From positions 1,789,687 through 1,853,686 of the forward strand of contig NZ_DS022276.1 in NCBI RefSeq assembly GCF_000153725.1: a stretch of 64,000 bases of DNA. Direction: 5' to 3'. This document shows, piece after piece, positions 1 to 64,000 of this stretch. The notes under the pieces were generated by a model. It searched no databases. It saw only the letters and a program-made list of their open reading frames with translations, and was not told where the DNA came from. Every line of letters starts with the position of its first letter. Position 1 is the first letter of the stretch. Made by a program: the position numbers and the translations under genes. Source of the stretch: Salipiger bermudensis HTCC2601. Lineage in GTDB: Bacteria > Pseudomonadota > Alphaproteobacteria > Rhodobacterales > Rhodobacteraceae.

Positions 1-540
1 CGCGGTGCCGCGCAGGCCGGAACCGTTGCTGCCGCCGGTCACGGTGGCGAGGCCGCCGAAGTTGTCACCGGGCTCGAGCAGGTCGCGGGCATCCTTGGTG
101 GTGTAGGCGAGCACGCCGCCAAGACCGCCGGGGCCGGCATCCGCCGGGGCGAGGCCTTCGCTGACCTCGACCGACTTGAGCAGCGACGGGTCGAGCAGCA
201 CGTTGCCGGTGTGGTGGAACGCGCCCTTGTTCTGGCGCGCGCCGTCGATGGTGACCGAGAGCAGCGACTCCTCGATGCCGTTCACCATGACCTTCTGGGC
301 CATCGCGGCGCCGCCGCTGACGGTGACCGAGGATTCGCCGGCGAAGACGTCTTTCACCGTGGCCGGGTTGCGGCTCTCGATCTCTTCCTCGGTGATCTGG
401 GTGTTGCCGAGCAGGCTCTGCGCCGCGGCGCCTTCGATCCGAAGCGTGCCGAGAAACAGCGAGTCGGCGTCCTGAGCCGAGGCGGTTCCGGCGCAGAATG
501 CCGTGGTCAGGAGCAGCAGCCCCTTGCTTTTGCTAAACAT
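1..540 (-). CDS. TonB-dependent heme/hemoglobin-type receptor, N-terminal part (runs off left edge)
   Basis: The reading frame is open from an ATG at 540 to the window edge (180 codons), so the C-terminal barrel is missing. The product begins with a Sec signal peptide (hydrophobic GLLLLTTAFCAG, likely cleavage after ASA). It continues into a plug domain with the sequences VNGIEESLLSVTIDGAR, SVEVSEGLAPADAGPGGLGG and LAYTTKDARDLL, as in TonB-dependent hemoglobin/transferrin/lactoferrin receptors. Such receptors sit in the outer membrane and import heme or heme iron with energy from TonB-ExbBD. The Shine-Dalgarno GAGGGA lies 7 bases before the ATG and inside one arm of an inverted repeat, listed separately. 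A Fur-family gene and cobQ lie upstream on the same strand. The heme-type assignment is from plug similarity only; another siderophore or cobalamin ligand is possible. Confidence 0.75.
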   Translation of the reverse strand, partial: MFSKSKGLLLLTTAFCAGTASAQDADSLFLGTLRIEGAAAQSLLGNTQITEEEIESRNPATVKDVFAGESSVTVSGGAAMAQKVMVNGIEESLLSVTIDGARQNKGAFHHTGNVLLDPSLLKSVEVSEGLAPADAGPGGLGGVLAYTTKDARDLLEPGDNFGGLATVTGGSNGSGLRGTA

Positions 541-544
541 TGTT

Positions 545-598
545 GGGTCCCTCACGTGACAGGCGCAGCCGTCGCTGGATTGCACGGGCGAGGGACCC
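545..598 (-). promoter_or_regulatory. Inverted repeat masking the Shine-Dalgarno of the TonB receptor
   Basis: Read on the minus strand, GGGTCCCTC (598-590) is perfectly complementary to GAGGGACCC (553-545), with 36 bases between them. The second arm contains the ribosome-binding site GAGGGA, and the ATG follows four bases later. If the leader folds this way, the ribosome-binding site is hidden. A possible promoter lies just upstream (TTGATC, 17 bases, TACTTC on the minus strand, about 660-632). Whether this is a real translational switch is inference. Confidence 0.5.
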
Positions 599-715
599 CC
601 CGCGCTGTCTGGCTGGCCATATTGCTGAGCGGAAGTAACTGACCGTTTTTGTCGGATCAATCTCCGGGGCGCGCGCACTGCGTGTCGGGCACGACGTTGT
701 GCTCTTTTTGTCTCG

Positions 716-2158
716 CTAGCGCGCCAGCGCGAGCAGGCCCGTCACGTCGAGATGGGCTTCCATGTGATCGGCCAGCCCGTCGAGCACCGCCTCGACCGTG
801 CTGTCGTAGCGGCCGGCGCTCTGCACCCCGAAACTGTTGAGCCACGCGGCGCGGAAGGCATCGTCGCGGAACATGCCGTGCAGGTAGCTGCCCGCGATGC
901 GGCCATTGGGGGTCGCCGCGCCCTCCGGCTCTCCCGCGACATGGGCGAAGGGGCGGGCGCGGTCTGGGCCGTCGCTGCGGCCGATATGGATCTCGTAGCC
1001 GAGGAACGCCCGGCCTGTCGCTGCATGGGTGGCGCGGGTCTCGGTAAGGCGCTTGTCGCTGGTCATCACCGTGTCGATCTCGAGCAGGCCGAGGCCCGGC
1101 GTGGTGCCGGGCGGCCCCTCGATGCCGTCGGGATCGGCGACGCTGCGGCCCAGCATCTGGTAGCCGCCGCAGATCCCGAGCACATGACCGCCGCGTCGCA
1201 CATGCGCGGCAAGGTCCACGTCCCAGCCCTGAGCGCGCAGAAAGGCGAGGTCGCCGCGGGTCGACTTGCTGCCGGGCAGGATCACCAGATCCGCGTCGCC
1301 GGGGATGGCGCGTCCGGGTCCCAGAATGGTGAGCCGCACGCCGGGCTCCTGCGCCAGCGGGTCGAGATCGTCGAAATTGGCGATCCGTGACAGCGCGAGG
1401 CAGACCACGTGCAACCCCTCGGTGCGGCGCGGGGTGTGGATGTCGACCGCGTCTTCGGCGGGCAGTTTCCACGCCTCCGGAAACCATGGCAGGGTGCCGA
1501 AACCGGGCCAGCCGGTGCGGGCCTCGATCATTCGGTAGCCATCGTCGAAGAGCCGGAGGTCGCCGCGGAAGCGGTTGATCAGGAAGCCTTTTACCATCGC
1601 CGCGTCGCCCGGGTCGAGCACCGCCTGCGTGCCGACGATCTGCGCGATGACGCCGCCCCGATCAATGTCGCCAGCGAGCACCACCGGCACTTGCGCGGCG
1701 CAGGCAAAGCCCATGTTGGCGATGTCGCGCGGGCGGAGATTGATCTCGGCCGGGCTGCCCGCGCCCTCGACGATCACCAGATCGTGCCGGGCGCTCAGCC
1801 GGGCGAAACTGTCGAGAACCGCGTCGAGAAGGCGGGGCTTCAGCGTGCCATAGTCGCGCGCCTCGCTGGTCGCGACCCGCTTGCCCTGCACCACCACCTG
1901 CGCGCCGGTGTCGGTCTGGGGCTTCAGCAAAACCGGATTCATGTCGCTGTGCGGCGCCAGCCCGCAGGCCAGCGCCTGCAGCGCCTGGGCGCGGCCAATC
2001 TCGCCGCCATCGGCGGTCACGGCGGCGTTGTTCGACATGTTCTGCGGCTTGAACGGCGCCACGTCGATGCCGCGCTTTCGGGCGGCGCGGCAGAGCCCCG
2101 CGACCAGCAGCGACTTGCCCACGTTGGAGCCGGTTCCCTGGATCATCAGCGCGGTCAT
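716..2158 (-). CDS. cobQ: Cobyric acid synthase CobQ
   Basis: A 480-residue glutamine-dependent amidotransferase that amidates four carboxyl side chains of adenosylcobyrinic acid a,c-diamide in cobalamin synthesis. The N-terminal ATP-binding half starts with the CobQ-type P-loop GTGSNVGKS (residues 8-16) and has [10 protein letters not shown] and [12 protein letters not shown]. The C-terminal class I glutaminase-like domain carries the nucleophile Cys330 in [10 protein letters not shown] and a His in SYLHGMF. Length is normal for the family. It starts 15 bases after the stop of the Fur-family gene, so the two are probably co-transcribed. No other cobalamin genes are in the window. Confidence 0.95.
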
Positions 2159-2173
2159 CGGCGGGGACCCGGC

Positions 2174-2596
2174 TCAGGCGTCGGGCTTGCGGCGGGCGCG
2201 GATCAGCGTGTGCTGGCTGACGATCTCGTAGCCCAGCCGCGCCACCAGCTCGGCGCGCAGGCGGTTGATCTCGTCGCTGGTGATCTCGATCACCTCGCCG
2301 GTGTCGATGTCGACGAGGTGGTCATGATCGGCAGAGGGCATGACCTCGAAGCGCGCCGGCTCGTTCTCGAAGCTCAGGCGCTGGATCAGGCCGGCCTCCT
2401 CGAGCGCCGAGAGCGTGCGGTAGACAGTGGCGAAGGAGACCGAGCCGTCGATCTCGCGGGCGCGGGTAAAGACCTCGTCGGCATTGGGATGGTCCTGCGC
2501 CTGCATCAGGATCGACAGCACGCGCAGACGCTGCTGCGTCACGCGCAGCCCCGCGGCGCGCAGCGCCTCGGCGAAGTCGGTTGTTTCCGCAGTCAT
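2174..2596 (-). CDS. Fur-family metalloregulator (Fur/Mur-like)
   Basis: A 140-residue DNA-binding repressor of the Fur superfamily. The N-terminal winged helix contains VTQQRL and the recognition segment SFATVYRTLSALEEAGL (about residues 53-69). The dimerisation part has DHDHLVDIDTGEVIEI (about 90-105), the signature of Fur/Mur rather than Irr, whose HxH motifs and downstream sequence differ. The CxxC zinc site seen in many Fur proteins is absent, as is common in alphaproteobacteria, where this type may sense Fe or Mn. It precedes cobQ by 15 bases. Which metal it senses cannot be told from the sequence. Confidence 0.85.
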   Translation of the reverse strand: MTAETTDFAEALRAAGLRVTQQRLRVLSILMQAQDHPNADEVFTRAREIDGSVSFATVYRTLSALEEAGLIQRLSFENEPARFEVMPSADHDHLVDIDTGEVIEITSDEINRLRAELVARLGYEIVSQHTLIRARRKPDA

Positions 2597-3004
2597 GCGA
2601 CCTGTCCGTTGCCCTGAATGGCCCTCTTGGTATCGCCGCCGCGCGGGGCTTGCAAGAAAAGGCCGGACGCCGTGCGGTGATTCGCAGCCTCAGCCCGTGG
2701 CCGGGGCCGCCCCGGACGGGCAGGGCGTGCGGCGTTGGCACAAAATCGCATGTCGCAAAGCTGCGCCGATGCGCCGGTTTCGAGCCCGTATCGCGACCCG
2801 CGATTTCCTTCAGGAAACGCCTGTTTCGCATGGGAGGCGGCGGTTTCCCGGGCGGCGCATTCGGCGCTGGAGCCGGGGCCGCCGCCACGAAATCTCACGC
2901 AATCGGCAGAAAGATTCGCTTGCTTTGTCGGGTCGGGGGGCGTAGCTCCAGCGGCGGGACACCCCTCCCCAACGAGGGGCATCTATCTGGAAGGTTAGGC
3001 AGAT
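2597..3004. other. Intergenic region between the Fur-family gene and serC
   Basis: About 400 bases without a convincing gene. It separates two divergent genes and should hold both promoters. The only structured part I can point to is the stretch next to serC (2962-3004, listed separately). Short open frames here have no recognisable protein signature and are left out. Confidence 0.6.
2962..3004 (+). promoter_or_regulatory. Candidate serC leader RNA (two small hairpins at the serC start)
   Basis: CCCCTC (2962-2967) pairs with GAGGGG (2974-2979). Immediately after, ATCT (2981-2984) can pair with AGAT (3001-3004), which puts the ribosome-binding site GGAAGG (2989-2994) in the loop and ends the stem exactly at the ATG (3005). 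A conserved leader called the serC motif is known before serC-serA operons of alphaproteobacteria; position and layout suggest this may be it. I could not compare it with the covariance model. Confidence 0.45.
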
Positions 3005-4159
3005 ATGGCTACCAAGCACCCGTCCACGCGGCCGGCAAACCCGCGTTTTTCTTCTGGCCCCTGTGCCAAGATCCCCCAGTATTCCCTGGATATGCTCGCC
3101 GACGCTCCGCTCGGCCGCTCGCACCGTGCCAAGGTCGGCAAGGACAAGCTGAAAGCGGCCATCGAGGGCACCCGCGAGATCCTGGGCATCCCCGCAGACT
3201 ACAAGATCGGCATCGTGCCGGCCTCCGACACCGGCGCCGTTGAAATGGCGATGTGGTCGATGCTCGGCGCCCGCAAGGCGACCATGGTGGCGTGGGAAAG
3301 CTTCGGCTCGGGCTGGGTCACCGACGTGGTCAAGCAACTCAAGATCGACGCCGACGTGAAGACCGCCGAGTATGGCGAGATCGTCGACTTCGCCGAGATC
3401 GACTTCGACACCGACGTCGTCTTCACCTGGAACGGCACCACCTCCGGCGTGCGCGTGCCGAACGGCGACGCGATCCCCGCCGACCGCGAGGGCCTGACGA
3501 TCTGCGACGCCACCTCGGCGGCCTTCGCGCAGGACCTGCCGTGGGACAAGCTCGACGTGACCACCTTCTCCTGGCAGAAGGTGATGGGCGGCGAAGCGGC
3601 TCATGGCATGCTGATCCTCAGCCCGCGCGCCGTCGAGCGTCTGGAAAGCTACACCCCCGCCTGGCCGCTGCCGAAGATCTTCCGCCTGACCAAGGGCGGC
3701 AAGCTGATCGACGGCATCTTCACCGGCGCGACGATCAACACGCCCTCCATGCTGGCGGTCGAGGATTACCTCGTGGCGCTCGAGTGGGCCCGCAAGGTTG
3801 GTGGCCTGCCGGAGCTGATGAAGCGCGCCGACACCAACGCCAAGGTGCTTTGGGATTTCTGCGACCGCAACGACTGGATTGCCAACCTGGCAGTGGATCC
3901 GGCGACGCGCTCGAACACCAGCGTGTGCCTCAAGTTCACCGATGACCGCATCCAGGACGGCGCGGCCTTCGCCAAGGCGGTGGCCAAGAAGCTCGAGGAT
4001 TACAACGCCGCCTATGATGTCGGCGCGTATCGCGATGCGCCTGCCGGCCTGCGCGTGTGGTGCGGTGCCACCGTCGAGGCGTCGGATGTCGAGGCGCTGA
4101 CCCTCTGGCTCAAGTGGGCTTTCGAGGACGTGCTCGAAGCGCAGACCGCGACCGCGTGA
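3005..4159 (+). CDS. serC: Phosphoserine aminotransferase SerC
   Basis: A 384-residue PLP enzyme that converts 3-phosphohydroxypyruvate and glutamate to phosphoserine and 2-oxoglutarate, the second step of serine synthesis. It opens with [11 protein letters not shown], the family start, and has the PLP lysine Lys192 in [18 protein letters not shown] and the C-terminal [10 protein letters not shown] agree with the alphaproteobacterial type. The ATG has GGAAGG ten bases upstream. serA, the preceding step of the pathway, follows on the same strand after a 114-base gap with a hairpin, so the two form an operon. Confidence 0.97.
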
Positions 4160-4166
4160 TCCGCAA

Positions 4167-4187
4167 GGGTGGGCGATGCGCCCACCC
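4167..4187 (+). other. Intercistronic hairpin between serC and serA
   Basis: GGGTGGGCG and CGCCCACCC form a perfect 9-base-pair stem with a three-base loop, eight bases after the serC stop. No T-run follows, so it is not a typical terminator. It may mark an mRNA processing or stability point that lets serC and serA be expressed at different levels. Confidence 0.5.
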
Positions 4188-4273
4188 GACCCCCAAAAGA
4201 ATACCTGAATGACAGTGCGGAGCGGGCCCGAGCGTCCACCGCTTTCTCTCATCATATCCAAAGGACAAGCCCA

Positions 4274-5869
4274 ATGGCCCCCAAGGTTCTCGTTTCCGAC
4301 AAGCTTTCCGAAACCGCCGTCCAGATCTTCCGCGACCGCGGCATCGACGTCGATTTCATGCCGGATCTCGGCAAGGACAAGGACAAGCTCGCCGAGGTGA
4401 TCGGCCAGTATGACGGCCTCGCCATTCGCTCGGCCACCAAGGTGACCCCGACCATCCTCGAGCACGCCACCAACCTCAAGGTCGTCGGCCGCGCCGGCAT
4501 CGGCACCGACAATGTCGACAAGGAAGCCGCGTCCAAGAAGGGCGTGATCGTGATGAACACGCCGTTCGGCAACATGATCACCACCGCCGAGCACGCCATT
4601 GCGATGATGTTCGCCGTGGCCCGCCAGATCCCCGCCGCCGACGCCTCGACCCAGGCCGGCAAGTGGGAGAAATCCAAGTTCATGGGCACCGAGCTTACCG
4701 CCAAGACCCTCGGCGTGATCGGCGCCGGCAATATCGGCGGCATCGTCTGCGACCGCGCCCGCGGCCTGAAGATGAAGGTCGTGGCCTACGATCCGTTCCT
4801 GTCGGAAGAGAAGGCCGCCCAGATGCAGGTCGAGAAGGTCGAGCTCGATGAGCTGCTGCGCCGCGCCGACTTCATCACCCTGCACGTGCCGCTGACCGAT
4901 GGCACCCGCAACATCCTCTCGAAGGAGAACCTCGAGAAGACCAAGAAGGGCGTGCGCATCATCAACTGTGCCCGCGGCGGTCTCGTCGACGAAGCCGCTC
5001 TGGCCGAGCTGATCAAGTCGGGCCACGTGGCCGGCGCCGCCTTCGACGTGTTCGCCGAGGAACCGGCCAAGGAGAACCCGCTCTTCGGTCTGCCGAACGT
5101 GGTCTGCACGCCGCACCTCGGCGCCTCGACCACCGAGGCGCAGGAAAACGTCGCCCTGCAGGTGGCCGAGCAGATGTCGGACTACCTGCTCACCGGCGCC
5201 GTCAGCAACGCCCTCAACATGCCGTCGGTGACCGCCGAGGAAGCCAAGGTCATGGGCCCGTGGATCAAGGTGGCCGAGCATCTCGGCGGCTTCATCGGCC
5301 AGATGACCGAAGAGGCGGTGAAGGCGATCAACATCACCTATGACGGCGAGGCCGCCACGATGAACCTCGAGGCGCTGAACTGCGCGCTGATCGCGGGCAT
5401 CATGAAGGCCAGCAGCCCCGAGGTGAACATGGTCTCCGCGCCGGTCATCGCCAAGGAGCGCGGCATTCAGATCGCCACCACCCGTCAGGAACAGTCCGGC
5501 GTGTTCGAGGGCTACATCAAGGTCGCCGTGACCACCGAGAAGCGCGAGCGCTCGATTGCCGGCACCGTGTTCTCGGATGGCAAGCCGCGCTTCATCCAGA
5601 TCAAGGGCATCAACATCGATGCCGAGGTCGGCGAGCACATGCTCTACACCACCAACGAGGACGTGCCGGGCATCATCGGCAAGCTCGGCACCATGCTGGG
5701 CGAGCACAAGGTCAACCTCGCCAACTTCACCCTCGGCCGGTCGGCGCAGGGCGGCGAGGCGATCGCCATCGCCTATCTTGACGAGGCCATGGACGCGTCG
5801 GTGGTCGATGCGCTCAAGGCGACCGGCCTGTTCCGCCAGGTGAAGCCGCTCGAGTTCGACGTGGTCTGA
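4274..5869 (+). CDS. serA: D-3-phosphoglycerate dehydrogenase SerA
   Basis: A 531-residue NAD-dependent dehydrogenase that oxidises 3-phosphoglycerate to 3-phosphohydroxypyruvate, the first step of serine synthesis. The NAD-binding Rossmann motif GAGNIGG is at residues 150-156. Catalytic residues are Arg234 (NCARGG), a Glu near 263 (FAEEP) and His281 (CTPHLG). The intervening domain of the long-type enzyme and a C-terminal ACT domain (about 455-531, VPGIIGKLGTMLGEHKVNLANF) follow; the ACT domain suggests serine feedback. The frame is open further upstream, but the ATG at 4274 has AAGGAC before it and gives the family's usual start. A strong terminator follows. Confidence 0.97.
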   Translation: MAPKVLVSDKLSETAVQIFRDRGIDVDFMPDLGKDKDKLAEVIGQYDGLAIRSATKVTPTILEHATNLKVVGRAGIGTDNVDKEAASKKGVIVMNTPFGNMITTAEHAIAMMFAVARQIPAADASTQAGKWEKSKFMGTELTAKTLGVIGAGNIGGIVCDRARGLKMKVVAYDPFLSEEKAAQMQVEKVELDELLRRADFITLHVPLTDGTRNILSKENLEKTKKGVRIINCARGGLVDEAALAELIKSGHVAGAAFDVFAEEPAKENPLFGLPNVVCTPHLGASTTEAQENVALQVAEQMSDYLLTGAVSNALNMPSVTAEEAKVMGPWIKVAEHLGGFIGQMTEEAVKAINITYDGEAATMNLEALNCALIAGIMKASSPEVNMVSAPVIAKERGIQIATTRQEQSGVFEGYIKVAVTTEKRERSIAGTVFSDGKPRFIQIKGINIDAEVGEHMLYTTNEDVPGIIGKLGTMLGEHKVNLANFTLGRSAQGGEAIAIAYLDEAMDASVVDALKATGLFRQVKPLEFDVV

Positions 5870-5897
5870 TCCCCGGATTGCCAGGGCAACCATCGCG

Positions 5898-5922
5898 ACG
5901 CCGCCCCTCGGGGCGGCGTTTT
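5898..5922 (+). terminator. Rho-independent terminator of serC-serA
   Basis: ACGCCGCCCC (5898-5907) is complementary to GGGGCGGCGT (5910-5919) and is followed by a T-run ending at 5922. It lies 28 bases after the serA stop. Confidence 0.85.
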
Positions 5923-6033
5923 GCGTGATGGGGCAGAGGGGGAGGGCGCGAACAGCGCTAACATTTTCCGGAGGCCCGGTTGCGCTGCGCTGCGGCAGAC
6001 GGCATCTAGATGGGGACGAAAAGGACTGACATC

Positions 6034-6753
6034 ATGCAACCCATCTTCGCGATCGGCGACATTCACGGCCAGATCGACGAGCTTATCAAGGCGCTGGAAC
6101 TGACCCTCAAGGACGAGGCTGCCGGCGCGCCCATCGTGTTTCTCGGAGATTTCGTTGATCGTGGCCCGGACAGCCGGGGCGTGATCGACTTCCTCATGGA
6201 GGGGCAGGCCGAGGGCCAGCCCTGGACCTGCATCATGGGCAACCATGACCGTTTCCTGCTGCGCTATCTCGAGAACCCCGTCTATCAGGATCCGCAGGTC
6301 AGCCGGCCGCTGCTCTATACCGATCCGCCGATCGGTGGCGACAAGACGCTGGCTTCCTACGGGGTCGACATGGACGAGCGCCGCAAGGCCGAGGAGATAC
6401 ATGCCGACGCGCTCGAGGCGGTTCCGCAGGCGCATCGCGACTGGATCGCCGCGCTGCCGCGGATGCACGAGACCGAGGAGCAGATCTTTGTCCATGCCGG
6501 CCTGCGCCCGGGCGTGGCGCTCGACGAGCAGGTCGAGGACGACCTGCTCTGGATCCGCAAGCCGTTCCTCGAGCACACGGGCGATTTCGGTCGGCTCGTG
6601 GTGCACGGCCATACCGCGCTCGACCTGCCGCAGCTCTATCCGAACCGGCTCAACATGGATGGCGGTGCGGGCTATGGTCGCCCGCTCTACCCGGCGGCGC
6701 TACTGGGCCGCGACGCCTTCCTTCTCGGTCCCTTCGGGCGCGTCCGGCTTTAG
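6034..6753 (+). CDS. Metallophosphoesterase of the PP2A/ApaH type
   Basis: A 239-residue calcineurin-like phosphatase. The metal-binding motifs are in the family order: GDIHG (residues 8-12), GDFVDRG, GNHD and, near the C-terminus, VHGHT. This is the layout of bacterial Ser/Thr protein phosphatases and diadenosine-tetraphosphate hydrolases; the substrate is not determined by sequence. An ATG at 6010 is in frame, but AAAAGGA lies nine bases before the ATG at 6034 and the family starts with a residue or two before the first strand. Its last 54 bases overlap the end of the convergent SulP gene. Confidence 0.85.
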   Translation: MQPIFAIGDIHGQIDELIKALELTLKDEAAGAPIVFLGDFVDRGPDSRGVIDFLMEGQAEGQPWTCIMGNHDRFLLRYLENPVYQDPQVSRPLLYTDPPIGGDKTLASYGVDMDERRKAEEIHADALEAVPQAHRDWIAALPRMHETEEQIFVHAGLRPGVALDEQVEDDLLWIRKPFLEHTGDFGRLVVHGHTALDLPQLYPNRLNMDGGAGYGRPLYPAALLGRDAFLLGPFGRVRL

Positions 6754-8472
6754 GGCGCACCACGCGTCATACTGCGACAGGAACACCCGGCCCGAGAGAT
6801 CGTGCAGGAAGTGCGAGCGTTGCAGCCGGTCCATCACCGGACCCTTCACCTCGGTGAGGTGCAGGGTGATGTTCTGCTCGGCGAGGCGGCGGTTCAGCTC
6901 CTCCAGCGTCTCGAGCGCGCTGTGGTCGACCTCGTTCACGGCGGGGAACATCAGCACCACGTGGTCGAGCTTTTCGCATTCCGCCACCCGCTCGAGCACG
7001 TAGTCTTCGAGGAAACGGGCGTTGACGAAGTAGAGGCTCTCGTCCACGCGCAGGGTCAGCACGCCGGGCAGGGTCTCGACCTTGTGGCGCAACACGTTGC
7101 GGAAGTGCTGCGTGCCCGGCACCAGCCCGACCTCGGCCACGTGCGGCTTCGAGGTCTTGTAGAGGTGCAGGAAGATCGACAGCAGCACCCCCGCCGAGAC
7201 GCCGACCTCGACGCCGACCAGCAGGGTCAGCACGATGGTGGCGGTGACGGCGGTGAAGTCGACCTTGGAATAGCCCCAGGTCTTCTTCAGGATCGAGAAG
7301 TCGACAAGGCTCAGCACGGCGACGATGATGGTGGCGGCTAGTGTCGCCTTGGGCAGGAAGAACAGCAGCGGCGTGAGCACCAGAGTCGCGATGCCGATGC
7401 CGACGGCGGTATAGGCACCCGCGGCGGGGGTCTCGGCGCCGGCGTCGAAATTCACCACCGAGCGCGAGAAGCCTCCGGTGACCGGGAAGCCGCCCGAGAT
7501 CGCAGAGGCGATATTCGAGGTGCCGAGGCCGATCAGCTCCTGGTCCGGGTCGATGCGCTGGCGCCGCTTGGCGGCCAGCGTCTGGGCGACCGAGACCGAC
7601 TCGACGAAGCCGATGATCGAGATCAGCACCGCGGGCAGCAGCAGCGTCTGCCACATCGAAAGGTCGAAGGACGGGGCCGAGAGCGGCGGCAAGCCGGTGG
7701 GCACCTCGCCCACCAGCCGCACACCGTGATCACCGAGGCCGAAGGCCCAGGCGACAAGCGTGGTCACAACCACCGCCGCGACCGGGCCGGCCTTGGCGAA
7801 GATGTCGGCCATGCGCGGTCCGAGGCCCGCCTTGCGCAGCAGCGGCTTCAGGCCCTTGCGGACCCAGAACAGGAACGCGGTGGCCGAGACGCCGATCACC
7901 AGCGTGATCAGGTTGGTCTCGCCGATATGCTCGAAGATCGAGATCACCAGCTCGACCAGCGTGTGGCCGCCCGCGTCGATGCCGAAGATATGCTTGAGCT
8001 GCGAGGCGGCGATCAGCACGCCCGAGGCGGTGATGAAGCCCGCGATCACCGGGTGCGACAGGAAATTGGCAAGAAAGCCCAGCTTCAGCATGCCGAGCAG
8101 TGTCAGGAACACGCCCGAGATGAAGGCGAGCGTGATCGCGGCAAGCGCGATGTCGCCGGGCGTGGACAGCCCGAGCTGTCCGATGGCCGCCGCGGTCATC
8201 AGCGAGACCACCGCCACCGGGCCCACCGCCAGCGCCCGCGAGGTGCCGAAGATGGCATAGGCCACCAGCGGCAGGATCGAGGCGTAGAGCCCCATCTCGG
8301 CGGGCAGGCCGGCGAGCAGCGCGTAGGCCAGCGATTGCGGGATCAGCATGATCGTCACGATCACCGCCGCGACGAGATCCGAGGTCGCGGTGTCGCGGTT
8401 GTAGACCCGCGCCCAGGTCAGGATCGGGAGATAGCGGAAGAGCGTCTCGCGGGTGGGGCGGGGCATGGTCAT
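6700..8472 (-). CDS. SulP-family anion permease with STAS domain
   Basis: A 590-residue inner-membrane transporter with about 11-12 hydrophobic segments and a cytoplasmic STAS domain (from about residue 440). IPQSLAYALLAGLP near residue 45 is the SulP signature. The family moves sulfate, bicarbonate or other anions; the substrate here is unknown. The STAS part includes LMFPAVNEVDHSALETLEEL. A promoter with an SqrR-type operator lies upstream (8537-8564), and the next gene upstream is a sulfide:quinone reductase fusion, so export of sulfite or sulfate formed from sulfide is a reasonable inference. Its 3' end overlaps the convergent phosphatase gene by 54 bases. Confidence 0.88.
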   Translation of the reverse strand: MTMPRPTRETLFRYLPILTWARVYNRDTATSDLVAAVIVTIMLIPQSLAYALLAGLPAEMGLYASILPLVAYAIFGTSRALAVGPVAVVSLMTAAAIGQLGLSTPGDIALAAITLAFISGVFLTLLGMLKLGFLANFLSHPVIAGFITASGVLIAASQLKHIFGIDAGGHTLVELVISIFEHIGETNLITLVIGVSATAFLFWVRKGLKPLLRKAGLGPRMADIFAKAGPVAAVVVTTLVAWAFGLGDHGVRLVGEVPTGLPPLSAPSFDLSMWQTLLLPAVLISIIGFVESVSVAQTLAAKRRQRIDPDQELIGLGTSNIASAISGGFPVTGGFSRSVVNFDAGAETPAAGAYTAVGIGIATLVLTPLLFFLPKATLAATIIVAVLSLVDFSILKKTWGYSKVDFTAVTATIVLTLLVGVEVGVSAGVLLSIFLHLYKTSKPHVAEVGLVPGTQHFRNVLRHKVETLPGVLTLRVDESLYFVNARFLEDYVLERVAECEKLDHVVLMFPAVNEVDHSALETLEELNRRLAEQNITLHLTEVKGPVMDRLQRSHFLHDLSGRVFLSQYDAWCALKPDAPEGTEKEGVAAQ

Positions 8473-8536
8473 GAAAGCTGTCCTGCGGATCGGTGGCAGA
8501 GAAGGCGCCCGGGGAGAGTCGCCCTGTTGGCGCTAG

Positions 8537-8564
8537 ATATATTCAATAGATAGAATTTGTGAAG
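8537..8564 (-). promoter_or_regulatory. SulP promoter with SqrR-type operator ATTC-N8-GAAT
   Basis: ATTC at 8542-8545 and GAAT at 8554-8557 are separated by exactly eight bases. On the minus strand a -35-like TTCACA (8564-8559) and a -10-like TATATC (8542-8537) are 16 bases apart, so the operator fills the spacer. ATTC-N8-GAAT is the consensus reported for the sulfide-responsive ArsR-type repressor SqrR of Rhodobacter capsulatus. Promoter elements are read by eye; binding is inferred. Confidence 0.65.
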
Positions 8565-8666
8565 AGGGGAAATGGAATAACCGGGTCACGGTTCCTCGAT
8601 AGGAGGGAAATCGGCCCCGGATCAAGTCCGGAGCCGGAAAGCTGTTCTTTGGGCGTCCGGCGCGGC

Positions 8667-10340
8667 TCAGCCAGCGGTGACCTTCTCGGGCCGCGCCATC
8701 CATTCCTTGCCGCGCAGCATCGCCTTCCAGTAGACCGGCGGCAGGATCTGTTCCTTGAGGAGCCACGCGGCGCGGGTCGGCTTGGTGCCATCGAGCAGCC
8801 ATTTGGGGAAGCTCGGCAGCAGCGCGCCGCCATAGCCGAACTCGGCGAGCACGATCTTGCCGCGCTCGACGGTGAGCGGGCACGAGCCGTAGCCGTTGTA
8901 GACCGCGTGAGGCGACAGCCCGTCGATATCGGCAGCGACGTTCTCGGCCACGATCGGGGCCTGCATCCGCGCGGCGGCGGCGGTCTTGGCGTTGGGTGCG
9001 TTCATCACGTCGCCAAGGCTCCAGACATTGTCGTAGCTCTTGTGGCGCAGGGTGTTCTGGTCGACATCGACCCAGCCGGCGGCATCGGCCAGCGGCGAGA
9101 CGCGGATGAAGTCCGGCGCGGTCTGCGGCGGGCAGACATGCATCATGTCGAACGCGACATCGATGGTGAACGGCTCGCTGTCGGGCGTGTTGACCGCGAA
9201 TGTGGCTGTCTTCGCGGGGCCATCCACGGCGATCAGGTTGTGGAAGAAGTTCAGCGAAGCGTCGTATCGCTTCACGTAATCCATCAGCGCGGGAACGTAA
9301 TCCTTCACCCCGAAGAGCACGCCGCCGGCATTCATGAACTGGATGTCGATGCGCGGCAGGATGCCGGTGCGGTACCAGTGATCGCCCGAGAGATACATCG
9401 CCTTCTGCGGCGCGCCGGCGCATTTGATCGGCATCGGCGGCTGGGTGAACAGCGCCGTGCCGCCCTTCAGCCCCTTCACCAACTCCCAGGTATAGGGCGC
9501 AAGATCGTAGCGGTAGTTGGAGGTGACGCCGTTCTTGCCCAGCGTCTCGACCAGCCCTTCGACCTTGGCCCAGTCGAGCTTGAGGCCCGGGCACACGATC
9601 AGGCGCTGGTACTTCACCACCCGGCAGCCATCGAGGATCACCGCGTTGTTTTGCGGCTCGAAGGCGGCGACGGCGGACTTGATCCAGTGCACCCCCTTGG
9701 GGATCAGGCTGCCCATGGTGCGGGCGGTGGTCTCGGGCTCGAAGATGCCGCCGCCGACCATGGTCCAGCCGGGTTGGTAGTAGTGCACGTCGGCCGGGTC
9801 GAGCAGGGCGATCTCGAGATCGGGCTTGCGCGCCTTGAGGCTGGCCGAGACGGCAATGCCCGCGGCGCCACCGCCGACCACCACCACGTCGAAACTGGCG
9901 TCGCCGGTGTCGGTCGGGGTCTTGCCGCCGTTGACGATGCGCCGCACCACGCCAGCCATGTCGTAGCCGGCCTGCTTGGTGGCCATCAGGATGCGTGCCG
10001 GCGCCATCTGACCGGCCTGGCTCAGCGACCACAGCGTTGCCGAGCGTGTGCCTGTGCGGCAATAGGCAAAGACCGGGCCGGGCAGCTCGCGCAGGGCACG
10101 GCCAAAGGCCTCGGCGTCGGTGTCCTGAACCTTGCCCGAGATCACCGGCAGGTAGCGTGTCTCGAGGCCCGCCGCCTTGGCTGCCGCCTCGATCTCTTCA
10201 AAGCCCGGCTGATCGGCACCTTCGCCGTCGGGGCGGTTGCAGATGATCGAGCGGTAGCCGGCCGCCGCGATCTCGGACAGGTCCGACGCCGCGATCTGAG
10301 GCGAAACCGTGAGGTCGTCGTTGATTTTGCGGAATTCCAA
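8667..10340 (-). CDS. Fusion of DUF442 (Blh-type sulfurtransferase/phosphatase) and sulfide:quinone reductase
   Basis: A 557-residue two-domain protein. Residues 1-110 are a DUF442 domain with a phosphatase-like loop and nucleophile Cys94 in YCRTGTRS, as in Blh/persulfide-processing proteins. From about residue 150 comes a FAD-dependent sulfide:quinone reductase with the Rossmann motif VVVGGGAAG and cysteines in LIVCPG (Cys250), PIKCAGAPQK (Cys307) and HVCPPQ (Cys403). PIKCAGAPQK is typical of the SQOR-like group. The protein would oxidise sulfide, pass electrons to quinone at the membrane and pass or release sulfane sulfur. It has its own SqrR-type operator (10387-10402). Such fusions are known in proteobacteria; which cysteines carry persulfide here is not proven. 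Confidence 0.88.
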   Translation of the reverse strand: MEFRKINDDLTVSPQIAASDLSEIAAAGYRSIICNRPDGEGADQPGFEEIEAAAKAAGLETRYLPVISGKVQDTDAEAFGRALRELPGPVFAYCRTGTRSATLWSLSQAGQMAPARILMATKQAGYDMAGVVRRIVNGGKTPTDTGDASFDVVVVGGGAAGIAVSASLKARKPDLEIALLDPADVHYYQPGWTMVGGGIFEPETTARTMGSLIPKGVHWIKSAVAAFEPQNNAVILDGCRVVKYQRLIVCPGLKLDWAKVEGLVETLGKNGVTSNYRYDLAPYTWELVKGLKGGTALFTQPPMPIKCAGAPQKAMYLSGDHWYRTGILPRIDIQFMNAGGVLFGVKDYVPALMDYVKRYDASLNFFHNLIAVDGPAKTATFAVNTPDSEPFTIDVAFDMMHVCPPQTAPDFIRVSPLADAAGWVDVDQNTLRHKSYDNVWSLGDVMNAPNAKTAAAARMQAPIVAENVAADIDGLSPHAVYNGYGSCPLTVERGKIVLAEFGYGGALLPSFPKWLLDGTKPTRAAWLLKEQILPPVYWKAMLRGKEWMARPEKVTAG

Positions 10341-10386
10341 GGCGCGTCTCCTCCAGCACGGGAATCAGGGCAGTGGGGTCTTTTAC

Positions 10387-10419
10387 ATTCATTGTTGTGA
10401 ATTTGTAATGCGTTGTCAC
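10387..10419 (-). promoter_or_regulatory. Promoter of the DUF442-SQR gene with SqrR-type operator
   Basis: ATTC at 10387-10390 and GAAT at 10399-10402 have exactly eight bases between them. On the minus strand GTGACA (10419-10414) and AACAAT (10396-10391) could act as -35 and -10 with a 17-base spacer, so the operator covers the -10. The target gene encodes sulfide oxidation, which fits SqrR control. Confidence 0.65.
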
Positions 10420-10492
10420 GTCGCATGGCTTCCCGTGCCGGGGAAGGCGCCGTCCAGGCGGCTGAATAGGCGCGCGTGCGGCCCCTGAAACG

Positions 10493-10520
10493 AAAAACGC
10501 CGCCCCGAGGGGCGGCGTTT
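10493..10520 (-). terminator. Rho-independent terminator after rpmE
   Basis: AAACGCCGCCCC and GGGGCGGCGTTT (10495-10520) form a 12-base-pair stem with a run of T on the minus strand (complement of 10493-10497). It lies 22 bases after the rpmE stop and closes the long ffh-to-rpmE transcript. Confidence 0.85.
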
Positions 10521-10542
10521 CGCGATACCGAAAGGCGTGGGC

Positions 10543-10764
10543 TCAGAAGCCGAGGCCTTCGTATTTCTTCTTGAACTTCGACACGCGGCCGCCGGTGTCC
10601 ATGAGGCGCGAGGTGCCGCCGTTCCATGCCGGGTGCACGGTCGGGTCGACGTCGAGCGACAGGGTGTCGCCTTCTTTGCCCCAGGTGGTGCGGGTCTGGT
10701 AGATGGTGCCGTCGGTCATCTTGACGTCGATGACGTGGTACTCGGGGTGGATGCCCTTTTTCAT
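10543..10764 (-). CDS. rpmE: Ribosomal protein L31, zinc-independent form
   Basis: A 73-residue protein of the large ribosomal subunit that bridges to the small subunit. It begins [10 protein letters not shown], the L31 signature, but contains no cysteine, so it is the C-minus form that does not bind zinc. That is normal in Rhodobacterales. It follows rplS by 11 bases and is the last gene of the operon. Confidence 0.96.
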
Positions 10765-10775
10765 GACGTCGCTCC

Positions 10776-11159
10776 TTATGCGCCGGCGCCGGCGAGCGGC
10801 TTGTAGTTGGTGTCTTCCGCGATACGGGCGGATTTGCCGCGACGCGAGCGGAGGTAGTAGAGCTTGGCGCGACGGACACGGCCGCGGCGCACGACGGTGA
10901 TCGACTCGATGTTGGTCGAGTACAGCGGGAACACACGCTCCACGCCTTCACCGAAGGAAATCTTGCGAACGGTGAACGAACCCGCGATGCCCGAGCCGTT
11001 CTTGCGGCTGATGCAGACGCCTTCGTAGTTCTGCACACGGGTACGGGTGCCTTCGGTCACCTTGTAGCCGACGCGCACGGTGTCGCCGGGCTTGAAGTCG
11101 GGGATATCTTTCCCCAGGGCGGCAATCTGTTCCGCCTCGAGCTGTGCGATCAGATCCAT
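10776..11159 (-). CDS. rplS: Ribosomal protein L19
   Basis: A 127-residue protein of the large subunit at the subunit interface. [35 protein letters not shown] and [10 protein letters not shown] are L19 landmarks. The C-terminus is slightly longer than in E. coli, as in other alphaproteobacteria. It lies 230 bases after trmD and 11 bases before rpmE. Confidence 0.97.
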
Positions 11160-11389
11160 CTGACCTTCTCCTTATTCTTCACGGTTTTCCCGCGGGTGAT
11201 GTCCTGAGCAGAGCTGTGCAGGCACAGATGCGTCGGCTGTTCTTTGTTTTGTGGCGGCGCTCTGCGGCAGGTCTGCCGACAGCTCGGTCACCAATATCCA
11301 ACGGCCCCGAGTCGCCCCGAAGCCGTGAATGCGCCCTGTTAAGCCGCCTTGGCCCGCAAATCAAGGGGTTTCAGTGGGGGCGGGCCGGC

Positions 11390-12205
11390 TCAGCGCTTGC
11401 CTTTCGGGGCCTCGGCGAGCGCCCGTTCATGCGCCTCCCAGAGGTCAGGGCGCCGGGCCCGGGTGATCTCTTCCGATTGCTGGCGGCGCCATTTCTCGAT
11501 CTCGCCGTGATGGCCCGAAAGCAGCACCGGCGGGATCTCGTGGCCCTGCCACTCGGCGGGGCGGGTATACTGCGGATGCTCGAGCAGCCCGTGCGAGAAG
11601 CTCTCCTCCTCGATCGAGTCTGCATTGCCGAGTACGCCGGGCAGCAGGCGCACGGTGGCGTCGAGCATCGCCTGCGCGGCCAGCTCCCCGCCGGTGAGCA
11701 CGTAGTCTCCGAGCGAGACCTCCATGACGCCGTAATGGTCGAGCACCCGCTGGTCGAGCCCCTCGAACCGGCCGCAGATCAGCGTCACGCCCGGCGCCTG
11801 CGCCAGCCGGCGCGCCATCGGCTGGTCGAAGCGGCGTCCCCGCGGGGACAGGTAGATGATCGGCGCGGCGCCCGAGATCTTGCGGCGCGCGGTCTCGAGG
11901 GCCCGGCCCATCACGTCGGGGCGCAGCACCATGCCGGCACCGCCGCCGGCTGGGGTGTCGTCGACATTGCGGTGCTTGCCCTCGCCGAAATCGCGCAGGT
12001 TCACCGGGTCGAGCTGCCAGATCCCGTCCTGCAGCGCCTTGCCGGTCAGCGACAGGCCGAGCACGCCCGGAAAGGCCTCGGGGAAGAGGGTGATGACCTG
12101 TGCGGTCCAGGCGCGGGCGAGCGCCGGGCGGTCGGTCATCAGCTCACGCGGCTTGAGGCTCGGGCGGATGGTCTTGCGACCATGGGATTTGGGTGTCTCG
12201 CTCAT
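11390..12205 (-). CDS. trmD: tRNA (guanine-N1-)-methyltransferase TrmD
   Basis: A 271-residue SPOUT methyltransferase that makes m1G37 in tRNAs and so prevents frameshifting. The knot region has PAGGGAGMVLRPDV, IYLSPRGRRFDQ and SLGDYVLTGGELAA; WQGHEIPPVLLSGHH is in the C-terminal part. The frame is open upstream, but the ATG at 12205 gives MSETPKSHGRKTI, the usual Rhodobacterales start. The 230 bases between trmD and rplS hold no clear gene. The gene upstream is an unrelated membrane protein rather than rimM, which is a departure from the usual order. Confidence 0.95.
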   Translation of the reverse strand: MSETPKSHGRKTIRPSLKPRELMTDRPALARAWTAQVITLFPEAFPGVLGLSLTGKALQDGIWQLDPVNLRDFGEGKHRNVDDTPAGGGAGMVLRPDVMGRALETARRKISGAAPIIYLSPRGRRFDQPMARRLAQAPGVTLICGRFEGLDQRVLDHYGVMEVSLGDYVLTGGELAAQAMLDATVRLLPGVLGNADSIEEESFSHGLLEHPQYTRPAEWQGHEIPPVLLSGHHGEIEKWRRQQSEEITRARRPDLWEAHERALAEAPKGKR

Positions 12206-12236
12206 GCGCCCCCTGTAGCCGCACCGGCGGGACGGC

Positions 12237-13397
12237 TCAAGCGGCCTGCTGTGGCGCAATCTCGATATAGTGCTCGAGGCGCGGCGGTGCGATCATCCGG
12301 CCGGCGCGAAGGTCCCAGTTGTCGCGGGGGCGCGGGGCCTCTCCGTGGGACGTGGCGAAGATATCGGTCGGGTCGGGCCAGCGCGGCTGCCCGGTCTGCT
12401 CTGCAAGCGTGTCAAGCTGGGACGAGAGCGCCGATGCCGCCCGGCTCGCTTCATCCGCATCCTTCGGCACAAATCCAAGCGCCTGCCCGGTGTAGCGCCC
12501 GGCATTCCAGCCCCGGATCACGCTGCACAGCCCGCCGAGCCACTCGGTCTCCCCGTTGCGCAGGGCGATCGGGATGCGGCCCGCCTCGGCGATGCGGCTG
12601 AGATAGAGCGCGACGCTGGCGCGCTCGCATCCCGGTTGTCGCGCACACCAGAGCGCGGCGCGGGCCTGCTCGGGGTCGGCGAGGTCATGTTCGGCAATCA
12701 CCTTGTGCCATAGGTCGGGGTCGGGGGCAGTCAGTGCGCGCAGCGCGTCGACAAGCGTGTCTCCTTTGCCCGGGGCGGTCTGCTTCCAGGCCATCCTCGT
12801 GGCGCGGAAGGCGGCCCTCTGACGTTCGAAACGCTGGCGGCGTGCGTCGATCTCGAGCACCCGGTCGCGGATCGCGAGAACCACGTCGGGCTTGCGAAAG
12901 CGCTGCGCCAGCTCGCCTGCACGGCAAGGGTCGGCGGCGATCAGCTCGCGCAATTGCCACAGGGCCTGGAGTTGCCTGTCATCCAGCTGTTCGACGGTCT
13001 CTGCCCGCCAGGTGTGCAGGATGCGCCCGAACACCCGGCTACGAACCGCCGCGCGGGTTTCGGGCTCATGCAGTGCCGTGGGATCCCGCCGCCCGTCGGC
13101 TGCCCGAAGGAGGACGCCGAGCTCCTTGCGCATCGTGGCAGGGGCCGGGAGGTCGCGCGGCAGGTGCCGATACGCCCGGGCCGTCAGAAGGCTGGGCGCT
13201 GCCGCCGCTGCCCCGCGCCTATCGAGGCGCGGCAGCTTTGCTGCGGACAGGCCAAGTGCCGTCACCACACCGATGCTAGAGAGGATCGTGACCTGCATCA
13301 TCACCGGCAGATCGGCCCGCTGATGCAGGATCAGAAATAGCAGCGCCGACGTTGTCGCGACGCCATACCAAAGCACACGTTGAATCGCCGGGACCAT
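12237..13397 (-). CDS. Membrane-anchored protein of unknown function in the trmD operon
   Basis: I do not recognise this protein (about 386 residues). Two hydrophobic segments lie at the N-terminus (about residues 5-25 and 32-52), followed by a mostly soluble, Arg- and Ala-rich helical region to the end. No catalytic motif is visible. The frame can be extended to a TTG at 13430, but the ATG at 13397 is preceded by AAGGGGG and is preferred. It sits between the sulfotransferase-like gene and trmD, 31 bases before the latter, so it probably rides on the ribosomal transcript. An AT-rich stretch just upstream (about 13420-13512) contrasts with its surroundings and may hold a separate promoter. Confidence 0.6.
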   Translation of the reverse strand: MVPAIQRVLWYGVATTSALLFLILHQRADLPVMMQVTILSSIGVVTALGLSAAKLPRLDRRGAAAAAPSLLTARAYRHLPRDLPAPATMRKELGVLLRAADGRRDPTALHEPETRAAVRSRVFGRILHTWRAETVEQLDDRQLQALWQLRELIAADPCRAGELAQRFRKPDVVLAIRDRVLEIDARRQRFERQRAAFRATRMAWKQTAPGKGDTLVDALRALTAPDPDLWHKVIAEHDLADPEQARAALWCARQPGCERASVALYLSRIAEAGRIPIALRNGETEWLGGLCSVIRGWNAGRYTGQALGFVPKDADEASRAASALSSQLDTLAEQTGQPRWPDPTDIFATSHGEAPRPRDNWDLRAGRMIAPPRLEHYIEIAPQQAA

Positions 13398-13512
13398 GAG
13401 CGCCCCCTTTTTGTCAAAATCCAGTCTCAAATTGATTTTGATTATGGCGAATTATTGCTGTTACGGGGAAGTTTTCTTGATCTGTTTACCAATTCGTAAC
13501 GATTGGGGGCTC

Positions 13513-14310
13513 TTAACTCTGTTTGTTTGCGATTCGACGCAGATTTTTCTTCGCGTCGCGCAGGTTTTCCTCGCTGAGCGCGCTGCGGTTGAGCGCCAAG
13601 AAGACCTCGTCGAGCCCGGAAACCGGCTGGGCATTCACCGGCGGGAGAATCGCCAGAGCGTCTCGAATCTCAGGAACTAGGGCGAAAAGATCGAGCAGAG
13701 GCGCAAGCGGCCCCTCCCGTCGGTCTCGGCTGAGATCGAGCGATTCAGACATCACACGTGCCGGAGCCACCGCTTTGGCCACGGCCTCGACGGTCCCGTT
13801 CAGATCCGTGGCCACCTCCGGTCGGGTGGCGTAGAGGTCGAGATCATCGGTCAGCCGTGTGCTGCGCAGGTTCTGCCACCATGTCGAGCGCAGCCAAGTA
13901 TCGCTGTCCCGGGTCGAGAAGAAAAATATGAGATCGAGATTGTCTCCGAAGCGGTGGCGTGCGTTCTCGGCAATCACCGACATGATCCGCGGCGCCGCGT
14001 GATAACCGGGACGGCGGCGGCGGCCGGGCAGATGACCCGACAGATCCTCGGAGGACATCAGAATCGGGCGCGGGTCGTCGCGCTCGATCCGGCGAAAGAA
14101 ACGCATGGCGTAGCGCCCCACGGCGTTCAGCGCGGCGTCGTCTTCCGGGGCGGCGCAAAACGCCCGCGTGGCCTCGGTCAGGGCGTCGAAATCCGCCTTG
14201 AGATAGACGCGCAGATGCGGCTCGAGCAGCGCCCGGTTGGCACGGAGTGTGCTTTGGACGCTGGTGGTCCCTGTCTTGTGAAATCCTGCGTGAATGACCA
14301 CGCGGGTCAT
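13513..14310 (-). CDS. Sulfotransferase-like protein
   Basis: A 265-residue protein that opens with [16 protein letters not shown] (residues 4-19). This matches the PAPS 5'-phosphosulfate loop of sulfotransferases (GxxKTGTT). A later [15 protein letters not shown] segment corresponds to the second (3'-phosphate) PAPS region. The acceptor is unknown. Its ATG overlaps the stop of rimM by four bases (ATGA), so translation is coupled to rimM, an unusual partner. It may modify a cell-surface glycan or a small molecule; this is speculation. Confidence 0.7.
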
Positions 14311-14828
14311 TCGAGCAGGCCCTCCGGCGGATCGGCGACGATGCGCCCCGAGGCCAGATCCACCGTGGGCACCGCCTCGCGGGTGAACGGCAGCAGGACG
14401 GTCTTGGACTGGCCCGGCGCCGTCAGTTCGAGCAGGTCGGTGGCGCCATGGTTGAGCACCGCCTTGACGCGGCCAAGCTCGGCGCCGCCGGTATCAAAGA
14501 CCGCAAGCCCGATCAGGTCGGTGTGATAGAACTCGTCATCGGGCAGGGTGGGCAGCCTGTCGCGCGGGGCATAGAGCCCGGTGCCACGCAGGGCGTCGGC
14601 CTCTTCCTTGCTGCGCACCCCGGAGAGCCGCGCCGCGAAGCCGCCCTTCACGGAGCGGGTGATCTGCACCTCGAAGCTGCGGCTGCCATCCTCGGTGGTC
14701 AGCGGTGCATACTCGGCCAAAGCCTCGGGCTCGGCGGTGAAGCTCTTGAGGCGTACCTCGCCGTTCACCCCGAAGGCGCCCGCAATCGTTCCGACACAGA
14801 TGGTTTCGCTCACACTGGCCTCGCTCAT
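14307..14828 (-). CDS. rimM: Ribosome maturation factor RimM
   Basis: A 173-residue assembly factor for the 30S head that binds S19. The N-terminal domain has [21 protein letters not shown], and the C-terminal PRC-barrel has [32 protein letters not shown] in outline. It is normally followed by trmD; here two extra genes intervene. Upstream, a MipA-like gene lies between rpsP and rimM. Confidence 0.94.
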
Positions 14829-14888
14829 GCCCGGTTTACCGCGCTACTGGATAGACCAGAGCCACGGCGCTTGGCAATCGACGCCGGC

Positions 14889-15731
14889 TCAGAAGTTCAG
14901 ACGGATCACCCGGATGACGCCGAAGCGCACGCTCCACTGGTCTTGGGCGCCATCGTCGACGATCGGGCTGTCGGCGGCATCGTTGAGCAGCGAGCGATAG
15001 GTCACGCCCCCCTCGAGGCCCCAGTCGCGGTTGATCTGATAGCGCGCGACGAACTCGGCCCCGGCGCCCAGCAGGCCGCCGTCGGCATCATAAGCCGGGC
15101 GGTCCGAGGTGGCCTCAGAGGCGGAGACGCCGAAATAGGTGTCTGCGACCTCGTCATTGCCCCAGTAGAGCCGGGGGCCCATGCTCAGGCGCCAGTCGCT
15201 TGTGGGGCGGGTGATGAAATCGAACCCGGCCTCGCCGACCCAGCCTTCGTGGCCACCGAAACCGCGGCGCACATCGGCATAGGTGCGGTAGTTCTCGGCA
15301 GTGTAGCCCACGCCGATGCCCAGCTCGACCGCCGCATCGATATCGTCCATTCCGCGCAGGCCGTCATATTCCGAGGAGTCGCGCTCGCCGATGTAATCGA
15401 ACGAGCCATGCACGTCGAAGCCGCGGAAGTCGTTCCAGGCGTCGCTGTCGCCGAAGTCGAGCCCGTCCGACAGGCGCAGGCTGTGGAAGCGGAAGCCGAG
15501 ATCGGGCACCACGCTATACTCGTCCGAGCCCAGGTATTCCGGTGCCATGCCGATGCCGCCGCGCAGGCTGAAGACAAAGCCACGCTGCCGCGTGCCCTGG
15601 CTCGACAGCGCCGGGGAGGCGGTCGTGTCAGACGCGTTGTCGAGCAGCGATGTCACCTCCTGAGCGCTGACCATGGCGGGCGCGGCAAGCAGGGCAAGCG
15701 CAACAGCGGTTGCGGTGCGGAAGGTTGTCAT
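14889..15731 (-). CDS. MipA/OmpV-family outer membrane protein
   Basis: A 280-residue protein with a signal peptide (ALALLAAPAMVSAQ) and alternating strands ending in phenylalanine (RVIRLNF), as expected for an outer-membrane barrel. GGIGMAPEYLGSDEYSVVPDLGFRF near residue 58 is a hallmark of the MipA/OmpV family. Members serve as scaffolds for murein enzymes or as small-molecule channels. It lies between rpsP and rimM and behind the rpsP terminator, so it may have its own promoter in 15732-15804. Confidence 0.82.
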   Translation of the reverse strand: MTTFRTATAVALALLAAPAMVSAQEVTSLLDNASDTTASPALSSQGTRQRGFVFSLRGGIGMAPEYLGSDEYSVVPDLGFRFHSLRLSDGLDFGDSDAWNDFRGFDVHGSFDYIGERDSSEYDGLRGMDDIDAAVELGIGVGYTAENYRTYADVRRGFGGHEGWVGEAGFDFITRPTSDWRLSMGPRLYWGNDEVADTYFGVSASEATSDRPAYDADGGLLGAGAEFVARYQINRDWGLEGGVTYRSLLNDAADSPIVDDGAQDQWSVRFGVIRVIRLNF

Positions 15732-15804
15732 CGGGCGGCTCCTGTCTGGGGCAATGCGATTCGTAGTCTAGCGCCTTTGAATTTGTTTCCTACTGTTGGG
15801 GAAC

Positions 15805-15836
15805 AAAAAAAGCGCAGCGGGCCGAACCCGCTGCGC
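15805..15836 (-). terminator. Terminator or attenuator after rpsP
   Basis: GCGCAGCGGG (15812-15821) pairs with CCCGCTGCGC (15827-15836) over a five-base loop, with seven T on the minus strand right after (complement of 15805-15811). It would end or attenuate the ffh-rpsP transcript before the MipA-like gene and rimM. Confidence 0.85.
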
Positions 15837-15860
15837 CTGTGTTGCCGAAAGGCAGACGAA

Positions 15861-16235
15861 TTACTCGGCTGCGGCCTCTTCCGATGCCTCTGCGGCTTCG
15901 GCGGCCTTGGCGGCGCGAGCTTCGGCACGCTCCTGAGCGGCCTTGCCCGGCTTCGCCTTGTTCGGGTTGTTGCGGGTTTTCTTCTCGGCGACGCCGGCGG
16001 ACTCGAGGAAGCGCGCGACGCGGTCGGTGGGCTGGGCGCCCTGGCCGAGCCAGTACTGCACGCGCTCGAGGTCCATCACCACGCGGCGCTCGTCATCCTT
16101 GGCGAGCAGCGGGTTGTAGGTGCCGAGCTTCTCAACGAAGCGGCCGTCGCGCGGCATGCGCGAGTCGGATGCGACGATGGCGTAGTGGGGGCGCTTCTTG
16201 GAACCGCCGCGGGCGAGACGAATCTTGATGGCCAT
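15861..16235 (-). CDS. rpsP: Ribosomal protein S16
   Basis: A 124-residue small-subunit protein. [33 protein letters not shown] is the family start in outline, and [21 protein letters not shown] follows. The C-terminal extension after about residue 85 is rich in Ala, Glu and Lys, as in other alphaproteobacteria. It lies 50 bases after the chorismate mutase gene. Confidence 0.97.
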
Positions 16236-16285
16236 TTCAGTTTCTCCTTATCGAATGGCGTTGGGTCGTGCCGGTTGAGCCGGCC

Positions 16286-16591
16286 TTACGATTGGTGTTG
16301 TTCGTGGTGCTTGATGACTTCCTGAATGACGAAATTCAGGAACTTCTTGGCGAAGTCGGGGTCGAGGTCGGCCTTCTCCGCCAGATCCTGCAGCCGCGCG
16401 ATCTGCTTTTCCTCTCGCGCGGGGTCGGAAGGGGGCAGGTCGTGATGCGCCTTGAGGACGCCCACGGCCTGGGTGTGCTTGAACCGCTCGGCCAGCGTGA
16501 AGACGAGGATCGCATCCAGCCGGTCGATGCTTTCGCGGTGTTCCTTGAGCAGCGCCGCGGCGCGTGCCACCGGATCATGGGTCTCAGTCAA
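16286..16591 (-). CDS. Chorismate mutase, AroQ class
   Basis: A 101-residue all-helical enzyme that converts chorismate to prephenate for Phe and Tyr synthesis. ESIDRLDAILVFTLAERF is the first AroQ helix, with Arg and Asp as in the family; HTQAVGVLKAHHDLPPSDPAREEKQI and KFLNFVIQEVIKHH follow. No ATG fits. The TTG at 16591 gives MTETHDPVARAA, has AAAGGCTGGG upstream and overlaps the end of the GNAT gene by eight bases, so it is chosen as the start. A chorismate mutase between ffh and rpsP is typical of Rhodobacterales. Confidence 0.88.
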   Translation of the reverse strand: MTETHDPVARAAALLKEHRESIDRLDAILVFTLAERFKHTQAVGVLKAHHDLPPSDPAREEKQIARLQDLAEKADLDPDFAKKFLNFVIQEVIKHHEQHQS

Positions 16592-17189
16592 TGGCCCAGC
16601 CTTTCGGTTTGAACAGGGGATCCTGGAAATTCGCGATTTCCATGTCGATGCCGTGGGCGAGCTGCGTGCCGCGCAGCGCCGCCGGGGCGGGATGGCGATA
16701 GACCGCGTCGGAGCCGTCGATCGAAGGGGCCTCGGCGTCCTTCGTTGCGCCGAGCCGTTCCGCGAGGCGGATCGAGTCGAGGTTCTTCGGGTCGATATAG
16801 CTGACCGCGGTGTCCCAGCCCTTCTCGTCGTAGAAGTGCCTGCGCACGCGATGGGTGGCCTCGAGCGCAAAGCCCTTGCCGCCCTTGTCGGGCCAGATGA
16901 TCCAGGCGATCTCGCGCTCGGGCCATTTCGCCGGGCACCAGCCGCCGGCCATGCCGACGGTCTCGCCGGTGTCGCGCAGGTGGACCATCCACATGCCGAA
17001 ACCGCGGATCTCCCAGTGGCCGATCTCGGCGGCGTAGAGCATCCATGCCTCGTACGCGTTGAGCGGCCCGCCCATGAAGCGCGAGCGATACGAGGCGAAG
17101 GTGGCCTTGAAATCCGGGTAGTCCTGCGGTTCGGGCGCGCGCAGCACCAGGCGGGCAGTCTCGAGCATGGGAATGTCGTAATGCGCCAT
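16584..17189 (-). CDS. GNAT acetyltransferase, fourth of four in tandem
   Basis: A 201-residue acetyl-CoA-dependent N-acetyltransferase of the RimJ/RimL-like group. It opens with LETARLVLRAPEPQDY and has EIAWIIWPDKGGKGFALEATHRV, the acetyl-CoA loop region (about residues 95-117). It carries a C-terminal tail of about 25 residues not present in the other three copies. The ATG at 17189 overlaps the stop of the preceding copy by one base (TGATG). The acceptor is unknown. Confidence 0.85.
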   Translation of the reverse strand: MAHYDIPMLETARLVLRAPEPQDYPDFKATFASYRSRFMGGPLNAYEAWMLYAAEIGHWEIRGFGMWMVHLRDTGETVGMAGGWCPAKWPEREIAWIIWPDKGGKGFALEATHRVRRHFYDEKGWDTAVSYIDPKNLDSIRLAERLGATKDAEAPSIDGSDAVYRHPAPAALRGTQLAHGIDMEIANFQDPLFKPKGWAID

Positions 17190-17707
17190 CACACGCCCTC
17201 CCGCTGCTCGGGGTGTCGGTAGACGTGGCAAGTCTGACCGAAGAGCGTGTCTTCGCCCTCGTAATGCGCGCCAAGCCGCAGCGCCAGCGCCCGCGACCGG
17301 TCGTTGGTCGGGTCGATCATGCTGATCAGCCGGGTCAGGCCGAAATGGCGGGCGGCGGCAGAGCGCGCCGCCTCGACAGCCTCGTGGGCATAGCCCTTGC
17401 CCTCGTAGGCGGCGAAGATGCCATACGCCAGTTCCGGCTCGGGCCATTCGATATGGTGCAGCACGCCGGCATGGCCGATCATCTCGCCGCTGTCGCGCAC
17501 GGTGATGTGCCAAAGGCCATAGCCACGCAGCTGCCATTGCCCGGCGCTGCGCAGGAGCATGCGCCAGACCTCGCCGCGCTCGGACGGGCCCCCGACATAT
17601 TTCGAGCGCTCGTCGGCGAAGAAGCCGCAGAGCGGGTCGAGATCCTCGAAGCGCGGGGCACGCAGCACGAGGCGGTCGGTTTCGATCACGGGCACCTCGA
17701 CGCTCAT
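17189..17707 (-). CDS. GNAT acetyltransferase, third of four in tandem
   Basis: A 172-residue paralogue: IETDRLVLRAPRFEDLDPL at the start, then ELAYGIFAAYEGKGYAHEAVEAA for acetyl-CoA binding and MIDPTNDRSRALALRLGA near the end. Its ATG overlaps the previous gene by four bases. Compared with the neighbours it has SKYVGGPSERGEVW in place of the ARFMGGPLP-type segment, so the copies have diverged in the acceptor region. Confidence 0.85.
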   Translation of the reverse strand: MSVEVPVIETDRLVLRAPRFEDLDPLCGFFADERSKYVGGPSERGEVWRMLLRSAGQWQLRGYGLWHITVRDSGEMIGHAGVLHHIEWPEPELAYGIFAAYEGKGYAHEAVEAARSAAARHFGLTRLISMIDPTNDRSRALALRLGAHYEGEDTLFGQTCHVYRHPEQREGV

Positions 17708-18234
17708 CCCAGAACCTCCTCGGGTCCGGGATGGCGATAGAGCATGTCTTCGCCCATGCTGTAATTCATGTAGGTGCGCTCGTACGTGGCACCCATGCGC
17801 TCGGCCAGCGCCACCGAACGGGTGTTGCCCGGCACGATGTTCGAGGTCAGCGTGGTCAGCCCGAGATCCTCGTAGGCGTAGCGACGCACGCGCTCGGCGG
17901 CCTCGCGGGCGATGCCGCGGCCCTCGAAACCCTCGAAGACCACCCAGCCGATTTCCGGCTCGGGCCAACCCTCGGGATTCCAGATGCCGGAGATGCCGGC
18001 GGGCTGGCCGGTCTCTTTCATCTCGATGGTGAAGTAGCCGTAGCCGCGCAGCTGCCAGTGGCCGATATTGAGCGCGAACCAGCGCCAAGCGTCGCCGCGA
18101 TGGTCGTAGCCGCCGAAGCCATCGGCGCGTTCGCGGTCGAGCAGGAAGGCGATCATCGGCTCGGCATCGGTTGCTTCCGGGCCGCGCAGGATCAGGCGCT
18201 CGGTCTCGAGGCGGGGGGCGTTGGGCACGATCAT
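17704..18234 (-). CDS. GNAT acetyltransferase, second of four in tandem
   Basis: A 176-residue paralogue: LETERLILRGPEATDAEPM at the start, then EIGWVVFEGFEGRGIAREAAERV for acetyl-CoA binding and NIVPGNTRSVALAERMGA. It has ADGFGGYDHRGDAW where the first and fourth copies have RFMGGPL. Start and stop each overlap the neighbouring gene by four bases (ATGA), which implies coupled translation. Confidence 0.85.
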   Translation of the reverse strand: MIVPNAPRLETERLILRGPEATDAEPMIAFLLDRERADGFGGYDHRGDAWRWFALNIGHWQLRGYGYFTIEMKETGQPAGISGIWNPEGWPEPEIGWVVFEGFEGRGIAREAAERVRRYAYEDLGLTTLTSNIVPGNTRSVALAERMGATYERTYMNYSMGEDMLYRHPGPEEVLG

Positions 18235-18764
18235 GCGTAGGCCTCCGGGCTGCCATCCGCATCGGCGCGGTGACGGTAGACCACGGTCTCCGCCGGGGTC
18301 TCGCCCGCGGGCAGCGGCGCGTCCTCGTCATGCTTGGCGCCAAGCCGCTCGGCCAGCGCGATGGAACGGTCGTTGCCGGGGGTGATGTAAGAGACCAGCG
18401 ACTCGAAGCCGTTTTCCCACGCCCAGTGCAACGCCGCCTGCGCCGCCTCGGCGGCATAGCCCTTGCCTTCGGCGCCCTCGAGCAGGGTCCAGCCGATCTC
18501 GGCCTCGGGGAAATGCGGCGGCTGCGACAGGCCGACCTGCCCGACGAAGCTGCCGTCCCTGGTTTCGATGCCCCAGTAGCCGAAGCCCCGCAGGTCCCAC
18601 ATGCCCACCTCGGACGCAATCCAGCGCCACGCTTCCTTGCGCGGAAGCGGGCCACCCATGAAGCGCGCGCGGTCGGTCTCGAACAGGTCGCAAAGCGCCT
18701 CGAGATCGGCCAGAACGTGGCCTCGCAGGGTCAGCCGGGGGGTATGGAGGACGGGGGCGGGCAC
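18231..18764 (-). CDS. GNAT acetyltransferase, first of four in tandem
   Basis: A 177-residue paralogue: LHTPRLTLRGHVLADLEAL at the start, ARFMGGPLPRKEAWRW, then EIGWTLLEGAEGKGYAAEAAQAA for acetyl-CoA binding and YITPGNDRSIALAERLGA. It starts four bases after the ffh stop. The four copies are close paralogues by motif order and length and probably arose by tandem duplication. Confidence 0.85.
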   Translation of the reverse strand: MPAPVLHTPRLTLRGHVLADLEALCDLFETDRARFMGGPLPRKEAWRWIASEVGMWDLRGFGYWGIETRDGSFVGQVGLSQPPHFPEAEIGWTLLEGAEGKGYAAEAAQAALHWAWENGFESLVSYITPGNDRSIALAERLGAKHDEDAPLPAGETPAETVVYRHRADADGSPEAYA

Positions 18765-18768
18765 GGGC

Positions 18769-20277
18769 TTACTTCTTCTTCCCCATGCCGCTCAGGCCGG
18801 GCGGCAGGCCACCGCCGCCACCCATGCCGGGCAGGCCGCCGGGCATCCGGCCGCCCATCGCCTTGGCCGCCTGTTCCAGCGCCTTGGGGTCCATCTGGTT
18901 CGGGTCCATGCCCTCGGGCATGCCGCCTTTGCCGAACATGCCCTTCATGGCCTGTTTCAGCATGCCGCCTTTGCCCATCTTGCCCATCTTCTTCATCATG
19001 TCGGACATCTGGCGCTGCATCTTCAGCAGCTTGTTGAGATCCGACACTTCCATGCCAGCACCCTTGGCGATGCGCTTCTTGCGCGACGCCTGCAGGAGCT
19101 GCGGGTTGGCGCGCTCCTTCTTGGTCATGGAGTTGATCAGGGCGATCTGCTGCTTGAGGATCTTGTCGTCGATCCCCGCGCCGTCCATCTGCTTGGCCAT
19201 CTTGGCGGCGCCGGGCAGCATCTGCATCATGCCTTCCATGCCGCCCATCTTGATCATCTGCTCGAGCTGCATCTTCAGGTCGTTCATGTTGAACTGACCC
19301 TTGGAGAAGCGCTTCATCATGCGCTCGGCCTGCTCGGCCTCGAGCGTCTGCTGCGCCTTCTCGACCAGCGCGACGATGTCGCCCATGCCGAGGATGCGGC
19401 CCGCGACACGGTCCGGCTCGAAGGTCTCGAGCGCGTCCATCTTCTCGCCGAGACCGACGAACTTGATCGGCTTGCCGGTGACCGCGCGCATCGACAGCGC
19501 CGCACCGCCGCGGCCGTCGCCGTCCATCCGGGTCAGAACCACGCCGGTGATGCCGATGCGGGTGTCGAAGTTCTCGGCGGTGTGCACCGCGTCCTGGCCG
19601 GTAAGGCCGTCGACCACCAGCAGCGTTTCGCGCGGGTTGGCGACGTCGCGCACTGCCTCGACCTGCGCCATCAGCTCTTCGTCGATCGACAGGCGACCGG
19701 CGGTGTCGAGCATGTAGACATCGTAGCCGCCGAGGCCCGCCTGGGTCTTGGCGCGCTTGGCGATCGCGACCGGGTCCTCGCCCTTGACGATCGGCAGCGT
19801 GTCGACGCCGATCTGGGTGCCGAGGATGGCGAGCTGTTCCATGGCGGCGGGGCGGTTGACGTCAAGCGAGGCCATCAGGACCTTCTTGCCGTCGCGCTCC
19901 TTGAGCCGCCGGGCGAGCTTGGCGGTGGTGGTGGTCTTGCCGCCGCCTTGCAGGCCGACCATCAGGATCGGCGCCGGCGGGCTGTCGACGCGCAGCGAGC
20001 CGGGCTCGCCTTCGCCGGCGAGCACGGCGATGAGCTCGTCATGGACGATCTTGACGACCTGCTGGCCCGGCGTGACCGACTTGGTGACCGCAGCGCCGGT
20101 CGCCTTTTTCTCGACCGCCTTGATGAACTGGCGCGCCACCGGCAGCGAGACGTCGGCCTCGAGCAGGGCGACACGCACCTCGCGCAGCGCGGTGCGGACG
20201 TCGTCCTCGGACAGCGCGCCCTGTTTCGTCAGCCGGTCGAAGACGCCGCCAAGGCGCTCTGATAGATTCTCGAACAT
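18769..20277 (-). CDS. ffh: Signal recognition particle GTPase Ffh
   Basis: A 502-residue SRP subunit that, with 4.5S RNA, targets inner-membrane proteins to FtsY and SecYEG. The N domain is followed by the G domain with P-loop GLQGGGKTTTTAKL (about residues 105-118), DTAGRL and TRMDGDGRGG. The C-terminal M domain is methionine-rich (QMSDMMKKMGKMGKGGMLKQ) and ends in a Gly/Met/Pro tail, MGGGGGLPPGLSGMGKKK. The frame is open further upstream, but the ATG at 20277 (MFENLSERLGG) is the family start. It is the first gene of the minus-strand operon. Confidence 0.97.
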   Translation of the reverse strand: MFENLSERLGGVFDRLTKQGALSEDDVRTALREVRVALLEADVSLPVARQFIKAVEKKATGAAVTKSVTPGQQVVKIVHDELIAVLAGEGEPGSLRVDSPPAPILMVGLQGGGKTTTTAKLARRLKERDGKKVLMASLDVNRPAAMEQLAILGTQIGVDTLPIVKGEDPVAIAKRAKTQAGLGGYDVYMLDTAGRLSIDEELMAQVEAVRDVANPRETLLVVDGLTGQDAVHTAENFDTRIGITGVVLTRMDGDGRGGAALSMRAVTGKPIKFVGLGEKMDALETFEPDRVAGRILGMGDIVALVEKAQQTLEAEQAERMMKRFSKGQFNMNDLKMQLEQMIKMGGMEGMMQMLPGAAKMAKQMDGAGIDDKILKQQIALINSMTKKERANPQLLQASRKKRIAKGAGMEVSDLNKLLKMQRQMSDMMKKMGKMGKGGMLKQAMKGMFGKGGMPEGMDPNQMDPKALEQAAKAMGGRMPGGLPGMGGGGGLPPGLSGMGKKK

Positions 20278-20741
20278 GGGGCCGCTGGCCTCCCGTCTGT
20301 TGTCCTTGTGCCCTCCCGAGATAGGGACGGCGGCGCGATGAGTCATCGGGGCAATGCAGAATGGCCCCCGTGGGCGCAACGCGCTGACGGAGGGCGATCC
20401 CGGGCAAACCCCAAGGGACCGGAGGCGCAATAAGGCTTCCGGAGTCGCCCCGCGGATACGGCGCGCGGGCCTGCGAGTCAAGCTTTACGGGCTTTGCAGG
20501 TGCAGCAATCGTTGGTCCCACATGTTGCCGCGGCACACGTGATGCGCTAGCTGGACTCCGCAGCGGCATCGGCTGGCGGGAGACTGCTCCGAGGTTGGGC
20601 TTTGGCTGCGGCAGACTGCGCAAAAATAGCACAGGTGGTTATTTTGCGCGCGGAATGCTGCCGGTGCGAGAATTCAGGCTGGTCGATTCGGCCTTTTGCC
20701 GCTAAGGAAAGTACGAGAAACGCTCATTTTTGAGGTGAAGA
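20278..20741. other. Intergenic region between ffh and the small secreted protein gene
   Basis: About 460 bases between divergent genes, presumably holding both promoters. I looked for the SRP RNA (the GGAAGCAGCC-type tetraloop hairpin) and for tRNA cloverleaves and saw neither. The part near 20640-20740 is lower in GC than its surroundings and is the likely promoter zone of the downstream small gene. Confidence 0.5.
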
Positions 20742-20990
20742 ATGAAACTGAAGTCTCTTATGACCTCCGCAGCCATCCTCGGCATGGTTGCTTCCTCCGC
20801 AGCATACGCAGCTGGCCCGACCGAAGTCGTGGTGGAAGACGATCCCTACGCGCTGGCCGCTCCGGCAAGCTCGTCGTCGGACGCAGGGACCATCGCGGCC
20901 ATCGTCGGTGGCGCCGCGCTGATCGCTCTGATCGCGTCGTCGTCGGACGGCTCGTCCAGCAGCAGCAGCAGCAGCTCGACCAGCGACTGA
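20742..20990 (+). CDS. Small secreted protein with serine tail, function unknown
   Basis: An 82-residue product with a Sec signal peptide (AAILGMVASSAAYA, cleavage near residue 23), a short acidic stretch, a hydrophobic segment (AGTIAAIVGGAALIALIA, about 48-65) and a tail of almost only serine. Part of the tail is coded by a run of AGC triplets (20958-20975), a possible slippage site. GAGGTGAAG stands at the right distance before the ATG and a good terminator follows, so this is a monocistronic, expressed unit. I recognise no family beyond small single-pass proteins of this kind in roseobacters. Confidence 0.7.
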   Translation: MKLKSLMTSAAILGMVASSAAYAAGPTEVVVEDDPYALAAPASSSSDAGTIAAIVGGAALIALIASSSDGSSSSSSSSSTSD

Positions 20991-21042
20991 GCTCATTGCT
21001 GAGCACGTCGGGGTCGTACCGCCCCGTCGCAGAGAATTTGAG

Positions 21043-21072
21043 ATGCGCCCCCGCTTGCGAGGGCGCATTTTT
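21043..21072 (+). terminator. Terminator after the small secreted protein gene
   Basis: ATGCGCCC (21043-21050) pairs with GGGCGCAT (21061-21068), with a small inner CGC-GCG stem, and five T follow. Confidence 0.8.
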
Positions 21073-21222
21073 CTTGGGCATCGACGATCTTTCCGGTGTC
21101 GCGGCCTTCCGCCCGGCCCGCCGGCATGCTGCCCGGAGAATCTCTTTTCCCGTCGCGTGCTTGCAACGCGGTGATGGTTCGTACCATACCGGGTTGAGTG
21201 TGATCCGAAGCGTGGACCTAGA

Positions 21223-22104
21223 ATGACCAACTGGGATGAGATCCGCACCGCCTACCAGGTGGCGCGACTGGGAACCGTCAGCGGCGCGGCCGAGGTTCTC
21301 GGAGTTCACCACGCCACGGTGATCCGGCATATCGACGCGCTCGAGGCGCGCATGGGCGTGAAACTCTTCCAGCGCCACGCCCGCGGATATACCCCCACCG
21401 AGGCCGGGCAGGATCTGGCCCGGGTGGCGCAGGCCACAGATGACCAGTTCCAGCAACTCGCCGGTCGCATCAAGGGGCAGGGCGAGGGGGTCTCGGGCGA
21501 ACTTCTCGTCACGTCGCTGATCAATTTCTCGCCGTTGATGGTCGGGGCGCTGGAGTCCTTCCGCGAGGCTCATCCCGAAATCGTGGTGCGCTACCTGACC
21601 GGCACGCGTCTTTTCCGGCTTGAATACGGCGAGGCCCACGTGGCGCTCCGGGCGGGCTCTGCCCCGCAGGAGCCGGACAACGTGGTGCAGCCCTTCGCGC
21701 GGCAGGCGGTGGCGCTTTTCGGGGCGCGCAGCTACATTGAGCGGCGCGGCAAGCCCGACAGTGTCGAGGCCCTGCAGAGCCATGATTTCGTCGGCTATGA
21801 CGATCCCGATTCCCGCGCGCCCTACGCTATCTGGATGAAGAAGCACGTCCCGTTCGAGCGCGTGGTGTTCCGCGCCGAGGACGGTCGCGTGCAGCAGGAG
21901 GCGGTGCGTGCCGGCGCCGGGCTCGGCTTCATGGCCGAGCAGGAGGGCCGCGCCGACCCCGATCTGGTCCAGATCCTGCCCGCGCAGGAAGACTGGTCCT
22001 CGCCGCTGTGGCTGGTGACCCATGTCGACCTGCACCGGACTCCCAAGGTTCAGGCCTTCCTGAAACATCTCAAGGATTACGCGACGGAGCGCGACAAGGC
22101 GTGA
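21223..22104 (+). CDS. LysR-family transcriptional regulator
   Basis: A 293-residue regulator. The N-terminal helix-turn-helix is GTVSGAAEVLGVHHATVIRHIDALEARMGVKLFQR in outline (about residues 17-50), and a periplasmic-binding-like effector domain follows (about 90-290). The co-inducer is unknown. Its stop overlaps the GTG of the next gene (GTGA), an EamA-type exporter, so the two are translated together; LysR genes are more often divergent from their target. Confidence 0.88.
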   Translation: MTNWDEIRTAYQVARLGTVSGAAEVLGVHHATVIRHIDALEARMGVKLFQRHARGYTPTEAGQDLARVAQATDDQFQQLAGRIKGQGEGVSGELLVTSLINFSPLMVGALESFREAHPEIVVRYLTGTRLFRLEYGEAHVALRAGSAPQEPDNVVQPFARQAVALFGARSYIERRGKPDSVEALQSHDFVGYDDPDSRAPYAIWMKKHVPFERVVFRAEDGRVQQEAVRAGAGLGFMAEQEGRADPDLVQILPAQEDWSSPLWLVTHVDLHRTPKVQAFLKHLKDYATERDKA

Positions 22105-22979
22105 GCCCGGCAAGTCAGGGCCACCTCGCGATGCTGAGCTTCTCGGCGCTGGTCGCGGGCTCTTTCGCCATGGGATCGCTCGCGGCGCCGCATATCGCGC
22201 CGACGGCTTTGAACGCGGTGCGCTTCGTGCTTGCAGGGCTGATCCTGTCGGGCGTGGCGGCTGCCAGCGGGAAGGTGACACGCGCCTCGCTTGAGGCGCC
22301 GTGGCGCTACCTCGTGCTTGGCGGGCTGATGATCGCGTATTTCGTGCTGATGTTCGAAGGCCTCAAGACCGCGGCCCCGGTGAGCATGTCGGCGGTCTTC
22401 ACCCTGACGCCGCTGATGGCGGCGGGTTTCGGCTGGCTGCTGATGCGTCAGCGCATGACCGGGCGGATGGCGCTGGCCCTCGCGGTGGGCGCCGTCGGCG
22501 CGCTGTGGGTCATCTTCGACGGCAGCCTTCAGGCGGCGCTGCGGTTCGGCGTCGGGCGCGGCGAGGCGGTCTACTTCGTCGGCTGTGCCGCCCACGCCGT
22601 CTATGCGCCGCTCGTGCGCAAGCTGAACCGTGGTGAGCCGGCGCTGGTCTTCACGCTCTGGACCAACCTTGCGGGTACGGCAATGCTGCTGATCTGGGGG
22701 TGGCCCGCGCTGATGGCGACGGACTGGACAGCGCTGCCGCCGATCGTCTGGATCACCATCGCCTACACTGCCATCGCCGCCACCGCGGCCACTTTCGTGC
22801 TCCTGCAGTTCGCGGCGCTGCGCCTGCCCTCGGCCAAGGTCATGGCTTATACCTACCTCACCCCGTCCTGGGTCATCCTCTGGACGCTGGTGCTGGGGCA
22901 GGGGGTGCCGCCGGCGGTGATCCTCGTTGGTGTGGCGCTGACCGTGGTGGCGCTGCTGCTGCTGCTCAAGAACGAGTGA
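22101..22979 (+). CDS. EamA/DMT-family exporter
   Basis: A 292-residue inner-membrane protein of the drug/metabolite transporter superfamily with ten hydrophobic segments in two EamA repeats. ALNAVRFVLAGLIL lies in the first repeat and ATFVLLQFAALRLPSAKVMAYTYLTP in the second. The frame continues upstream, but GTG at 22101 overlaps the LysR stop and gives a start (MSPASQGHLAMLSF) typical of the family. The substrate is unknown; many relatives export amino acids or metabolites. Confidence 0.85.
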   Translation: MSPASQGHLAMLSFSALVAGSFAMGSLAAPHIAPTALNAVRFVLAGLILSGVAAASGKVTRASLEAPWRYLVLGGLMIAYFVLMFEGLKTAAPVSMSAVFTLTPLMAAGFGWLLMRQRMTGRMALALAVGAVGALWVIFDGSLQAALRFGVGRGEAVYFVGCAAHAVYAPLVRKLNRGEPALVFTLWTNLAGTAMLLIWGWPALMATDWTALPPIVWITIAYTAIAATAATFVLLQFAALRLPSAKVMAYTYLTPSWVILWTLVLGQGVPPAVILVGVALTVVALLLLLKNE

Positions 22980-22982
22980 CGG

Positions 22983-23336
22983 TCAGACCCGGTCCTGGTC
23001 CTGGATCGCAGGCCCGGTTCCGAGCTCCTCGGCGAGGAAACGCTCGAAGGCGTCGAGATTGACCGGCTCGACAAGCCCGAACCCCACCATCCAGACCGAG
23101 GCCTCGCGCAGCGCATCCGGCTCGAGCTTGCACCATTTCACGCGGCCACGCTTTTCCTGGCTGATCAGTCCGGCCGCAGCGAGGATGGCGAGGTGCTTGG
23201 AGACCGCCGCAAGCGACATCTCGAAGGGGTCTGCCACGTCGGTCACCGCCATGTCGTCCTCGAGCAGCATCGCGAGGATGCGGCGGCGGGTCGGGTCTGC
23301 GAGGGCGGCAAAAACGGCGGAGAGCGTGTCGGTCAT
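22983..23336 (-). CDS. ArsR-type winged-helix regulator
   Basis: A 117-residue repressor. ALADPTRRRILAMLLEDDMAVTDVADPFEMSLAAVSKHLAIL in outline (about residues 11-52) is the ArsR winged helix. The recognised metal-site cysteines and the paired redox cysteines of SqrR/BigR are absent; one Cys stands in VKWCKLEP. It is of the SdpR/autorepressor-like kind. It faces the EamA gene tail to tail with a three-base gap. Its target is unknown. Confidence 0.85.
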   Translation of the reverse strand: MTDTLSAVFAALADPTRRRILAMLLEDDMAVTDVADPFEMSLAAVSKHLAILAAAGLISQEKRGRVKWCKLEPDALREASVWMVGFGLVEPVNLDAFERFLAEELGTGPAIQDQDRV

Positions 23337-23528
23337 GTCGCCATAAGCCGTGCCGCCGATGGCATCGTCAAGCCGGTCTCGGCCATGCTCAACCGCGCAG
23401 TTGAATAAGGAATGGCGCCTCCGTTGGCGCTAACCTGGCGCCGGGGGCTTTGATGTGAGAGAGGGTGTGAATTTAAAAACATTAGATATCAGAGCCTTAA
23501 GGTGTCTTGATCGTCTGTTCACCGGTTC

Positions 23529-23557
23529 TTGACTCGGGGCGCTCCGCCGCATAGCAA
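23529..23557 (+). promoter_or_regulatory. Likely promoter of the ATP synthase F0 operon
   Basis: TTGACT (23529-23534) and TAGCAA (23552-23557) are 17 bases apart and 28 bases before the GTG of atpI. The -35 matches the CTTGAC type favoured in alphaproteobacteria; the -10 is weak. Confidence 0.5.
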
Positions 23558-23585
23558 CATCGCGAAACTCCTTTTGGACTGAACA

Positions 23586-23933
23586 GTGAGCGACCCCGAT
23601 CCGAAGCAGCAACTCGATGCGCTGGAGGCGAAGATCGCGGCGGCCAAGGCCGCCCGGGAAAGCGACAAGGTCCATCAGGAGGAACATTATTCCCAGGCAC
23701 AGCTCGCCTGGCGGATGGTCACGGAGATGGTTGCCGGTCTCGGGATCGGTTTTGGCATCGGATACGGGCTTGATGTGCTGTTTGGCACCACCCCGTTCCT
23801 CATGGTGCTGTTCACATTGCTGGGGGTCGTGGCGGGTATCCGGGTGATGCTGCGCAGCGCCGCCGAAATCCAGCAGGCGCAACTGGCCAAGCAGGCCGGA
23901 GAAGACGAGAAGAGGGATCGCAATGGCGACTGA
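23586..23933 (+). CDS. atpI: ATP synthase-associated protein AtpI/AtpZ
   Basis: A 115-residue inner-membrane protein with a charged N-terminal helix and two hydrophobic hairpin segments ([20 protein letters not shown] and [19 protein letters not shown] in outline). AtpI helps c-ring assembly or Mg/Ca transport in several bacteria. It starts at GTG and its end overlaps atpB by 11 bases. The operon order atpI-B-E-F'-F is that of alphaproteobacteria, in which the F1 genes are elsewhere; none is in this window. Confidence 0.85.
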
Positions 23934-24717
23934 AGCAACGCACGGTGCTGAGATGGCCGGACACGGCGCAGAGAACGCCGCCGAAACGGGTGGTCTCGTC
24001 TTCCACCCGATGGACCAGTTCATCGTCAAGCCGCTGTTCGGCGACGGTGCGGTTGGCATGTTCACCATCACCAACGTCACCCTGTGGATGCTGATCGCGA
24101 TCCTCGTGATCGTCGCGCTGATGGTGTTCGGCACCTCGCGCCGCGCTGTCGTTCCCTCGCGCAGCCAGTCGGTGGCCGAGCTTGCCTACGGCTTCATTCA
24201 CAAGATGGTCGAGGACGTGGCCGGCAAGGACGGGCTCGTCTACTTCCCCTACATCATGACGCTGTTCATGTTCATCGTGATCGCCAACTTCCTCGGCCTG
24301 ATCCCGATGAGCTTCACCACCACCTCGCACTTCGCGGTGACCGTGGTTCTGGCGCTCTGCGTGTTCCTCGGCGTGACCATCCTCGGCTTCGTCAAGAACG
24401 GTGCCTCCTTCCTGAGCCTGTTCTGGGTGTCGTCGGCGCCGATGGCGCTGCGCCCGGTCCTGGCGATCATCGAGATCATCTCGTACTTCGTGCGCCCGGT
24501 CAGCCACTCCATTCGTCTTGCCGGCAACGTCATGGCGGGCCACGCGGTTCTCAAGGTGTTCGCAGGCTTCGCTGCCGTCGCCGCGATCTCGCCGCTGACC
24601 ATCGTCGCGATCACCGCGATCTACGGTCTCGAGGTTCTGGTGGCCTTCATTCAGGCCTACGTCTTCACGATCCTCACCTGCGTCTACCTCAAGGACGCAC
24701 TGCATCCGCACCATTGA
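23923..24717 (+). CDS. atpB: ATP synthase F0 subunit a
   Basis: A 264-residue membrane protein that forms the proton half-channels next to the c-ring. The essential arginine is in [15 protein letters not shown] (about residue 196), followed by the final helices ending in [28 protein letters not shown] in outline. Length and order fit the alphaproteobacterial type. It overlaps atpI. Confidence 0.97.
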
Positions 24718-24724
24718 CGTAGCG

Positions 24725-24742
24725 GCGGGGCCCGCGCCCCGC
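24725..24742 (+). other. Intercistronic hairpin before atpE
   Basis: GCGGGG and CCCCGC (24725-24730 and 24737-24742) form a GC-only stem shortly after the atpB stop. No T-run follows. It may help to process or stabilise the atpE message. Confidence 0.4.
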
Positions 24743-24796
24743 TCTACCCCGCAGAACACCCCTATCGATCACTTCCACACGTAAGGAGATACCACC

Positions 24797-25021
24797 ATGG
24801 AAGGTCAACTCGCACACATCGGCGCAGGTCTCGCAGGTCTCGGCACCGGTCTCGCCGCACTTGGTGTGGGCAACGTCGCCGCGAACTTCCTCGCCGGCGC
24901 GCTGCGCAACCCCTCGGCTGCTGCTTCGCAGACCGCGACCCTGTTCATCGGCATCGCATTCGCCGAAGCACTGGGCATCTTCTCCTTCCTCGTTGCTCTG
25001 CTGCTGATGTTCGCCGTCTAA
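24797..25021 (+). CDS. atpE: ATP synthase F0 subunit c
   Basis: A 74-residue hairpin of two hydrophobic helices; many copies form the proton-driven ring. The polar loop is LRNPSAA, and the proton-carrying glutamate is in [11 protein letters not shown] (about residue 59). AAGGAG precedes the ATG at good distance. It is flanked by hairpins on both sides (24725-24742 and 25047-25076), consistent with its need for higher expression than neighbouring genes. Confidence 0.97.
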
Positions 25022-25046
25022 TCGACGGAACGAAAATCCTTACGCG

Positions 25047-25076
25047 CGGGCGGTCCCGTCCCTGACGGGCCGCCCG
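25047..25076 (+). other. Strong intercistronic hairpin after atpE
   Basis: CGGGCGG (25047-25053) pairs with CCGCCCG (25070-25076), and the inner CCCGTC (25055-25060) pairs with GACGGG (25064-25069); one T is bulged. There is no T-run. A stem like this at the 3' end of atpE could protect the upstream message from exonucleases or lower read-through into the b subunits. Confidence 0.55.
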
Positions 25077-25107
25077 ATGTAGAGACAACGTTCCGACGGA
25101 GGACGAC

Positions 25108-25659
25108 ATGGCGACAGAACCCATCGCCGGAGAATTCGCGAGCGCCTGCGTGGACAGCCATGGCTCTGCCATCGGCATGCCCCAGCTGTGCGCTGAGTGG
25201 ATCCCGAACCAGGTCTTCTGGCTTGTCATCACGCTTGTGGTGATTTTCTTCGTGCTGTCGCGCATCGCTCTGCCGCGGATCGCATCCGTCCTGGCCGAGC
25301 GCCAGGGCACGATCACGAATGACATCGCCGCCGCAGAGGAGCTGAAGCGCCAATCCGCCGACGCCGAAGCGGCGTACGACAAGGCGCTCGCGGATGCCCG
25401 TGCCGAGGCCCAGGCCATCGGTCAGCAGACCCGCGACGAGATCAAGGCGCAACTCGACGAGGCGACCCGCGAAGCGGACGCCCAGATCGCGGAAAAGACC
25501 GCCGAGTCGGAAGCGGCCATCGCCGAAATCCGTGCCTCGGCCCTCGCGAATGTCGAGATCGTCGCAAAGGACACCGCGGCAGCCATCGTGGCAGCCCTTG
25601 GTGGCAAGGCGGATCAGGCAGCCATCTCTTCGGCTGTCGACAACCGGATGAAAGGGTGA
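25108..25659 (+). CDS. ATP synthase F0 subunit b'
   Basis: A 183-residue stalk subunit with one membrane segment ([19 protein letters not shown], about residues 37-55) followed by a long charged helix rich in Ala, Glu and Lys. It pairs with subunit b in the peripheral stalk of alphaproteobacterial and chloroplast-type enzymes. About 36 residues come before the membrane helix. It is four bases from atpF. The gene is also named atpF2 or atpG in related genomes. Confidence 0.93.
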
Positions 25660-25663
25660 GCCG

Positions 25664-26227
25664 ATGCGTAAGCTGATCATCACCAGCGCCCTTGGCGCAA
25701 GCCTTGCCAGCCCCGCGCTGGCGGCGTCCGGCCCGTTCTTCTCGCTGCGCAACACCGACTTCGTGGTGCTGCTCGGTTTCCTGCTCTTCCTTGCTGTCCT
25801 GGCCTACTTCAAGGTCCCGGGCATGCTGGGAAAGCTGCTGGACAAGCGCGCCGACGACATCCGCAACGAGCTCGACGAAGCGCGCGCGCTGCGTGAAGAG
25901 GCCCAGACGCTTCTTGCCTCCTACGAGCGCCAGCAGCATGAGGTCTCTGCACAGGCGGACCGCATCGTTGCAAACGCCAAGGAAGAGGCCGAGATCGCCG
26001 CCGAACAGGCCCGCAAGGACCTCAAGGATGCCATCGCACGCCGTCTCGCTGCCGCCGACGACCACATCGCTTCGGCTCAGGCATCGGCCGTGAAGGAAGT
26101 GCGCGACCGTGCCGCAATCGTGGCCGTGGCGGCTGCCCGCGATGTCATCGCGCAGCAGACCAGCGCTGCAGACAAGGACCGGATGATCGACGAGTCGATC
26201 GCCGAAGTCGGTGCCAAGCTGCACTGA
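25664..26227 (+). CDS. atpF: ATP synthase F0 subunit b
   Basis: A 187-residue peripheral-stalk subunit. The N-terminus looks like a signal sequence ([14 protein letters not shown]), then a membrane segment [20 protein letters not shown] (about 28-47) and a long amphipathic helix ([19 protein letters not shown] onward). The signal-like N-terminus is common in Rhodobacteraceae AtpF. It ends the F0 operon, with a terminator 26 bases later. Confidence 0.94.
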
Positions 26228-26253
26228 CCCGCAAGGTCCCCGAGAATTCCAAG

Positions 26254-26280
26254 AAGCCCGGCCACTGGTCGGGCTTTTTT
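26254..26280 (+). terminator. Terminator of the ATP synthase F0 operon
   Basis: AAGCCCGGCC (26254-26263) pairs with GGTCGGGCTT (26267-26276) with one G-T pair and an ACT loop, and a run of T follows. Confidence 0.85.
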
Positions 26281-26434
26281 CTGTCCCGCGGTCGGATTTG
26301 CGGCACGTGGAACACGGTCGGGGCTTGCCTTGCCGTTGCGCCATCGGCAAGACTTTGCTTGTTGGCTCCCACCAGATACGGTAGCTCGACCAGGTCCACA
26401 GCGGTACATGTGGTCATCAGGACAAGAGGGTAGC

Positions 26435-27244
26435 GTGGCACATATCATCGTCGTCGGGAACGAGAAGGGCGGGGCGGGCAAATCCACCGTCTCGATGCAT
26501 GTGGCCACCGCGCTTGCCCGGCTGGGCTACAGGGTCGGGGCGCTCGACCTCGACCTGCGTCAGCAGACCACCGGCCGCTACTGCGACAACCGCCGCCGCT
26601 TCCTCGAGAGCGAGGGGCTCGAGCTGCCCAGCCCGCATTACATGGAGCTGCCGCAGGTCGATCCCTCCGAGCTGGCGCCCGGCGAGAACGCCTATGATCA
26701 TCGGCTGAGCAAGGCGGTCTCGATGCTCGAGGCTGACAGCGATTTCATCCTGATCGACTGCCCCGGCTCGCACACCCGCCTGAGCCAGGTGGCGCACACG
26801 CTCGCCGACACGCTGATCACCCCGCTCAACGACAGCTTCATCGATTTTGACCTGCTGGCCCGCATCGACGGCGACGGCGAGAAGATCCTCGGCCCGTCGG
26901 TCTATTCCGAGATGGTCTGGAATGCCCGGCAGCTGCGCGCACAGGCCGGGCTCAAGCCGATCGACTGGATCGTGCTGCGCAACCGCCTCGGCGCCCAGCA
27001 GATGATCAACAAGATGAAGATGGAGAAAGCGCTCGAGCGTCTTTCCAAGCGCATCGGTTTCCGCATCGCGCCGGGGTTCTCCGAGCGGGTGATCTTCCGC
27101 GAACTGTTCCCGCGTGGCCTGACGCTGCTCGATCTCAAGGATATCGGCGTCAAGCAGCTGAATATTTCGAACGTGGCGGCGCGTCAGGAACTGCGCGACC
27201 TGATGAGCACGCTCGATCTGCCCGAGGTCGAGATCCGCTTCTGA
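26435..27244 (+). CDS. mipZ: Division-plane positioning ATPase MipZ-like
   Basis: A 269-residue ParA/MinD-type ATPase. The deviant Walker A is NEKGGAGKST (about residues 9-18), the switch region is LDLDLRQQTTGRY and Walker B is FILIDCPGSH. MipZ of Caulobacter has the same VVGNEKGGAGKST and DLDLRQ signatures; it forms a pole-to-midcell gradient with ParB and blocks FtsZ assembly away from midcell. GTG at 26435 with AAGAGGG upstream is the start; an ATG at 26330 would add 35 residues unlike the family. It lies next to the ATP synthase genes behind a terminator, so it should have its own promoter. Confidence 0.8.
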   Translation: MAHIIVVGNEKGGAGKSTVSMHVATALARLGYRVGALDLDLRQQTTGRYCDNRRRFLESEGLELPSPHYMELPQVDPSELAPGENAYDHRLSKAVSMLEADSDFILIDCPGSHTRLSQVAHTLADTLITPLNDSFIDFDLLARIDGDGEKILGPSVYSEMVWNARQLRAQAGLKPIDWIVLRNRLGAQQMINKMKMEKALERLSKRIGFRIAPGFSERVIFRELFPRGLTLLDLKDIGVKQLNISNVAARQELRDLMSTLDLPEVEIRF

Positions 27245-27251
27245 GGCGGCG

Positions 27252-27809
27252 CTAGCGCAGCCGCCAGGCCAGCGCCGCAACGCCGATGCCGGAGGTCAGC
27301 AGCTCGATACCGAGAAAGATCCCGAGGATGCCGCCACCGGCTTCCGGGATGGCGAAGATGATCCAGAGGCCGAGGGCCACGGAGATCGCCCCGGCCAACG
27401 CCAGCCAGCCCCAGCCGCGCCGCTCGCGCAGGTGAAAGGCGAGCAGGACGCGCAGCAGCCCGACGGCGATGAAGAACCCGGCGATGATCAGCGTGAGCGA
27501 GACGATTCCGGCGAGGGGGTTGGCCAGCAGCGCGACGCCGAAGGCGAGCACAATGAAGCCCAGCAGCCCCGAGACAAGCCGCGCAGAGCCGGGCCCGTCA
27601 TCCTGAAACGCGATCCACAGCTGAAGGACTCCACCAAGTAAGAGGATGCTGCCCGCGATGGCCACTGCGGTCAGCGATGCGGCAAAGGGGTTCAGGAAGG
27701 CGACGATCCCGCCGACGATGAGCAGCGCGCCGAGGACCAGCAGCCAGCGCCAGTCGGGCCCGAGCGGGCGGCGGGGTCGGGTCTCGCGTTGGGGCATGGG
27801 ATCGGACAT
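27252..27809 (-). CDS. HdeD-family membrane protein (DUF308)
   Basis: A 185-residue protein with six hydrophobic segments. The repeated pattern LLVLGALLIVGGIVAFLNP and GVALLANPLAGIVSLTLIIAGFFIAVG, each with an Asn-Pro, is that of DUF308/HdeD proteins, linked to acid resistance in E. coli. Here the function is open. The ATG at 27809 has AGGAG just upstream; the longer frame to 27878 is not needed. It lies seven bases from the end of the convergent mipZ gene. Confidence 0.8.
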   Translation of the reverse strand: MSDPMPQRETRPRRPLGPDWRWLLVLGALLIVGGIVAFLNPFAASLTAVAIAGSILLLGGVLQLWIAFQDDGPGSARLVSGLLGFIVLAFGVALLANPLAGIVSLTLIIAGFFIAVGLLRVLLAFHLRERRGWGWLALAGAISVALGLWIIFAIPEAGGGILGIFLGIELLTSGIGVAALAWRLR

Positions 27810-27922
27810 GGGGCACTCCTCTGGGCTGCAGGGAGAACCACGCTGGAGCGTCCCCGTTCCATCACCATGCCGCGACACGGGATTTCGCGAAAGGCAGGAC
27901 TCGGGGTTTCTCGTGTGTCACG

Positions 27923-27958
27923 ACAGGGGGCCGAAGGTGTGCCTTCGGCCCTTCCTGT
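27923..27958 (-). terminator. Hairpin after the TsoY-like gene, possible terminator
   Basis: GGGCCGAAGG (27928-27937) pairs with CCTTCGGCCC (27942-27951), with further ACAGG/CCTGT pairing outside. It lies 24 bases after the stop of the TsoY-like gene. No T-run is seen on either strand, so termination is uncertain. Confidence 0.45.
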
Positions 27959-27981
27959 TGTGGCCTCGGTGACTGGCCAGG

Positions 27982-29193
27982 TCACTCCGCCGCCACTGCG
28001 ATCTCCTCGCGGCGCCCGAAGTGCTGGCGGTTGAGCCGCAGCACCAGCCAGACGGCGAGCGCCTGCGCGATCAGCGCCACGGCGGTCAGCGCCCAGAAGG
28101 CGAGGCTGAACTTGTCGACCATGCCGGCGGCCACCAGCCCCTTGTTGATGAAGAACTGCAGCATCACTGACAGCGCCACCGCAGGGCAGACCAGCGCGTA
28201 GGAGCCGGGCGAGGTCTTGGGACCGAGCACGAAGTCGCGGAAATAGCCCTGGGCTCGCAGCACCGTCATCCCCAGCAGCAGGAACACCACCTGCACCGAG
28301 AGCATTCGGGCCAGGAAGACCAGCGTCTCGCCGGCATTGCCATGTGCGTCGAAGGTGGTGTGCAGCCCGTGCGCCTGGCGCAGGAACATGATGCCGAGCA
28401 CGGTCATGATCGGCACGATGATCAGCAGGGTCGGGCCGGCCTCGCGCGCGGTGCCGTAATGCAGCATCGAGCTCAGAGCGGTGATCGCGGCCATCACGGT
28501 GTAGATCATCGCGGTCACGCCGAGGAAGGTCGACAGCACCAGTGCGGTGCCGACGGTCACAGGGTTGCCGCTCATGGCGGCGGGGGCGGCGAAGCCCACG
28601 GCGACCATGGCGATGGCAAAGGCGGGCAGCAGCTGGGCAAAGGAGTTATGCGCGGTGACATCGAAGATGCCCCCCTTCGACAGCACCCGGCCGAGAAAGC
28701 CGCCAAGCTGTCGGAAGGCCAGCACGCCGATCAGCGCGAAGGCCACCATGGCGAAGGGGAAGAGATACTCGACCACGGACCACAGGCCGGGCACGAAGAC
28801 CAGCCCGAGGATGAAGCCCACATTCACCGTCATGGCAAGCGCCAGCGGCATCGCGAGCACCGAGCTCTCGGTGTTGGACTGCTTCATCTCTTGCCATGCG
28901 GCGGTCTGTTTGAAGGCGCTGAAGCTGCGCAGGTTCCAGATCAGCGACTTGATGTTGAGCACCGCGAAGACGGCGATTCCCAGCATCGCGACCACGATCG
29001 CCACCTGTTGCGGCAGCAGCCCCCCGGCCCAGGCGGCGGCGATGTCCTCGAAGATCGGGACGGCCTGCCCGGGGTGGGGCACCCAGAACATCAGGTACAT
29101 GAAGAACGAGACCGCCGTACCGCCCGCGCCCAGCGACGCGAGGAAATAGGTCGGCGAGTAGGTGTCTGCGGGGCGTGCAAGCGTGCGTGCCAT
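27982..29193 (-). CDS. TsoY-like multi-pass membrane protein, function unknown
   Basis: A 403-residue inner-membrane protein with about ten hydrophobic segments. The N-terminal stretch SPTYFLASLGAGGTAVSFFMYLMFWVPHP resembles, from memory, proteins annotated as TsoY, with a layout like the tellurite-resistance/dicarboxylate (TDT) superfamily. I cannot verify this by search. Only one cysteine is present, in YALVCPAVAL (about residue 345). The frame extends to 29235, but the ATG at 29193 has GGGAGG six bases upstream, and the region above it is filled by two operators and a promoter. Those operators match SqrR sites, so a role in handling sulfide, sulfane sulfur or an export product is inferred, not shown. 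Confidence 0.65.
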   Translation of the reverse strand: MARTLARPADTYSPTYFLASLGAGGTAVSFFMYLMFWVPHPGQAVPIFEDIAAAWAGGLLPQQVAIVVAMLGIAVFAVLNIKSLIWNLRSFSAFKQTAAWQEMKQSNTESSVLAMPLALAMTVNVGFILGLVFVPGLWSVVEYLFPFAMVAFALIGVLAFRQLGGFLGRVLSKGGIFDVTAHNSFAQLLPAFAIAMVAVGFAAPAAMSGNPVTVGTALVLSTFLGVTAMIYTVMAAITALSSMLHYGTAREAGPTLLIIVPIMTVLGIMFLRQAHGLHTTFDAHGNAGETLVFLARMLSVQVVFLLLGMTVLRAQGYFRDFVLGPKTSPGSYALVCPAVALSVMLQFFINKGLVAAGMVDKFSLAFWALTAVALIAQALAVWLVLRLNRQHFGRREEIAVAAE

Positions 29194-29208
29194 GACGGCC
29201 TCCCATAA

Positions 29209-29254
29209 ATTCGCTGTACGGAATGTATTATACATTCATAAATGGGAATGTTAA
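29209..29254 (-). promoter_or_regulatory. Promoter of the TsoY-like gene with two tandem SqrR-type operators
   Basis: Two exact ATTC-N8-GAAT sites lie at 29209-29224 and 29234-29249. On the minus strand -35 TTAACA (29254-29249) and a consensus -10 TATAAT (29232-29227) are 16 bases apart; one operator fills the spacer and the other covers the expected transcription start. GAATGTAT (29221-29228) and ATACATTC (29230-29237) make a perfect palindrome over the -10. This is the arrangement expected for tight repression. The leader from the -10 to the ATG is about 34 bases. Confidence 0.7.
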
Positions 29255-29343
29255 GGCGGTCAGACCCGCGACAAGTGCGCACACCGATTGCCGGGCTCAT
29301 CGTGGTTAGGGGCTGGTTAACCAATCCCTGCTTATGCTGCGGG

Positions 29344-29742
29344 ATGAGAAGGGTGCTGCTCACGGTTTTCTTGCTGACCTCCGCCTGCAACACGGGCGGG
29401 CCGGGGTTTCGCGGCGTTCCGGCGCAGCGGGTGGAGGTCGAGGGCTCGCGCTTTCTCCTGCGGGTAAACGGAGCAATGGCCGAGGCGACCCGCATCAGCC
29501 CGGAATTCCCGGCCCGGTTCGAACCGATTGCCGAGCGCGCGCAGAAGGCCGCCTTCCTTCAGACCGGCTGCGAACCGGACTGGGTCATCGGCGATCCCGC
29601 AGTGCTGGTGATGGGCCTGTCCTGCGATGGCGCGCCCGCCCCGAAGAAGCCCCGCCGGGGCCGCATCTCCTGCGCGATCTTCAGCGGCTATGCCAGCGCC
29701 GGGCTCGGCGGCAGCGCAGAGCTTGAGTGTCGGGGGTACTGA
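29344..29742 (+). CDS. Small lipoprotein of unknown function
   Basis: A 132-residue product with a lipoprotein signal: MRRVLLTVFLLTSAC, the lipobox LTSAC placing the lipidated cysteine at residue 15. The mature part contains CEPDWVIGD and four further cysteines (one in CEPDW, others in LSCDG, ISCAIF and ECRGY), which may form disulfides in the periplasm. The ATG at 29344 is chosen because it gives the lipobox; the ribosome-binding site is weak. I recognise no family. Confidence 0.6.
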   Translation: MRRVLLTVFLLTSACNTGGPGFRGVPAQRVEVEGSRFLLRVNGAMAEATRISPEFPARFEPIAERAQKAAFLQTGCEPDWVIGDPAVLVMGLSCDGAPAPKKPRRGRISCAIFSGYASAGLGGSAELECRGY

Positions 29743-29779
29743 GGCGCGGTGCAGGGGCGCAGAGGGCGAGAGGGCCGGA

Positions 29780-30256
29780 TCAGCCGCGCGCGGGCTCGGC
29801 CACGGACTTCTCGTAGAAAATGCTCGAAGGGCTGTCCTCGTAGGCCCCGAAGGGCGGGCGCCGGGTAAAGCCCGAGTCCTCGTAGAGCGACACCGCGGCG
29901 GCCAGCTTGTCGCCGGTTTCGAGCCGCAGCATCGGCAGCCCCTCGGCCAGTGCCGCGTGCTCGATATGGCACAGCAGCCGCCGTGCCACGCCGATCCCGC
30001 GCGCCACCGGCGCCACGAACATCGACTTCACCTCGCCATAGCCGTCGCGCCGGGCCAGCGCCGCACAGCCGAGCAATTCCCCGCCCTCTTCCTCTTCGGC
30101 GCCATAGAAGGTAATGCCCTCGGCACAAAGCGCGTCGATGTCGAGATAGTGGTTCTCTTCCGGCGGAAACAACGCGTTCATCAGGGCGTGGCTTTCGCTC
30201 AGCAGGGCCCGCGCGCGCGGGTCGCGGGGCGAGATCGGTCGAATGGCTAGAGGCAT
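29780..30256 (-). CDS. GNAT acetyltransferase
   Basis: A 158-residue acetyltransferase. KSMFVAPVARGIGVARRLLCHIE (about residues 81-103) is the acetyl-CoA-binding motif A, and LETGDKLAAAVSLYEDSGFTRRPPFG is the typical C-terminal half in outline. The PPF-Y signature resembles the PhnO/putative amino-acid N-acetyltransferases. GAGGAGC precedes the ATG at 30256, which is preferred over the longer frame. Divergent from smc. Substrate unknown. Confidence 0.82.
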   Translation of the reverse strand: MPLAIRPISPRDPRARALLSESHALMNALFPPEENHYLDIDALCAEGITFYGAEEEEGGELLGCAALARRDGYGEVKSMFVAPVARGIGVARRLLCHIEHAALAEGLPMLRLETGDKLAAAVSLYEDSGFTRRPPFGAYEDSPSSIFYEKSVAEPARG

Positions 30257-30385
30257 GGGGCAGCTCCTCGCAGGCTCAGCGATGAAAAGCGCTAACACGC
30301 GTTTCGTCAAGAACTCGTTTTCACGGTGTGTGCGCAATATCTTGTGGATAATAAGCGGCCTTCCGCGATATGCAGCGCAAAGCGT

Positions 30386-30415
30386 TTGACTCGCCCCCGA
30401 GCGGACAGCGAAAAT
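30386..30415 (+). promoter_or_regulatory. Possible smc promoter
   Basis: TTGACT (30386-30391) and GAAAAT (30410-30415) are 18 bases apart, about 30 bases before the TTG of smc. The -35 is good and the -10 moderate. Confidence 0.4.
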
Positions 30416-30446
30416 ACTCGACAATCAGGAATCAGGGCAGCCAGAC

Positions 30447-33400
30447 TTGCGATTTTCCCGCCTCAGACTCACGGGCTTCAAGAGCTTCGTCGACCCCACT
30501 GATCTCGTCATTTCCGAGGGGCTAACCGGCGTTGTCGGGCCGAATGGCTGTGGCAAGTCCAACCTGCTCGAGGCGCTACGCTGGGTGATGGGCGAAACCC
30601 GGGCCAAGGCGATGCGTGGCTCCGGCATGGAAGACGTGATCTTCGCCGGCGCCTCGTCACGCCCGGCGCGGAATTTCGCCGAGGTCTGCCTGACGATGGA
30701 CAATTCCGACCGTCTGGCGCCCGCCGGTTTCAACGACAGCGACCAGCTCGAAATCGTGCGCCGCATCACCCGCGACGTGGGCTCGGCCTACAAGACCAAC
30801 GGCAAGGACGTACGTGCCCGCGACGTGCAGATGCTGTTCGCCGACGCCTCCACCGGCGCCCATTCGCCGGCGCTGGTCCGGCAGGGGCAGATCTCGGAGC
30901 TGATCAACGCCAAGCCGAAAAACCGCCGCCGCATCCTCGAGGAAGCCGCCGGCATCTCGGGCCTCTACCAGCGTCGCCACGAGGCCGAGCTGAAGCTCAA
31001 CGGCACGGAGGCCAACCTGCTGCGCGTCGATGACGTGATCGAGCAGCTGGCCGCGCAGCTGTCGCAGCTCGAGCGGCAGGCCAAGCAGGCAGCGCGCTAT
31101 CGCGCCATCGGCACCGACCTGCGCCGCGCAGAAGGGTTGCTGCTCTACCGCCGCTGGAAGGAAGCCGACGAGGCCCGGCTCAAGGCCGAGGCCGAGCATC
31201 GTGAGCGCGTCACCGCCGCGGCGCAGGCCGAGGGCACCGCCCGCGCCGCCGCCAAGCTGCGGGCCGAGCGCGAAGAAGCGCTGCCCTCCCTGCGCGAGGA
31301 AGAGGCCATCGCGGTGGCGATCCTGCAGCGCCTTGGCGTGCAGCGCGACGCGCTGGCGGATCAGGAAAAGCAGGCCGCCGAGACCATCGCCGCGCTGACC
31401 CGCCGCATCGACCAGATGGCGCGCGACATGGAGCGCGAGGCCGGGCTCAACCGTGACGCGGGCGAGACCATCGAGCGGCTCGAGCGGGAGGCGCAGGAGC
31501 TCGAGACCGCCGGTGCCGGCCATGATGCGCGGGTTTCTGAGGCCGCGGAAGCGGCCAGCGAGGCCTCCGCCATGCTGCAGGAGCGCGAGGCCGACCTGAC
31601 GCAATACACCGAGGATGTCGCCCGGCTTGCCGCCCGCCACCAGTCGGCGCAACGTTTCCTGTCCGATGCCCGTCGCATGCTCGATCGTCACGAGGGCGAG
31701 GCCGCCCGCGCCCGCGAGGCCGTGGCCGCCGCCAAGGAGACGCTGGAAGAATCGACCGATCGCGTCAGCGAGGCTCGCGCCCGTGCCGAGGAGGCGCAGG
31801 ACATGGCCGAGCGCTGCGAGACCCTGCTGGCCGATGCCGACGAGGCGCGCTCTGACGCGCAGTCGCGCGAGGCCGAGGCGCGGGCCGAGCGTTCGGAGGC
31901 GGAGGGCGAGTTCAATGCGCTGCGCGCCGAGGTCACCGCGCTGGCCCGTCTGCTGGAGCGCGACACCGCCGAGGGCGGCCAGATCCTTGATCGCCTGCAG
32001 GTGCAGCAGGGCTTCGAGAAGGCGCTCGGCGCGGCTCTGGCGGACGACCTGCGGGCGCCCGAGGTCGATGCCGACGGCCCCTCCGGCTGGACCGTGCTGC
32101 CGCCCTACGATGGCGACCAGCCGTTGCCGCCCGGCATCACCGCGCTGACCAACCACGTCTCGGTGCCCGAGGTGCTCGAGCGTCGCATGGGCCAGATCGG
32201 CCTCGTGGAGGCCGATGACGGGCCGCGCCTGCAACCGCTTCTGAAACCTGGCCAGCGCCTCGTCAGCCCCGAGGGTGATCTTTGGCGCTGGGACGGCTAC
32301 CGCGCCTGGGCCGAGGATGCGCCCTCGGCGGCTGCGCTGCGGCTCGAGCAGCTCAACCGGCTCGAGGAGCTCAAGCAGGAGATGGCGGCCGCCGAGGCCC
32401 GCGTCGAGGGTATGCGCACTGCCCACGAGGCGCTGGTGATGCGGCTGGCCGAGCTGACCCGCGCCGACAAGGCGGCGCGCGAGGCGCGGCGCGAGGCCGA
32501 CCAGCAGCTCAACGAAAGCACCCGCGCGATGAACCGCGCCGAGGCCGACCGCAACCTCGCCGAGGGCAAGCTCGAGAGCCTCGCGATGACCGTGACCCGT
32601 CACGAGGACGAGGCCACCGGCGCGCGCAAGCAGCTGCTCGAGGCCGAACGCGCGCTTGAGGAGCTCGACGATCTCGAAACCGCCCGCGCCGAGGCCGAGG
32701 ACATCAAGATGACCGTCGAGGCGGCGCGCATGACCATGATGACCAGGCGCTCGGCCCATGACGAATTGCGCCGCGAAGGCGATGCCCGCAAGGCGCGCAG
32801 CCAGCAGGTCACCAAGGACCTCTCGGGCTGGCGCCACCGGCTCGAGACCGCGCGCACCCGCTCCGACGAGCTCGAGGAGCGCAAGGCGGCGGCGGAGACG
32901 GAACTTGAGCGGGCCTCTGCGGCCCCGGCGGAGCTTGCCACAAAGCGCGAAGAGATGAGCCAGTCGATCACCGAGGCGGAGGAGCGCAAGGCGGTGGCGG
33001 GCGACGCGCTGGCCCAGGCCGAAACGCAGCTGCGTGAGGCCATCGGCGCCGAGCGTGACGCCGAGCGCAGCGCCTCCGAGGCGCGCGAGGCCCGTGCCCG
33101 GGCCGAGGCCCGGGTCGAGGCGGCGCGCGAGACGGTGGATGCCGCCGCCGAGCGCATCGAGGATGAGCAGGAGACCACGCCGTCGAAGCTGCTCGACCGG
33201 CTCGAGGCCAACCCGGACGAGATGCCGCCGTCGGACCAGATCGAGGCCGAGGTCAACCGGCTCAAGCGTCAGCGCGACAGCCTTGGCGCGGTGAACCTGC
33301 GCGCCGAGGAAGACGCTCGGGAGGTGCGCGAGGAGCACGACCAGCTGGTCTCCGAGAAGCAGGATCTCGAGGAGGCGATCAAGACGCTGCGCGCCGGTAT

Positions 33401-33902
33401 CGCCTCGCTGAACCGCGAGGGGCGCGAGCGCCTGCTCACCGCCTTCGAGCAGGTGAACAGCAACTTCTCGATGCTGTTCAGACACCTGTTCAACGGTGGC
33501 GAGGCCAATCTCGTGATGGTCGAGAGCGACGACCCGCTCGAGGCCGGGCTCGAGATCATGTGCCAGCCGCCGGGCAAGAAGCTCTCGACCCTGTCGCTGC
33601 TTTCGGGCGGCGAGCAGACGCTGACCGCGCTGGCGCTGATCTTCGCGGTGTTCCTTGCCAATCCGGCGCCGATCTGCGTGCTCGACGAGGTCGACGCGCC
33701 GCTCGACGACGCTAACGTGACCCGTTTCTGCGACCTGCTCGACGAGATGTGCCGCCGCACGGACACGCGCTTCCTGATCATCACCCACCACGCGGTGACG
33801 ATGGCGCGCATGGACCGGCTGTTCGGCGTCACCATGCAGGAACAGGGCGTCTCTCAGCTGGTCTCGGTCGATCTCAAGAAGGCGGAGCGCATGGTCGCCT
33901 GA
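30447..33902 (+). CDS. smc: Chromosome partition protein Smc
   Basis: A 1151-residue SMC ATPase that, with ScpA and ScpB, compacts and segregates the chromosome. The Walker A is GPNGCGKSN (residues 31-39), after FKSFVDP. Two long coiled coils rich in Ala, Glu and Arg flank a hinge (about 510-630). The C-terminal head has the signature LSLLSGGEQTLTALAL and Walker B CVLDEVDAPLDD. The start is TTG at 30447; it begins MRFSRLRLTGFKSF as in relatives, and no ATG fits. scpA and scpB are not in the window. A possible terminator lies at 34046-34074. Confidence 0.97.
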   Translation: MRFSRLRLTGFKSFVDPTDLVISEGLTGVVGPNGCGKSNLLEALRWVMGETRAKAMRGSGMEDVIFAGASSRPARNFAEVCLTMDNSDRLAPAGFNDSDQLEIVRRITRDVGSAYKTNGKDVRARDVQMLFADASTGAHSPALVRQGQISELINAKPKNRRRILEEAAGISGLYQRRHEAELKLNGTEANLLRVDDVIEQLAAQLSQLERQAKQAARYRAIGTDLRRAEGLLLYRRWKEADEARLKAEAEHRERVTAAAQAEGTARAAAKLRAEREEALPSLREEEAIAVAILQRLGVQRDALADQEKQAAETIAALTRRIDQMARDMEREAGLNRDAGETIERLEREAQELETAGAGHDARVSEAAEAASEASAMLQEREADLTQYTEDVARLAARHQSAQRFLSDARRMLDRHEGEAARAREAVAAAKETLEESTDRVSEARARAEEAQDMAERCETLLADADEARSDAQSREAEARAERSEAEGEFNALRAEVTALARLLERDTAEGGQILDRLQVQQGFEKALGAALADDLRAPEVDADGPSGWTVLPPYDGDQPLPPGITALTNHVSVPEVLERRMGQIGLVEADDGPRLQPLLKPGQRLVSPEGDLWRWDGYRAWAEDAPSAAALRLEQLNRLEELKQEMAAAEARVEGMRTAHEALVMRLAELTRADKAAREARREADQQLNESTRAMNRAEADRNLAEGKLESLAMTVTRHEDEATGARKQLLEAERALEELDDLETARAEAEDIKMTVEAARMTMMTRRSAHDELRREGDARKARSQQVTKDLSGWRHRLETARTRSDELEERKAAAETELERASAAPAELATKREEMSQSITEAEERKAVAGDALAQAETQLREAIGAERDAERSASEAREARARAEARVEAARETVDAAAERIEDEQETTPSKLLDRLEANPDEMPPSDQIEAEVNRLKRQRDSLGAVNLRAEEDAREVREEHDQLVSEKQDLEEAIKTLRAGIASLNREGRERLLTAFEQVNSNFSMLFRHLFNGGEANLVMVESDDPLEAGLEIMCQPPGKKLSTLSLLSGGEQTLTALALIFAVFLANPAPICVLDEVDAPLDDANVTRFCDLLDEMCRRTDTRFLIITHHAVTMARMDRLFGVTMQEQGVSQLVSVDLKKAERMVA

Positions 33903-33950
33903 CCGCGCCCTTGCCAATGATCACCGCTGCCCCACGGGACGGCCGGCCTC

Positions 33951-34111
33951 CGGCGGGAGTATTTTTGACGAAGAGAAGCCAGGGGCGCAGCGCTGCTGGC
34001 TTCTTTGGTTCAAAAATACCTCGGGGGTGAATTGGCCGCAGGCCAAGAGGGGGCTGGCCCCCTCTCTTCTTTTGAAGGCGCGCCGCCGGTGAGACAGGGG
34101 GCAGCGCCCCC
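33951..34111. repeat. Dispersed intergenic palindromic element, copy A (inverted double copy)
   Basis: A left arm with GTATTTTTGACGAAGAGAAG (from 33959) faces a right arm whose complement reads GTATTTTTGAACCAAAGAAG (33996-34025 region), around a CAGCGCTG centre (33988-33995). Further on, GGGGGC-AGC-GCCCCC (34097-34111) is the GC-rich half of the same element in reverse. The element sits between smc and the deaminase gene. Two other copies are at 37444-37496 and 52853-52919. Confidence 0.65.
34046..34074 (+). terminator. Possible smc terminator
   Basis: AGAGGGGGC and GCCCCCTCT pair around a two-base loop, followed by TCTTCTTTT. It lies about 145 bases after the smc stop, inside the repeat region. 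Confidence 0.5.
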
Positions 34112-34132
34112 GTCCGCCCCTGTCACCAGGCG

Positions 34133-35422
34133 CTAGCCGTCGGAGATCTTGTGCCGGCGCCGTACGCTGTCCGGCCGGCCCGGAAGCGCGAGGCGGGCAT
34201 CGTTGCGGGCCTGGCGCGACACCACCTTGCCCTTCGAGATCACGCAGAGCCGGTCAGGCCTGAGCCGCAGGGCCTCGATGCTGCTGCCTGCGTCGAGCAC
34301 AACCAGCGAGGCGGTGTCGCCCGGTGCCAGCCCGTAGCCGTCGAGATGCATGATCTTCGCGTTCTCTTCCGTCACCATGGTGAAGCAGCGCGCCATCTCC
34401 TGCGGTGAGGTCATCTGCGCCACGTGCAGGCCCATGAAGGCCACGTCGAGCATGTCGGCGGTGCCGAGCGAATACCACGGATCGCGCACGCAATCCTGCC
34501 CCCAGCCGACGGTGATGCCTTGTGCCTGCATCTCCTTCACCCGGGTCAGGCCGCGGCGCTTGGGGAAGGTGTCGTGCCGCCCCTGCAGGGTGATGTTGAT
34601 CAGCGGGTTGGGGATCGCCGCGATCTCGGCCTCGGCGATCAGCGGCAGCAGCTTCGAGACATAGTAGTTGTCCATCGAGTGCATCGAGGTCAGGTGCGAG
34701 CCCGCCACCCGCCCCTGCAGCCCGAGCCGCTGGGTCTCATAGGCCAGCGCCTCGATGTGGCGCGACATCGGGTCGTCGGTCTCGTCGCAATGCAGGTCGA
34801 CCAGAAGCCCGCGCTCGGCGGCGATCTCGCAGAGCTCGCGGACCGAGGCGGCGCCATCGGCCATGGTGCGCTCGAAATGCGGGATGCCGCCCACCACGTC
34901 GACCCCCATGTCAAGCGCGCGCAGCGTGTTGGCGCGCGCCGTCGGGTCGCGGTAGAAGCCGTCCTGCGGGAAGGCCACGAGCTGCAGGTCGAGATAGGGC
35001 TTGACCACATCGCGCACATGCAGCAGCGCCTCGACCCCCTTGAGGTCGTCGTCGCAGGTGTCGACATGGCTGCGCACTGCCAGGAGCCCCATGCTCACCG
35101 CCCAGTCGCAATAGGCCAGCGCCCGCTCGACCATCTCGTCGACGCTGGCGATCTGCTTGAGCTCGCCCCAGAGCGAGATGCCCTCGAGCAGCGTGCCGGA
35201 GGCGTTGATCCGCGGCGTGCCGTAGCTCAGCGTCGCATCCATGTGGAAATGCGGGTCGACGAAGGGGGGCGACACCAGATCGCCGGACGCGTCGATCACC
35301 TCGCCGGCCTGGGCGCCGGTCAGGTCGCCGATGGCGGCGATGCGGTCGCCGGTGATGCCGATGTCCTTGACGGTGCCGTCGGGCAGGGTGCCGCCGGTCA
35401 CGAGAATGTCGAAGCTGGCCAT
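34133..35422 (-). CDS. codA: Cytosine deaminase-like amidohydrolase
   Basis: A 429-residue metal-dependent hydrolase. SPPFVDPHFHMDATLSYG (about residues 51-68) supplies the two metal histidines, LHCDETDDPMSRH holds the His/Glu pair of cytosine deaminase, HLTSMHS another His, and GWGQDCVRDPWYSLGTADML matches the GHDDVFDPWYPLGTANML region of E. coli CodA. It would deaminate cytosine to uracil, or isoguanine or a related base. It follows the permease gene by one base and is the last gene of the transporter operon, so uptake and deamination of a nucleobase are probably linked. Confidence 0.8.
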   Translation of the reverse strand: MASFDILVTGGTLPDGTVKDIGITGDRIAAIGDLTGAQAGEVIDASGDLVSPPFVDPHFHMDATLSYGTPRINASGTLLEGISLWGELKQIASVDEMVERALAYCDWAVSMGLLAVRSHVDTCDDDLKGVEALLHVRDVVKPYLDLQLVAFPQDGFYRDPTARANTLRALDMGVDVVGGIPHFERTMADGAASVRELCEIAAERGLLVDLHCDETDDPMSRHIEALAYETQRLGLQGRVAGSHLTSMHSMDNYYVSKLLPLIAEAEIAAIPNPLINITLQGRHDTFPKRRGLTRVKEMQAQGITVGWGQDCVRDPWYSLGTADMLDVAFMGLHVAQMTSPQEMARCFTMVTEENAKIMHLDGYGLAPGDTASLVVLDAGSSIEALRLRPDRLCVISKGKVVSRQARNDARLALPGRPDSVRRRHKISDG

Positions 35423-35423
35423 T

Positions 35424-36371
35424 TCAGCGTTCTCCGCGGTTGAAGGGGGTCATCAGGGCGGCGGGCACATGGGCGCGCCGCGACATCAGGATCAGGGCGA
35501 GGATCGACAGAAGGTAGGGGATCATCAGGAAGACCTGGTAGGGCACCACCTGCCCCATGCCGGTTTGCTGGAGCCGCACCTGCAGCGCGTCGAACCCGGC
35601 AAAGAGCAGCGCGCCCAGCAGCGCCTTGCCGGGCTTCCACGCGCCGAACACCACCAGCGCGATGCAGATCCAGCCGCGCCCGTTGACCATCTCGAAGAAG
35701 AAGGACGAGAAGGCCGACATGGTCAGGAAGGCGCCGCCCACCGCCATCAGCCCAGAGCCCACGATCACCGCGCCCATGCGGATCGCACCGACCGACAGGC
35801 CCTGCGCCTCGACCGCGTGCGGGTTCTCTCCGGCGGCGCGCAGCGCGAGGCCGAGCGGGGTGCGATAGAGCACCAGCGAGACGACGGCCACGCAGGCGAA
35901 GGCGGCCCAGGTGAGCGCGGTCTGGGAGAACAGCGCCTCGCCGAGCCAGGGCAGGTCCGACAGGCCCGGGATGTGCAGGGGCTGGAACGGCTCGATCCGC
36001 GGTGGGTTGGTGACCTCGGGCAGGGCAAGCCGGTAGGCGTAGTAGGCCGAGGCTGTGGCCAGGAGCGTGATGCCAAGGCCCACCACGTGTTGCGACAGGC
36101 CGAAGGGTACGGTCAGCACCCCGTGCAGGGCGCCGAAGGCCATGCCGGCGAGCATCGCCACGGCGACGCCGGTCCAGAGCCCGAGGCCTGCATAGACCGT
36201 CATCCAGCCGGCGAAGGCGCCGATCACCATGATGCCCTCGATGCCGAGGTTGAGCACGCCGGCGCGCTCGCAGATCAGCTCGCCCATGGTGGCGAAGATC
36301 AGCGGCGAGGCGATGCGCAGCACTGCCGCCCAGAAGCTGGCAGAGATCAGGATATCGACGATCTCGGTCAT
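35424..36371 (-). CDS. Nucleoside-type ABC transporter permease 2
   Basis: A 315-residue inner-membrane protein with eight to ten hydrophobic segments. ICERAGVLNLGIEGIMVIGAFAGW (about residues 33-56) is the signature of the YufQ/NupQ-type permeases of BMP-dependent nucleoside importers. Its ATG overlaps the stop of the partner permease by four bases. It works with the ATPase at 37520-39061 and the binding protein at 39061-40092. Confidence 0.88.
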   Translation of the reverse strand: MTEIVDILISASFWAAVLRIASPLIFATMGELICERAGVLNLGIEGIMVIGAFAGWMTVYAGLGLWTGVAVAMLAGMAFGALHGVLTVPFGLSQHVVGLGITLLATASAYYAYRLALPEVTNPPRIEPFQPLHIPGLSDLPWLGEALFSQTALTWAAFACVAVVSLVLYRTPLGLALRAAGENPHAVEAQGLSVGAIRMGAVIVGSGLMAVGGAFLTMSAFSSFFFEMVNGRGWICIALVVFGAWKPGKALLGALLFAGFDALQVRLQQTGMGQVVPYQVFLMIPYLLSILALILMSRRAHVPAALMTPFNRGER

Positions 36372-37414
36372 CCGCGCACCACCCGGTAGCGTGTGAGAAG
36401 GATTGCCAGCACCATGAAAAGCAGCGCCGCGGCGAGCAGGATGTCGGCGATGTAGGTTGGCACATCGGCGGCGCGCGACATGCTGTCGGCGCCGACGAAG
36501 ATGCCCGCGACGAAGAGCGCCGAGACCACCACGCCAAGCGGGTGCAGCAGCGCCAGCATGGCGACGATGATGCCGGTATAACCGAAATCAGGGCTGAGGT
36601 CGGAGGTCAGGTTGCCCTTGAGCCCCGCGACCTCGGAGAAGCCCGCCAGTGCCGCGAGCCCGCCGGAGATCAGCGCGGTCTTGATCAGCACCCGGCCCAC
36701 CGGGATGCCGGCGAAGCGCGCCGCCTGCTGGTTCTGGCCCACGGCGCGGATCTCGTAGCCCAGAGTGGTGCGGGTCTGCATCACCCAGACGCCGGCGGCG
36801 CAGATCAGTGCCAGCGCGAAGCCCCAGTGCAGCCGAAGCCCCTCGACGATGCGCGGCAGGCGGGCATCGCGGGGCAGGGCGGGGGATTTCGGCCAACCCA
36901 TGCCCATCGGGTCCTTGAGCGGGCCCTCGAGCAGGTAGGAGATGAACAGCGCCATGATGAAATTGAGCAGCAGAGTGGTGACCACCTCGTCGACCCCGAG
37001 CCGGGTCTTGAGAAGCACCGGGCCAAGCAGCACCAGCGCGCCCGCGACGATGGCGCCGAGCGCCATCAGCGGGATCGCCAGCGGGCCGGGAAGACCCAGC
37101 TGGGTGCCGATCACAACGGTCATCAGCGCGCCGGCATAGAGCTGCGCCTCGGCGCCGATATTCCACAGCCGGGCGCGGAAGGCCACGGCTACGGCAAGCC
37201 CGGTGAAGATCAGCGGCGTGGCGCGGTTGAGCGTCTCGAGCGTGGCGAATTTCGAGCCCACGGCGCCTTTGACGATCAGTCCGAAGGTCTCGAGCGGGTT
37301 GGCGCCAGCGATCGCGGCGAGTGCTGCCGCGAGCGCGATGGTGGCGAGAATGGCGAGCGCCGGAAGGCCCAGCGCGCGGGCTGGGGACGGGGCGGCGATG
37401 GGGTCTAGTCGCAT
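36368..37414 (-). CDS. Nucleoside-type ABC transporter permease 1
   Basis: A 348-residue inner-membrane permease with about ten hydrophobic segments. ATPLIFTGLAVAVAFRARLWNIGAEAQLYAGAL in outline (about residues 66-98) and a late AGFSEVAGLKGNLTSDLSPDFGYTGIIVAML region mark the YufP/NupP type. It is separated from the ATPase gene by about 100 bases that hold copy B of the dispersed element. Confidence 0.88.
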   Translation of the reverse strand: MRLDPIAAPSPARALGLPALAILATIALAAALAAIAGANPLETFGLIVKGAVGSKFATLETLNRATPLIFTGLAVAVAFRARLWNIGAEAQLYAGALMTVVIGTQLGLPGPLAIPLMALGAIVAGALVLLGPVLLKTRLGVDEVVTTLLLNFIMALFISYLLEGPLKDPMGMGWPKSPALPRDARLPRIVEGLRLHWGFALALICAAGVWVMQTRTTLGYEIRAVGQNQQAARFAGIPVGRVLIKTALISGGLAALAGFSEVAGLKGNLTSDLSPDFGYTGIIVAMLALLHPLGVVVSALFVAGIFVGADSMSRAADVPTYIADILLAAALLFMVLAILLTRYRVVRG

Positions 37415-37443
37415 CAGTTTTGCACCTGGCGGAGGGGGCGGAA

Positions 37444-37496
37444 CGGGGGCGCTGCCCCCGGACCCCCGGGATATTTCTGGCCAGAAGAAGACAGGG
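37444..37496 (+). repeat. Dispersed intergenic palindromic element, copy B
   Basis: GGGGGC-GCT-GCCCCC (37445-37459) is followed by GACCCCCGGGATATTT and TGGCCAGAAGAAGACAGG to 37496. The order and sequence match copies A and C. It lies inside the ABC operon, between the ATPase and the first permease. Confidence 0.65.
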
Positions 37497-37519
37497 GCGT
37501 CGGTCTGGGATGGGAGAGA

Positions 37520-39061
37520 TCAGGCGGCATGGTCGAAGCCCTGTCCGGCCATCCATTGGCCGAGCTCGGCCGGGGTCTTTTCGCCGCGGGCGAACTCAGG
37601 CGACAGGCGGCCGTCTGAGATCACCCGGATCACGTCGGAGAGCGTCAGGATCTCGTCTAGATCCTCGGAGATCAGCAGCACCGCGGCGCCGGCGTCGCGG
37701 GCGGCGATGAGCTGTTCCTGCACATAGGTCACGGCGCCGATGTCGAGCCCGCGCACCGGCTGGTTGGCGAGGATGATGCGCGGCGCGGCCTCGAGCACGC
37801 GGCCGAGGATCAGCTTTTGCATGTTGCCGCCCGAAAGCAGGCGGATACGCGCCTCGGGGCCGGGGCAGCGCACGTCGTACTTGGCGATGATGGCTTCGGT
37901 CTTGCTGCGGGCGGCGGACCAGTCCATCCAGCCGGCGCGGGCGTTGGGCGCGTCGCGGTAGCTTTCCAGAACAGCGTTCTCGGTCAGGGTGAAATCGGCC
38001 ACCGTGCCAGTGCGGTGGCGGTCCTCGGGGATGCGGCCGATGCCCGAGTGGAGGGCGCTGCGCGGGTTCCAGCCGGAGACCGGGTGACCGGCGATCTCGA
38101 GTGTGCCGGAGGCGGGCGCGTCCAGTCCGGAGATCAGGTCGGCGAGCGCGCCCTGGCCGTTGCCGGAGACCCCGGCAAGGCCGAGGATCTGGCCGGCCTT
38201 GATATCGAGATCGACCGCGTCGAGCCCGGGGCGGTTGCCCCGCGGCTGCGTGCTCACGCGATCGAGCCGCATCAGCACCGCGCCGGGGCGGGCCTCGGCG
38301 GGGGCAGGGGCGGTGATCTCGGCACCGACCATCAGCGTGGCCAGCTGGTGGCGGTCGGTGTCACGTGTCGCCACCTCTCCCACGAGCTTGCCGTGGCGCA
38401 GCACCAGTACCCGCGAGGAGATCGCCATGACCTCGTGCAGCTTGTGCGAGATGAAGATCACCGACAGCCCCTGCGCCACCATCTTGCGCAGGGTGAGAAA
38501 CAGCGCGTCGGCCTCCTGCGGCGTCAGTACCGCCGTGGGCTCGTCGAGGATCAGGATGCGGGCGTCACGGTAAAGCGCCTTGAGGATCTCGACCCGCTGA
38601 CGCTCGCCCACGGAAAGCTCGGCCACGCGGGCGTCGGGATCGACCACGAGGCCGAAATCCTCGGCCAGTGCCTGCAGCCTGCGCCGCGCGGCGGGCTTGC
38701 CGAGCCCGGGGGACCACAGCGATCCAGTGCCGAGCAGCACGTTCTCGAGCACGGTCATGTTGTCGGCGAGGGTGAAATGCTGGTGCACCATGCCGACGCC
38801 CGCGGCCAGCGCCGCGCCGGGCTGGCCCGGCGGCAGGGCCTGGCCGAACACCTCGACGCTGCCCTCGTCGGCGGTGTAATGGCCGAAGAGGATGTTCATC
38901 AGCGTGGTCTTGCCGGCGCCGTTCTCCCCCAAGAGCGCCACGACCTCGCCCTTCGCCAGCGAAAAGCTGATCGCGTCGTTGGCGGTGAGCGCGCCGAAGC
39001 GCTTTGTGATGCCGGAGAGGCGCAGGACGGTCTCGCCCTGCGCCGTGTCTTGTGCTGTCAT
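37520..39061 (-). CDS. Nucleoside-type ABC transporter ATPase (double domain)
   Basis: A 513-residue cytoplasmic protein with two ABC domains. The first has Walker A GENGAGKTT (about residues 44-52), signature LSVGERQRVEILKAL and Walker B ILILDEPTAVLTPQE. The second is degenerate in Walker A (GVSGNGQGAL near 293) but keeps the signature LLSGGNMQKLILGR and IILANQPVRGLD in place of Walker B. This asymmetry is usual for YufO/RbsA-like importers. It overlaps the binding-protein gene by one base (TGATG). Confidence 0.9.
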   Translation of the reverse strand: MTAQDTAQGETVLRLSGITKRFGALTANDAISFSLAKGEVVALLGENGAGKTTLMNILFGHYTADEGSVEVFGQALPPGQPGAALAAGVGMVHQHFTLADNMTVLENVLLGTGSLWSPGLGKPAARRRLQALAEDFGLVVDPDARVAELSVGERQRVEILKALYRDARILILDEPTAVLTPQEADALFLTLRKMVAQGLSVIFISHKLHEVMAISSRVLVLRHGKLVGEVATRDTDRHQLATLMVGAEITAPAPAEARPGAVLMRLDRVSTQPRGNRPGLDAVDLDIKAGQILGLAGVSGNGQGALADLISGLDAPASGTLEIAGHPVSGWNPRSALHSGIGRIPEDRHRTGTVADFTLTENAVLESYRDAPNARAGWMDWSAARSKTEAIIAKYDVRCPGPEARIRLLSGGNMQKLILGRVLEAAPRIILANQPVRGLDIGAVTYVQEQLIAARDAGAAVLLISEDLDEILTLSDVIRVISDGRLSPEFARGEKTPAELGQWMAGQGFDHAA

Positions 39062-40092
39062 CAGGAGGAGGTGGGCTCGCTGTCGTCAATCTCGACGGTG
39101 AACGTGCCGGCCTTGATGGCAGCCTCCCGTTCGGCCACGAGGTCGAGCGCCGCCTGTGGGACCTTGCCCTCGAAGGTGCCGAGCGGCGCCAGCGAGCAGC
39201 CGCCTTCCTTCATGAAGCTGTAGACGCCGTAATTCTCGGCTTCGAAGCTGCCATCTGCGACCCTGGCGAGCGCCGCCTGCAGGGTCGGCTCGAAATGCCA
39301 GAGCGCCGAGGCGGCGACGGTGTCGGGATAGTCGGCCTGCGTGTCGATGACGTTGCCGATGGCGAGGATGCCCTGTTCCTGCGCCGCGTCCGAGACCCCG
39401 AAGCGCTCGGCGTAGAGCATGTCGGCGCCGTTCTCGATCATCGCGAAGGCGGTTTCCTTGGCCTTGGGCGGATCGAACCACGAGCCGATGAAGCTGACCT
39501 GGAACTCGGCCCCGGGGGCGGTCTCGCGGACACCGGCCATGAAGGCGTGCATCAGGCGGTTCACTTCCGGGATCGGGAAGCCGCCGACCATGCCGATATT
39601 GCCGGTCTCGGTCAGCGCGCCGGCGATGATGCCCGAGAGATACGAGGCGTCCTGGATATAATTGTCGAACACCGCGAGGTTCGGGTAGGCCGGATCGGGC
39701 ATGAAGGACGAGCCCATCAGGAAGGCGGTGTCGGGATAGTCGAGCACCACCTCGCGGGCCTCCTGCTCGACGCCGAAGATCTCGCCGACGATGAGCTTGG
39801 CGCCGGCCTCGGCATATTCGCGCATGACGCGCGGATAATCGGTATTGGCGGTGTTTTCCGAGAAGCTGTAGCTGATCTGGCCGGCAGCCTTTGCGGCCTC
39901 GGCGGCGATGTGGATGCGGCTCACCCATTGCTGCTCCACCGGCACGGTGTAGATCCCCGCGACCGAGATCGGCTCCTGCGCCAGCAGGCGCGAGGGCAGG
40001 ACACCGGCGCCCGCGGCCGCGGCGAAACCTGCCGTGCCCATGAGCATGCGGCGGCGGCTGAACTGGGTGAGAAGCGTGCGTCTGTCGGTCAT
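39061..40092 (-). CDS. BMP-family substrate-binding protein, Tat-exported
   Basis: A 343-residue periplasmic binding protein of the basic membrane protein (BMP/Med) family, which binds nucleosides or similar ligands. The signal is of the Tat type: SRRRMLMGTAGFAAAAGAG, with cleavage near LLAQ. ISVAGIYTVPVEQQWVSRIH and GFPIPEVNRLMHAFMAG are BMP landmarks in outline. The ATG at 40092 has AGGGGG upstream; the longer frame to 40188 is not supported. deoC lies upstream on the same strand, and cytosine deaminase is at the far end of the operon. Confidence 0.87.
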   Translation of the reverse strand: MTDRRTLLTQFSRRRMLMGTAGFAAAAGAGVLPSRLLAQEPISVAGIYTVPVEQQWVSRIHIAAEAAKAAGQISYSFSENTANTDYPRVMREYAEAGAKLIVGEIFGVEQEAREVVLDYPDTAFLMGSSFMPDPAYPNLAVFDNYIQDASYLSGIIAGALTETGNIGMVGGFPIPEVNRLMHAFMAGVRETAPGAEFQVSFIGSWFDPPKAKETAFAMIENGADMLYAERFGVSDAAQEQGILAIGNVIDTQADYPDTVAASALWHFEPTLQAALARVADGSFEAENYGVYSFMKEGGCSLAPLGTFEGKVPQAALDLVAEREAAIKAGTFTVEIDDSEPTSS

Positions 40093-40246
40093 AAGGCCCC
40101 CTGGCTTTTGTTTAAAATTTGACCGGACGGTAGGCGTTTCGGTGGCGGGTGGCAAAGGGAGAAGCGTTGGATGCCGCTCAAACTGCATGCCGGATAATCA
40201 TTCGTGTCGGATGGTGCCCGCCAAACGGGCAATCGCCCATGCCGCC

Positions 40247-41242
40247 TCAGCCGATGGCGTGACGCCAGCTGGCGGAATAGGCACCGGTGACGTGGTGCTC
40301 GAGCTGGCGCTCGATATCGCCGAGCAGGCTCGAGGCCCCGAAGCGGAACAGGTCCGGGCGCAACCAGCGGTCGCCGAGCTCTTCCTTGACCAGCGCCAGG
40401 TAGGTGATCGCGTCCTTGGCCTTGGAGATGCCGCCGGCGGGCTTGTATCCGACGCGGTAGCCGGTCTCCTCGTGATATTCGCGGATCGCCCGCATCATCA
40501 CCAGGCTGACGGGCAGGGTGGCGTTGACGCTTTCCTTGCCGGTGGAGGTCTTGATGAAATCGGCGCCGGCCATCATGCACACCATCGAGGCGCGGGCGAC
40601 GTTCTGCAGCGTGCCAAGCTCGCCTGTGGCGAGGATCGCCTTCACATGCGCCTCGCCGCAGGCCTCGCGGAACTGCCGCATCTCGTCATAGAGCCCCTCC
40701 CAGTCGCCGGTCAGCACACGCCGGCGCGAGATCACGATGTCGATCTCGCGGGCGCCGGCCTTGACGCTCTCGCCGATCTCGGCCAGCCGCAGCGGGAAGG
40801 GCGAGAGCCCGGCGGGAAAGCCGGTCGAGACCGCCGCCACCGGGATGCCGCTGCCTTGAAGCGCGCGCACCGCGGGGCCGATCATGTCGTGGTAGACGCA
40901 GACCGCGCCGGTGGTCAGGCCCTCGAGCCCCAGCGCCTCGAGCAGATCCTCGCGCACCGGCTGTTTCGCCTTGGCGCACAGCCGTGCCACCCGGCCCGGG
41001 GTGTCGTCGCCGGCCAGCGTGGTCAGGTCGATGCAGGAGATGGCGCGGGCGAGCCAGGCCGCCTGGAAATCCTTCTTGAGGCTGCGCCGGCCGGGCAGGC
41101 TCGAGGCGCGGCGCTCGATGGCCGAGCGGTTGGCACGGCTGCGCATCACCCGTTCCATGTCGAGCGGCATGCCGGGATTGCGCGGCTCGGTTGTCTGCGG
41201 CAGGTGGGTCACGGTCATCGGGGCCTCGGTGGTCTCAAGCAT
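40247..41242 (-). CDS. deoC: Deoxyribose-phosphate aldolase
   Basis: A 331-residue class I aldolase that splits 2-deoxyribose-5-phosphate to acetaldehyde and glyceraldehyde-3-phosphate in nucleoside breakdown. CIDLTTLAGDDT in the first strand, EIDIVISRRRVLTGDW, VKAILATGELG with the lysine that helps catalysis, FIKTSTGKESVNATLP with the Schiff-base lysine, and VGYKPAGGISKAKDA are in family order. The N-terminus is about 50 residues longer than in E. coli. Start ATG at 41242 with GGAGG upstream. It precedes the binding-protein gene by 154 bases. Confidence 0.94.
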   Translation of the reverse strand: MLETTEAPMTVTHLPQTTEPRNPGMPLDMERVMRSRANRSAIERRASSLPGRRSLKKDFQAAWLARAISCIDLTTLAGDDTPGRVARLCAKAKQPVREDLLEALGLEGLTTGAVCVYHDMIGPAVRALQGSGIPVAAVSTGFPAGLSPFPLRLAEIGESVKAGAREIDIVISRRRVLTGDWEGLYDEMRQFREACGEAHVKAILATGELGTLQNVARASMVCMMAGADFIKTSTGKESVNATLPVSLVMMRAIREYHEETGYRVGYKPAGGISKAKDAITYLALVKEELGDRWLRPDLFRFGASSLLGDIERQLEHHVTGAYSASWRHAIG

Positions 41243-41439
41243 GTCTCGGTCCTCCATCGCTGACCGTCGCACGCCCCCATGGCACAGGCAAGAGAGGCCG
41301 TGGCGTTACCGCAAGCGCCGCGTCTCCCATGGGCGCAAGGTCCTGTCTTCTCTACGTTCCAAATACTCGACCTCCCACGTCGCCATCCCCTTGGCCCGCC
41401 GCATGGATCGCGTCAGACTGGGCCAAACGGAGGACAGCC

Positions 41440-41784
41440 ATGATCGCCATCATCTTCGAAGTCACCCCCGCCGAGGGGCAGCGCGACGCCTATCTCGATA
41501 TTGCCGCCGCGATGCGGCCGCTGGTCGCGCGGGTCGAGGGATTCATCTCGGTCGAGCGCTTCGAGAGCCTGACCAACCCTGGCAAGCTGCTCTCGATCAG
41601 CTTCTTCGAAGACGAGGCGGCGGTGCAGCGCTGGCGGCAGTTGACGGCGCATCGCGGGGCGCAGCGCAAGGGGCGGGAGGAGATCTTCGAGGGCTACCGC
41701 CTGCGGGTCTGCCATGTGCTGCGCGATTACGGCATGGAGGACCGGGCCGAGGCACCGCGGGACAGCCTGGCCGAGCATGGCTGA
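41440..41784 (+). CDS. Antibiotic-biosynthesis-monooxygenase (ABM) domain protein
   Basis: A 114-residue dimeric ferredoxin-like fold. IIFEVTPAEGQRDAYLDIAAAM and FISVERFESLTNPGKLLSISFFEDEAAVQRWRQ in outline are the ABM pattern, seen in heme-degrading, quinone-oxidising and other small enzymes. GGAGGACAGCC precedes the ATG. No partner gene is adjacent; the role is unknown. Confidence 0.78.
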   Translation: MIAIIFEVTPAEGQRDAYLDIAAAMRPLVARVEGFISVERFESLTNPGKLLSISFFEDEAAVQRWRQLTAHRGAQRKGREEIFEGYRLRVCHVLRDYGMEDRAEAPRDSLAEHG

Positions 41785-41870
41785 CACGCGACCCTCGCAG
41801 GGACATGGGTGTCAGGCCAGCCAAGGGGCGCCGAGACGACGGGCAAAGTCCCGGCGGCGAGACGACATGG

Positions 41871-41897
41871 GCGGGGCCCGCAGGCCCCGCTCCGCTT
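41871..41897 (+). terminator. Hairpin between convergent genes, possible terminator
   Basis: GCGGGGCC (41871-41878) pairs with GGCCCCGC (41883-41890) with a four-base loop; TCCGCTTTG follows. It lies between the ABM gene and the end of the aminotransferase gene and could stop transcription from the plus strand. Confidence 0.4.
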
Positions 41898-41910
41898 TGT
41901 AAGAGAGGGA

Positions 41911-43095
41911 TCAGATCCCGGACTTGACGATGGCTTCCGCGAGGATCGGCACCGAGGTCTTGTTGAGACCGGCGATGTTGAGCCGCGAGTCGCCCACCAT
42001 GTAGATGCCGTGATCGCGGCGCAGCGTCTCGACCTGCTCCGGCGTGGCGCCGAGACGCGAGAACATGCCGCGGTGCTGGGCTAGGAAGCCGAACCGGTCC
42101 GAGCCCGACAGGCGCTGCAGTTCCGAGGCCAGCTGCTCGCGCAGGCCCAGCATCGAGTTGCGCACCTCTTCCAGTTCCGCCGCCCAGTCGGCGCGCAGCT
42201 CTTCGTCGGTCAGCACCATGGTGACCAGGCGCGCGCCGTGATCCGGCGGGAAGGAGAAGTTCTGCCGGTTCAGGTAGTTCAGGCTGTCCTGGTTGAGCTT
42301 GCGCTGGCCGGCATCCTTGCTCACCGCCATCAGCAGGCCGGTGCGCTCGCGGTAGATGCCGAAATTCTTCGAGCAGCTCGCGGCGATCAGCACTTCCGGC
42401 ATCTTCTCCGCCACCATGCGCACGCCTTCGGCATCGGCGTCGAGCCCGTCGCCGAAGCCCTGGTAGGCGATGTCGATCATCGGCACCGCCTCGCGCTCGA
42501 GCAGCAGCTCGATCACGGCCTTCCATTGCGGGATGTTGAGGTTGGCGCCGGTCGGGTTGTGGCAGCAGCCGTGCAGCAGCACCACGTCGCCCGGCATCAC
42601 CTGGTGCAGGTCGGCGATCATGCCGGCGAAATCGACCGAGCGGGTCTCGTTGTCGAAATAGCGGTAGGAGATGAACTCGATGCCCATGTGCTTGAGGATC
42701 GAGAGGTGGTTCGGCCATGTCGGGTCCGAGACGAAGACGCGGGCCTTGGGGTTGGCCATGCGGATCAGGTCGAACGCCTGCCGCACCGCGCCGGTGCCGC
42801 CCGGGGTCGCGGCGGCCGCGACGGTCTCGCGAGGGACGGCATCGCCCAGCACCAGCTTGACCATGGCGTCGGCGAAGCCCGGATCGCCGGCAAGACCGGT
42901 ATAGGCCTTGGTGGTCTCGGCTTCCCAGAGCTGTTTTTCGGCGGCCTTGATGGCGCGCATGATCGGGGTGTTGCCGCTGGCATCCTTGTAGACGCCGACG
43001 CCGAGGTCGATCTTCTGCTCGCGGTCATCCTCGCGATAGGCCTGCATCAGGGCGAGGATCTTGTCTGCGGGTTGCTCTTTGAGGTTCTCGAACAT
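41911..43095 (-). CDS. Aromatic/aspartate aminotransferase (class I)
   Basis: A 394-residue PLP enzyme of the AspC/TyrB subgroup. It begins MFENLKEQPADKILALMQ, has DLGVGVYKD, the PLP lysine in SCSKNFGIYRERTG (about residue 246) and LHGCCHNPTG. The enzyme moves amino groups between aspartate or aromatic amino acids and 2-oxoglutarate. Its ATG overlaps the stop of the sulfurtransferase gene by one base (TGATG). Because 3-mercaptopyruvate can be made from cysteine by such transaminases, the pair may form a cysteine-to-sulfane-sulfur route; this is inference. Confidence 0.9.
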   Translation of the reverse strand: MFENLKEQPADKILALMQAYREDDREQKIDLGVGVYKDASGNTPIMRAIKAAEKQLWEAETTKAYTGLAGDPGFADAMVKLVLGDAVPRETVAAAATPGGTGAVRQAFDLIRMANPKARVFVSDPTWPNHLSILKHMGIEFISYRYFDNETRSVDFAGMIADLHQVMPGDVVLLHGCCHNPTGANLNIPQWKAVIELLLEREAVPMIDIAYQGFGDGLDADAEGVRMVAEKMPEVLIAASCSKNFGIYRERTGLLMAVSKDAGQRKLNQDSLNYLNRQNFSFPPDHGARLVTMVLTDEELRADWAAELEEVRNSMLGLREQLASELQRLSGSDRFGFLAQHRGMFSRLGATPEQVETLRRDHGIYMVGDSRLNIAGLNKTSVPILAEAIVKSGI

Positions 43096-43952
43096 CAGTG
43101 CTCTCCGGTGGCGACGGGCAGGGTGGGGAATTGCCCCCACTCGCTCCACGACCCGTCATAGAGGGAATGGTCGTCCTTGCCGATGACAGTGAGGGCAAGG
43201 TTGAGGATGGCGGCGGTGACGCCGGACCCGCAGGAGGTAATCGCGGGCTTGCCGAGATCCACCCCGGCGGCCTCGAACACCGCGCGCAGCTCGTCGGGCG
43301 CCTTCATCGTGCCGTCGTCGTTCAGCAGCGTGGTGTAGGGGACGTTCTTCGAGCCCGGGATGTGGCCGGCGCGCAGGCCCGGGCGCGGCTCGGGCGCCTC
43401 GCCGCGGAAGCGGATGGCGGCGCGGGCGTCGAGGATCTCGGTGTCCTGCAGCTTGGCGGCGGCCGAGACCTGCGTCACGTCCTTCACCAGCTGGTTCTGG
43501 CGCCGCACGGTCATGTGGCGGTCGCGGATCACCGGCGGCATGTCCTCGGTCTCGCGGCCCTCGGCCTGCCATTTCGGCAGACCGCCGTCGAGCACGGCGA
43601 TGTCGGTCTGGCCCATCAGCTTGAACAGCCACCAGACCCGCGCCGCCGAGAACAGCCCCTGGCTGTCATAGACCACGACCTGGTGGCCGTCGCCCACGCC
43701 CATGGCACGCAGCCGCGACATGAACTTCTCCACGGGCGGCACCATGTGCGGCAGCTCGGAGCGATTGTCGCTGACATCGTCGATGTCGAAATAGCGCGCG
43801 CCGGGAATGTGGGCGGCGGCATATTCCGCCTTCGGATCGCGGTCGGACCCGGGCAGGAACCAGCTGGCATCGAGGATGCGCAGGTCGGGATCCTTGAGAT
43901 GGGCCGCCAGCCAGTCGGTCGAGACAAGCGTCTTGGGATCGTCTTGCGTCAT
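43095..43952 (-). CDS. sseA: 3-mercaptopyruvate sulfurtransferase
   Basis: A 285-residue protein with two rhodanese domains. The N-terminal one is inactive-like (VVYDSQGLFSAARVWWLF in outline). The C-terminal one has the active loop CGSGVTAAI (about residues 242-250), the CGSGVTA form typical of mercaptopyruvate rather than thiosulfate sulfurtransferases. It transfers sulfur from 3-mercaptopyruvate to thiols or cyanide. It is translationally coupled to the aminotransferase that may supply its substrate. Confidence 0.92.
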   Translation of the reverse strand: MTQDDPKTLVSTDWLAAHLKDPDLRILDASWFLPGSDRDPKAEYAAAHIPGARYFDIDDVSDNRSELPHMVPPVEKFMSRLRAMGVGDGHQVVVYDSQGLFSAARVWWLFKLMGQTDIAVLDGGLPKWQAEGRETEDMPPVIRDRHMTVRRQNQLVKDVTQVSAAAKLQDTEILDARAAIRFRGEAPEPRPGLRAGHIPGSKNVPYTTLLNDDGTMKAPDELRAVFEAAGVDLGKPAITSCGSGVTAAILNLALTVIGKDDHSLYDGSWSEWGQFPTLPVATGEH

Positions 43953-44371
43953 GTATTGCTTCCCGGGCAGTCAGGGTCGATGCCGTTCCTAAGCCGCGGG
44001 GGCCTGCAATACAAGGGCTTGGGCCGGTGGCGCAGGCCGAGACCGCCGCGTCGCGAAGGGTGGGACGCGGCTCGAGGCTGTTTGGAGCGCCCCGCCGGTT
44101 GGGTGATAGGCTTCAATCAGGGGTGTGACATGGATCGACGTTCGAGCGTCGCGCCCGCGCGGACCAAAGGCCGCAGGCCGCAGCGCATCGCGAATACGCC
44201 GCGGTGCCAGCCGTCTCGGCTTCTGTCACAGCGTCGCGAACGCGTCGTTCTGAAATGGTCAGCGGCCACGATGGCCGCCTCTGCAGGCGAGACGTCGCAT
44301 CCTGCTCCGAACACTCCGCTCGTAGCAAACGGCGCGCGCACCGTGCTGGCAAGGCTCCAGCCCGGCGTCGA
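43953..44371. other. Intergenic region between sseA and smpB
   Basis: About 420 bases. I see no convincing gene; short frames on both strands are arginine-rich and lack family features. Since smpB is next door I looked for a tmRNA (a tRNA-like end with an Ala-acceptor and tag reading frame) and did not find one by eye, but alphaproteobacterial tmRNAs are split and permuted and are easy to miss. Confidence 0.45.
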
Positions 44372-44842
44372 TCAGCCCTGCTTCAGCAGCCGCTGCTTCT
44401 GGCGGTTCCAGTCGCGCTTGGCCTCGGTCTCGCGCTTGTCGTGGTTCTTCTTGCCCTTGGCGATGCCGACCTTCATCTTGGCGATGCCCTTGTGGTTGAA
44501 GTAGAGCACCAGCGGCACGATGGTCATGCCCTTGCGCTGGGTCTCGTTCCACAGCCGGGCCAGCTCTTTCTTCGAGACCAGCAGCTTGCGACGGCGCCGC
44601 TCCTCGTGGCCGAACATGGCGCGCTCGTAGGGGGCGATGTAGCTGTTGACCAGCCACAGTTCGCCATCCTCCACCGCCGCATAGCTCTCGGCGATGTTCG
44701 AGGTGTTCTCGCGCAGGGACTTCACCTCGGACCCGGTCAGCACGATGCCGACCTCGAGATCGTCCTCGATCGCGTAGTCGAAACGTGCGCGCCGGTTCTC
44801 GGCGATCACCTTGTAGTTCGGATCTGTCTTCGGTTTGGCCAT
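44372..44842 (-). CDS. smpB: SsrA-binding protein SmpB
   Basis: A 156-residue partner of tmRNA in ribosome rescue. [32 protein letters not shown] in outline, then [16 protein letters not shown] and the basic C-terminal tail [19 protein letters not shown], which enters the mRNA channel. The frame is open 12 residues upstream, but ATG at 44842 gives the family start [11 protein letters not shown]. It lies 49 bases after the kinase gene on the same strand. Confidence 0.96.
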
Positions 44843-44891
44843 TGCGTGCATGTAGTCCCTGCCGCCCCGCCTGTCCATAAGCGCGATGCGC

Positions 44892-46238
44892 TCAGCGTGG
44901 CAGGATCAGTCGCGCGCACTCGCCGCCGCCCTCGCGCGGAGAGAGGTGGAGCGACCCGCCCATGCGCGCGGCCGCGGTGGCCACGATGGCAAGACCCAGC
45001 CCGCTGCCGCTGGTGGTGGCGCCCGCCCCGCGAAAGAACCGCTCGGTCACATGCGGGCGCTCGGCGTCGGAAATGCCGGGACCGCGGTCGCGGATCTCGA
45101 ACACCGCGCCCGCGCCCTCGAGCGAAAGCGCCGCGGAGACGGTCTCGCCGCGGGGCGAGGCCTGCAGTGCGTTCTCGACGAGATTTCGCAGCGCGGTCTG
45201 CAGCAGCGTGGTCTCGGCGGTGGACCAGAGCCCGGGCGGGGCAGAGACCTGCAGGCTCACCCCCAGCCGCCCGGCCAGCGGCGCGAGGTCGTCGGCCACC
45301 GCCTGCAGCAGCGCGGCCCCGTCCTGTGGCGCGCCAGAGGCCGCGCCCGGCGGGTGCTCGACCGCGGTCATCGCGAGGAGCTGTTTCACCATCCGGTCGG
45401 TGCGCTTCACGCCCTGCTCGATCTGCACCAGGGCGCGGGTGCGGGTGGCGGTGTCGGGCGCCATGCGGGCGATCTCGGCCTGCGTCTGCAGCCCGGCGAG
45501 CGGGGTCTTCAGCTCGTGCGCGGCAAAGGCGGTGAAGCTGCGCTCGCGGTCGCGCGCCGCGTCGACCCGGCGCAGCAGGCCGTTGAGGGCCGCGATCATC
45601 GGGCGCAGCTCGCGCGGGGCGGGGGCCTCGTCGAGCGGGCCGAGATCGCTGGCGGGCCGGTTCGAGAGCGCCGCACCCAGCCGGTCGAGCGAGCGCAGGC
45701 CGCGCCCCACCGTGAGCCAGATCAGCGCCGCCAGCAGCGGCAGCATCAGGGCGGTCGGGGCGAGCTGGCCCAGCGTCACGTTGCGCACCAGCTGGTCGCG
45801 CATCGCCTGCGCGTCGCCGACCATGACGCGAAAGTCGAGCTCGGGGTCGGCCAGCGTGAAGACCCGCCAAAGCTCGCCATCGACCTCGTTTTCGCTGAAC
45901 CCGTTGCCGGCCTCGCTGAGACGGCCCTCTGGTGCGCCGGCGCTTTCGCTGATCAAGGTGCCGTCGAGGCCCCAGATCTGGCAGGACAGCTGGTGCAGGA
46001 GGTGAAACCCGTCGGCATCCGCGCGCTCCATGCGGGCCGCCTGCGCCGCCTGATCCACGCTCAGCCCGCCCTCGCGGATCAGCGAGGCGACCATGCGGGC
46101 GGATTCCTCGAGCCGCCGGTCGAGCACCTGGATGACCTGCGCGCGGGTCGAAACCTGCGTCCAGAGCGCCGCCGAGAGCCAGATCACCCCGGTCGCCAGC
46201 AGCAGGATCGCCAGAAGCCGGCCGCGGATCGAGCTCAT
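44892..46238 (-). CDS. Sensor histidine kinase (QseC/PmrB-like)
   Basis: A 448-residue membrane kinase. Two membrane segments (about residues 7-28 and 160-180) bracket a periplasmic sensor domain of about 130 residues. The H-box is [20 protein letters not shown] (phosphoacceptor His near 245), followed by an N-box [13 protein letters not shown] and G-boxes RDRGPGIS and GSGLGLAIV. The signal is unknown. Its ATG overlaps the stop of the response regulator gene by four bases. Confidence 0.92.
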
Positions 46239-46903
46239 GTCGCGGCCTCCGGGGCCAGCCGGTAGCCGGCCCCGCGCACGGTCTGGATGAAGCCGCTGCC
46301 GAGCTTGGCGCGCAGGTGATGGACATGCACCTCGACGGTGTTGCTCTCGATATCCTCCTGCCAGCCATAGAGCCGCTCCTCGAGCGTCGCCTTCGACAGG
46401 ATGCTGCCCGGGCGCTCCATCAGTGCGGCCAGCACGGTGTATTCCCGGCGTGAGAAGGCGATCTCTTCCGGTCCGCGCCTCCCGCTCATCCTTGCGGTGT
46501 CGAGCGCGAGGCCGTTCCAGTGCAGCAGGTTCTCGGCGCGGCCCTGTGCGCGGCGGGTCAGCGCCCTCAGGCGGGCCGAAAGCTCGGGCAGCTCGAAGGG
46601 CTTGCCGAGATAATCGTCGGCCCCGGCATCAAGCCCGGTGACCCGATCGTCGAGCCCGTCGCGCGCGGTGAGCATCAGCACCGGCATGTCCGAGCCGCTC
46701 TGCCGCAACTCGCGCAGCAATTCGAGCCCGGAACCGTCGGGCAGCATCAGGTCGAGCACGACCGCCTCGAATCCCTCCATGGCGATGGCGTGACGGGCGT
46801 CGGCGCAGGTCTCCACCAGTTCGGGCGAGAAGCCCGACAGGCGCAGCCCGACGCTCAGCCCGTCGCCGAGCACGGCATCGTCCTCGACAATCAGGATGCG
46901 CAT
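46235..46903 (-). CDS. OmpR-family response regulator
   Basis: A 222-residue regulator: receiver domain with VEDDA, phosphoacceptor Asp51 (VVLDLML) and the conserved lysine in GKPFELPEL, then a winged-helix domain ending in EVHVHHLRAKLGSGFIQTVRGAGYRL in outline. It pairs with the kinase encoded immediately downstream. The target genes are not evident. Confidence 0.94.
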   Translation of the reverse strand: MRILIVEDDAVLGDGLSVGLRLSGFSPELVETCADARHAIAMEGFEAVVLDLMLPDGSGLELLRELRQSGSDMPVLMLTARDGLDDRVTGLDAGADDYLGKPFELPELSARLRALTRRAQGRAENLLHWNGLALDTARMSGRRGPEEIAFSRREYTVLAALMERPGSILSKATLEERLYGWQEDIESNTVEVHVHHLRAKLGSGFIQTVRGAGYRLAPEAAT

Positions 46904-47009
46904 CGTGGTGGGTCCTCGGGTCCGGCCTTCAGGGTCGGGAACAGGGGTACGCTCCGGGTGCAGCGCAGGGCAAGCCGCGGCGCTGCACGATCCGGTGAGG
47001 CGGGGCGGC

Positions 47010-47369
47010 TCAGCTGCCGCGATAGGTGGAATAACCGTAGGCAGAGAGCAGCAGCGGCACGTGGTAATGCGCGTCCGGGTCGGCCATGCCGAAGCGCAGC
47101 GGGATCTCGTCGAGGAACAGCGGCTCGGCGCCGGACTGGCCGGTGGCCTTGAGATAGGCGCCGGCAAAGAAGACCAGCTCGTAGGTGCCGGTCTTGAACT
47201 GGTCTTTCGGCAGGATCGGGCTTTCGGTGCGGCCATCGGCATTGGTCACCGTCTCGGCGATCTTGCGGTGGGAATTGCCCGAAACCTTGTAGAGCGCGAT
47301 TTTCACGCCTTCGGCGGGAACGCCCCGGGCGGTGTCGAGCACGTGGGTGGTGAGATATCCGTCGGCCAT
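47010..47369 (-). CDS. uraH: 5-hydroxyisourate hydrolase (transthyretin-like)
   Basis: A 119-residue periplasm- or cytoplasm-located enzyme that hydrolyses 5-hydroxyisourate, the product of urate oxidation. It begins with LTTHVLDTARGVPAEGV (His near 8), has PDAHYHVPLLLSAYGYSTYRGS at the end, and the C-terminal YRGS tetrapeptide that marks the true hydrolase rather than transthyretin. ATG at 47369 gives the usual start. It is divergent from puuE-uraD, with a 136-base shared control region. Confidence 0.95.
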   Translation of the reverse strand: MADGYLTTHVLDTARGVPAEGVKIALYKVSGNSHRKIAETVTNADGRTESPILPKDQFKTGTYELVFFAGAYLKATGQSGAEPLFLDEIPLRFGMADPDAHYHVPLLLSAYGYSTYRGS

Positions 47370-47505
47370 TCCTCTTGCTCCTTTCTTGGGCAGGGCGGAT
47401 AAGCGGGGCATCGCCGCGCCTGTGTGCCGGTCCTTTGCGGTTCCGTCCCGGTTAGAGCGCGATTACCCGAAGATGACAACACGACCCAAGCCAAGGAGGG
47501 GCCAG

Positions 47506-48921
47506 ATGCAGCGTTACCCCCGCAACATGATCGGTTACGGAGCGGACCGCCCCGACGCGAAATGGCCCGGCAATGCCAGGATCGCGGTGCAGTTCGTGCT
47601 GAACTTCGAGGAGGGCGGTGAGAACAACGTCCTGCACGGCGATGCCGCCTCCGAGGCCTTCCTGTCGGACATCCCCGGCGCGGCGATGTGGCCGGGCCAG
47701 CGGCACTGGAACATGGAGTCGATCTATGAGTACGGCGCGCGGGCCGGGTTCTGGCGGCTGCACCGGCTGTTCACTGGCGCCGGCATCCCGCTGACGATAT
47801 ACGGCGTCGCGACTGCGCTGGCGCGCAACCCCGAGCAGGTCGAGGCGATGAAGGAGGCCGGCTGGGAGATCGCCAGCCATGGCCTCAAGTGGGTCGAGCA
47901 CAAGGACATGCCCGAGGCGGAGGAGCGCGCCGCCATCGCCGAGGCGATCCGGCTGCACACCGAGGTGGTGGGCGAGCCGCCGCGCGGCTGGTACACCGGG
48001 CGCTGCTCGGAGAACACCGTGCGTCTGGCCGCCGAGACCGGCCAGTTCGCCTATATCTCCGACACTTACGACGACGATCTGCCCTACTGGCTCGAGATCG
48101 ACGGTCGCGACCAACTGATCATCCCCTACACGCTCGAGGCCAACGACATGCGCTTCTCGGTCAGTCCCGGCTGGATCGAGGCGGAGCAGTTCTTCACCTA
48201 TCTCAAGGACAGCTTCGACACGCTCTATGCCGAGGGCGAGGCGGGCAAGCCGGCGATGTTGTCGATCGGTCTGCACAACCGTCTGATCGGTCGCCCGGGC
48301 AAGGTGGCGGGCCTGAAGCGTTTCCTCGACTATATTGCCGGCTTCGACGGGGTTTGGACCCCGCGCCGCATCGAGATCGCCGAGCACTGGGCCGCGACCC
48401 ACCCGCCGGTGAAGCGTGACCGCCCGAGCCTGATGGATCGCGACACCTTCGTGGCGCGGTTCGGTGGCATCGTCGAGCATTCGGACTGGGTTGGCGAGCG
48501 CGCTTTCGAGCTCGAGCTCGGCCCGGCGCATGACACGCCGGCGGGTCTTGCCAACGCGCTGGCGCGGGTGCTGCGCAGCGCCAGCGATGACGAGCGGATG
48601 GGCGTGCTGCGCGCGCACCCCGACCTTGCCGGCAAGCTCGCCGCCGCCAAGCGGCTGACCGAGGACAGCAGCTCGGAACAGGCCAGCGCCGGGCTCGATG
48701 CGCTGACCGACGCCGAGCGCCGGCGGTTCACCGAGCTCAACACCGCCTACATGGAGAAGCACGGCTTCCCCTTCATCATCGCGGTGCGCGATCACGACAA
48801 GGCCGGCATTCTTGCGGCCTTCGAGCGCCGTCTCGAAAACGACACCGGAACCGAATTCAGGGAAGCCTGCCGGCAGGTCGAGCGCATCGCCCGGCTGCGG
48901 CTGGAAAGCGTGCTGTCATGA
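47506..48921 (+). CDS. Fusion of allantoinase PuuE and OHCU decarboxylase UraD
   Basis: A 471-residue protein with two enzymes. Residues 1 to about 300 are a polysaccharide-deacetylase-like allantoinase (PuuE): RIAVQFVLNFEEGGENN, MWPGQRHWNMESIYEYG, IASHGLKW and PRGWYTGRCSENTVRL. About residues 315-471 are 2-oxo-4-hydroxy-4-carboxy-5-ureidoimidazoline decarboxylase (UraD): FVARFGGIVEHSDWV, RAHPDLAGKLA and FPFIIAVRDHDKAGILAAFERR. UraD acts just after UraH, and PuuE opens allantoin, so one chain covers both steps. GGAGG precedes the ATG at 47506. The stop overlaps allA by four bases. The fusion is known in some bacteria. Confidence 0.93.
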   Translation: MQRYPRNMIGYGADRPDAKWPGNARIAVQFVLNFEEGGENNVLHGDAASEAFLSDIPGAAMWPGQRHWNMESIYEYGARAGFWRLHRLFTGAGIPLTIYGVATALARNPEQVEAMKEAGWEIASHGLKWVEHKDMPEAEERAAIAEAIRLHTEVVGEPPRGWYTGRCSENTVRLAAETGQFAYISDTYDDDLPYWLEIDGRDQLIIPYTLEANDMRFSVSPGWIEAEQFFTYLKDSFDTLYAEGEAGKPAMLSIGLHNRLIGRPGKVAGLKRFLDYIAGFDGVWTPRRIEIAEHWAATHPPVKRDRPSLMDRDTFVARFGGIVEHSDWVGERAFELELGPAHDTPAGLANALARVLRSASDDERMGVLRAHPDLAGKLAAAKRLTEDSSSEQASAGLDALTDAERRRFTELNTAYMEKHGFPFIIAVRDHDKAGILAAFERRLENDTGTEFREACRQVERIARLRLESVLS

Positions 48922-49415
48922 AGACCATCGTTGCACAGCCGCTGACCGCCGGCGCCTTCGCGCCGTTCGGAGACGTGCTCGAGATCTCCGGCGATCCGGA
49001 CAAGATCATCAATCAAGGCCTTTGCGGCCGCTACCACGACCGTGCCTCGATGGATTTCGGCCCCGAAGGCCGTGCCGGGATCAGCCTGTTCGACGCGGTG
49101 CCGCGCGATCTGCCCTACCTGCTCGAGATGGTCGAGCGGCACCCCGAGGGCAGCCAGGCTTTCCTTCCGATGCACCGCAACCCGTGGCTGGTGATCGTTG
49201 CCGAAGCCGGGGCGGAGCCGGGAGAGATCTCGGCCTTCCTCGCAGCGCCGGGGCAGGGGATCAACCTCTATCGCGGCACATGGCACGGGGTGCTGACGCC
49301 GCTGCACGCGCCGGGAATGTTCGCCGTGGTCGACCGGATCGGGGGCACGCCCAATCTCGAGGAACACTGGCTCGACACGCCGGTGACGATCACCGCACCC
49401 CGGGCGCCGGCGTAA
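48918..49415 (+). CDS. allA: Ureidoglycolate lyase AllA
   Basis: A 165-residue cupin-like enzyme that splits ureidoglycolate to glyoxylate and urea. QPLTAGAFAPFGDVLE at the start, RHPEGSQAFLPMHRNPWLVIVA and YRGTWHGVLTPL with a His are AllA landmarks. It is coupled to the PuuE-UraD fusion. Together with UraH these cover hydroxyisourate to ureidoglycolate cleavage except for allantoate hydrolysis; urate oxidase and allantoicase or allantoate amidohydrolase are not in the window. Confidence 0.94.
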   Translation: MKTIVAQPLTAGAFAPFGDVLEISGDPDKIINQGLCGRYHDRASMDFGPEGRAGISLFDAVPRDLPYLLEMVERHPEGSQAFLPMHRNPWLVIVAEAGAEPGEISAFLAAPGQGINLYRGTWHGVLTPLHAPGMFAVVDRIGGTPNLEEHWLDTPVTITAPRAPA

Positions 49416-49425
49416 GAGCGACGGC

Positions 49426-49466
49426 AAAAAAAGAGCGCGCGGGGCCTGCTCGGCACCCCGCGCGCT
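49426..49466 (-). terminator. Terminator of the secreted-protein gene at 49516
   Basis: AGCGCGCGGGG (49434-49444) pairs with CCCCGCGCGCT (49456-49466), and seven T follow on the minus strand (complement of 49426-49432). It lies just after the convergent allA and may serve both genes. Confidence 0.85.
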
Positions 49467-49515
49467 GCGACACCGGGCGGACGGGACTCCACGCCGATGC
49501 CGCTGTCTGCTGGTC

Positions 49516-50106
49516 TCAGTACTGGCGGCGATAGGGGCGCGGCAGGTTCGGCCCGGACTGTCGCACCGCCTCGAGCCCGTAGCCGTTCCGGCGCAGGCAG
49601 GCGCCGTCGAAGGCGCGTTCCTTGCGGCCACCGTCACGCACATACATTTCGCAGGCATCGGGCAGGCGGCTGGTGCGGACCCCGGCATTGGTCATGCAGT
49701 CGCGGTCGAAGGCGTAGCGGCTGCCGCCACCCTCGATGCGCATCATGCAGCGCGCGGGCAGCACGTATTGCGCATCGCGGCGCTGACCGAAGGCAGGCCC
49801 CACGACGCGCGGCGGATCTGTGCGGCGAGCGTCGTGGCGTTCGTCGCGGCGGTTCTCGTGCCGCTCGCGCCATTGCTTCGCATGCGCTTCCTGGCGCGCC
49901 TTCTCTTCCTTCTTCCGCTTGTCCTTTTTGCGCTCGTCCTCGGCCCGCTCACGGGCCTGCGCGATCGAATTGCCGAGAAGATAGAGCGCGCCCGCGGCCC
50001 CTATCAGTTTGAGGGCATCCTTGCCGTCGGCCCGGGCGGGCGCGGCGGAGAAGGTGGTGATGGCGAGCGAAGCGGCCAGAACGGCGGCGATGAACTTGCG
50101 GGACAT
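49516..50106 (-). CDS. Secreted protein of unknown function
   Basis: A 196-residue product with a Sec signal peptide (AAVLAASLAITTFSAAPARA). A short hydrophobic stretch (LKLIGAAGALYLLGNS) comes next, then a highly charged helical region (ERAEDERKKDKRKKEEKARQEA), then a C-terminal domain with paired cysteines (RCMMRIEGGG, DCMTNAG, ACEMYVRDGG, ACLRRNGYG) that look like two repeats of a small disulfide-bonded unit. GGAGACC precedes the ATG at 50106. I recognise no characterised family. Confidence 0.7.
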   Translation of the reverse strand: MSRKFIAAVLAASLAITTFSAAPARADGKDALKLIGAAGALYLLGNSIAQARERAEDERKKDKRKKEEKARQEAHAKQWRERHENRRDERHDARRTDPPRVVGPAFGQRRDAQYVLPARCMMRIEGGGSRYAFDRDCMTNAGVRTSRLPDACEMYVRDGGRKERAFDGACLRRNGYGLEAVRQSGPNLPRPYRRQY

Positions 50107-50288
50107 GGGGGTCTCCTGTTGGCGTGTCTGTCGTGACGAGTGGCGCCGCCGTTCTGGCCGACGCCCTGTCCCGACCCTCGGCCGGACACGCGATTTCAGG
50201 CAATATCGGCCCCCGGTTATCGGATAACCGGCCGGTTTCAGGCGCTCTGCTATTGAATTGCACCCGGCCCGGGCGCAGGGTCGCGGCC

Positions 50289-50573
50289 ATGAAACGCATC
50301 CTTCTTCCCCTCTTTGTGGCGCTCGTCCTGCCCGCCGCCGCGCGGGCCGACTGCTTTGTCGAGTACAAGGCCAAGCAGGACAGCCCGCTGCGCCTGCATT
50401 ACGGCATCTCGCGCCTGCCGGGGGACTGCCCCGGCAGCGGCGCCGCGGCAGAGCAACTCTCCGCCGCCCTGGCCCGCGATGGCTGGACGCTCTTGAACGT
50501 GGTCGGGCTTTCGACCAAGGAACCCGGTGACAGCAAGAGGGCCAACGCCGGTGAGTACTACCTCCGCTACTGA
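50289..50573 (+). CDS. Small secreted protein of unknown function
   Basis: A 94-residue product with a Sec signal (RILLPLFVALVLPAAARA) and a mature part of about 74 residues: CFVEYKAKQDSPLRLHYGISRLPGDC suggests one disulfide. Its end overlaps the next gene by 23 bases, so the two are co-transcribed. No known family recognised. Confidence 0.65.
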   Translation: MKRILLPLFVALVLPAAARADCFVEYKAKQDSPLRLHYGISRLPGDCPGSGAAAEQLSAALARDGWTLLNVVGLSTKEPGDSKRANAGEYYLRY

Positions 50574-51249
50574 CGCAAGACGCACTGGCGCGCGGCTGGT
50601 GGGCGTCGGCATCGCCGCCATCGTGATGCTGCTGGTCGGTGCCGGCGTGCTGCTGATGTTCACCCTGCCGGACGCCAACGCCTTCAACGCCCGCGTCGAG
50701 AGGCTGTTCATCGAGAACGACACGCTCACCGGGCAGGCCGAGGTCAAGCTGCTCGAGATCCTTGCCCAGTCGGGCACCGCGTTCTCGGACACGCTGGCGA
50801 GTTACCGGATGGTAATCTTCGTGCTGCTGGTCTTCGCCACGGCGCTGCTTGTCGCGGCGCTGGTGTTCCTTGTCATGCTGGTGATCCTCAACCGCCGCAT
50901 GGCGCAGATCGAGCGCTCGGGCATCCAGGTCAGCTCGCTGATCATCAGCCGCGAGGAGAACACCGTCTATCTCAACACCATGGGCTTCAAGCTCACCGAG
51001 GCGATGGTCGAGACGCTGGCGGTGCTGGCCGAGGCGCGGATGGATGACGAAATGCTCTCGGGGGCGCAGATCGAGGCGATGATCTCGGGGCGCGACGCCG
51101 GCGATTGCGAGGAGGCGGCGGGCGCCACGCGCATCAAGCGCCTGCGCGACGGGCTCGGCAACCAGATGGTCAGCGAACTTCTGGTCAAGAACATCGCCCG
51201 GCGCGGCTATATGCTGGCCATCGACAAGGACGTGATCGAGGTTATCTGA
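50551..51249 (+). CDS. Membrane protein with C-terminal winged-helix-like domain
   Basis: A 232-residue product with two membrane segments (about residues 16-38 and 87-110) around a short periplasmic part. The cytoplasmic C-terminus (about 140-232) reads like an OmpR-type winged helix: LTEAMVETLAVLAEARM, LSGAQIEAMISG, IKRLRDGLG and RRGYMLAID at matching spacing. That would be a membrane-bound regulator with the reverse order of ToxR. GTG at 50551 has AAGAGGG upstream and is chosen over the GTG at 50527. It overlaps the secreted-protein gene. Family not recognised; the DNA-binding idea is inference. Confidence 0.65.
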   Translation: MSTTSATDARRTGARLVGVGIAAIVMLLVGAGVLLMFTLPDANAFNARVERLFIENDTLTGQAEVKLLEILAQSGTAFSDTLASYRMVIFVLLVFATALLVAALVFLVMLVILNRRMAQIERSGIQVSSLIISREENTVYLNTMGFKLTEAMVETLAVLAEARMDDEMLSGAQIEAMISGRDAGDCEEAAGATRIKRLRDGLGNQMVSELLVKNIARRGYMLAIDKDVIEVI

Positions 51250-51361
51250 GACACTGGCAGGTAGGCGGCGCATCGCGCGGGCGCCTGTGCCCAGTTGAAA
51301 CCTAGGGGGATTGGGGGCAAAGGTGCTCGCAGTTCCCAAACCTCTCGGATACCATCGCCCC

Positions 51362-52027
51362 ATGGCCAAGCTTTATCACGTGCCGCTGTCCCCGTTCTGC
51401 CGCAAGGTTCGCCTGAGCCTTGCCGAGAAGAAAATCGAGTGCGAACTGGTCGAAGAGCGCTACTGGGAGAAGGACACCGACTTCCTGCGCCGCAACCCGG
51501 CCGGCAAGGTTCCGGTGCTGAAGATCGACGGCAAGACGATGTCGGAAAGCGCCCCGATCTGCGAATGGATCGAGGAGAAATACCCCGAGCCGCCGCTGAT
51601 GCCGCGCTCGGCCGATGCAAGGCTCGAGGTGCGCCGGCTGGTGTCGTGGTTCGACGACAAGTTCCACCACGAGGTGACCTCGAAGCTGCTCTACGAACGC
51701 GTCAACAAGAAGATCATGAAGCAGGGCTTCCCGGACAGCACCAACGTCAAGGCCGGGGCCAAGGCGATCAAGTATCACCTCGACTACATGGCCTGGCTGC
51801 TCGACCACCGGCGCTGGCTGGCAGGCGACGTGATGACGCTGGCGGATTTCGCCGCCGCGGCGCATCTGTCGGCGCTCGACTACATCTCGGACGTGGACTG
51901 GAACCGCTCGGAGACGGTCAAGGACTGGTACGCCAAGATCAAGTCGCGCCCGGCCTTCCGCTCGATCCTCGCCGACCAGATCCCCGGCTTCCCGCCGCCG
52001 CCGCATTACGCCGACCTCGATTTCTGA
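51362..52027 (+). CDS. Glutathione S-transferase family protein
   Basis: A 221-residue thioredoxin-fold protein. KLYHVPLSPFCRKVRLSLAEKKIECEL at the start has the GST/glutaredoxin-like CRKVR helix, NPAGKVPVLKIDGKTMSESAPICEWIEEKY is the glutathione site with cis-Pro and ES in outline, and LAGDVMTLADFAAAAHLSAL the C-terminal GST helix. The substrate is unknown. ATG at 51362 is the family start. Confidence 0.88.
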   Translation: MAKLYHVPLSPFCRKVRLSLAEKKIECELVEERYWEKDTDFLRRNPAGKVPVLKIDGKTMSESAPICEWIEEKYPEPPLMPRSADARLEVRRLVSWFDDKFHHEVTSKLLYERVNKKIMKQGFPDSTNVKAGAKAIKYHLDYMAWLLDHRRWLAGDVMTLADFAAAAHLSALDYISDVDWNRSETVKDWYAKIKSRPAFRSILADQIPGFPPPPHYADLDF

Positions 52028-52098
52028 GGGGCTGACCGGCACGCGGCCGACGGCCGCTTGATCGATCGGCGCCGTGAAGCGGCGAGAGATCCTCTCGG

Positions 52099-52623
52099 TC
52101 AGCGGTCGGCGAAGAAATCTTCCGGCAGCACGTCCTTGAGGCTGTAGACGAAGATGTCGATCTCGAGCGCCAGGCCGACCTCGAACTCGTTGAGCTCGCG
52201 CCCGCTCCAGCGATGTTGCTCGAGACGGGCAAGGAACTCCCGGCAGGTCTGCTCGGCGCGCGGATCGAGCGACAGCGACAGCGCAGCGCGCAGCAGGTCG
52301 ATGCGCTTGTGCACCTCTCGCATGGCCGAGAACGCCTCCATCATCGCCCGAGTCAGCCTCGGCTCGGTCTGCCAGCTCTGGCCGCCGAAGACTTCCTGCA
52401 CGACGCGGTTGCCGGCACCGAGGCAATCATAGGCGACGCATCCCGGAAACCCCTCTTCGCTCAGCCGGTCGTGAATCGCGCAGCTGTGGCCCGAGAGATT
52501 GCGGCAGGGCTCGCCCGGATTCTTGTCGAAGGCGAAGTCGCGGCCCTTGTCGAAGGCCAGCGCGAGGCAGCAAAGGGCGGCGCATTTCGAGCAGTCGGTC
52601 TTTAAGGGATCGGGCTGGGACAT
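52099..52623 (-). CDS. Cysteine-rich protein with CxxCxxxCC (YkgJ-like) motif
   Basis: A 174-residue protein. The N-terminal part is cysteine-rich: CSKCAALCCLALAF (about residues 10-23), PCRNL, SCAIHDRL and GCVAYDCLGAG. This spacing resembles the zinc/iron-chelating YkgJ-type proteins (CxxCxxxCC). The rest is helical without known motifs. ATG at 52623. It is divergent from queG. The cluster of cysteines suggests a metal site; function unknown. Confidence 0.65.
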   Translation of the reverse strand: MSQPDPLKTDCSKCAALCCLALAFDKGRDFAFDKNPGEPCRNLSGHSCAIHDRLSEEGFPGCVAYDCLGAGNRVVQEVFGGQSWQTEPRLTRAMMEAFSAMREVHKRIDLLRAALSLSLDPRAEQTCREFLARLEQHRWSGRELNEFEVGLALEIDIFVYSLKDVLPEDFFADR

Positions 52624-52852
52624 TCTGGCTACCGTCGGTCTGAGGGGGCTGAGGCGCCGTATCACGTGAAACAGCTCCGGGATGCAAGCGCCGGTGCCAA
52701 TGATGCGCGGCATGGGGGTGCCCCGGGAGAGGGGATGCGTTGACAGGCCCCGAACCGGGCCCCTAAAGGGCGATTGCAGGCAATGACCGGTCAAAGGTTA
52801 TCGGCGGCATTGCACGTCCGCCCTTACGACAGGGCGAGACGGAGAGCCGGGA

Positions 52853-52919
52853 GGGGGCGCTGCCCCCGTCGCGCGCGGCGCGACTCCCCCGGAGTATTTT
52901 GGACGTAGAGAAGGGCAGG
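52853..52919 (+). repeat. Dispersed intergenic palindromic element, copy C
   Basis: GGGGGC-GCT-GCCCCC (52853-52867), a GC-rich stretch, then CTCCCCCGGAGTATTTTGG and ACGTAGAGAAGGGCAGG to 52919. It abuts the start of queG and contributes to that gene's leader. Confidence 0.65.
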
Positions 52920-52922
52920 CGG

Positions 52923-53963
52923 GTGTCTTTGAAGCGCAAGCTGGTGGCGGAAGCGGCGGAGGTGGGGTTCGCCTCATGCAAGGTCTGCCGTCCCGGCGAC
53001 GTGCCGCAGCTGGCAGAGCGGCTGGCGGCGTTCCTCGAGGCCGGGCGGCACGGGCAGATGGGCTGGATGGCGGAGCGCACGCATTGGCGCGGCGACCCAA
53101 AGGCACTCTGGCCCGAGGCGCGCTCGGTGATCATGCTGGCCGAGAATTACGGCCCGGGGCATGATCCGATGGCGGTGCTCGAGCAGCGCGACCGGGCGGC
53201 GATCTCGGTCTACGCCCAGAACCGCGACTATCACGACGTGGTCAAGAAGCGGCTGAAGCGGCTCGGACGCTGGCTCATCGCCGAGGCCGAGCGCGAGGGC
53301 GGCGGCGCGGAGATCAAGGTTTTCGTAGACACCGCGCCGGTGATGGAAAAGCCGCTGGGGCAGGCTGCGGGCCTTGGCTGGCAGGGCAAGCACACCAACC
53401 TCGTGAGCCGCGAGCTGGGCTCGTGGTTCTTTCTGGGCGCCATCTTCACCACGCTGGAGCTGGAGCCGGACGGGGCCGAGCGCGACCATTGCGGCTCGTG
53501 TCGGGCCTGTCTCGACGTCTGCCCGACCGATGCCTTCCCGGCCCCCTACCAGCTCGATGCGCGGCGCTGCATCTCTTACCTGACCATCGAGCATCACGGC
53601 CCGGTTGACGAGGCGCTGCGGCCGGGGTTGGGCAACCGGATCTACGGCTGCGACGATTGTCTTGCCGCTTGCCCGTGGAACAAGTTCGCGGTGCAGGCGC
53701 AGGAGATGAAGTACCACGCCCGCGACGAGCTGCTGGCACCCGAGCTAGCGGAACTGGCGGCTCTCGACGATGCGGCGTTCCGGGCGCTGTTCTCGGGCTC
53801 GCCGATCAAGCGCATCGGGCGCGACCGCTTCGTGCGGAACGTCTGCTACGCCATCGGGAACTCGGGGGATCCGGCGCTGCGGTCAGCGGTGCAGGCGCTC
53901 TGCGAGGATGGTTGCGAGACGGTGCGCGACGCGGCGCGCTGGGCGGTGGCGCGGCTCTCGTGA
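52923..53963 (+). CDS. queG: Epoxyqueuosine reductase QueG
   Basis: A 346-residue cobalamin- and iron-sulfur-dependent enzyme that makes queuosine from epoxyqueuosine in t[18 protein letters not shown] and [19 protein letters not shown] precede [25 protein letters not shown]. Two 4Fe-4S sites follow: [12 protein letters not shown] and [15 protein letters not shown]-terminal HEAT-like region ends in [20 protein letters not shown]. The GTG at 52923 is preferred; an upstream TTG at 52899 lies inside the dispersed repeat. It needs cobalamin, for which cobQ at the window start acts. Confidence 0.96.
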
Positions 53964-54076
53964 AGCGGCGGGAGGCCCGCCCCCCGGGAGCAAAGGGGCC
54001 GGGCCGGGCGCGCCTGCATCGTGAGCTCGGGCAGGGGTGTCCCGGCAGGCGCGATAGCGATAGGTGAGACCGGCCC

Positions 54077-54547
54077 TCAGGCGCGGTCGTCGATCAGGAT
54101 CGTCATGGCCTGATCGGCTGTGCGGTAGACGCCGAGCACGCGGTCCGTGTCGTAGCCCTCGGCCGCGAGTGCGTCGCTCAGTGCCGCGCTGCCCTTCACC
54201 TGGGTCTGCAGCATGTCGAGCTTGGTCCGTGCTCGGGCGAGCGCATTGTCGAGTGCGGCCTCGCGGTCCTCGCCGGCGCTCTCGAGCGCGCCGAGCGGAA
54301 GGATCTCGACCTCGGTCTCCTCGGCGATGTCGCCGGTCGGGATCGCGACGCCGTCGCCGCTGAGGTCGGACATCAGCTCGCCGACGCTCGCGGGCACGTC
54401 CGAGGCGCCGAGCTGGGATTCAACCGCACCCTGCGCGCTGGGCGGGAGCGTGGTCTCTGAAGTGTCGCTTTCCTGCGCGAGCGCGGGGAAGGAAAGGCTG
54501 GCCGCCAGCAGGGCGGCGAGGGCTGGTCTGGTCGAGCGGAAGGTCAT
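54077..54547 (-). CDS. Secreted protein of unknown function
   Basis: A 156-residue product with a Sec signal peptide (ALAALLAASLSFPALAQ). The mature part is acidic and helical; LDNALARARTKLDMLQTQ and LAAEGYDTDRVLGVYRTADQAMTILIDDRA stand out, without a known motif. No cysteine. I recognise no family, though similar small periplasmic proteins are common in roseobacters. Confidence 0.65.
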   Translation of the reverse strand: MTFRSTRPALAALLAASLSFPALAQESDTSETTLPPSAQGAVESQLGASDVPASVGELMSDLSGDGVAIPTGDIAEETEVEILPLGALESAGEDREAALDNALARARTKLDMLQTQVKGSAALSDALAAEGYDTDRVLGVYRTADQAMTILIDDRA

Positions 54548-54843
54548 CGGTGGTCCTCCATTGGTCCGTTTCACCCGACGCATCGTCGCGTCGATCGATG
54601 AGATAAGTGCGCAGGGCGGAAAAAGATCCCCGCTGCCGGGAAGCGAGCTCGCTGCGGGCGGCGGATTGCCGAAACCCGGGGGCGGGTTTTGGCGGGTTGC
54701 CGCCGGTTCCGCTGCCGCGAGCCGGGGTTGCATGATACCGCCGCCGCCGGGAGCCGATCACGGCAGGGTCAGGCCGATGAAACAGGCTTTGCATTGATGC
54801 GGATCGGACCCATCTTAGGGGCAGACAGATCATGGAGGCGCCA

Positions 54844-55293
54844 ATGGCAACTTATGAAAGAAATCCCGACGTGATCGCCACGCTCGATCCCGAGCAGTAC
54901 CGGGTCACGCAGGAGAACGGCACCGAGCGCCCGGGCAGCGGCGCGTATCTCGGCAACAAGGAGCCGGGCATCTACGTCGACGTGGTCTCGGGCGAGCCGC
55001 TCTTTGCCTCGTCGGACAAGTACGAGAGCGGCTGTGGCTGGCCGAGCTTCGTGAAGACCATCGAGCCCGCTCACGTGCAGGAGCTGCGCGACACTTCTTA
55101 TGGCATGGTCCGGGTCGAGGTGCGCTCGACCCACGGCGACTCGCATCTGGGCCACGTCTTTCCCGACGGGCCGGCGGATCGCGGCGGGCTGCGTTACTGC
55201 ATCAATTCGGCCTCGCTGCGCTTCGTGCATCGCGACGACATGGAGGCGGAAGGCTATGGTGCCTATCTCGACCAGGTGGAGGATGTGACATGA
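54844..55293 (+). CDS. msrB: Peptide-methionine (R)-S-oxide reductase MsrB
   Basis: A 149-residue repair enzyme for methionine-R-sulfoxide. The catalytic cysteine is in [12 protein letters not shown] and the likely resolving cysteine in SGCGWPSF. Both zinc CxxC pairs of the common form are replaced ([11 protein letters not shown] and [13 protein letters not shown]), so this is a zinc-free MsrB. ATG at 54844 has GGAGG upstream; an ATG at 54832 is possible. It overlaps msrA by four bases. Confidence 0.93.
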
Positions 55294-55796
55294 GCGAACG
55301 TGCAGTTCTGGCCGGCGGCTGTTTCTGGGGCATGCAGGACCTGATCCGCAAGCTTCCCGGCGTGGAGGCAACCCGCGTCGGCTATACCGGCGGCGATGTG
55401 CCCAACGCGACCTACCGCAACCACGGCACCCATGCCGAGGGGATCGAGATCATCTTCGACCCTGCAAGGATCAGCTATCGGCAGATCCTCGAGGTGTTCT
55501 TCCAGATCCACGACCCGAGCACGCTGAACCGGCAGGGCAACGATGTGGGCATGAGCTACCGGTCGGCGATCTACTATGTCGACGAGGCGCAGAAGCAGAC
55601 CGCGCTCGACACCATCGCCGATGTCGATGCCTCCGGACTTTGGCCCGGCAAGGTGGTGACCGAGGTCGAGCCGGTGGGCGCGTTCTGGGAGGCCGAGCCC
55701 GAGCATCAGGATTACCTCGAGCGGTTCCCGAACGGATATACCTGCCACTATCCGCGCCCGGGATGGGTGCTGCCGCGCCGCGACGCCGCGGAGTGA
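55290..55796 (+). CDS. msrA: Peptide-methionine (S)-S-oxide reductase MsrA
   Basis: A 168-residue repair enzyme for methionine-S-sulfoxide. [11 protein letters not shown] carries the catalytic cysteine (about residue 11), then [17 protein letters not shown] and [11 protein letters not shown] further cysteine in [10 protein letters not shown] near the end may resolve the disulfide. Coupled with msrB. Confidence 0.95.
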
Positions 55797-55853
55797 CCTG
55801 CTATCGGCGGGGGCGCCTCCGGGCGCCCTTGCCAGCCTGAAGGCCGCGGGGCC

Positions 55854-56558
55854 TCAGCCGCCCACCTCGTAGGTCATATCGCCCTGCTCGAGCTCGCAGC
55901 CGATGCTCTTGCGGTCCAGAATGCGGATGCGGCCCCGCCCGAGTTCGACCGAGCCGCGCTCGGCAAGATCCTTGAGCATCCGGTTCACCTTCTGCCGCGA
56001 GCACCCCATCAGCGTCGCCAGATGTGCCTGGCTGATGCGGATGTCGGGATCGTCGGGGGTGCTGAGGACACACAGGTAATTTAGCAACCGCGCATCGACG
56101 GTCTGGAACTGCTCGACGGCGCGGTTCTCGTTGTCGCGGACCAGTCGCCCATGAAGGATCCGGGCAATGTTCCGGATGACCTGGGGTTTCTGGGCGTATT
56201 CCAGCAGCAGCGACACGGGGGCGTAGAGCATCGTGGTATCGGGCAGCGACGTGCAGGTCGCGGCGCAAGGCATGTCGGACAGGCATTCGACATCGCCCAT
56301 GATCTCACCGGGGCCAGCCACGTGAATGACGCTGAGATTTCCCTCGACATCGAGAAAGCTGATGATCACCCGGCCGCGTGCCACGATATAGAACCCGGCG
56401 GTGTGTTCGGACTGAGTGAGAAGCGTCGTCTCTTCGCAGTAATGCCGCGGTGTGCAGGCATCGAGAAAGGCGCGCTGCTCCTCCTCGGACAGCCCCCTGA
56501 GGAGGCAGATTCCGATCAGGTCGGGATAGGTGGCGCTCACCTTGAGGCGTGGGGTCAT
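55854..56558 (-). CDS. Crp/Fnr-family transcriptional regulator
   Basis: A 234-residue regulator: a cyclic-nucleotide-binding-like domain (GFYIVARGRVIISFLDVEGN, about residues 55-74) and a C-terminal helix-turn-helix ISQAHLATLMGCSRQKVNRMLKDL (about 180-203). The N-terminal FNR cysteine cluster is absent, so it is not an oxygen sensor of the FNR kind; the effector is unknown. ATG at 56558; the longer frame to 56684 is not needed. A possible promoter lies at 56705-56733. Confidence 0.9.
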   Translation of the reverse strand: MTPRLKVSATYPDLIGICLLRGLSEEEQRAFLDACTPRHYCEETTLLTQSEHTAGFYIVARGRVIISFLDVEGNLSVIHVAGPGEIMGDVECLSDMPCAATCTSLPDTTMLYAPVSLLLEYAQKPQVIRNIARILHGRLVRDNENRAVEQFQTVDARLLNYLCVLSTPDDPDIRISQAHLATLMGCSRQKVNRMLKDLAERGSVELGRGRIRILDRKSIGCELEQGDMTYEVGG

Positions 56559-56704
56559 GCTTGAATGAGATTGTCGATGGAAGCGGCAGATGAAGGCGGT
56601 ACCCGGCGTGTCGGGAACTGTGGCGCGGCTCTGCGCAGGTCCATGTCTCGCTCCCGGGTATGAAGGGCCTCCGGCGCGCGGCACGGATCCGCGGCGCCGG
56701 AGGC

Positions 56705-56733
56705 GTTATACAACCCAGGCAGGAGGGTTAAAA
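56705..56733 (-). promoter_or_regulatory. Possible promoter of the Crp/Fnr gene
   Basis: On the minus strand TTTTAA (56733-56728) and TATAAC (56710-56705) are 17 bases apart, about 150 bases before the ATG. The -10 is good, the -35 poor. Confidence 0.3.
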
Positions 56734-57034
56734 TCCCCGACTTGAAAAAACACTCGCGTATTCGCGAAATTGGGTCCGATCGCCGCATCCCCGACGTCCG
56801 AACCGAGCCCCTGCCAAGAGACACTGGTTACACAATAAATGCCGCCGAGCGCTGATCCGGCGAGCGAAGCGTCACTCACGGCACACGGAGTGGTTACATT
56901 GATTCGCGCTGCCCGTTGTGTCGCCAAAGTGACGGTTCAGGCGTCGCGCCTCACTTTGATAAACAATTTTCTTAAACAGGCGGACTTGCATCGTGTCATG
57001 GTTGATCGAATCGCCTGATCTTGAGGCAACAATT

Positions 57035-57062
57035 TTGAATCACCGGCGTTTGACTGTATGCT
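57035..57062 (+). promoter_or_regulatory. Possible promoter of the LprI/MliC-like gene
   Basis: TTGAAT (57035-57040) and TATGCT (57057-57062) are 16 bases apart and 37 bases before the ATG at 57099. Confidence 0.4.
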
Positions 57063-57098
57063 ATCCTTCGATCAGCCGGCCCTTGGGGGCGCATTTTC

Positions 57099-57641
57099 AT
57101 GCTTGTAAAGCCAAACCTTTTCACGGCTATCGCTCTGGTTGCGTTTGTTACCCTTAACCATGGCGCGACGGCGCTTGAGCCCTCTTTCGACTGTGCCAAG
57201 GCGCAGTCCGGCGCCGAGGAGGCGGTCTGTTCCTTCGATGCGCTCGCCGCGCTCGATATCGAACTGGCGCGGCTCTTCACGGCGGCGTCCACCGGGCCGA
57301 ACATGGACCCCGATGCGCACGCCACGCTCAGGGCGATGCAGCGCGGCTGGATCAAGGGGCGCGACGCCTGCTGGACCTCTGACATGGGCTTGCCGCTCTG
57401 CACCGCCAACGAATACGCCTTCCGGATTTCCGAGCTGCGCCAGCGCTATGCGGACGCGCGCGCCGAAGAGGGCGCCTCGCTCGGGCCTTTCCCCTACCGC
57501 TGCGAAGGGCTGGAGACGACGCTCAGCGCGGTCTTCGTCAACACGCTCGAGCCGGTGGTGGTGCTGCGCTGGGGCGAGAACGCGGTGGTGCTGCCGCAGG
57601 TCGAGGCCGCTTCGGGCGCGAAATACGCGTCTGACGCATAG
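57099..57641 (+). CDS. LprI/MliC-like secreted lysozyme-inhibitor protein, cut short by an in-frame stop
   Basis: A 180-residue product with a Sec signal (TAIALVAFVTLNHGATA). Next comes an LprI/DUF1311-like part with FDCAKAQSGAEEAVC, LDIELARLF and MQRGWIKGRDACW. A MliC-like part follows (FPYRCEGLETTLSAVF, VVVLRWGENAVVLPQV, ASGAKYASDA). The frame meets TAG at 57639-57641 in the middle of the MliC domain. The same frame continues as YGGPALFWTRGREAQF and ends with a cysteine segment at 57740, exactly the missing end of the domain. So this is either a recent nonsense mutation or a sequencing error. Periplasmic proteins of this type protect peptidoglycan against lysozyme. Confidence 0.75.
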   Translation: MLVKPNLFTAIALVAFVTLNHGATALEPSFDCAKAQSGAEEAVCSFDALAALDIELARLFTAASTGPNMDPDAHATLRAMQRGWIKGRDACWTSDMGLPLCTANEYAFRISELRQRYADARAEEGASLGPFPYRCEGLETTLSAVFVNTLEPVVVLRWGENAVVLPQVEAASGAKYASDA

Positions 57642-57750
57642 TATGGTGGCCCGGCGCTGTTCTGGACGCGGGGCCGAGAGGCGCAGTTCGCGGCACCCGG
57701 CGCGGACGCGTCGAGCTGCCAGCAGGACGACATCGGATAGGAGACGCATC

Positions 57751-58260
57751 ATGGGCTTCGTCGACGCCATCAGGAATGGCTTTTCCAACTACGCGACATT
57801 CAGCGGCCGCGCCTCGCGCCCGGCCTATTGGTGGTGGATGCTGTTCGTCATCCTCGCCTCCGCGGTCCTGAGCGGGATCGACCTTGCGCTCTTCGGTGCC
57901 GATCCCGAGACCGGCGATGTGCGTCAGAGGCTCTCGGGGCTCTTCCAGCTTGCGGTGCTGTTGCCGACGCTGGGCCTGGGCTTCCGGCGGCTGCACGATA
58001 CTGGCCGGCCCGGCTGGTACTACCTGCTGCCCTTCCTGATTTCGGTCGCGCTGATGTTCGTGCTGCTGAGCGGCGTGATGGTCGCCACCGGTCTCGACAT
58101 GGAGGCGGGCACGGCGCCCTCCGCCGGGCTGATCGTCGGCGGGCTCGGGGTGATGGTGCTCTGGGTGGTGCAGCTGGTGATCTTCATCCTGCTGATCTGG
58201 TGGCTCACCCGGCCCTCCGAGGCCGGTGAGAACGCCTACGGCGCGCCACCCTCCGCATGA
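57751..58260 (+). CDS. DUF805 inner-membrane protein
   Basis: A 169-residue protein with four hydrophobic segments. SNYATFSGRASRPAYWWWMLFVIL at the start and LGLGFRRLHDTGRPGWYYLLPFL in the middle are the DUF805 signature in outline. Function unknown; some members are holin-like or stress-related. AGGAG precedes the ATG, and its stop overlaps the methyltransferase gene by four bases. Confidence 0.87.
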   Translation: MGFVDAIRNGFSNYATFSGRASRPAYWWWMLFVILASAVLSGIDLALFGADPETGDVRQRLSGLFQLAVLLPTLGLGFRRLHDTGRPGWYYLLPFLISVALMFVLLSGVMVATGLDMEAGTAPSAGLIVGGLGVMVLWVVQLVIFILLIWWLTRPSEAGENAYGAPPSA

Positions 58261-58868
58261 GCGCCGCGTTCTGGGACAGGATCGCCGAGCGCTACGCCGC
58301 CCGTCCGGTGAGCGACACCGCGTCCTATGAGGCAACGCTCGAGCGGGTGCGCCACTGGCTGCGCCCCGAGATGCAGGTGCTGGAGCTCGGGTGCGGCACC
58401 GGTTCCACCGCCGAGCGGCTGGCCGGGGACGTGAGCCAGTTCACCGCCAGCGATTTCTCCGCCGAGATGATCCGCATCGCCGAAAGCCGTTGCGAGGCCG
58501 CCAACCTGCGCTTTCTTTGCGCGGGCGTCGGTGACGCGCTGGGCGGCGGCTCCTATGACGCGGTGATGGCGTTCAACCTGCTGCACTTGCTCGATGACCT
58601 CGAGGGCTGCCTGTCGCAGATCCACGCGACGCTGGGCAAGTGCGGGCTGTTCCTGTCCAAGACCCCCTGCGTGGCGGGCAAGTGGTACCTGCGGCCAGCG
58701 GTCTGGGGGCTGCAGAAGCTCGGCAAGGCGCCATCCGTGCGCTTCCTGCGCCCCGCCCAGCTCGAGACGGCGATCCGGGAGGCGGGCTTCGAGATCCTCG
58801 AGACCGGTGGCTACCCCGCGAAGCTCCCGAACCATTTCGTCGTGGCGCGCAAACGGCCCACGACCTGA
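58257..58868 (+). CDS. Class I SAM-dependent methyltransferase
   Basis: A 203-residue enzyme. VLELGCGTGSTAERLA (about residues 41-56) is the SAM-binding motif I, and YDAVMAFNLLHLLDDLEGCL fits motif III. The substrate is unknown; the C-terminal LRPAQLETAIREAGFEILETGGYPAK resembles small-molecule or lipid methyltransferases. Translationally coupled to the DUF805 gene. Confidence 0.87.
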   Translation: MSAAFWDRIAERYAARPVSDTASYEATLERVRHWLRPEMQVLELGCGTGSTAERLAGDVSQFTASDFSAEMIRIAESRCEAANLRFLCAGVGDALGGGSYDAVMAFNLLHLLDDLEGCLSQIHATLGKCGLFLSKTPCVAGKWYLRPAVWGLQKLGKAPSVRFLRPAQLETAIREAGFEILETGGYPAKLPNHFVVARKRPTT

Positions 58869-58893
58869 CCGCGCCCGCACAGGAGGTACCCCC

Positions 58894-59355
58894 ATGCCCG
58901 ACTTGCCCGCCACCGGAAGCTGCCGCTGCGGTGCCCTTCAGGTCGAGGTCTCGGCCCCACCGATCATGACCGCCGCCTGCCATTGCCGCGGCTGCCAGAA
59001 GATGAGCGCCAGCGCCTTCTCCCTCACCGCGATGGTGCCGGCGCGGGGCTTCCGGGTGGTCTCGGGCACGCCGGTGCAGGGCGGCATCAAGGGACCGGTC
59101 TGTTCGCATTTCCATTGCGCCGCGTGCTTTGCTTGGGTCTTCACCCGGATCACCGGCATGGAGGATCTGGTCAATATCCGCCCGGTGATGTTCGACCGCC
59201 CGGCCTGGTGCGAGCCCTTCATCGAAACGCTCTGCGCCGAGAAGCTGCCCTGGTTCACGACGCCGGCGCGACACCACTTCGACGGCTTCCCGCCCGAGGA
59301 CCGCTTTGCGGGTCTCATGGCCGAGTTCGCCGACGCGATGGCAGGGCGGCTCTGA
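58894..59355 (+). CDS. GFA-family (glutathione-dependent formaldehyde-activating-like) protein
   Basis: A 153-residue zinc-binding protein. SCRCGALQVEV, ACHCRGCQKMSASAFS and CAACFAWVF carry the cysteines of the GFA/CENP-V fold. True formaldehyde activation is proven for few members, so only the fold is safe. AGGAGG precedes the ATG at 58894. Confidence 0.87.
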   Translation: MPDLPATGSCRCGALQVEVSAPPIMTAACHCRGCQKMSASAFSLTAMVPARGFRVVSGTPVQGGIKGPVCSHFHCAACFAWVFTRITGMEDLVNIRPVMFDRPAWCEPFIETLCAEKLPWFTTPARHHFDGFPPEDRFAGLMAEFADAMAGRL

Positions 59356-61428
<2,073 letters not shown>

Positions 61429-61562
61429 TTGCCCGTGCTGGCGCACGGTCAGCGCAGGGGCCGGGGCTCACACACCCGTGACCGGCGTTTGCCGTTGCGA
61501 TGGAACGCGGGCCCGGGGGGTGCGCGTTCTCCGTCCAAACGCAGATTGGATAGGAGGCCAAC

Positions 61563-62123
61563 ATGCCCAGCATCACCAACGCCAAGGTTCTGATTATTTC
61601 CACCAACGGCTTCGAGCAGTCCGAGCTCGAGTTTCCCCGCGACCAGCTTCGTGCCAAGGGCGCGGAGGTTCATGTCGCCACGCTTGACGGCAAGGCGATC
61701 AAGGGCTGGGAAGGCACCGACTGGGGGCGCGAGGCCGAGGCCGATCTCAGGATCGCCGATGCCGACCCGCACCAGTATGATGCGCTCGTCATTCCCGGCG
61801 GCCAGATCAACCCCGACCTGCTGCGCGTCGAGGACAGCGTGATCGCGCTGGTTCGCGCCTTTGCCAAGCAGGGCAAGGTCATCGCCGCAGTCTGTCACGG
61901 TCCGTGGGTGCTGATCGAGGCCGACATCGTCGCGGGCCGCGAGATGACCGCCTACCCGTCGATCCGCACCGACCTCAAAAACGCCGGTGCCCGCGTCATG
62001 GACGCGCCGGTGGTCTGCGACAGCGGTATCGTCACCAGCCGCAACCCGAACGATTTGAAGGACTTTGTCTCGAAGATCGTCGAGGAGATCGAAGAAGGTC
62101 GGCACAACCAGAAAGCCGCCTGA
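61563..62123 (+). CDS. PfpI/DJ-1-family protein
   Basis: A 186-residue class I glutaminase-like protein. VLIISTNGFEQSELEFPRDQLRAKG at the start and the nucleophile elbow AAVCHGPWVLIEADIV (Cys about 118) mark the PfpI/YhbO group, described as protease or deglycase and stress-linked. A shared terminator follows 27 bases after the stop. Confidence 0.9.
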   Translation: MPSITNAKVLIISTNGFEQSELEFPRDQLRAKGAEVHVATLDGKAIKGWEGTDWGREAEADLRIADADPHQYDALVIPGGQINPDLLRVEDSVIALVRAFAKQGKVIAAVCHGPWVLIEADIVAGREMTAYPSIRTDLKNAGARVMDAPVVCDSGIVTSRNPNDLKDFVSKIVEEIEEGRHNQKAA

Positions 62124-62149
62124 CCCATCAGCTCAGATCAACGACACAG

Positions 62150-62183
62150 GCCGCGCCCCGGCGACCGGGGCGCGGCTTTTTTT
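62150..62183 (+). terminator. Terminator after the PfpI-like gene
   Basis: GCCGCGCCCCGG (62150-62161) and CCGGGGCGCGGC (62165-62176) form a 12-base-pair stem with a CGA loop, and seven T follow. Confidence 0.9.
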
Positions 62184-62313
62184 GGCTTGGTTGACGGGTT
62201 TCCGCTGCAAACACAAAGCGTGATGAAACCCCGGTATTGTCTCGTCCGTGTCTAAATCGCGCCCCAATCGGGCGGCATATCGTGGTGTAACGAGGAACGA
62301 GTGAGGACTGGTT

Positions 62314-63219
62314 ATGGATCGTCTGACCGAAATGGAGGCGTTTGCCACCGTCGTGGACCAAGGTGGGTTCACCGACGCTGCCAAGAAGATGGGCATCTCG
62401 AAATCGGCGGTCTCGAAGCACGTGTCGTCGCTGGAGGCGCGCCTTGGGGCGCGTCTGCTGAACCGCACCACCCGTCGCGTCTCGCCGACAGAGATCGGTC
62501 TGGCCTACTACGATCGCGCCCGCCGGGTGCTGAACGATGCCGGAGAGGCCGATGCGCTGGTCACCTCGATGCAGTCGGCGCCCTCGGGCCTGCTGCGGAT
62601 CTCGGTCGCCACCGATTTCGGCGTCAATCACCTGAGCCCGGTTCTGGGCGATTTCCTTGCCGAGTTCCCCGAGATCACCGTGAACATGGTGCTCAACAAC
62701 CGCTACGTGGAGCTGATCTCGGAAGGCTTCGACATGGCCGTGCGGATCGGTGAGCTGGAAGACAGCACGCTGCGCGCCCGCAAGCTTACCGAGACCACCA
62801 AGCGCATGATCGCCTCACCGGCCTATTTCGAGAAGTTCGGCCGTCCGTCGCGGATCGACGATCTCAACGAGCACAAGCTGCTGCACTACTCGAACCAGTC
62901 GAGCGGCAATGTCTGGAAGGTCACCGCGCCGTCGGGTGAAAAGCGCCAGGTGCGCACCGCTGGCTGGCTGTCGGTCAATGACGGGCAGTCGCTGCTCAAT
63001 GCCTGCATCGCCGGGCTCGGCATCGCCTACCTGCCGTCCTACCTCTATGCCGACGCGATGAAGCAGGGGCTGGTCGAGGACGCGATCCCGGATCTGCCGG
63101 TCGAGACCCAGGGCATCTACGCGGTCTACCCGCCGGGCCGGTTCACCCAGCCCAAGGTGCGCGCCTTCATCGACTTCCTCGTCCATGCCTTCGCCGATCG
63201 CGGTCCGCAGGATTGGTGA
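62314..63219 (+). CDS. LysR-family transcriptional regulator
   Basis: A 301-residue regulator. GGFTDAAKKMGISKSAVSKHVSSLEARLGARLLNRTTRRV (about residues 17-56) is the LysR helix-turn-helix in outline; the effector domain follows with DFGVNHLSPVLGDFLAEFPEITV. It stands alone with its own terminator. The typical target would be divergent upstream, but the PfpI-like gene there is on the same strand. Confidence 0.9.
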   Translation: MDRLTEMEAFATVVDQGGFTDAAKKMGISKSAVSKHVSSLEARLGARLLNRTTRRVSPTEIGLAYYDRARRVLNDAGEADALVTSMQSAPSGLLRISVATDFGVNHLSPVLGDFLAEFPEITVNMVLNNRYVELISEGFDMAVRIGELEDSTLRARKLTETTKRMIASPAYFEKFGRPSRIDDLNEHKLLHYSNQSSGNVWKVTAPSGEKRQVRTAGWLSVNDGQSLLNACIAGLGIAYLPSYLYADAMKQGLVEDAIPDLPVETQGIYAVYPPGRFTQPKVRAFIDFLVHAFADRGPQDW

Positions 63220-63258
63220 TCCGCCCAATTCCCCTCGTCTCGTTCGTAAGAGGCTCCT

Positions 63259-63289
63259 CGCCCCGGTTTCTGCCGGGGCGTTTTCTTTT
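63259..63289 (+). terminator. Terminator after the second LysR gene
   Basis: CGCCCCGG (63259-63266) pairs with CCGGGGCG (63273-63280) over a six-base loop, followed by TTTTCTTTT. Confidence 0.85.
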
Positions 63290-63430
63290 CGGGGGCGCCG
63301 CCGCGCGGTGGCCCGAACGGGGCGGGCGTGCCGACACGGATCCCCCTTGTGCATTTGCAGCATCGGGACTGGATTGTCGTGCCCGCGATCCCTAGATCGC
63401 TACGGACCCCAGACCGGAGCCTTTTCTCAG

Positions 63431-64000
63431 ATGCGCCAGAAGCTTGCCGAGTTCCTCGACCGTCCCGCGACGCGATACGCGATCATGGGCGTCATCCTGT
63501 TCAACGCCGTGATCCTCGGGCTCGAGACCTCCACCACCGTGATGGCCGAGATCGGCTGGCTGATCGTCGCGCTCGACACCATCTGCCTGTCGATCTTCGT
63601 GGCCGAGCTTGCCGCCAAGCTCTACGCGAGGGGCTTCTCGTTCTTTCGCTCGGGCTGGAACGTCTTCGATTTCGTCATTGTCGGCGTTGCGCTGGTTCCG
63701 GCGGGGCAGGGGCTCGCGGTGCTGCGGGCGCTGCGCATCCTTCGACTGCTGCGCGTGGTCTCGGTGGCGCCGACCCTGCGCCGGGTGGTCGAGGGATTCG
63801 TCTCGGCGCTGCCCGGGATGGGCTCGGTCTTCCTGCTGATGGGGATCATCTTCTACATCGGCTCGGTGATCGCCACCAAGCTCTACTCGGCGACCTTTCC
63901 GGAATGGTTCGGCACGCTCGGCGCCTCGGCCTATTCGCTGTTCCAGATCATGACGCTGGAGAGCTGGTCGATGGGCATCGTGCGCCCGGTGATGGAGGTC
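63431..64000 (+). CDS. Bacterial voltage-gated cation channel (NaChBac-like), runs off right edge
   Basis: The frame is open from ATG 63431 to the window edge (190 codons), so the end of the pore helix and the C-terminal tail are missing. Six-segment channel layout: hydrophobic S1-S3, then an S4 with arginines every third residue (LRALRILRLLRVVSVAPTLRRVV, about residues 98-120 in outline), then S5 and a pore loop with TLESWSMG (about 176-183). TLESWS is the selectivity-filter motif of NaChBac-type sodium channels. It would be a homotetramer in the inner membrane; sodium selectivity is inferred from the filter. Confidence 0.85.
   Translation, partial: MRQKLAEFLDRPATRYAIMGVILFNAVILGLETSTTVMAEIGWLIVALDTICLSIFVAELAAKLYARGFSFFRSGWNVFDFVIVGVALVPAGQGLAVLRALRILRLLRVVSVAPTLRRVVEGFVSALPGMGSVFLLMGIIFYIGSVIATKLYSATFPEWFGTLGASAYSLFQIMTLESWSMGIVRPVMEV

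Follow-up and report, generated by a model that had tools for sequence, protein, structure and literature searches.

Conserved candidate operators of SqrR-group repressors at the SulP, DUF442-SQR and TsoY genes of Salipiger bermudensis and its relatives

There are several described systems in which repressors of the SqrR group accompany genes of sulfur metabolism. In R. capsulatus, SqrR is reported to control sqr and a rhodanese gene (PMC9995734, in its accessible part). SoxR of Hyphomicrobium denitrificans and Paracoccus is a SqrR-group repressor found beside sox genes (available text of PMC10451225 and PMC12423496). The bigR operon of Xylella and Agrobacterium has, besides such a repressor, genes for a DUF442 protein and for a sulfite exporter (excerpts of PMC5823870), and in the mto clusters of Methylophaga thiooxydans sulP adjoins sqrB and persulfide dioxygenase genes (accessible text of PMC6548844). 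As to membrane proteins, the yeast sulfite pump Ssu1 is counted among the TehA/SLAC1 (TDT) anion channels (available portions of PMC11050165, PMC3509319 and PMC6765260). For TsoY the only relevant source in the literature searched, which left most subscription papers outside its scope, was the accessible part of PMC13188914, dealing with the Tso 'three selenoprotein operon'.

We have analyzed a window of 64 kb from S. bermudensis HTCC2601 that contains exactly four matches to ATTC-N8-GAAT, a word that is its own reverse complement (Table 1). The first-pass annotation had reported four sites and all of them are real, although the first had been placed one base off, at 8542. It had also expected less than one match by chance, and dinucleotide shuffles agree (mean 0.41, maximum 2, with none of 100 reaching 4). 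When one mismatch was allowed there was no excess in the window (8 found, 11.87 expected). The identification of the word with the published SqrR consensus was likewise borne out by the deduced R. capsulatus site quoted in the accessible part of PMC9774250. The gene downstream of the site at 10387-10402 codes for a sulfide:quinone reductase, as had been claimed, in which a TIGR01244 sulfur transferase domain is joined to a pyridine nucleotide-disulphide oxidoreductase; its relatives have a Met start at the codon where the window has TTG. The proposed SulP and TsoY promoters do share a spacer of 16 bases (TTCACA-N16-TATATC and TTAACA-N16-TATAAT), which is filled by the operator in both. The TsoY-like protein scored 520.2 bits with model NF047644 (cut-off 150), confirming its naming, and 56 bits with the selenoprotein TsoY model NF047643, below the cut-off of 250. 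Its frame is open, with neither an inner stop nor a selenocysteine. The frame listed for this gene, reaching 29235, is over-extended.

Table 1. Genes, operators and proposed promoter elements in the window.
Feature	Position	Strand	Remarks
SulP permease gene with STAS domain	6700..8472	-	TIGR00815, 452 bits
Proposed sulP promoter	8536..8563	-	-35 TTCACA 8558-8563, -10 TATATC 8536-8541; consensus of 20 promoters
sulP operator	8541..8556	-	ATTCTATCTATTGAAT on minus strand; exact word, within promoter spacer
DUF442 (sulfur transferase)-SQR fusion gene	8667..10340	-	TTG start; domain matches
DUF442-SQR operator	10387..10402	-	exact word
TsoY family membrane protein gene	27982..29193	-	403 aa; start chosen after GGGAGG
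Proximal TsoY operator	29209..29224	-	exact word, immediately downstream of -10
Proposed TsoY -10 element TATAAT	29227..29232	-	between both operators
Distal TsoY operator	29234..29249	-	exact word, within -35/-10 spacer; -35 TTAACA at 29249-29254

Over the complete genome (5.48 Mb) the exact word was found 28 times, while about 35 sites are extrapolated from the shuffle rate of the window, so that the raw count is at chance level. A variant with a 10-base spacer occurs 11 times. The first-pass annotation had named random, chance-rate occurrence across the genome as what would speak against the motif; the raw counts do follow that rate, but they are outweighed by position and conservation. Counts alone are therefore weak proof, and it is conservation that provides it. 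The 24 sites outside the window are distributed as 10 within predicted genes, 11 intergenic and 3 without a surrounding gene call, and only 3 of the 24 are at sulfur genes. Exact sites are present at soxW-soxX, at soxA-soxB and immediately ahead of a rhodanese gene; persulfide dioxygenase genes were found at none of the 28.

At orthologous promoters the operator-like site is conserved far above shuffles. In the 83 genomes of the family that carry TsoY, an exact site was located within 150 nt of this gene in 53 (0.44 in shuffles), and the control region from -400 to -250 had it in 0 of 83. The sets for SulP, DUF442-SQR and rhodanese were the best 30 loci of searches that matched 203, 119 and 153 of 295 genomes and, being the best-scoring, they over-represent close relatives and their sequences are not independent. 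Here the exact site appeared within 150 nt of SulP in 20 of 30 best loci (0.12 in shuffles), within 150 nt of DUF442-SQR in 12 of 30 (0.10) and at 20 of 30 rhodanese loci (0.23). In all four sets ATTC-N8-GAAT was rank 1 among 2304 palindromes. Among the named TsoY loci, which overlap the 83 genomes, 72 of 80 have the word (L287 and L288 are one sequence). The spacer is filled by the operator in 20 SulP promoters and by the distal operator in 31 TsoY promoters. The exact site was missing from 30 of the 83 TsoY promoters, 7 of which have a one-mismatch site, and from 18 of 30 DUF442-SQR loci within 150 nt (17 of 30 within 400 nt).

Very probably, all four sites serve as operators for ArsR-type repressors that respond to sulfane sulfur and belong to the SqrR/SoxR/BigR group. 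The SqrR-type regulon proposed earlier is supported by the conserved promoters, by the sox and rhodanese sites and by the presence of a SqrR-group gene in 83 of 83 TsoY-bearing genomes (table rows read by eye), a co-occurrence only moderately informative because 166 of 212 genomes without TsoY have such a gene as well. No SqrR/BigR gene emerged within the window itself, in line with what had been stated: a genome search with PF01022 gave a single match there, an ArsR-type gene at 22983-23336 whose best matches were generic and SdpR models. The proposed search for the orthologue led, outside the window, to two repressors of the SqrR group in which both sensor cysteines are present: SoxR, encoded in the sox cluster, and a paralogue of what we call clade A. 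Their genes (L065:5902-6231 and L017:807-1154) code for proteins with the ArsR fold and two cysteines that align to those of chains 6o8k-6o8o and 13ct, which the PDB table gives only as ArsR family and which we take to be R. capsulatus SqrR. The NCBIfam BigR equivalog NF040642 was the top model for each, yet with 107.2 and 93.4 bits (cut-off 155) neither is a BigR equivalog.

In S. bermudensis the sites may be bound by SoxR, by the clade A paralogue or by both. That only one of them reads the sites here, either SoxR with clade A acting elsewhere or the reverse, has in our opinion a little less than an even chance. One repressor can suffice, since the site also occurs in genomes where only one copy was detected, whatever its group: SoxR-type (G142, G229, G152, G217), RcSqrR-type (G219, G024, G037, G040) and clade A (G076, G098 and G220 at TsoY, G088 at SulP), although G098 and G220 are only 84% and 75% complete. 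Besides, tandem operator pairs accompany clade A, with 28 of 36 genomes that have it against 3 of 47 that lack it. Despite these high counts we have set the link aside, as in the TsoY tree these genomes form almost a single clade, and it may reflect common descent. Overlapping binding is as likely, because the recognition helix is near-identical in SoxR, RcSqrR and clade A (RQAAVSQ[QM]L.RLR, with small changes). Judging from this pattern, a single operator word may be shared by three repressor subfamilies. Autoregulation through this word was not seen, the exact site being absent from the 250 nt upstream of the 70 SqrR-group genes scanned.

A repressor dimer, which we infer to bind these operators, would cover the spacer between -35 and -10, with another dimer just past the -10 in the case of TsoY. 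RNA polymerase would be unable to engage with these regions covered. By analogy with the known sensors, rising persulfide or polysulfide would form a sulfur bridge between the two cysteines of the repressor, which would then leave the DNA. Its release would allow sulfane sulfur to induce DUF442-SQR, SulP and TsoY jointly with the sox and rhodanese genes.

Two predicted structures of TsoY (pLDDT 81.5 and 80.1) point to a TehA/SLAC1-like fold with ten long helices. The PDB matches of ranks 1-11 and 1-19 were all TehA/SLAC1/SLAH chains, at E values of 0.0056-0.21, none below 0.001. Sequence proof of this kinship was sought and discarded: hhalign against SLAC1/TDT gave probabilities of 0.6% and 0.3% (controls equally insignificant), BLASTP against the TDT neighbour in locus L379 gave no match, and the TsoY profile had 0 matches to PDB sequences. 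The SLAC1/TDT model PF03595 did not match the window protein and, at E up to 10, matched 2 of 24 relatives (best 9.7e-5). Among ungapped windows the best-ranked was TM1 on TM1, with TM7 on TM7 in the top five; the TM9 window alone was rank 86 of 110968. A free local alignment was colinear and put the sole invariant cysteine of TsoY, C336, in the column of the TehA gate F262 on TM9, with a score (84.9, the reversed profile giving 72.2) that is not significant and no proof; as comparison, the unrelated SulP profile reached more, 147.3 (reversed 162.6), and EamA less, 48.0 (reversed 57.1).

Tentatively, we propose that TsoY and SulP export an oxidised sulfur product, sulfite or thiosulfate. It is also conceivable, if doubtful, that TsoY is a membrane redox protein or the anchor for one, with its invariant cysteine in sulfur or electron transfer, and not a channel or exporter. 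This invariant cysteine sits in a CPxV motif that matches the UxxV listed for selenoprotein TsoY (accessible part of PMC13188914), which suggests chemistry. A redox role would also suit locus L379, where TsoY adjoins the gene of an octaheme cytochrome of the tetrathionate-reductase family. The persulfide-dioxygenase-like and SQR genes beside TsoY in loci L231 and L379 speak for the sulfur operator reading. Against a redox role stand the fold predicted in both models and the genuine TDT transporter gene that is next to TsoY in the same L379. A bolder version of the export proposal, which we regard as unlikely, would make TsoY a new branch of the SLAC1/TehA fold whose gate Phe became an invariant Cys (Sec in the selenoprotein homologues), with sulfane sulfur controlling the export of sulfite or thiosulfate. 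One and the same signal would release the repressor from the tsoY promoter and, by modifying the gate Cys, open the pore.

If the operator is genuine and conserved but recognized by a regulator that is not of the SqrR/SoxR group, this would fit with the lack of the word upstream of SqrR-group genes and with the many TsoY-less genomes that possess such a gene; we judge it very improbable, as the word is the published SqrR site (PMC9774250), the targets agree with the sqr, rhodanese and sox genes reported for SqrR and SoxR (PMC9995734, PMC10451225, all three in their accessible parts) and every TsoY genome has a SqrR-group gene. Chance words in AT-rich promoter regions, as the genome-wide count and the lack of a one-mismatch excess by themselves would allow, are rejected on the strength of the orthologous promoters, where shuffles expect 0.1-0.44 loci and 12-53 were observed.

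With SqrR-group operators as the preferred reading, TsoY, a membrane family that we encountered solely in NCBIfam models and in one listing of selenoproteins, would join the sulfane-sulfur regulon shared by a large, chiefly marine group of bacteria. It thereby gains a fold, a class of substrates and a key residue that are open to testing. Rhodobacteraceae convert DMSP-derived methanethiol into sulfane sulfur (available text of PMC10936201), and the exit route of the oxidised sulfur from the methanethiol users among them is the natural next question.

The literature searched, with most subscription papers outside its scope, gave no report of this operator at tsoY or sulP. S. bermudensis shares with R. 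capsulatus the word, the SQR and rhodanese targets and the conserved repressor cysteines (PMC9995734, PMC9774250). However, the SQR of R. capsulatus is of type I and not a DUF442 fusion, the repressors of S. bermudensis fall outside the RcSqrR clade, and the available parts of the same papers do not list SulP or TsoY as SqrR targets. The SoxR systems resemble it in the repressor beside sox genes, but here the word is also at SulP, DUF442-SQR, rhodanese and TsoY; the strings ATTC and GAAT are absent from the main texts of PMC10451225 and PMC12423496. In the mto clusters the neighbourhood of sulP is similar, and the accessible text of PMC6548844 has no mention of TsoY or a SqrR-type site. Selenoprotein TsoY belongs to one family with the window protein by NF047644, but the latter lacks selenocysteine (PMC13188914, in part). 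TehA/SLAC1 channels share the predicted fold, whereas window TsoY has no significant sequence match to them and, in the non-significant alignment, a Cys opposite the TM9 Phe. Finally, the bigR operon joins DUF442 to a persulfide dioxygenase and has a TauE-related exporter (excerpts of PMC5823870), while in S. bermudensis SQR is the fusion partner of DUF442, and SulP and TsoY are the candidates for export.

The word ATTC-N8-GAAT, its own reverse complement, occurs in the window at 8541-8556, 10387-10402, 29209-29224 and 29234-29249. Judging from sequence comparison, it is very likely that these sites are operators of SqrR/SoxR-type repressors in front of the SulP permease, DUF442-SQR and TsoY genes. 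The first-pass annotation had reported four exact sites, and all of them exist, although the first starts at 8541 and not at 8542. Its names for the three genes, a SulP permease, a DUF442-SQR fusion and a TsoY-like protein, all found matches in profile searches. The window TsoY scored well under the cut-off of the selenoprotein TsoY model (NF047643), and the nearest named TsoY, from Salipiger bermudensis, was 96% identical to it. Several short minus-strand frames at 16584-18764 resemble tandem acetyltransferase genes.

Genes in the window and candidate repressor genes elsewhere in the same genome
Feature	Position	Strand	Setting	Match
SulP permease gene	6700-8472	-		profile match
DUF442-SQR fusion gene	8667-10340	-		profile match
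TsoY family protein gene	27982-29193	-		520 bits, cut-off 150
SqrR-group repressor gene	L017:807-1154		sox cluster	126 bits to ArsR-family PDB chain
SqrR-group repressor gene	L065:5902-6231		~0.76 Mb before window	114 bits

Less than one chance match in 64 kb had been estimated, and shuffles of the window agreed (0.41 expected, four found); with one mismatch allowed, the site count in the window showed no excess. In raw numbers, the genome-wide count proposed as a check went against the annotation, but promoter position and the conservation described below weigh more. Searching all 5.48 Mb of the genome (6 contigs, 99.7% complete) for the motif gave 28 exact occurrences, about the number predicted from the shuffle rate of the window, and 11 of the word with a 10-base spacer instead of 8. 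By a simple GC3 rule for calling open frames, the 24 sites outside the window were divided into 10 inside frames, 3 in stretches without gene call and 11 between genes. One site (G000:C3:51653-51668, locus L002) separates two convergent frames at their 3' ends, one of which encodes a sigma-54 response regulator, and is no evident promoter; another (G000:C5:720481-720496, L006) is flanked by divergently oriented frames that carry tyrosinase and LodA-like lysine oxidase domains. One of the in-frame sites falls where the start of soxB is called too far upstream. Sulfur genes adjoin three of the 24 (soxW-soxX, soxA-soxB and a rhodanese gene); since the other scanned flanking genes were not sulfur genes by Pfam names, many single genome sites are probably chance words.

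We analyzed the same promoters in Rhodobacteraceae. TsoY was present in 83 of the 295 family genomes searched, and in 53 of these 83 the exact word stood no more than 150 nt from the first conserved residue (0.44 in shuffles); the region from -400 to -250 had it in none of the 83. Among the 30 best loci of each set, exact sites preceded, within 150 nt, SulP in 20 (0.12 expected) and DUF442-SQR in 12 (0.10 expected) and, within 200 nt, the rhodanese gene in 20 (0.23 expected). When 2304 palindromes (all four-base words, spacers 4-12) were ranked, ATTC-N8-GAAT came first in the TsoY, DUF442-SQR, SulP and rhodanese sets alike; the runners-up reached 20/83, 5/30, 5/30 and 10/30, some overlapping the same site. 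Named TsoY loci (Salipiger, Shimia, Phaeobacter, Celeribacter and others) had it within 300 nt in 72 of 80, a sample that partly repeats the 83 genomes and in which L287 and L288 are one sequence. Nine of the 12 family members whose first conserved TsoY residue is W lacked an exact site. By coordinates, SulP directly follows the fusion gene in several relatives (G098, G053, G025, G086, G279).

In the SulP promoters (n=20; consensus CTTtACAAATTC-N8-GAATATATA) the operator fills the spacer from -35 to -10. Two sites with starts 24-26 bases apart, one mismatch permitted in one of them, were found in 31 TsoY promoters, the distal overlapping a TTTACA plus spacer and the proximal following the -10 region. 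The window TsoY promoter, described earlier as having the operator in its spacer, shows this two-site arrangement. In 22 further TsoY promoters an exact site stands alone, with no such second site. The distal copy of a pair often ends in GCAT, not GAAT (L217, L222, L233, L237, L249), and this recurring one-base variant may be a weaker operator.

A search for a SqrR/BigR-type gene, also suggested earlier, was successful outside the window: two of the nine PF01022 matches in the genome belong to the SqrR/SoxR/BigR group. Both retain the two cysteines and both score under the BigR equivalog cut-off; the PDB chain matched by the sox-cluster copy is presumably R. capsulatus SqrR. A tree of 71 sequences suggested three groups, SoxR, RcSqrR and clade A, the last including the L065 gene. 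At E 1e-12, a group member was present in 83/83 TsoY genomes and 249/295 family genomes overall. Because single-copy genomes carry the TsoY site whether the copy is SoxR-type (G142, G229, G152, G217), RcSqrR-type (G219, G024, G037, G040) or clade A (G076, G098, G220), all three groups probably read one word. Tandem TsoY pairs were found in 28 of 36 genomes with clade A versus 3 of 47 without (Fisher 8e-12). In a TsoY tree of 30 sequences, however, the pairs form nearly one clade, so common descent may explain the link and the p-value should not be read literally.

By coordinates, TsoY has an SQR gene no more than 5 kb away in five of the 83 genomes (G148, G017, G231, G041, G035). The order in Loktanella (L231) is peroxiredoxin fragment, persulfide-dioxygenase-like, TsoY, a small family-less protein and SQR-like, and the exact word is present at 5945, ahead of TsoY. 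In L379, from another class of the same phylum, it is peroxiredoxin, TehA/TDT, TsoY, octaheme tetrathionate-reductase-family cytochrome, persulfide-dioxygenase-like and DUF442-SQR; L379, L380 and L381 had no exact site. In this sulfide-oxidation operon (L379:4728-7093), the gene immediately preceding TsoY is a genuine TehA/TDT gene. TsoY was also found between cobN and cobO (L281:5989-7221) and before cobO (L260:5995-7224), and these two loci, beside cobalamin operon genes, had no exact site.

AlphaFold models of two TsoY members have ten long helices (mean pLDDT 81.5 and 80.1). In Foldseek searches of the PDB, the first 11 and the first 19 places went to TehA/SLAC1/SLAH chains (probability 0.97-1.00, target TM 0.46-0.65); their E values were 0.0056-0.21, with none under 0.001. 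Two of 24 members matched PF03595 (best 9.7e-5), but the window protein did not, and further sequence-method comparisons gave no significant match. As sequence methods do not confirm the Foldseek result, the TehA/SLAC1-like fold is a prediction only. One cysteine is invariant in 24/24 aligned members and in 11/11 of a second set, three from outside the class. Its motif was matched in 74 of 80 named loci; five of the six others were inspected, two having the cysteine in slightly altered context and three being short translations. In 71 of the 80 there is no second cysteine. The motif, CPxV, is compatible with the UxxV listed for selenoprotein TsoY in a passage of PMC13188914, from which we infer that its Sec would occupy the invariant cysteine position. 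A free alignment, with a score that is not significant, places the cysteine on TehA F262, in a passage of PMC11050165 the gating residue on TM9. Since the yeast sulfite pump Ssu1 carries a SLAC1 motif, according to a passage of PMC6765260, sulfite would be a first guess for the TsoY cargo.

As operators, these sites belong to a known kind; what makes the case a variant of it is the set of genes they precede, their pairing in tandem and, possibly, a SLAC1-like protein gated by a cysteine.
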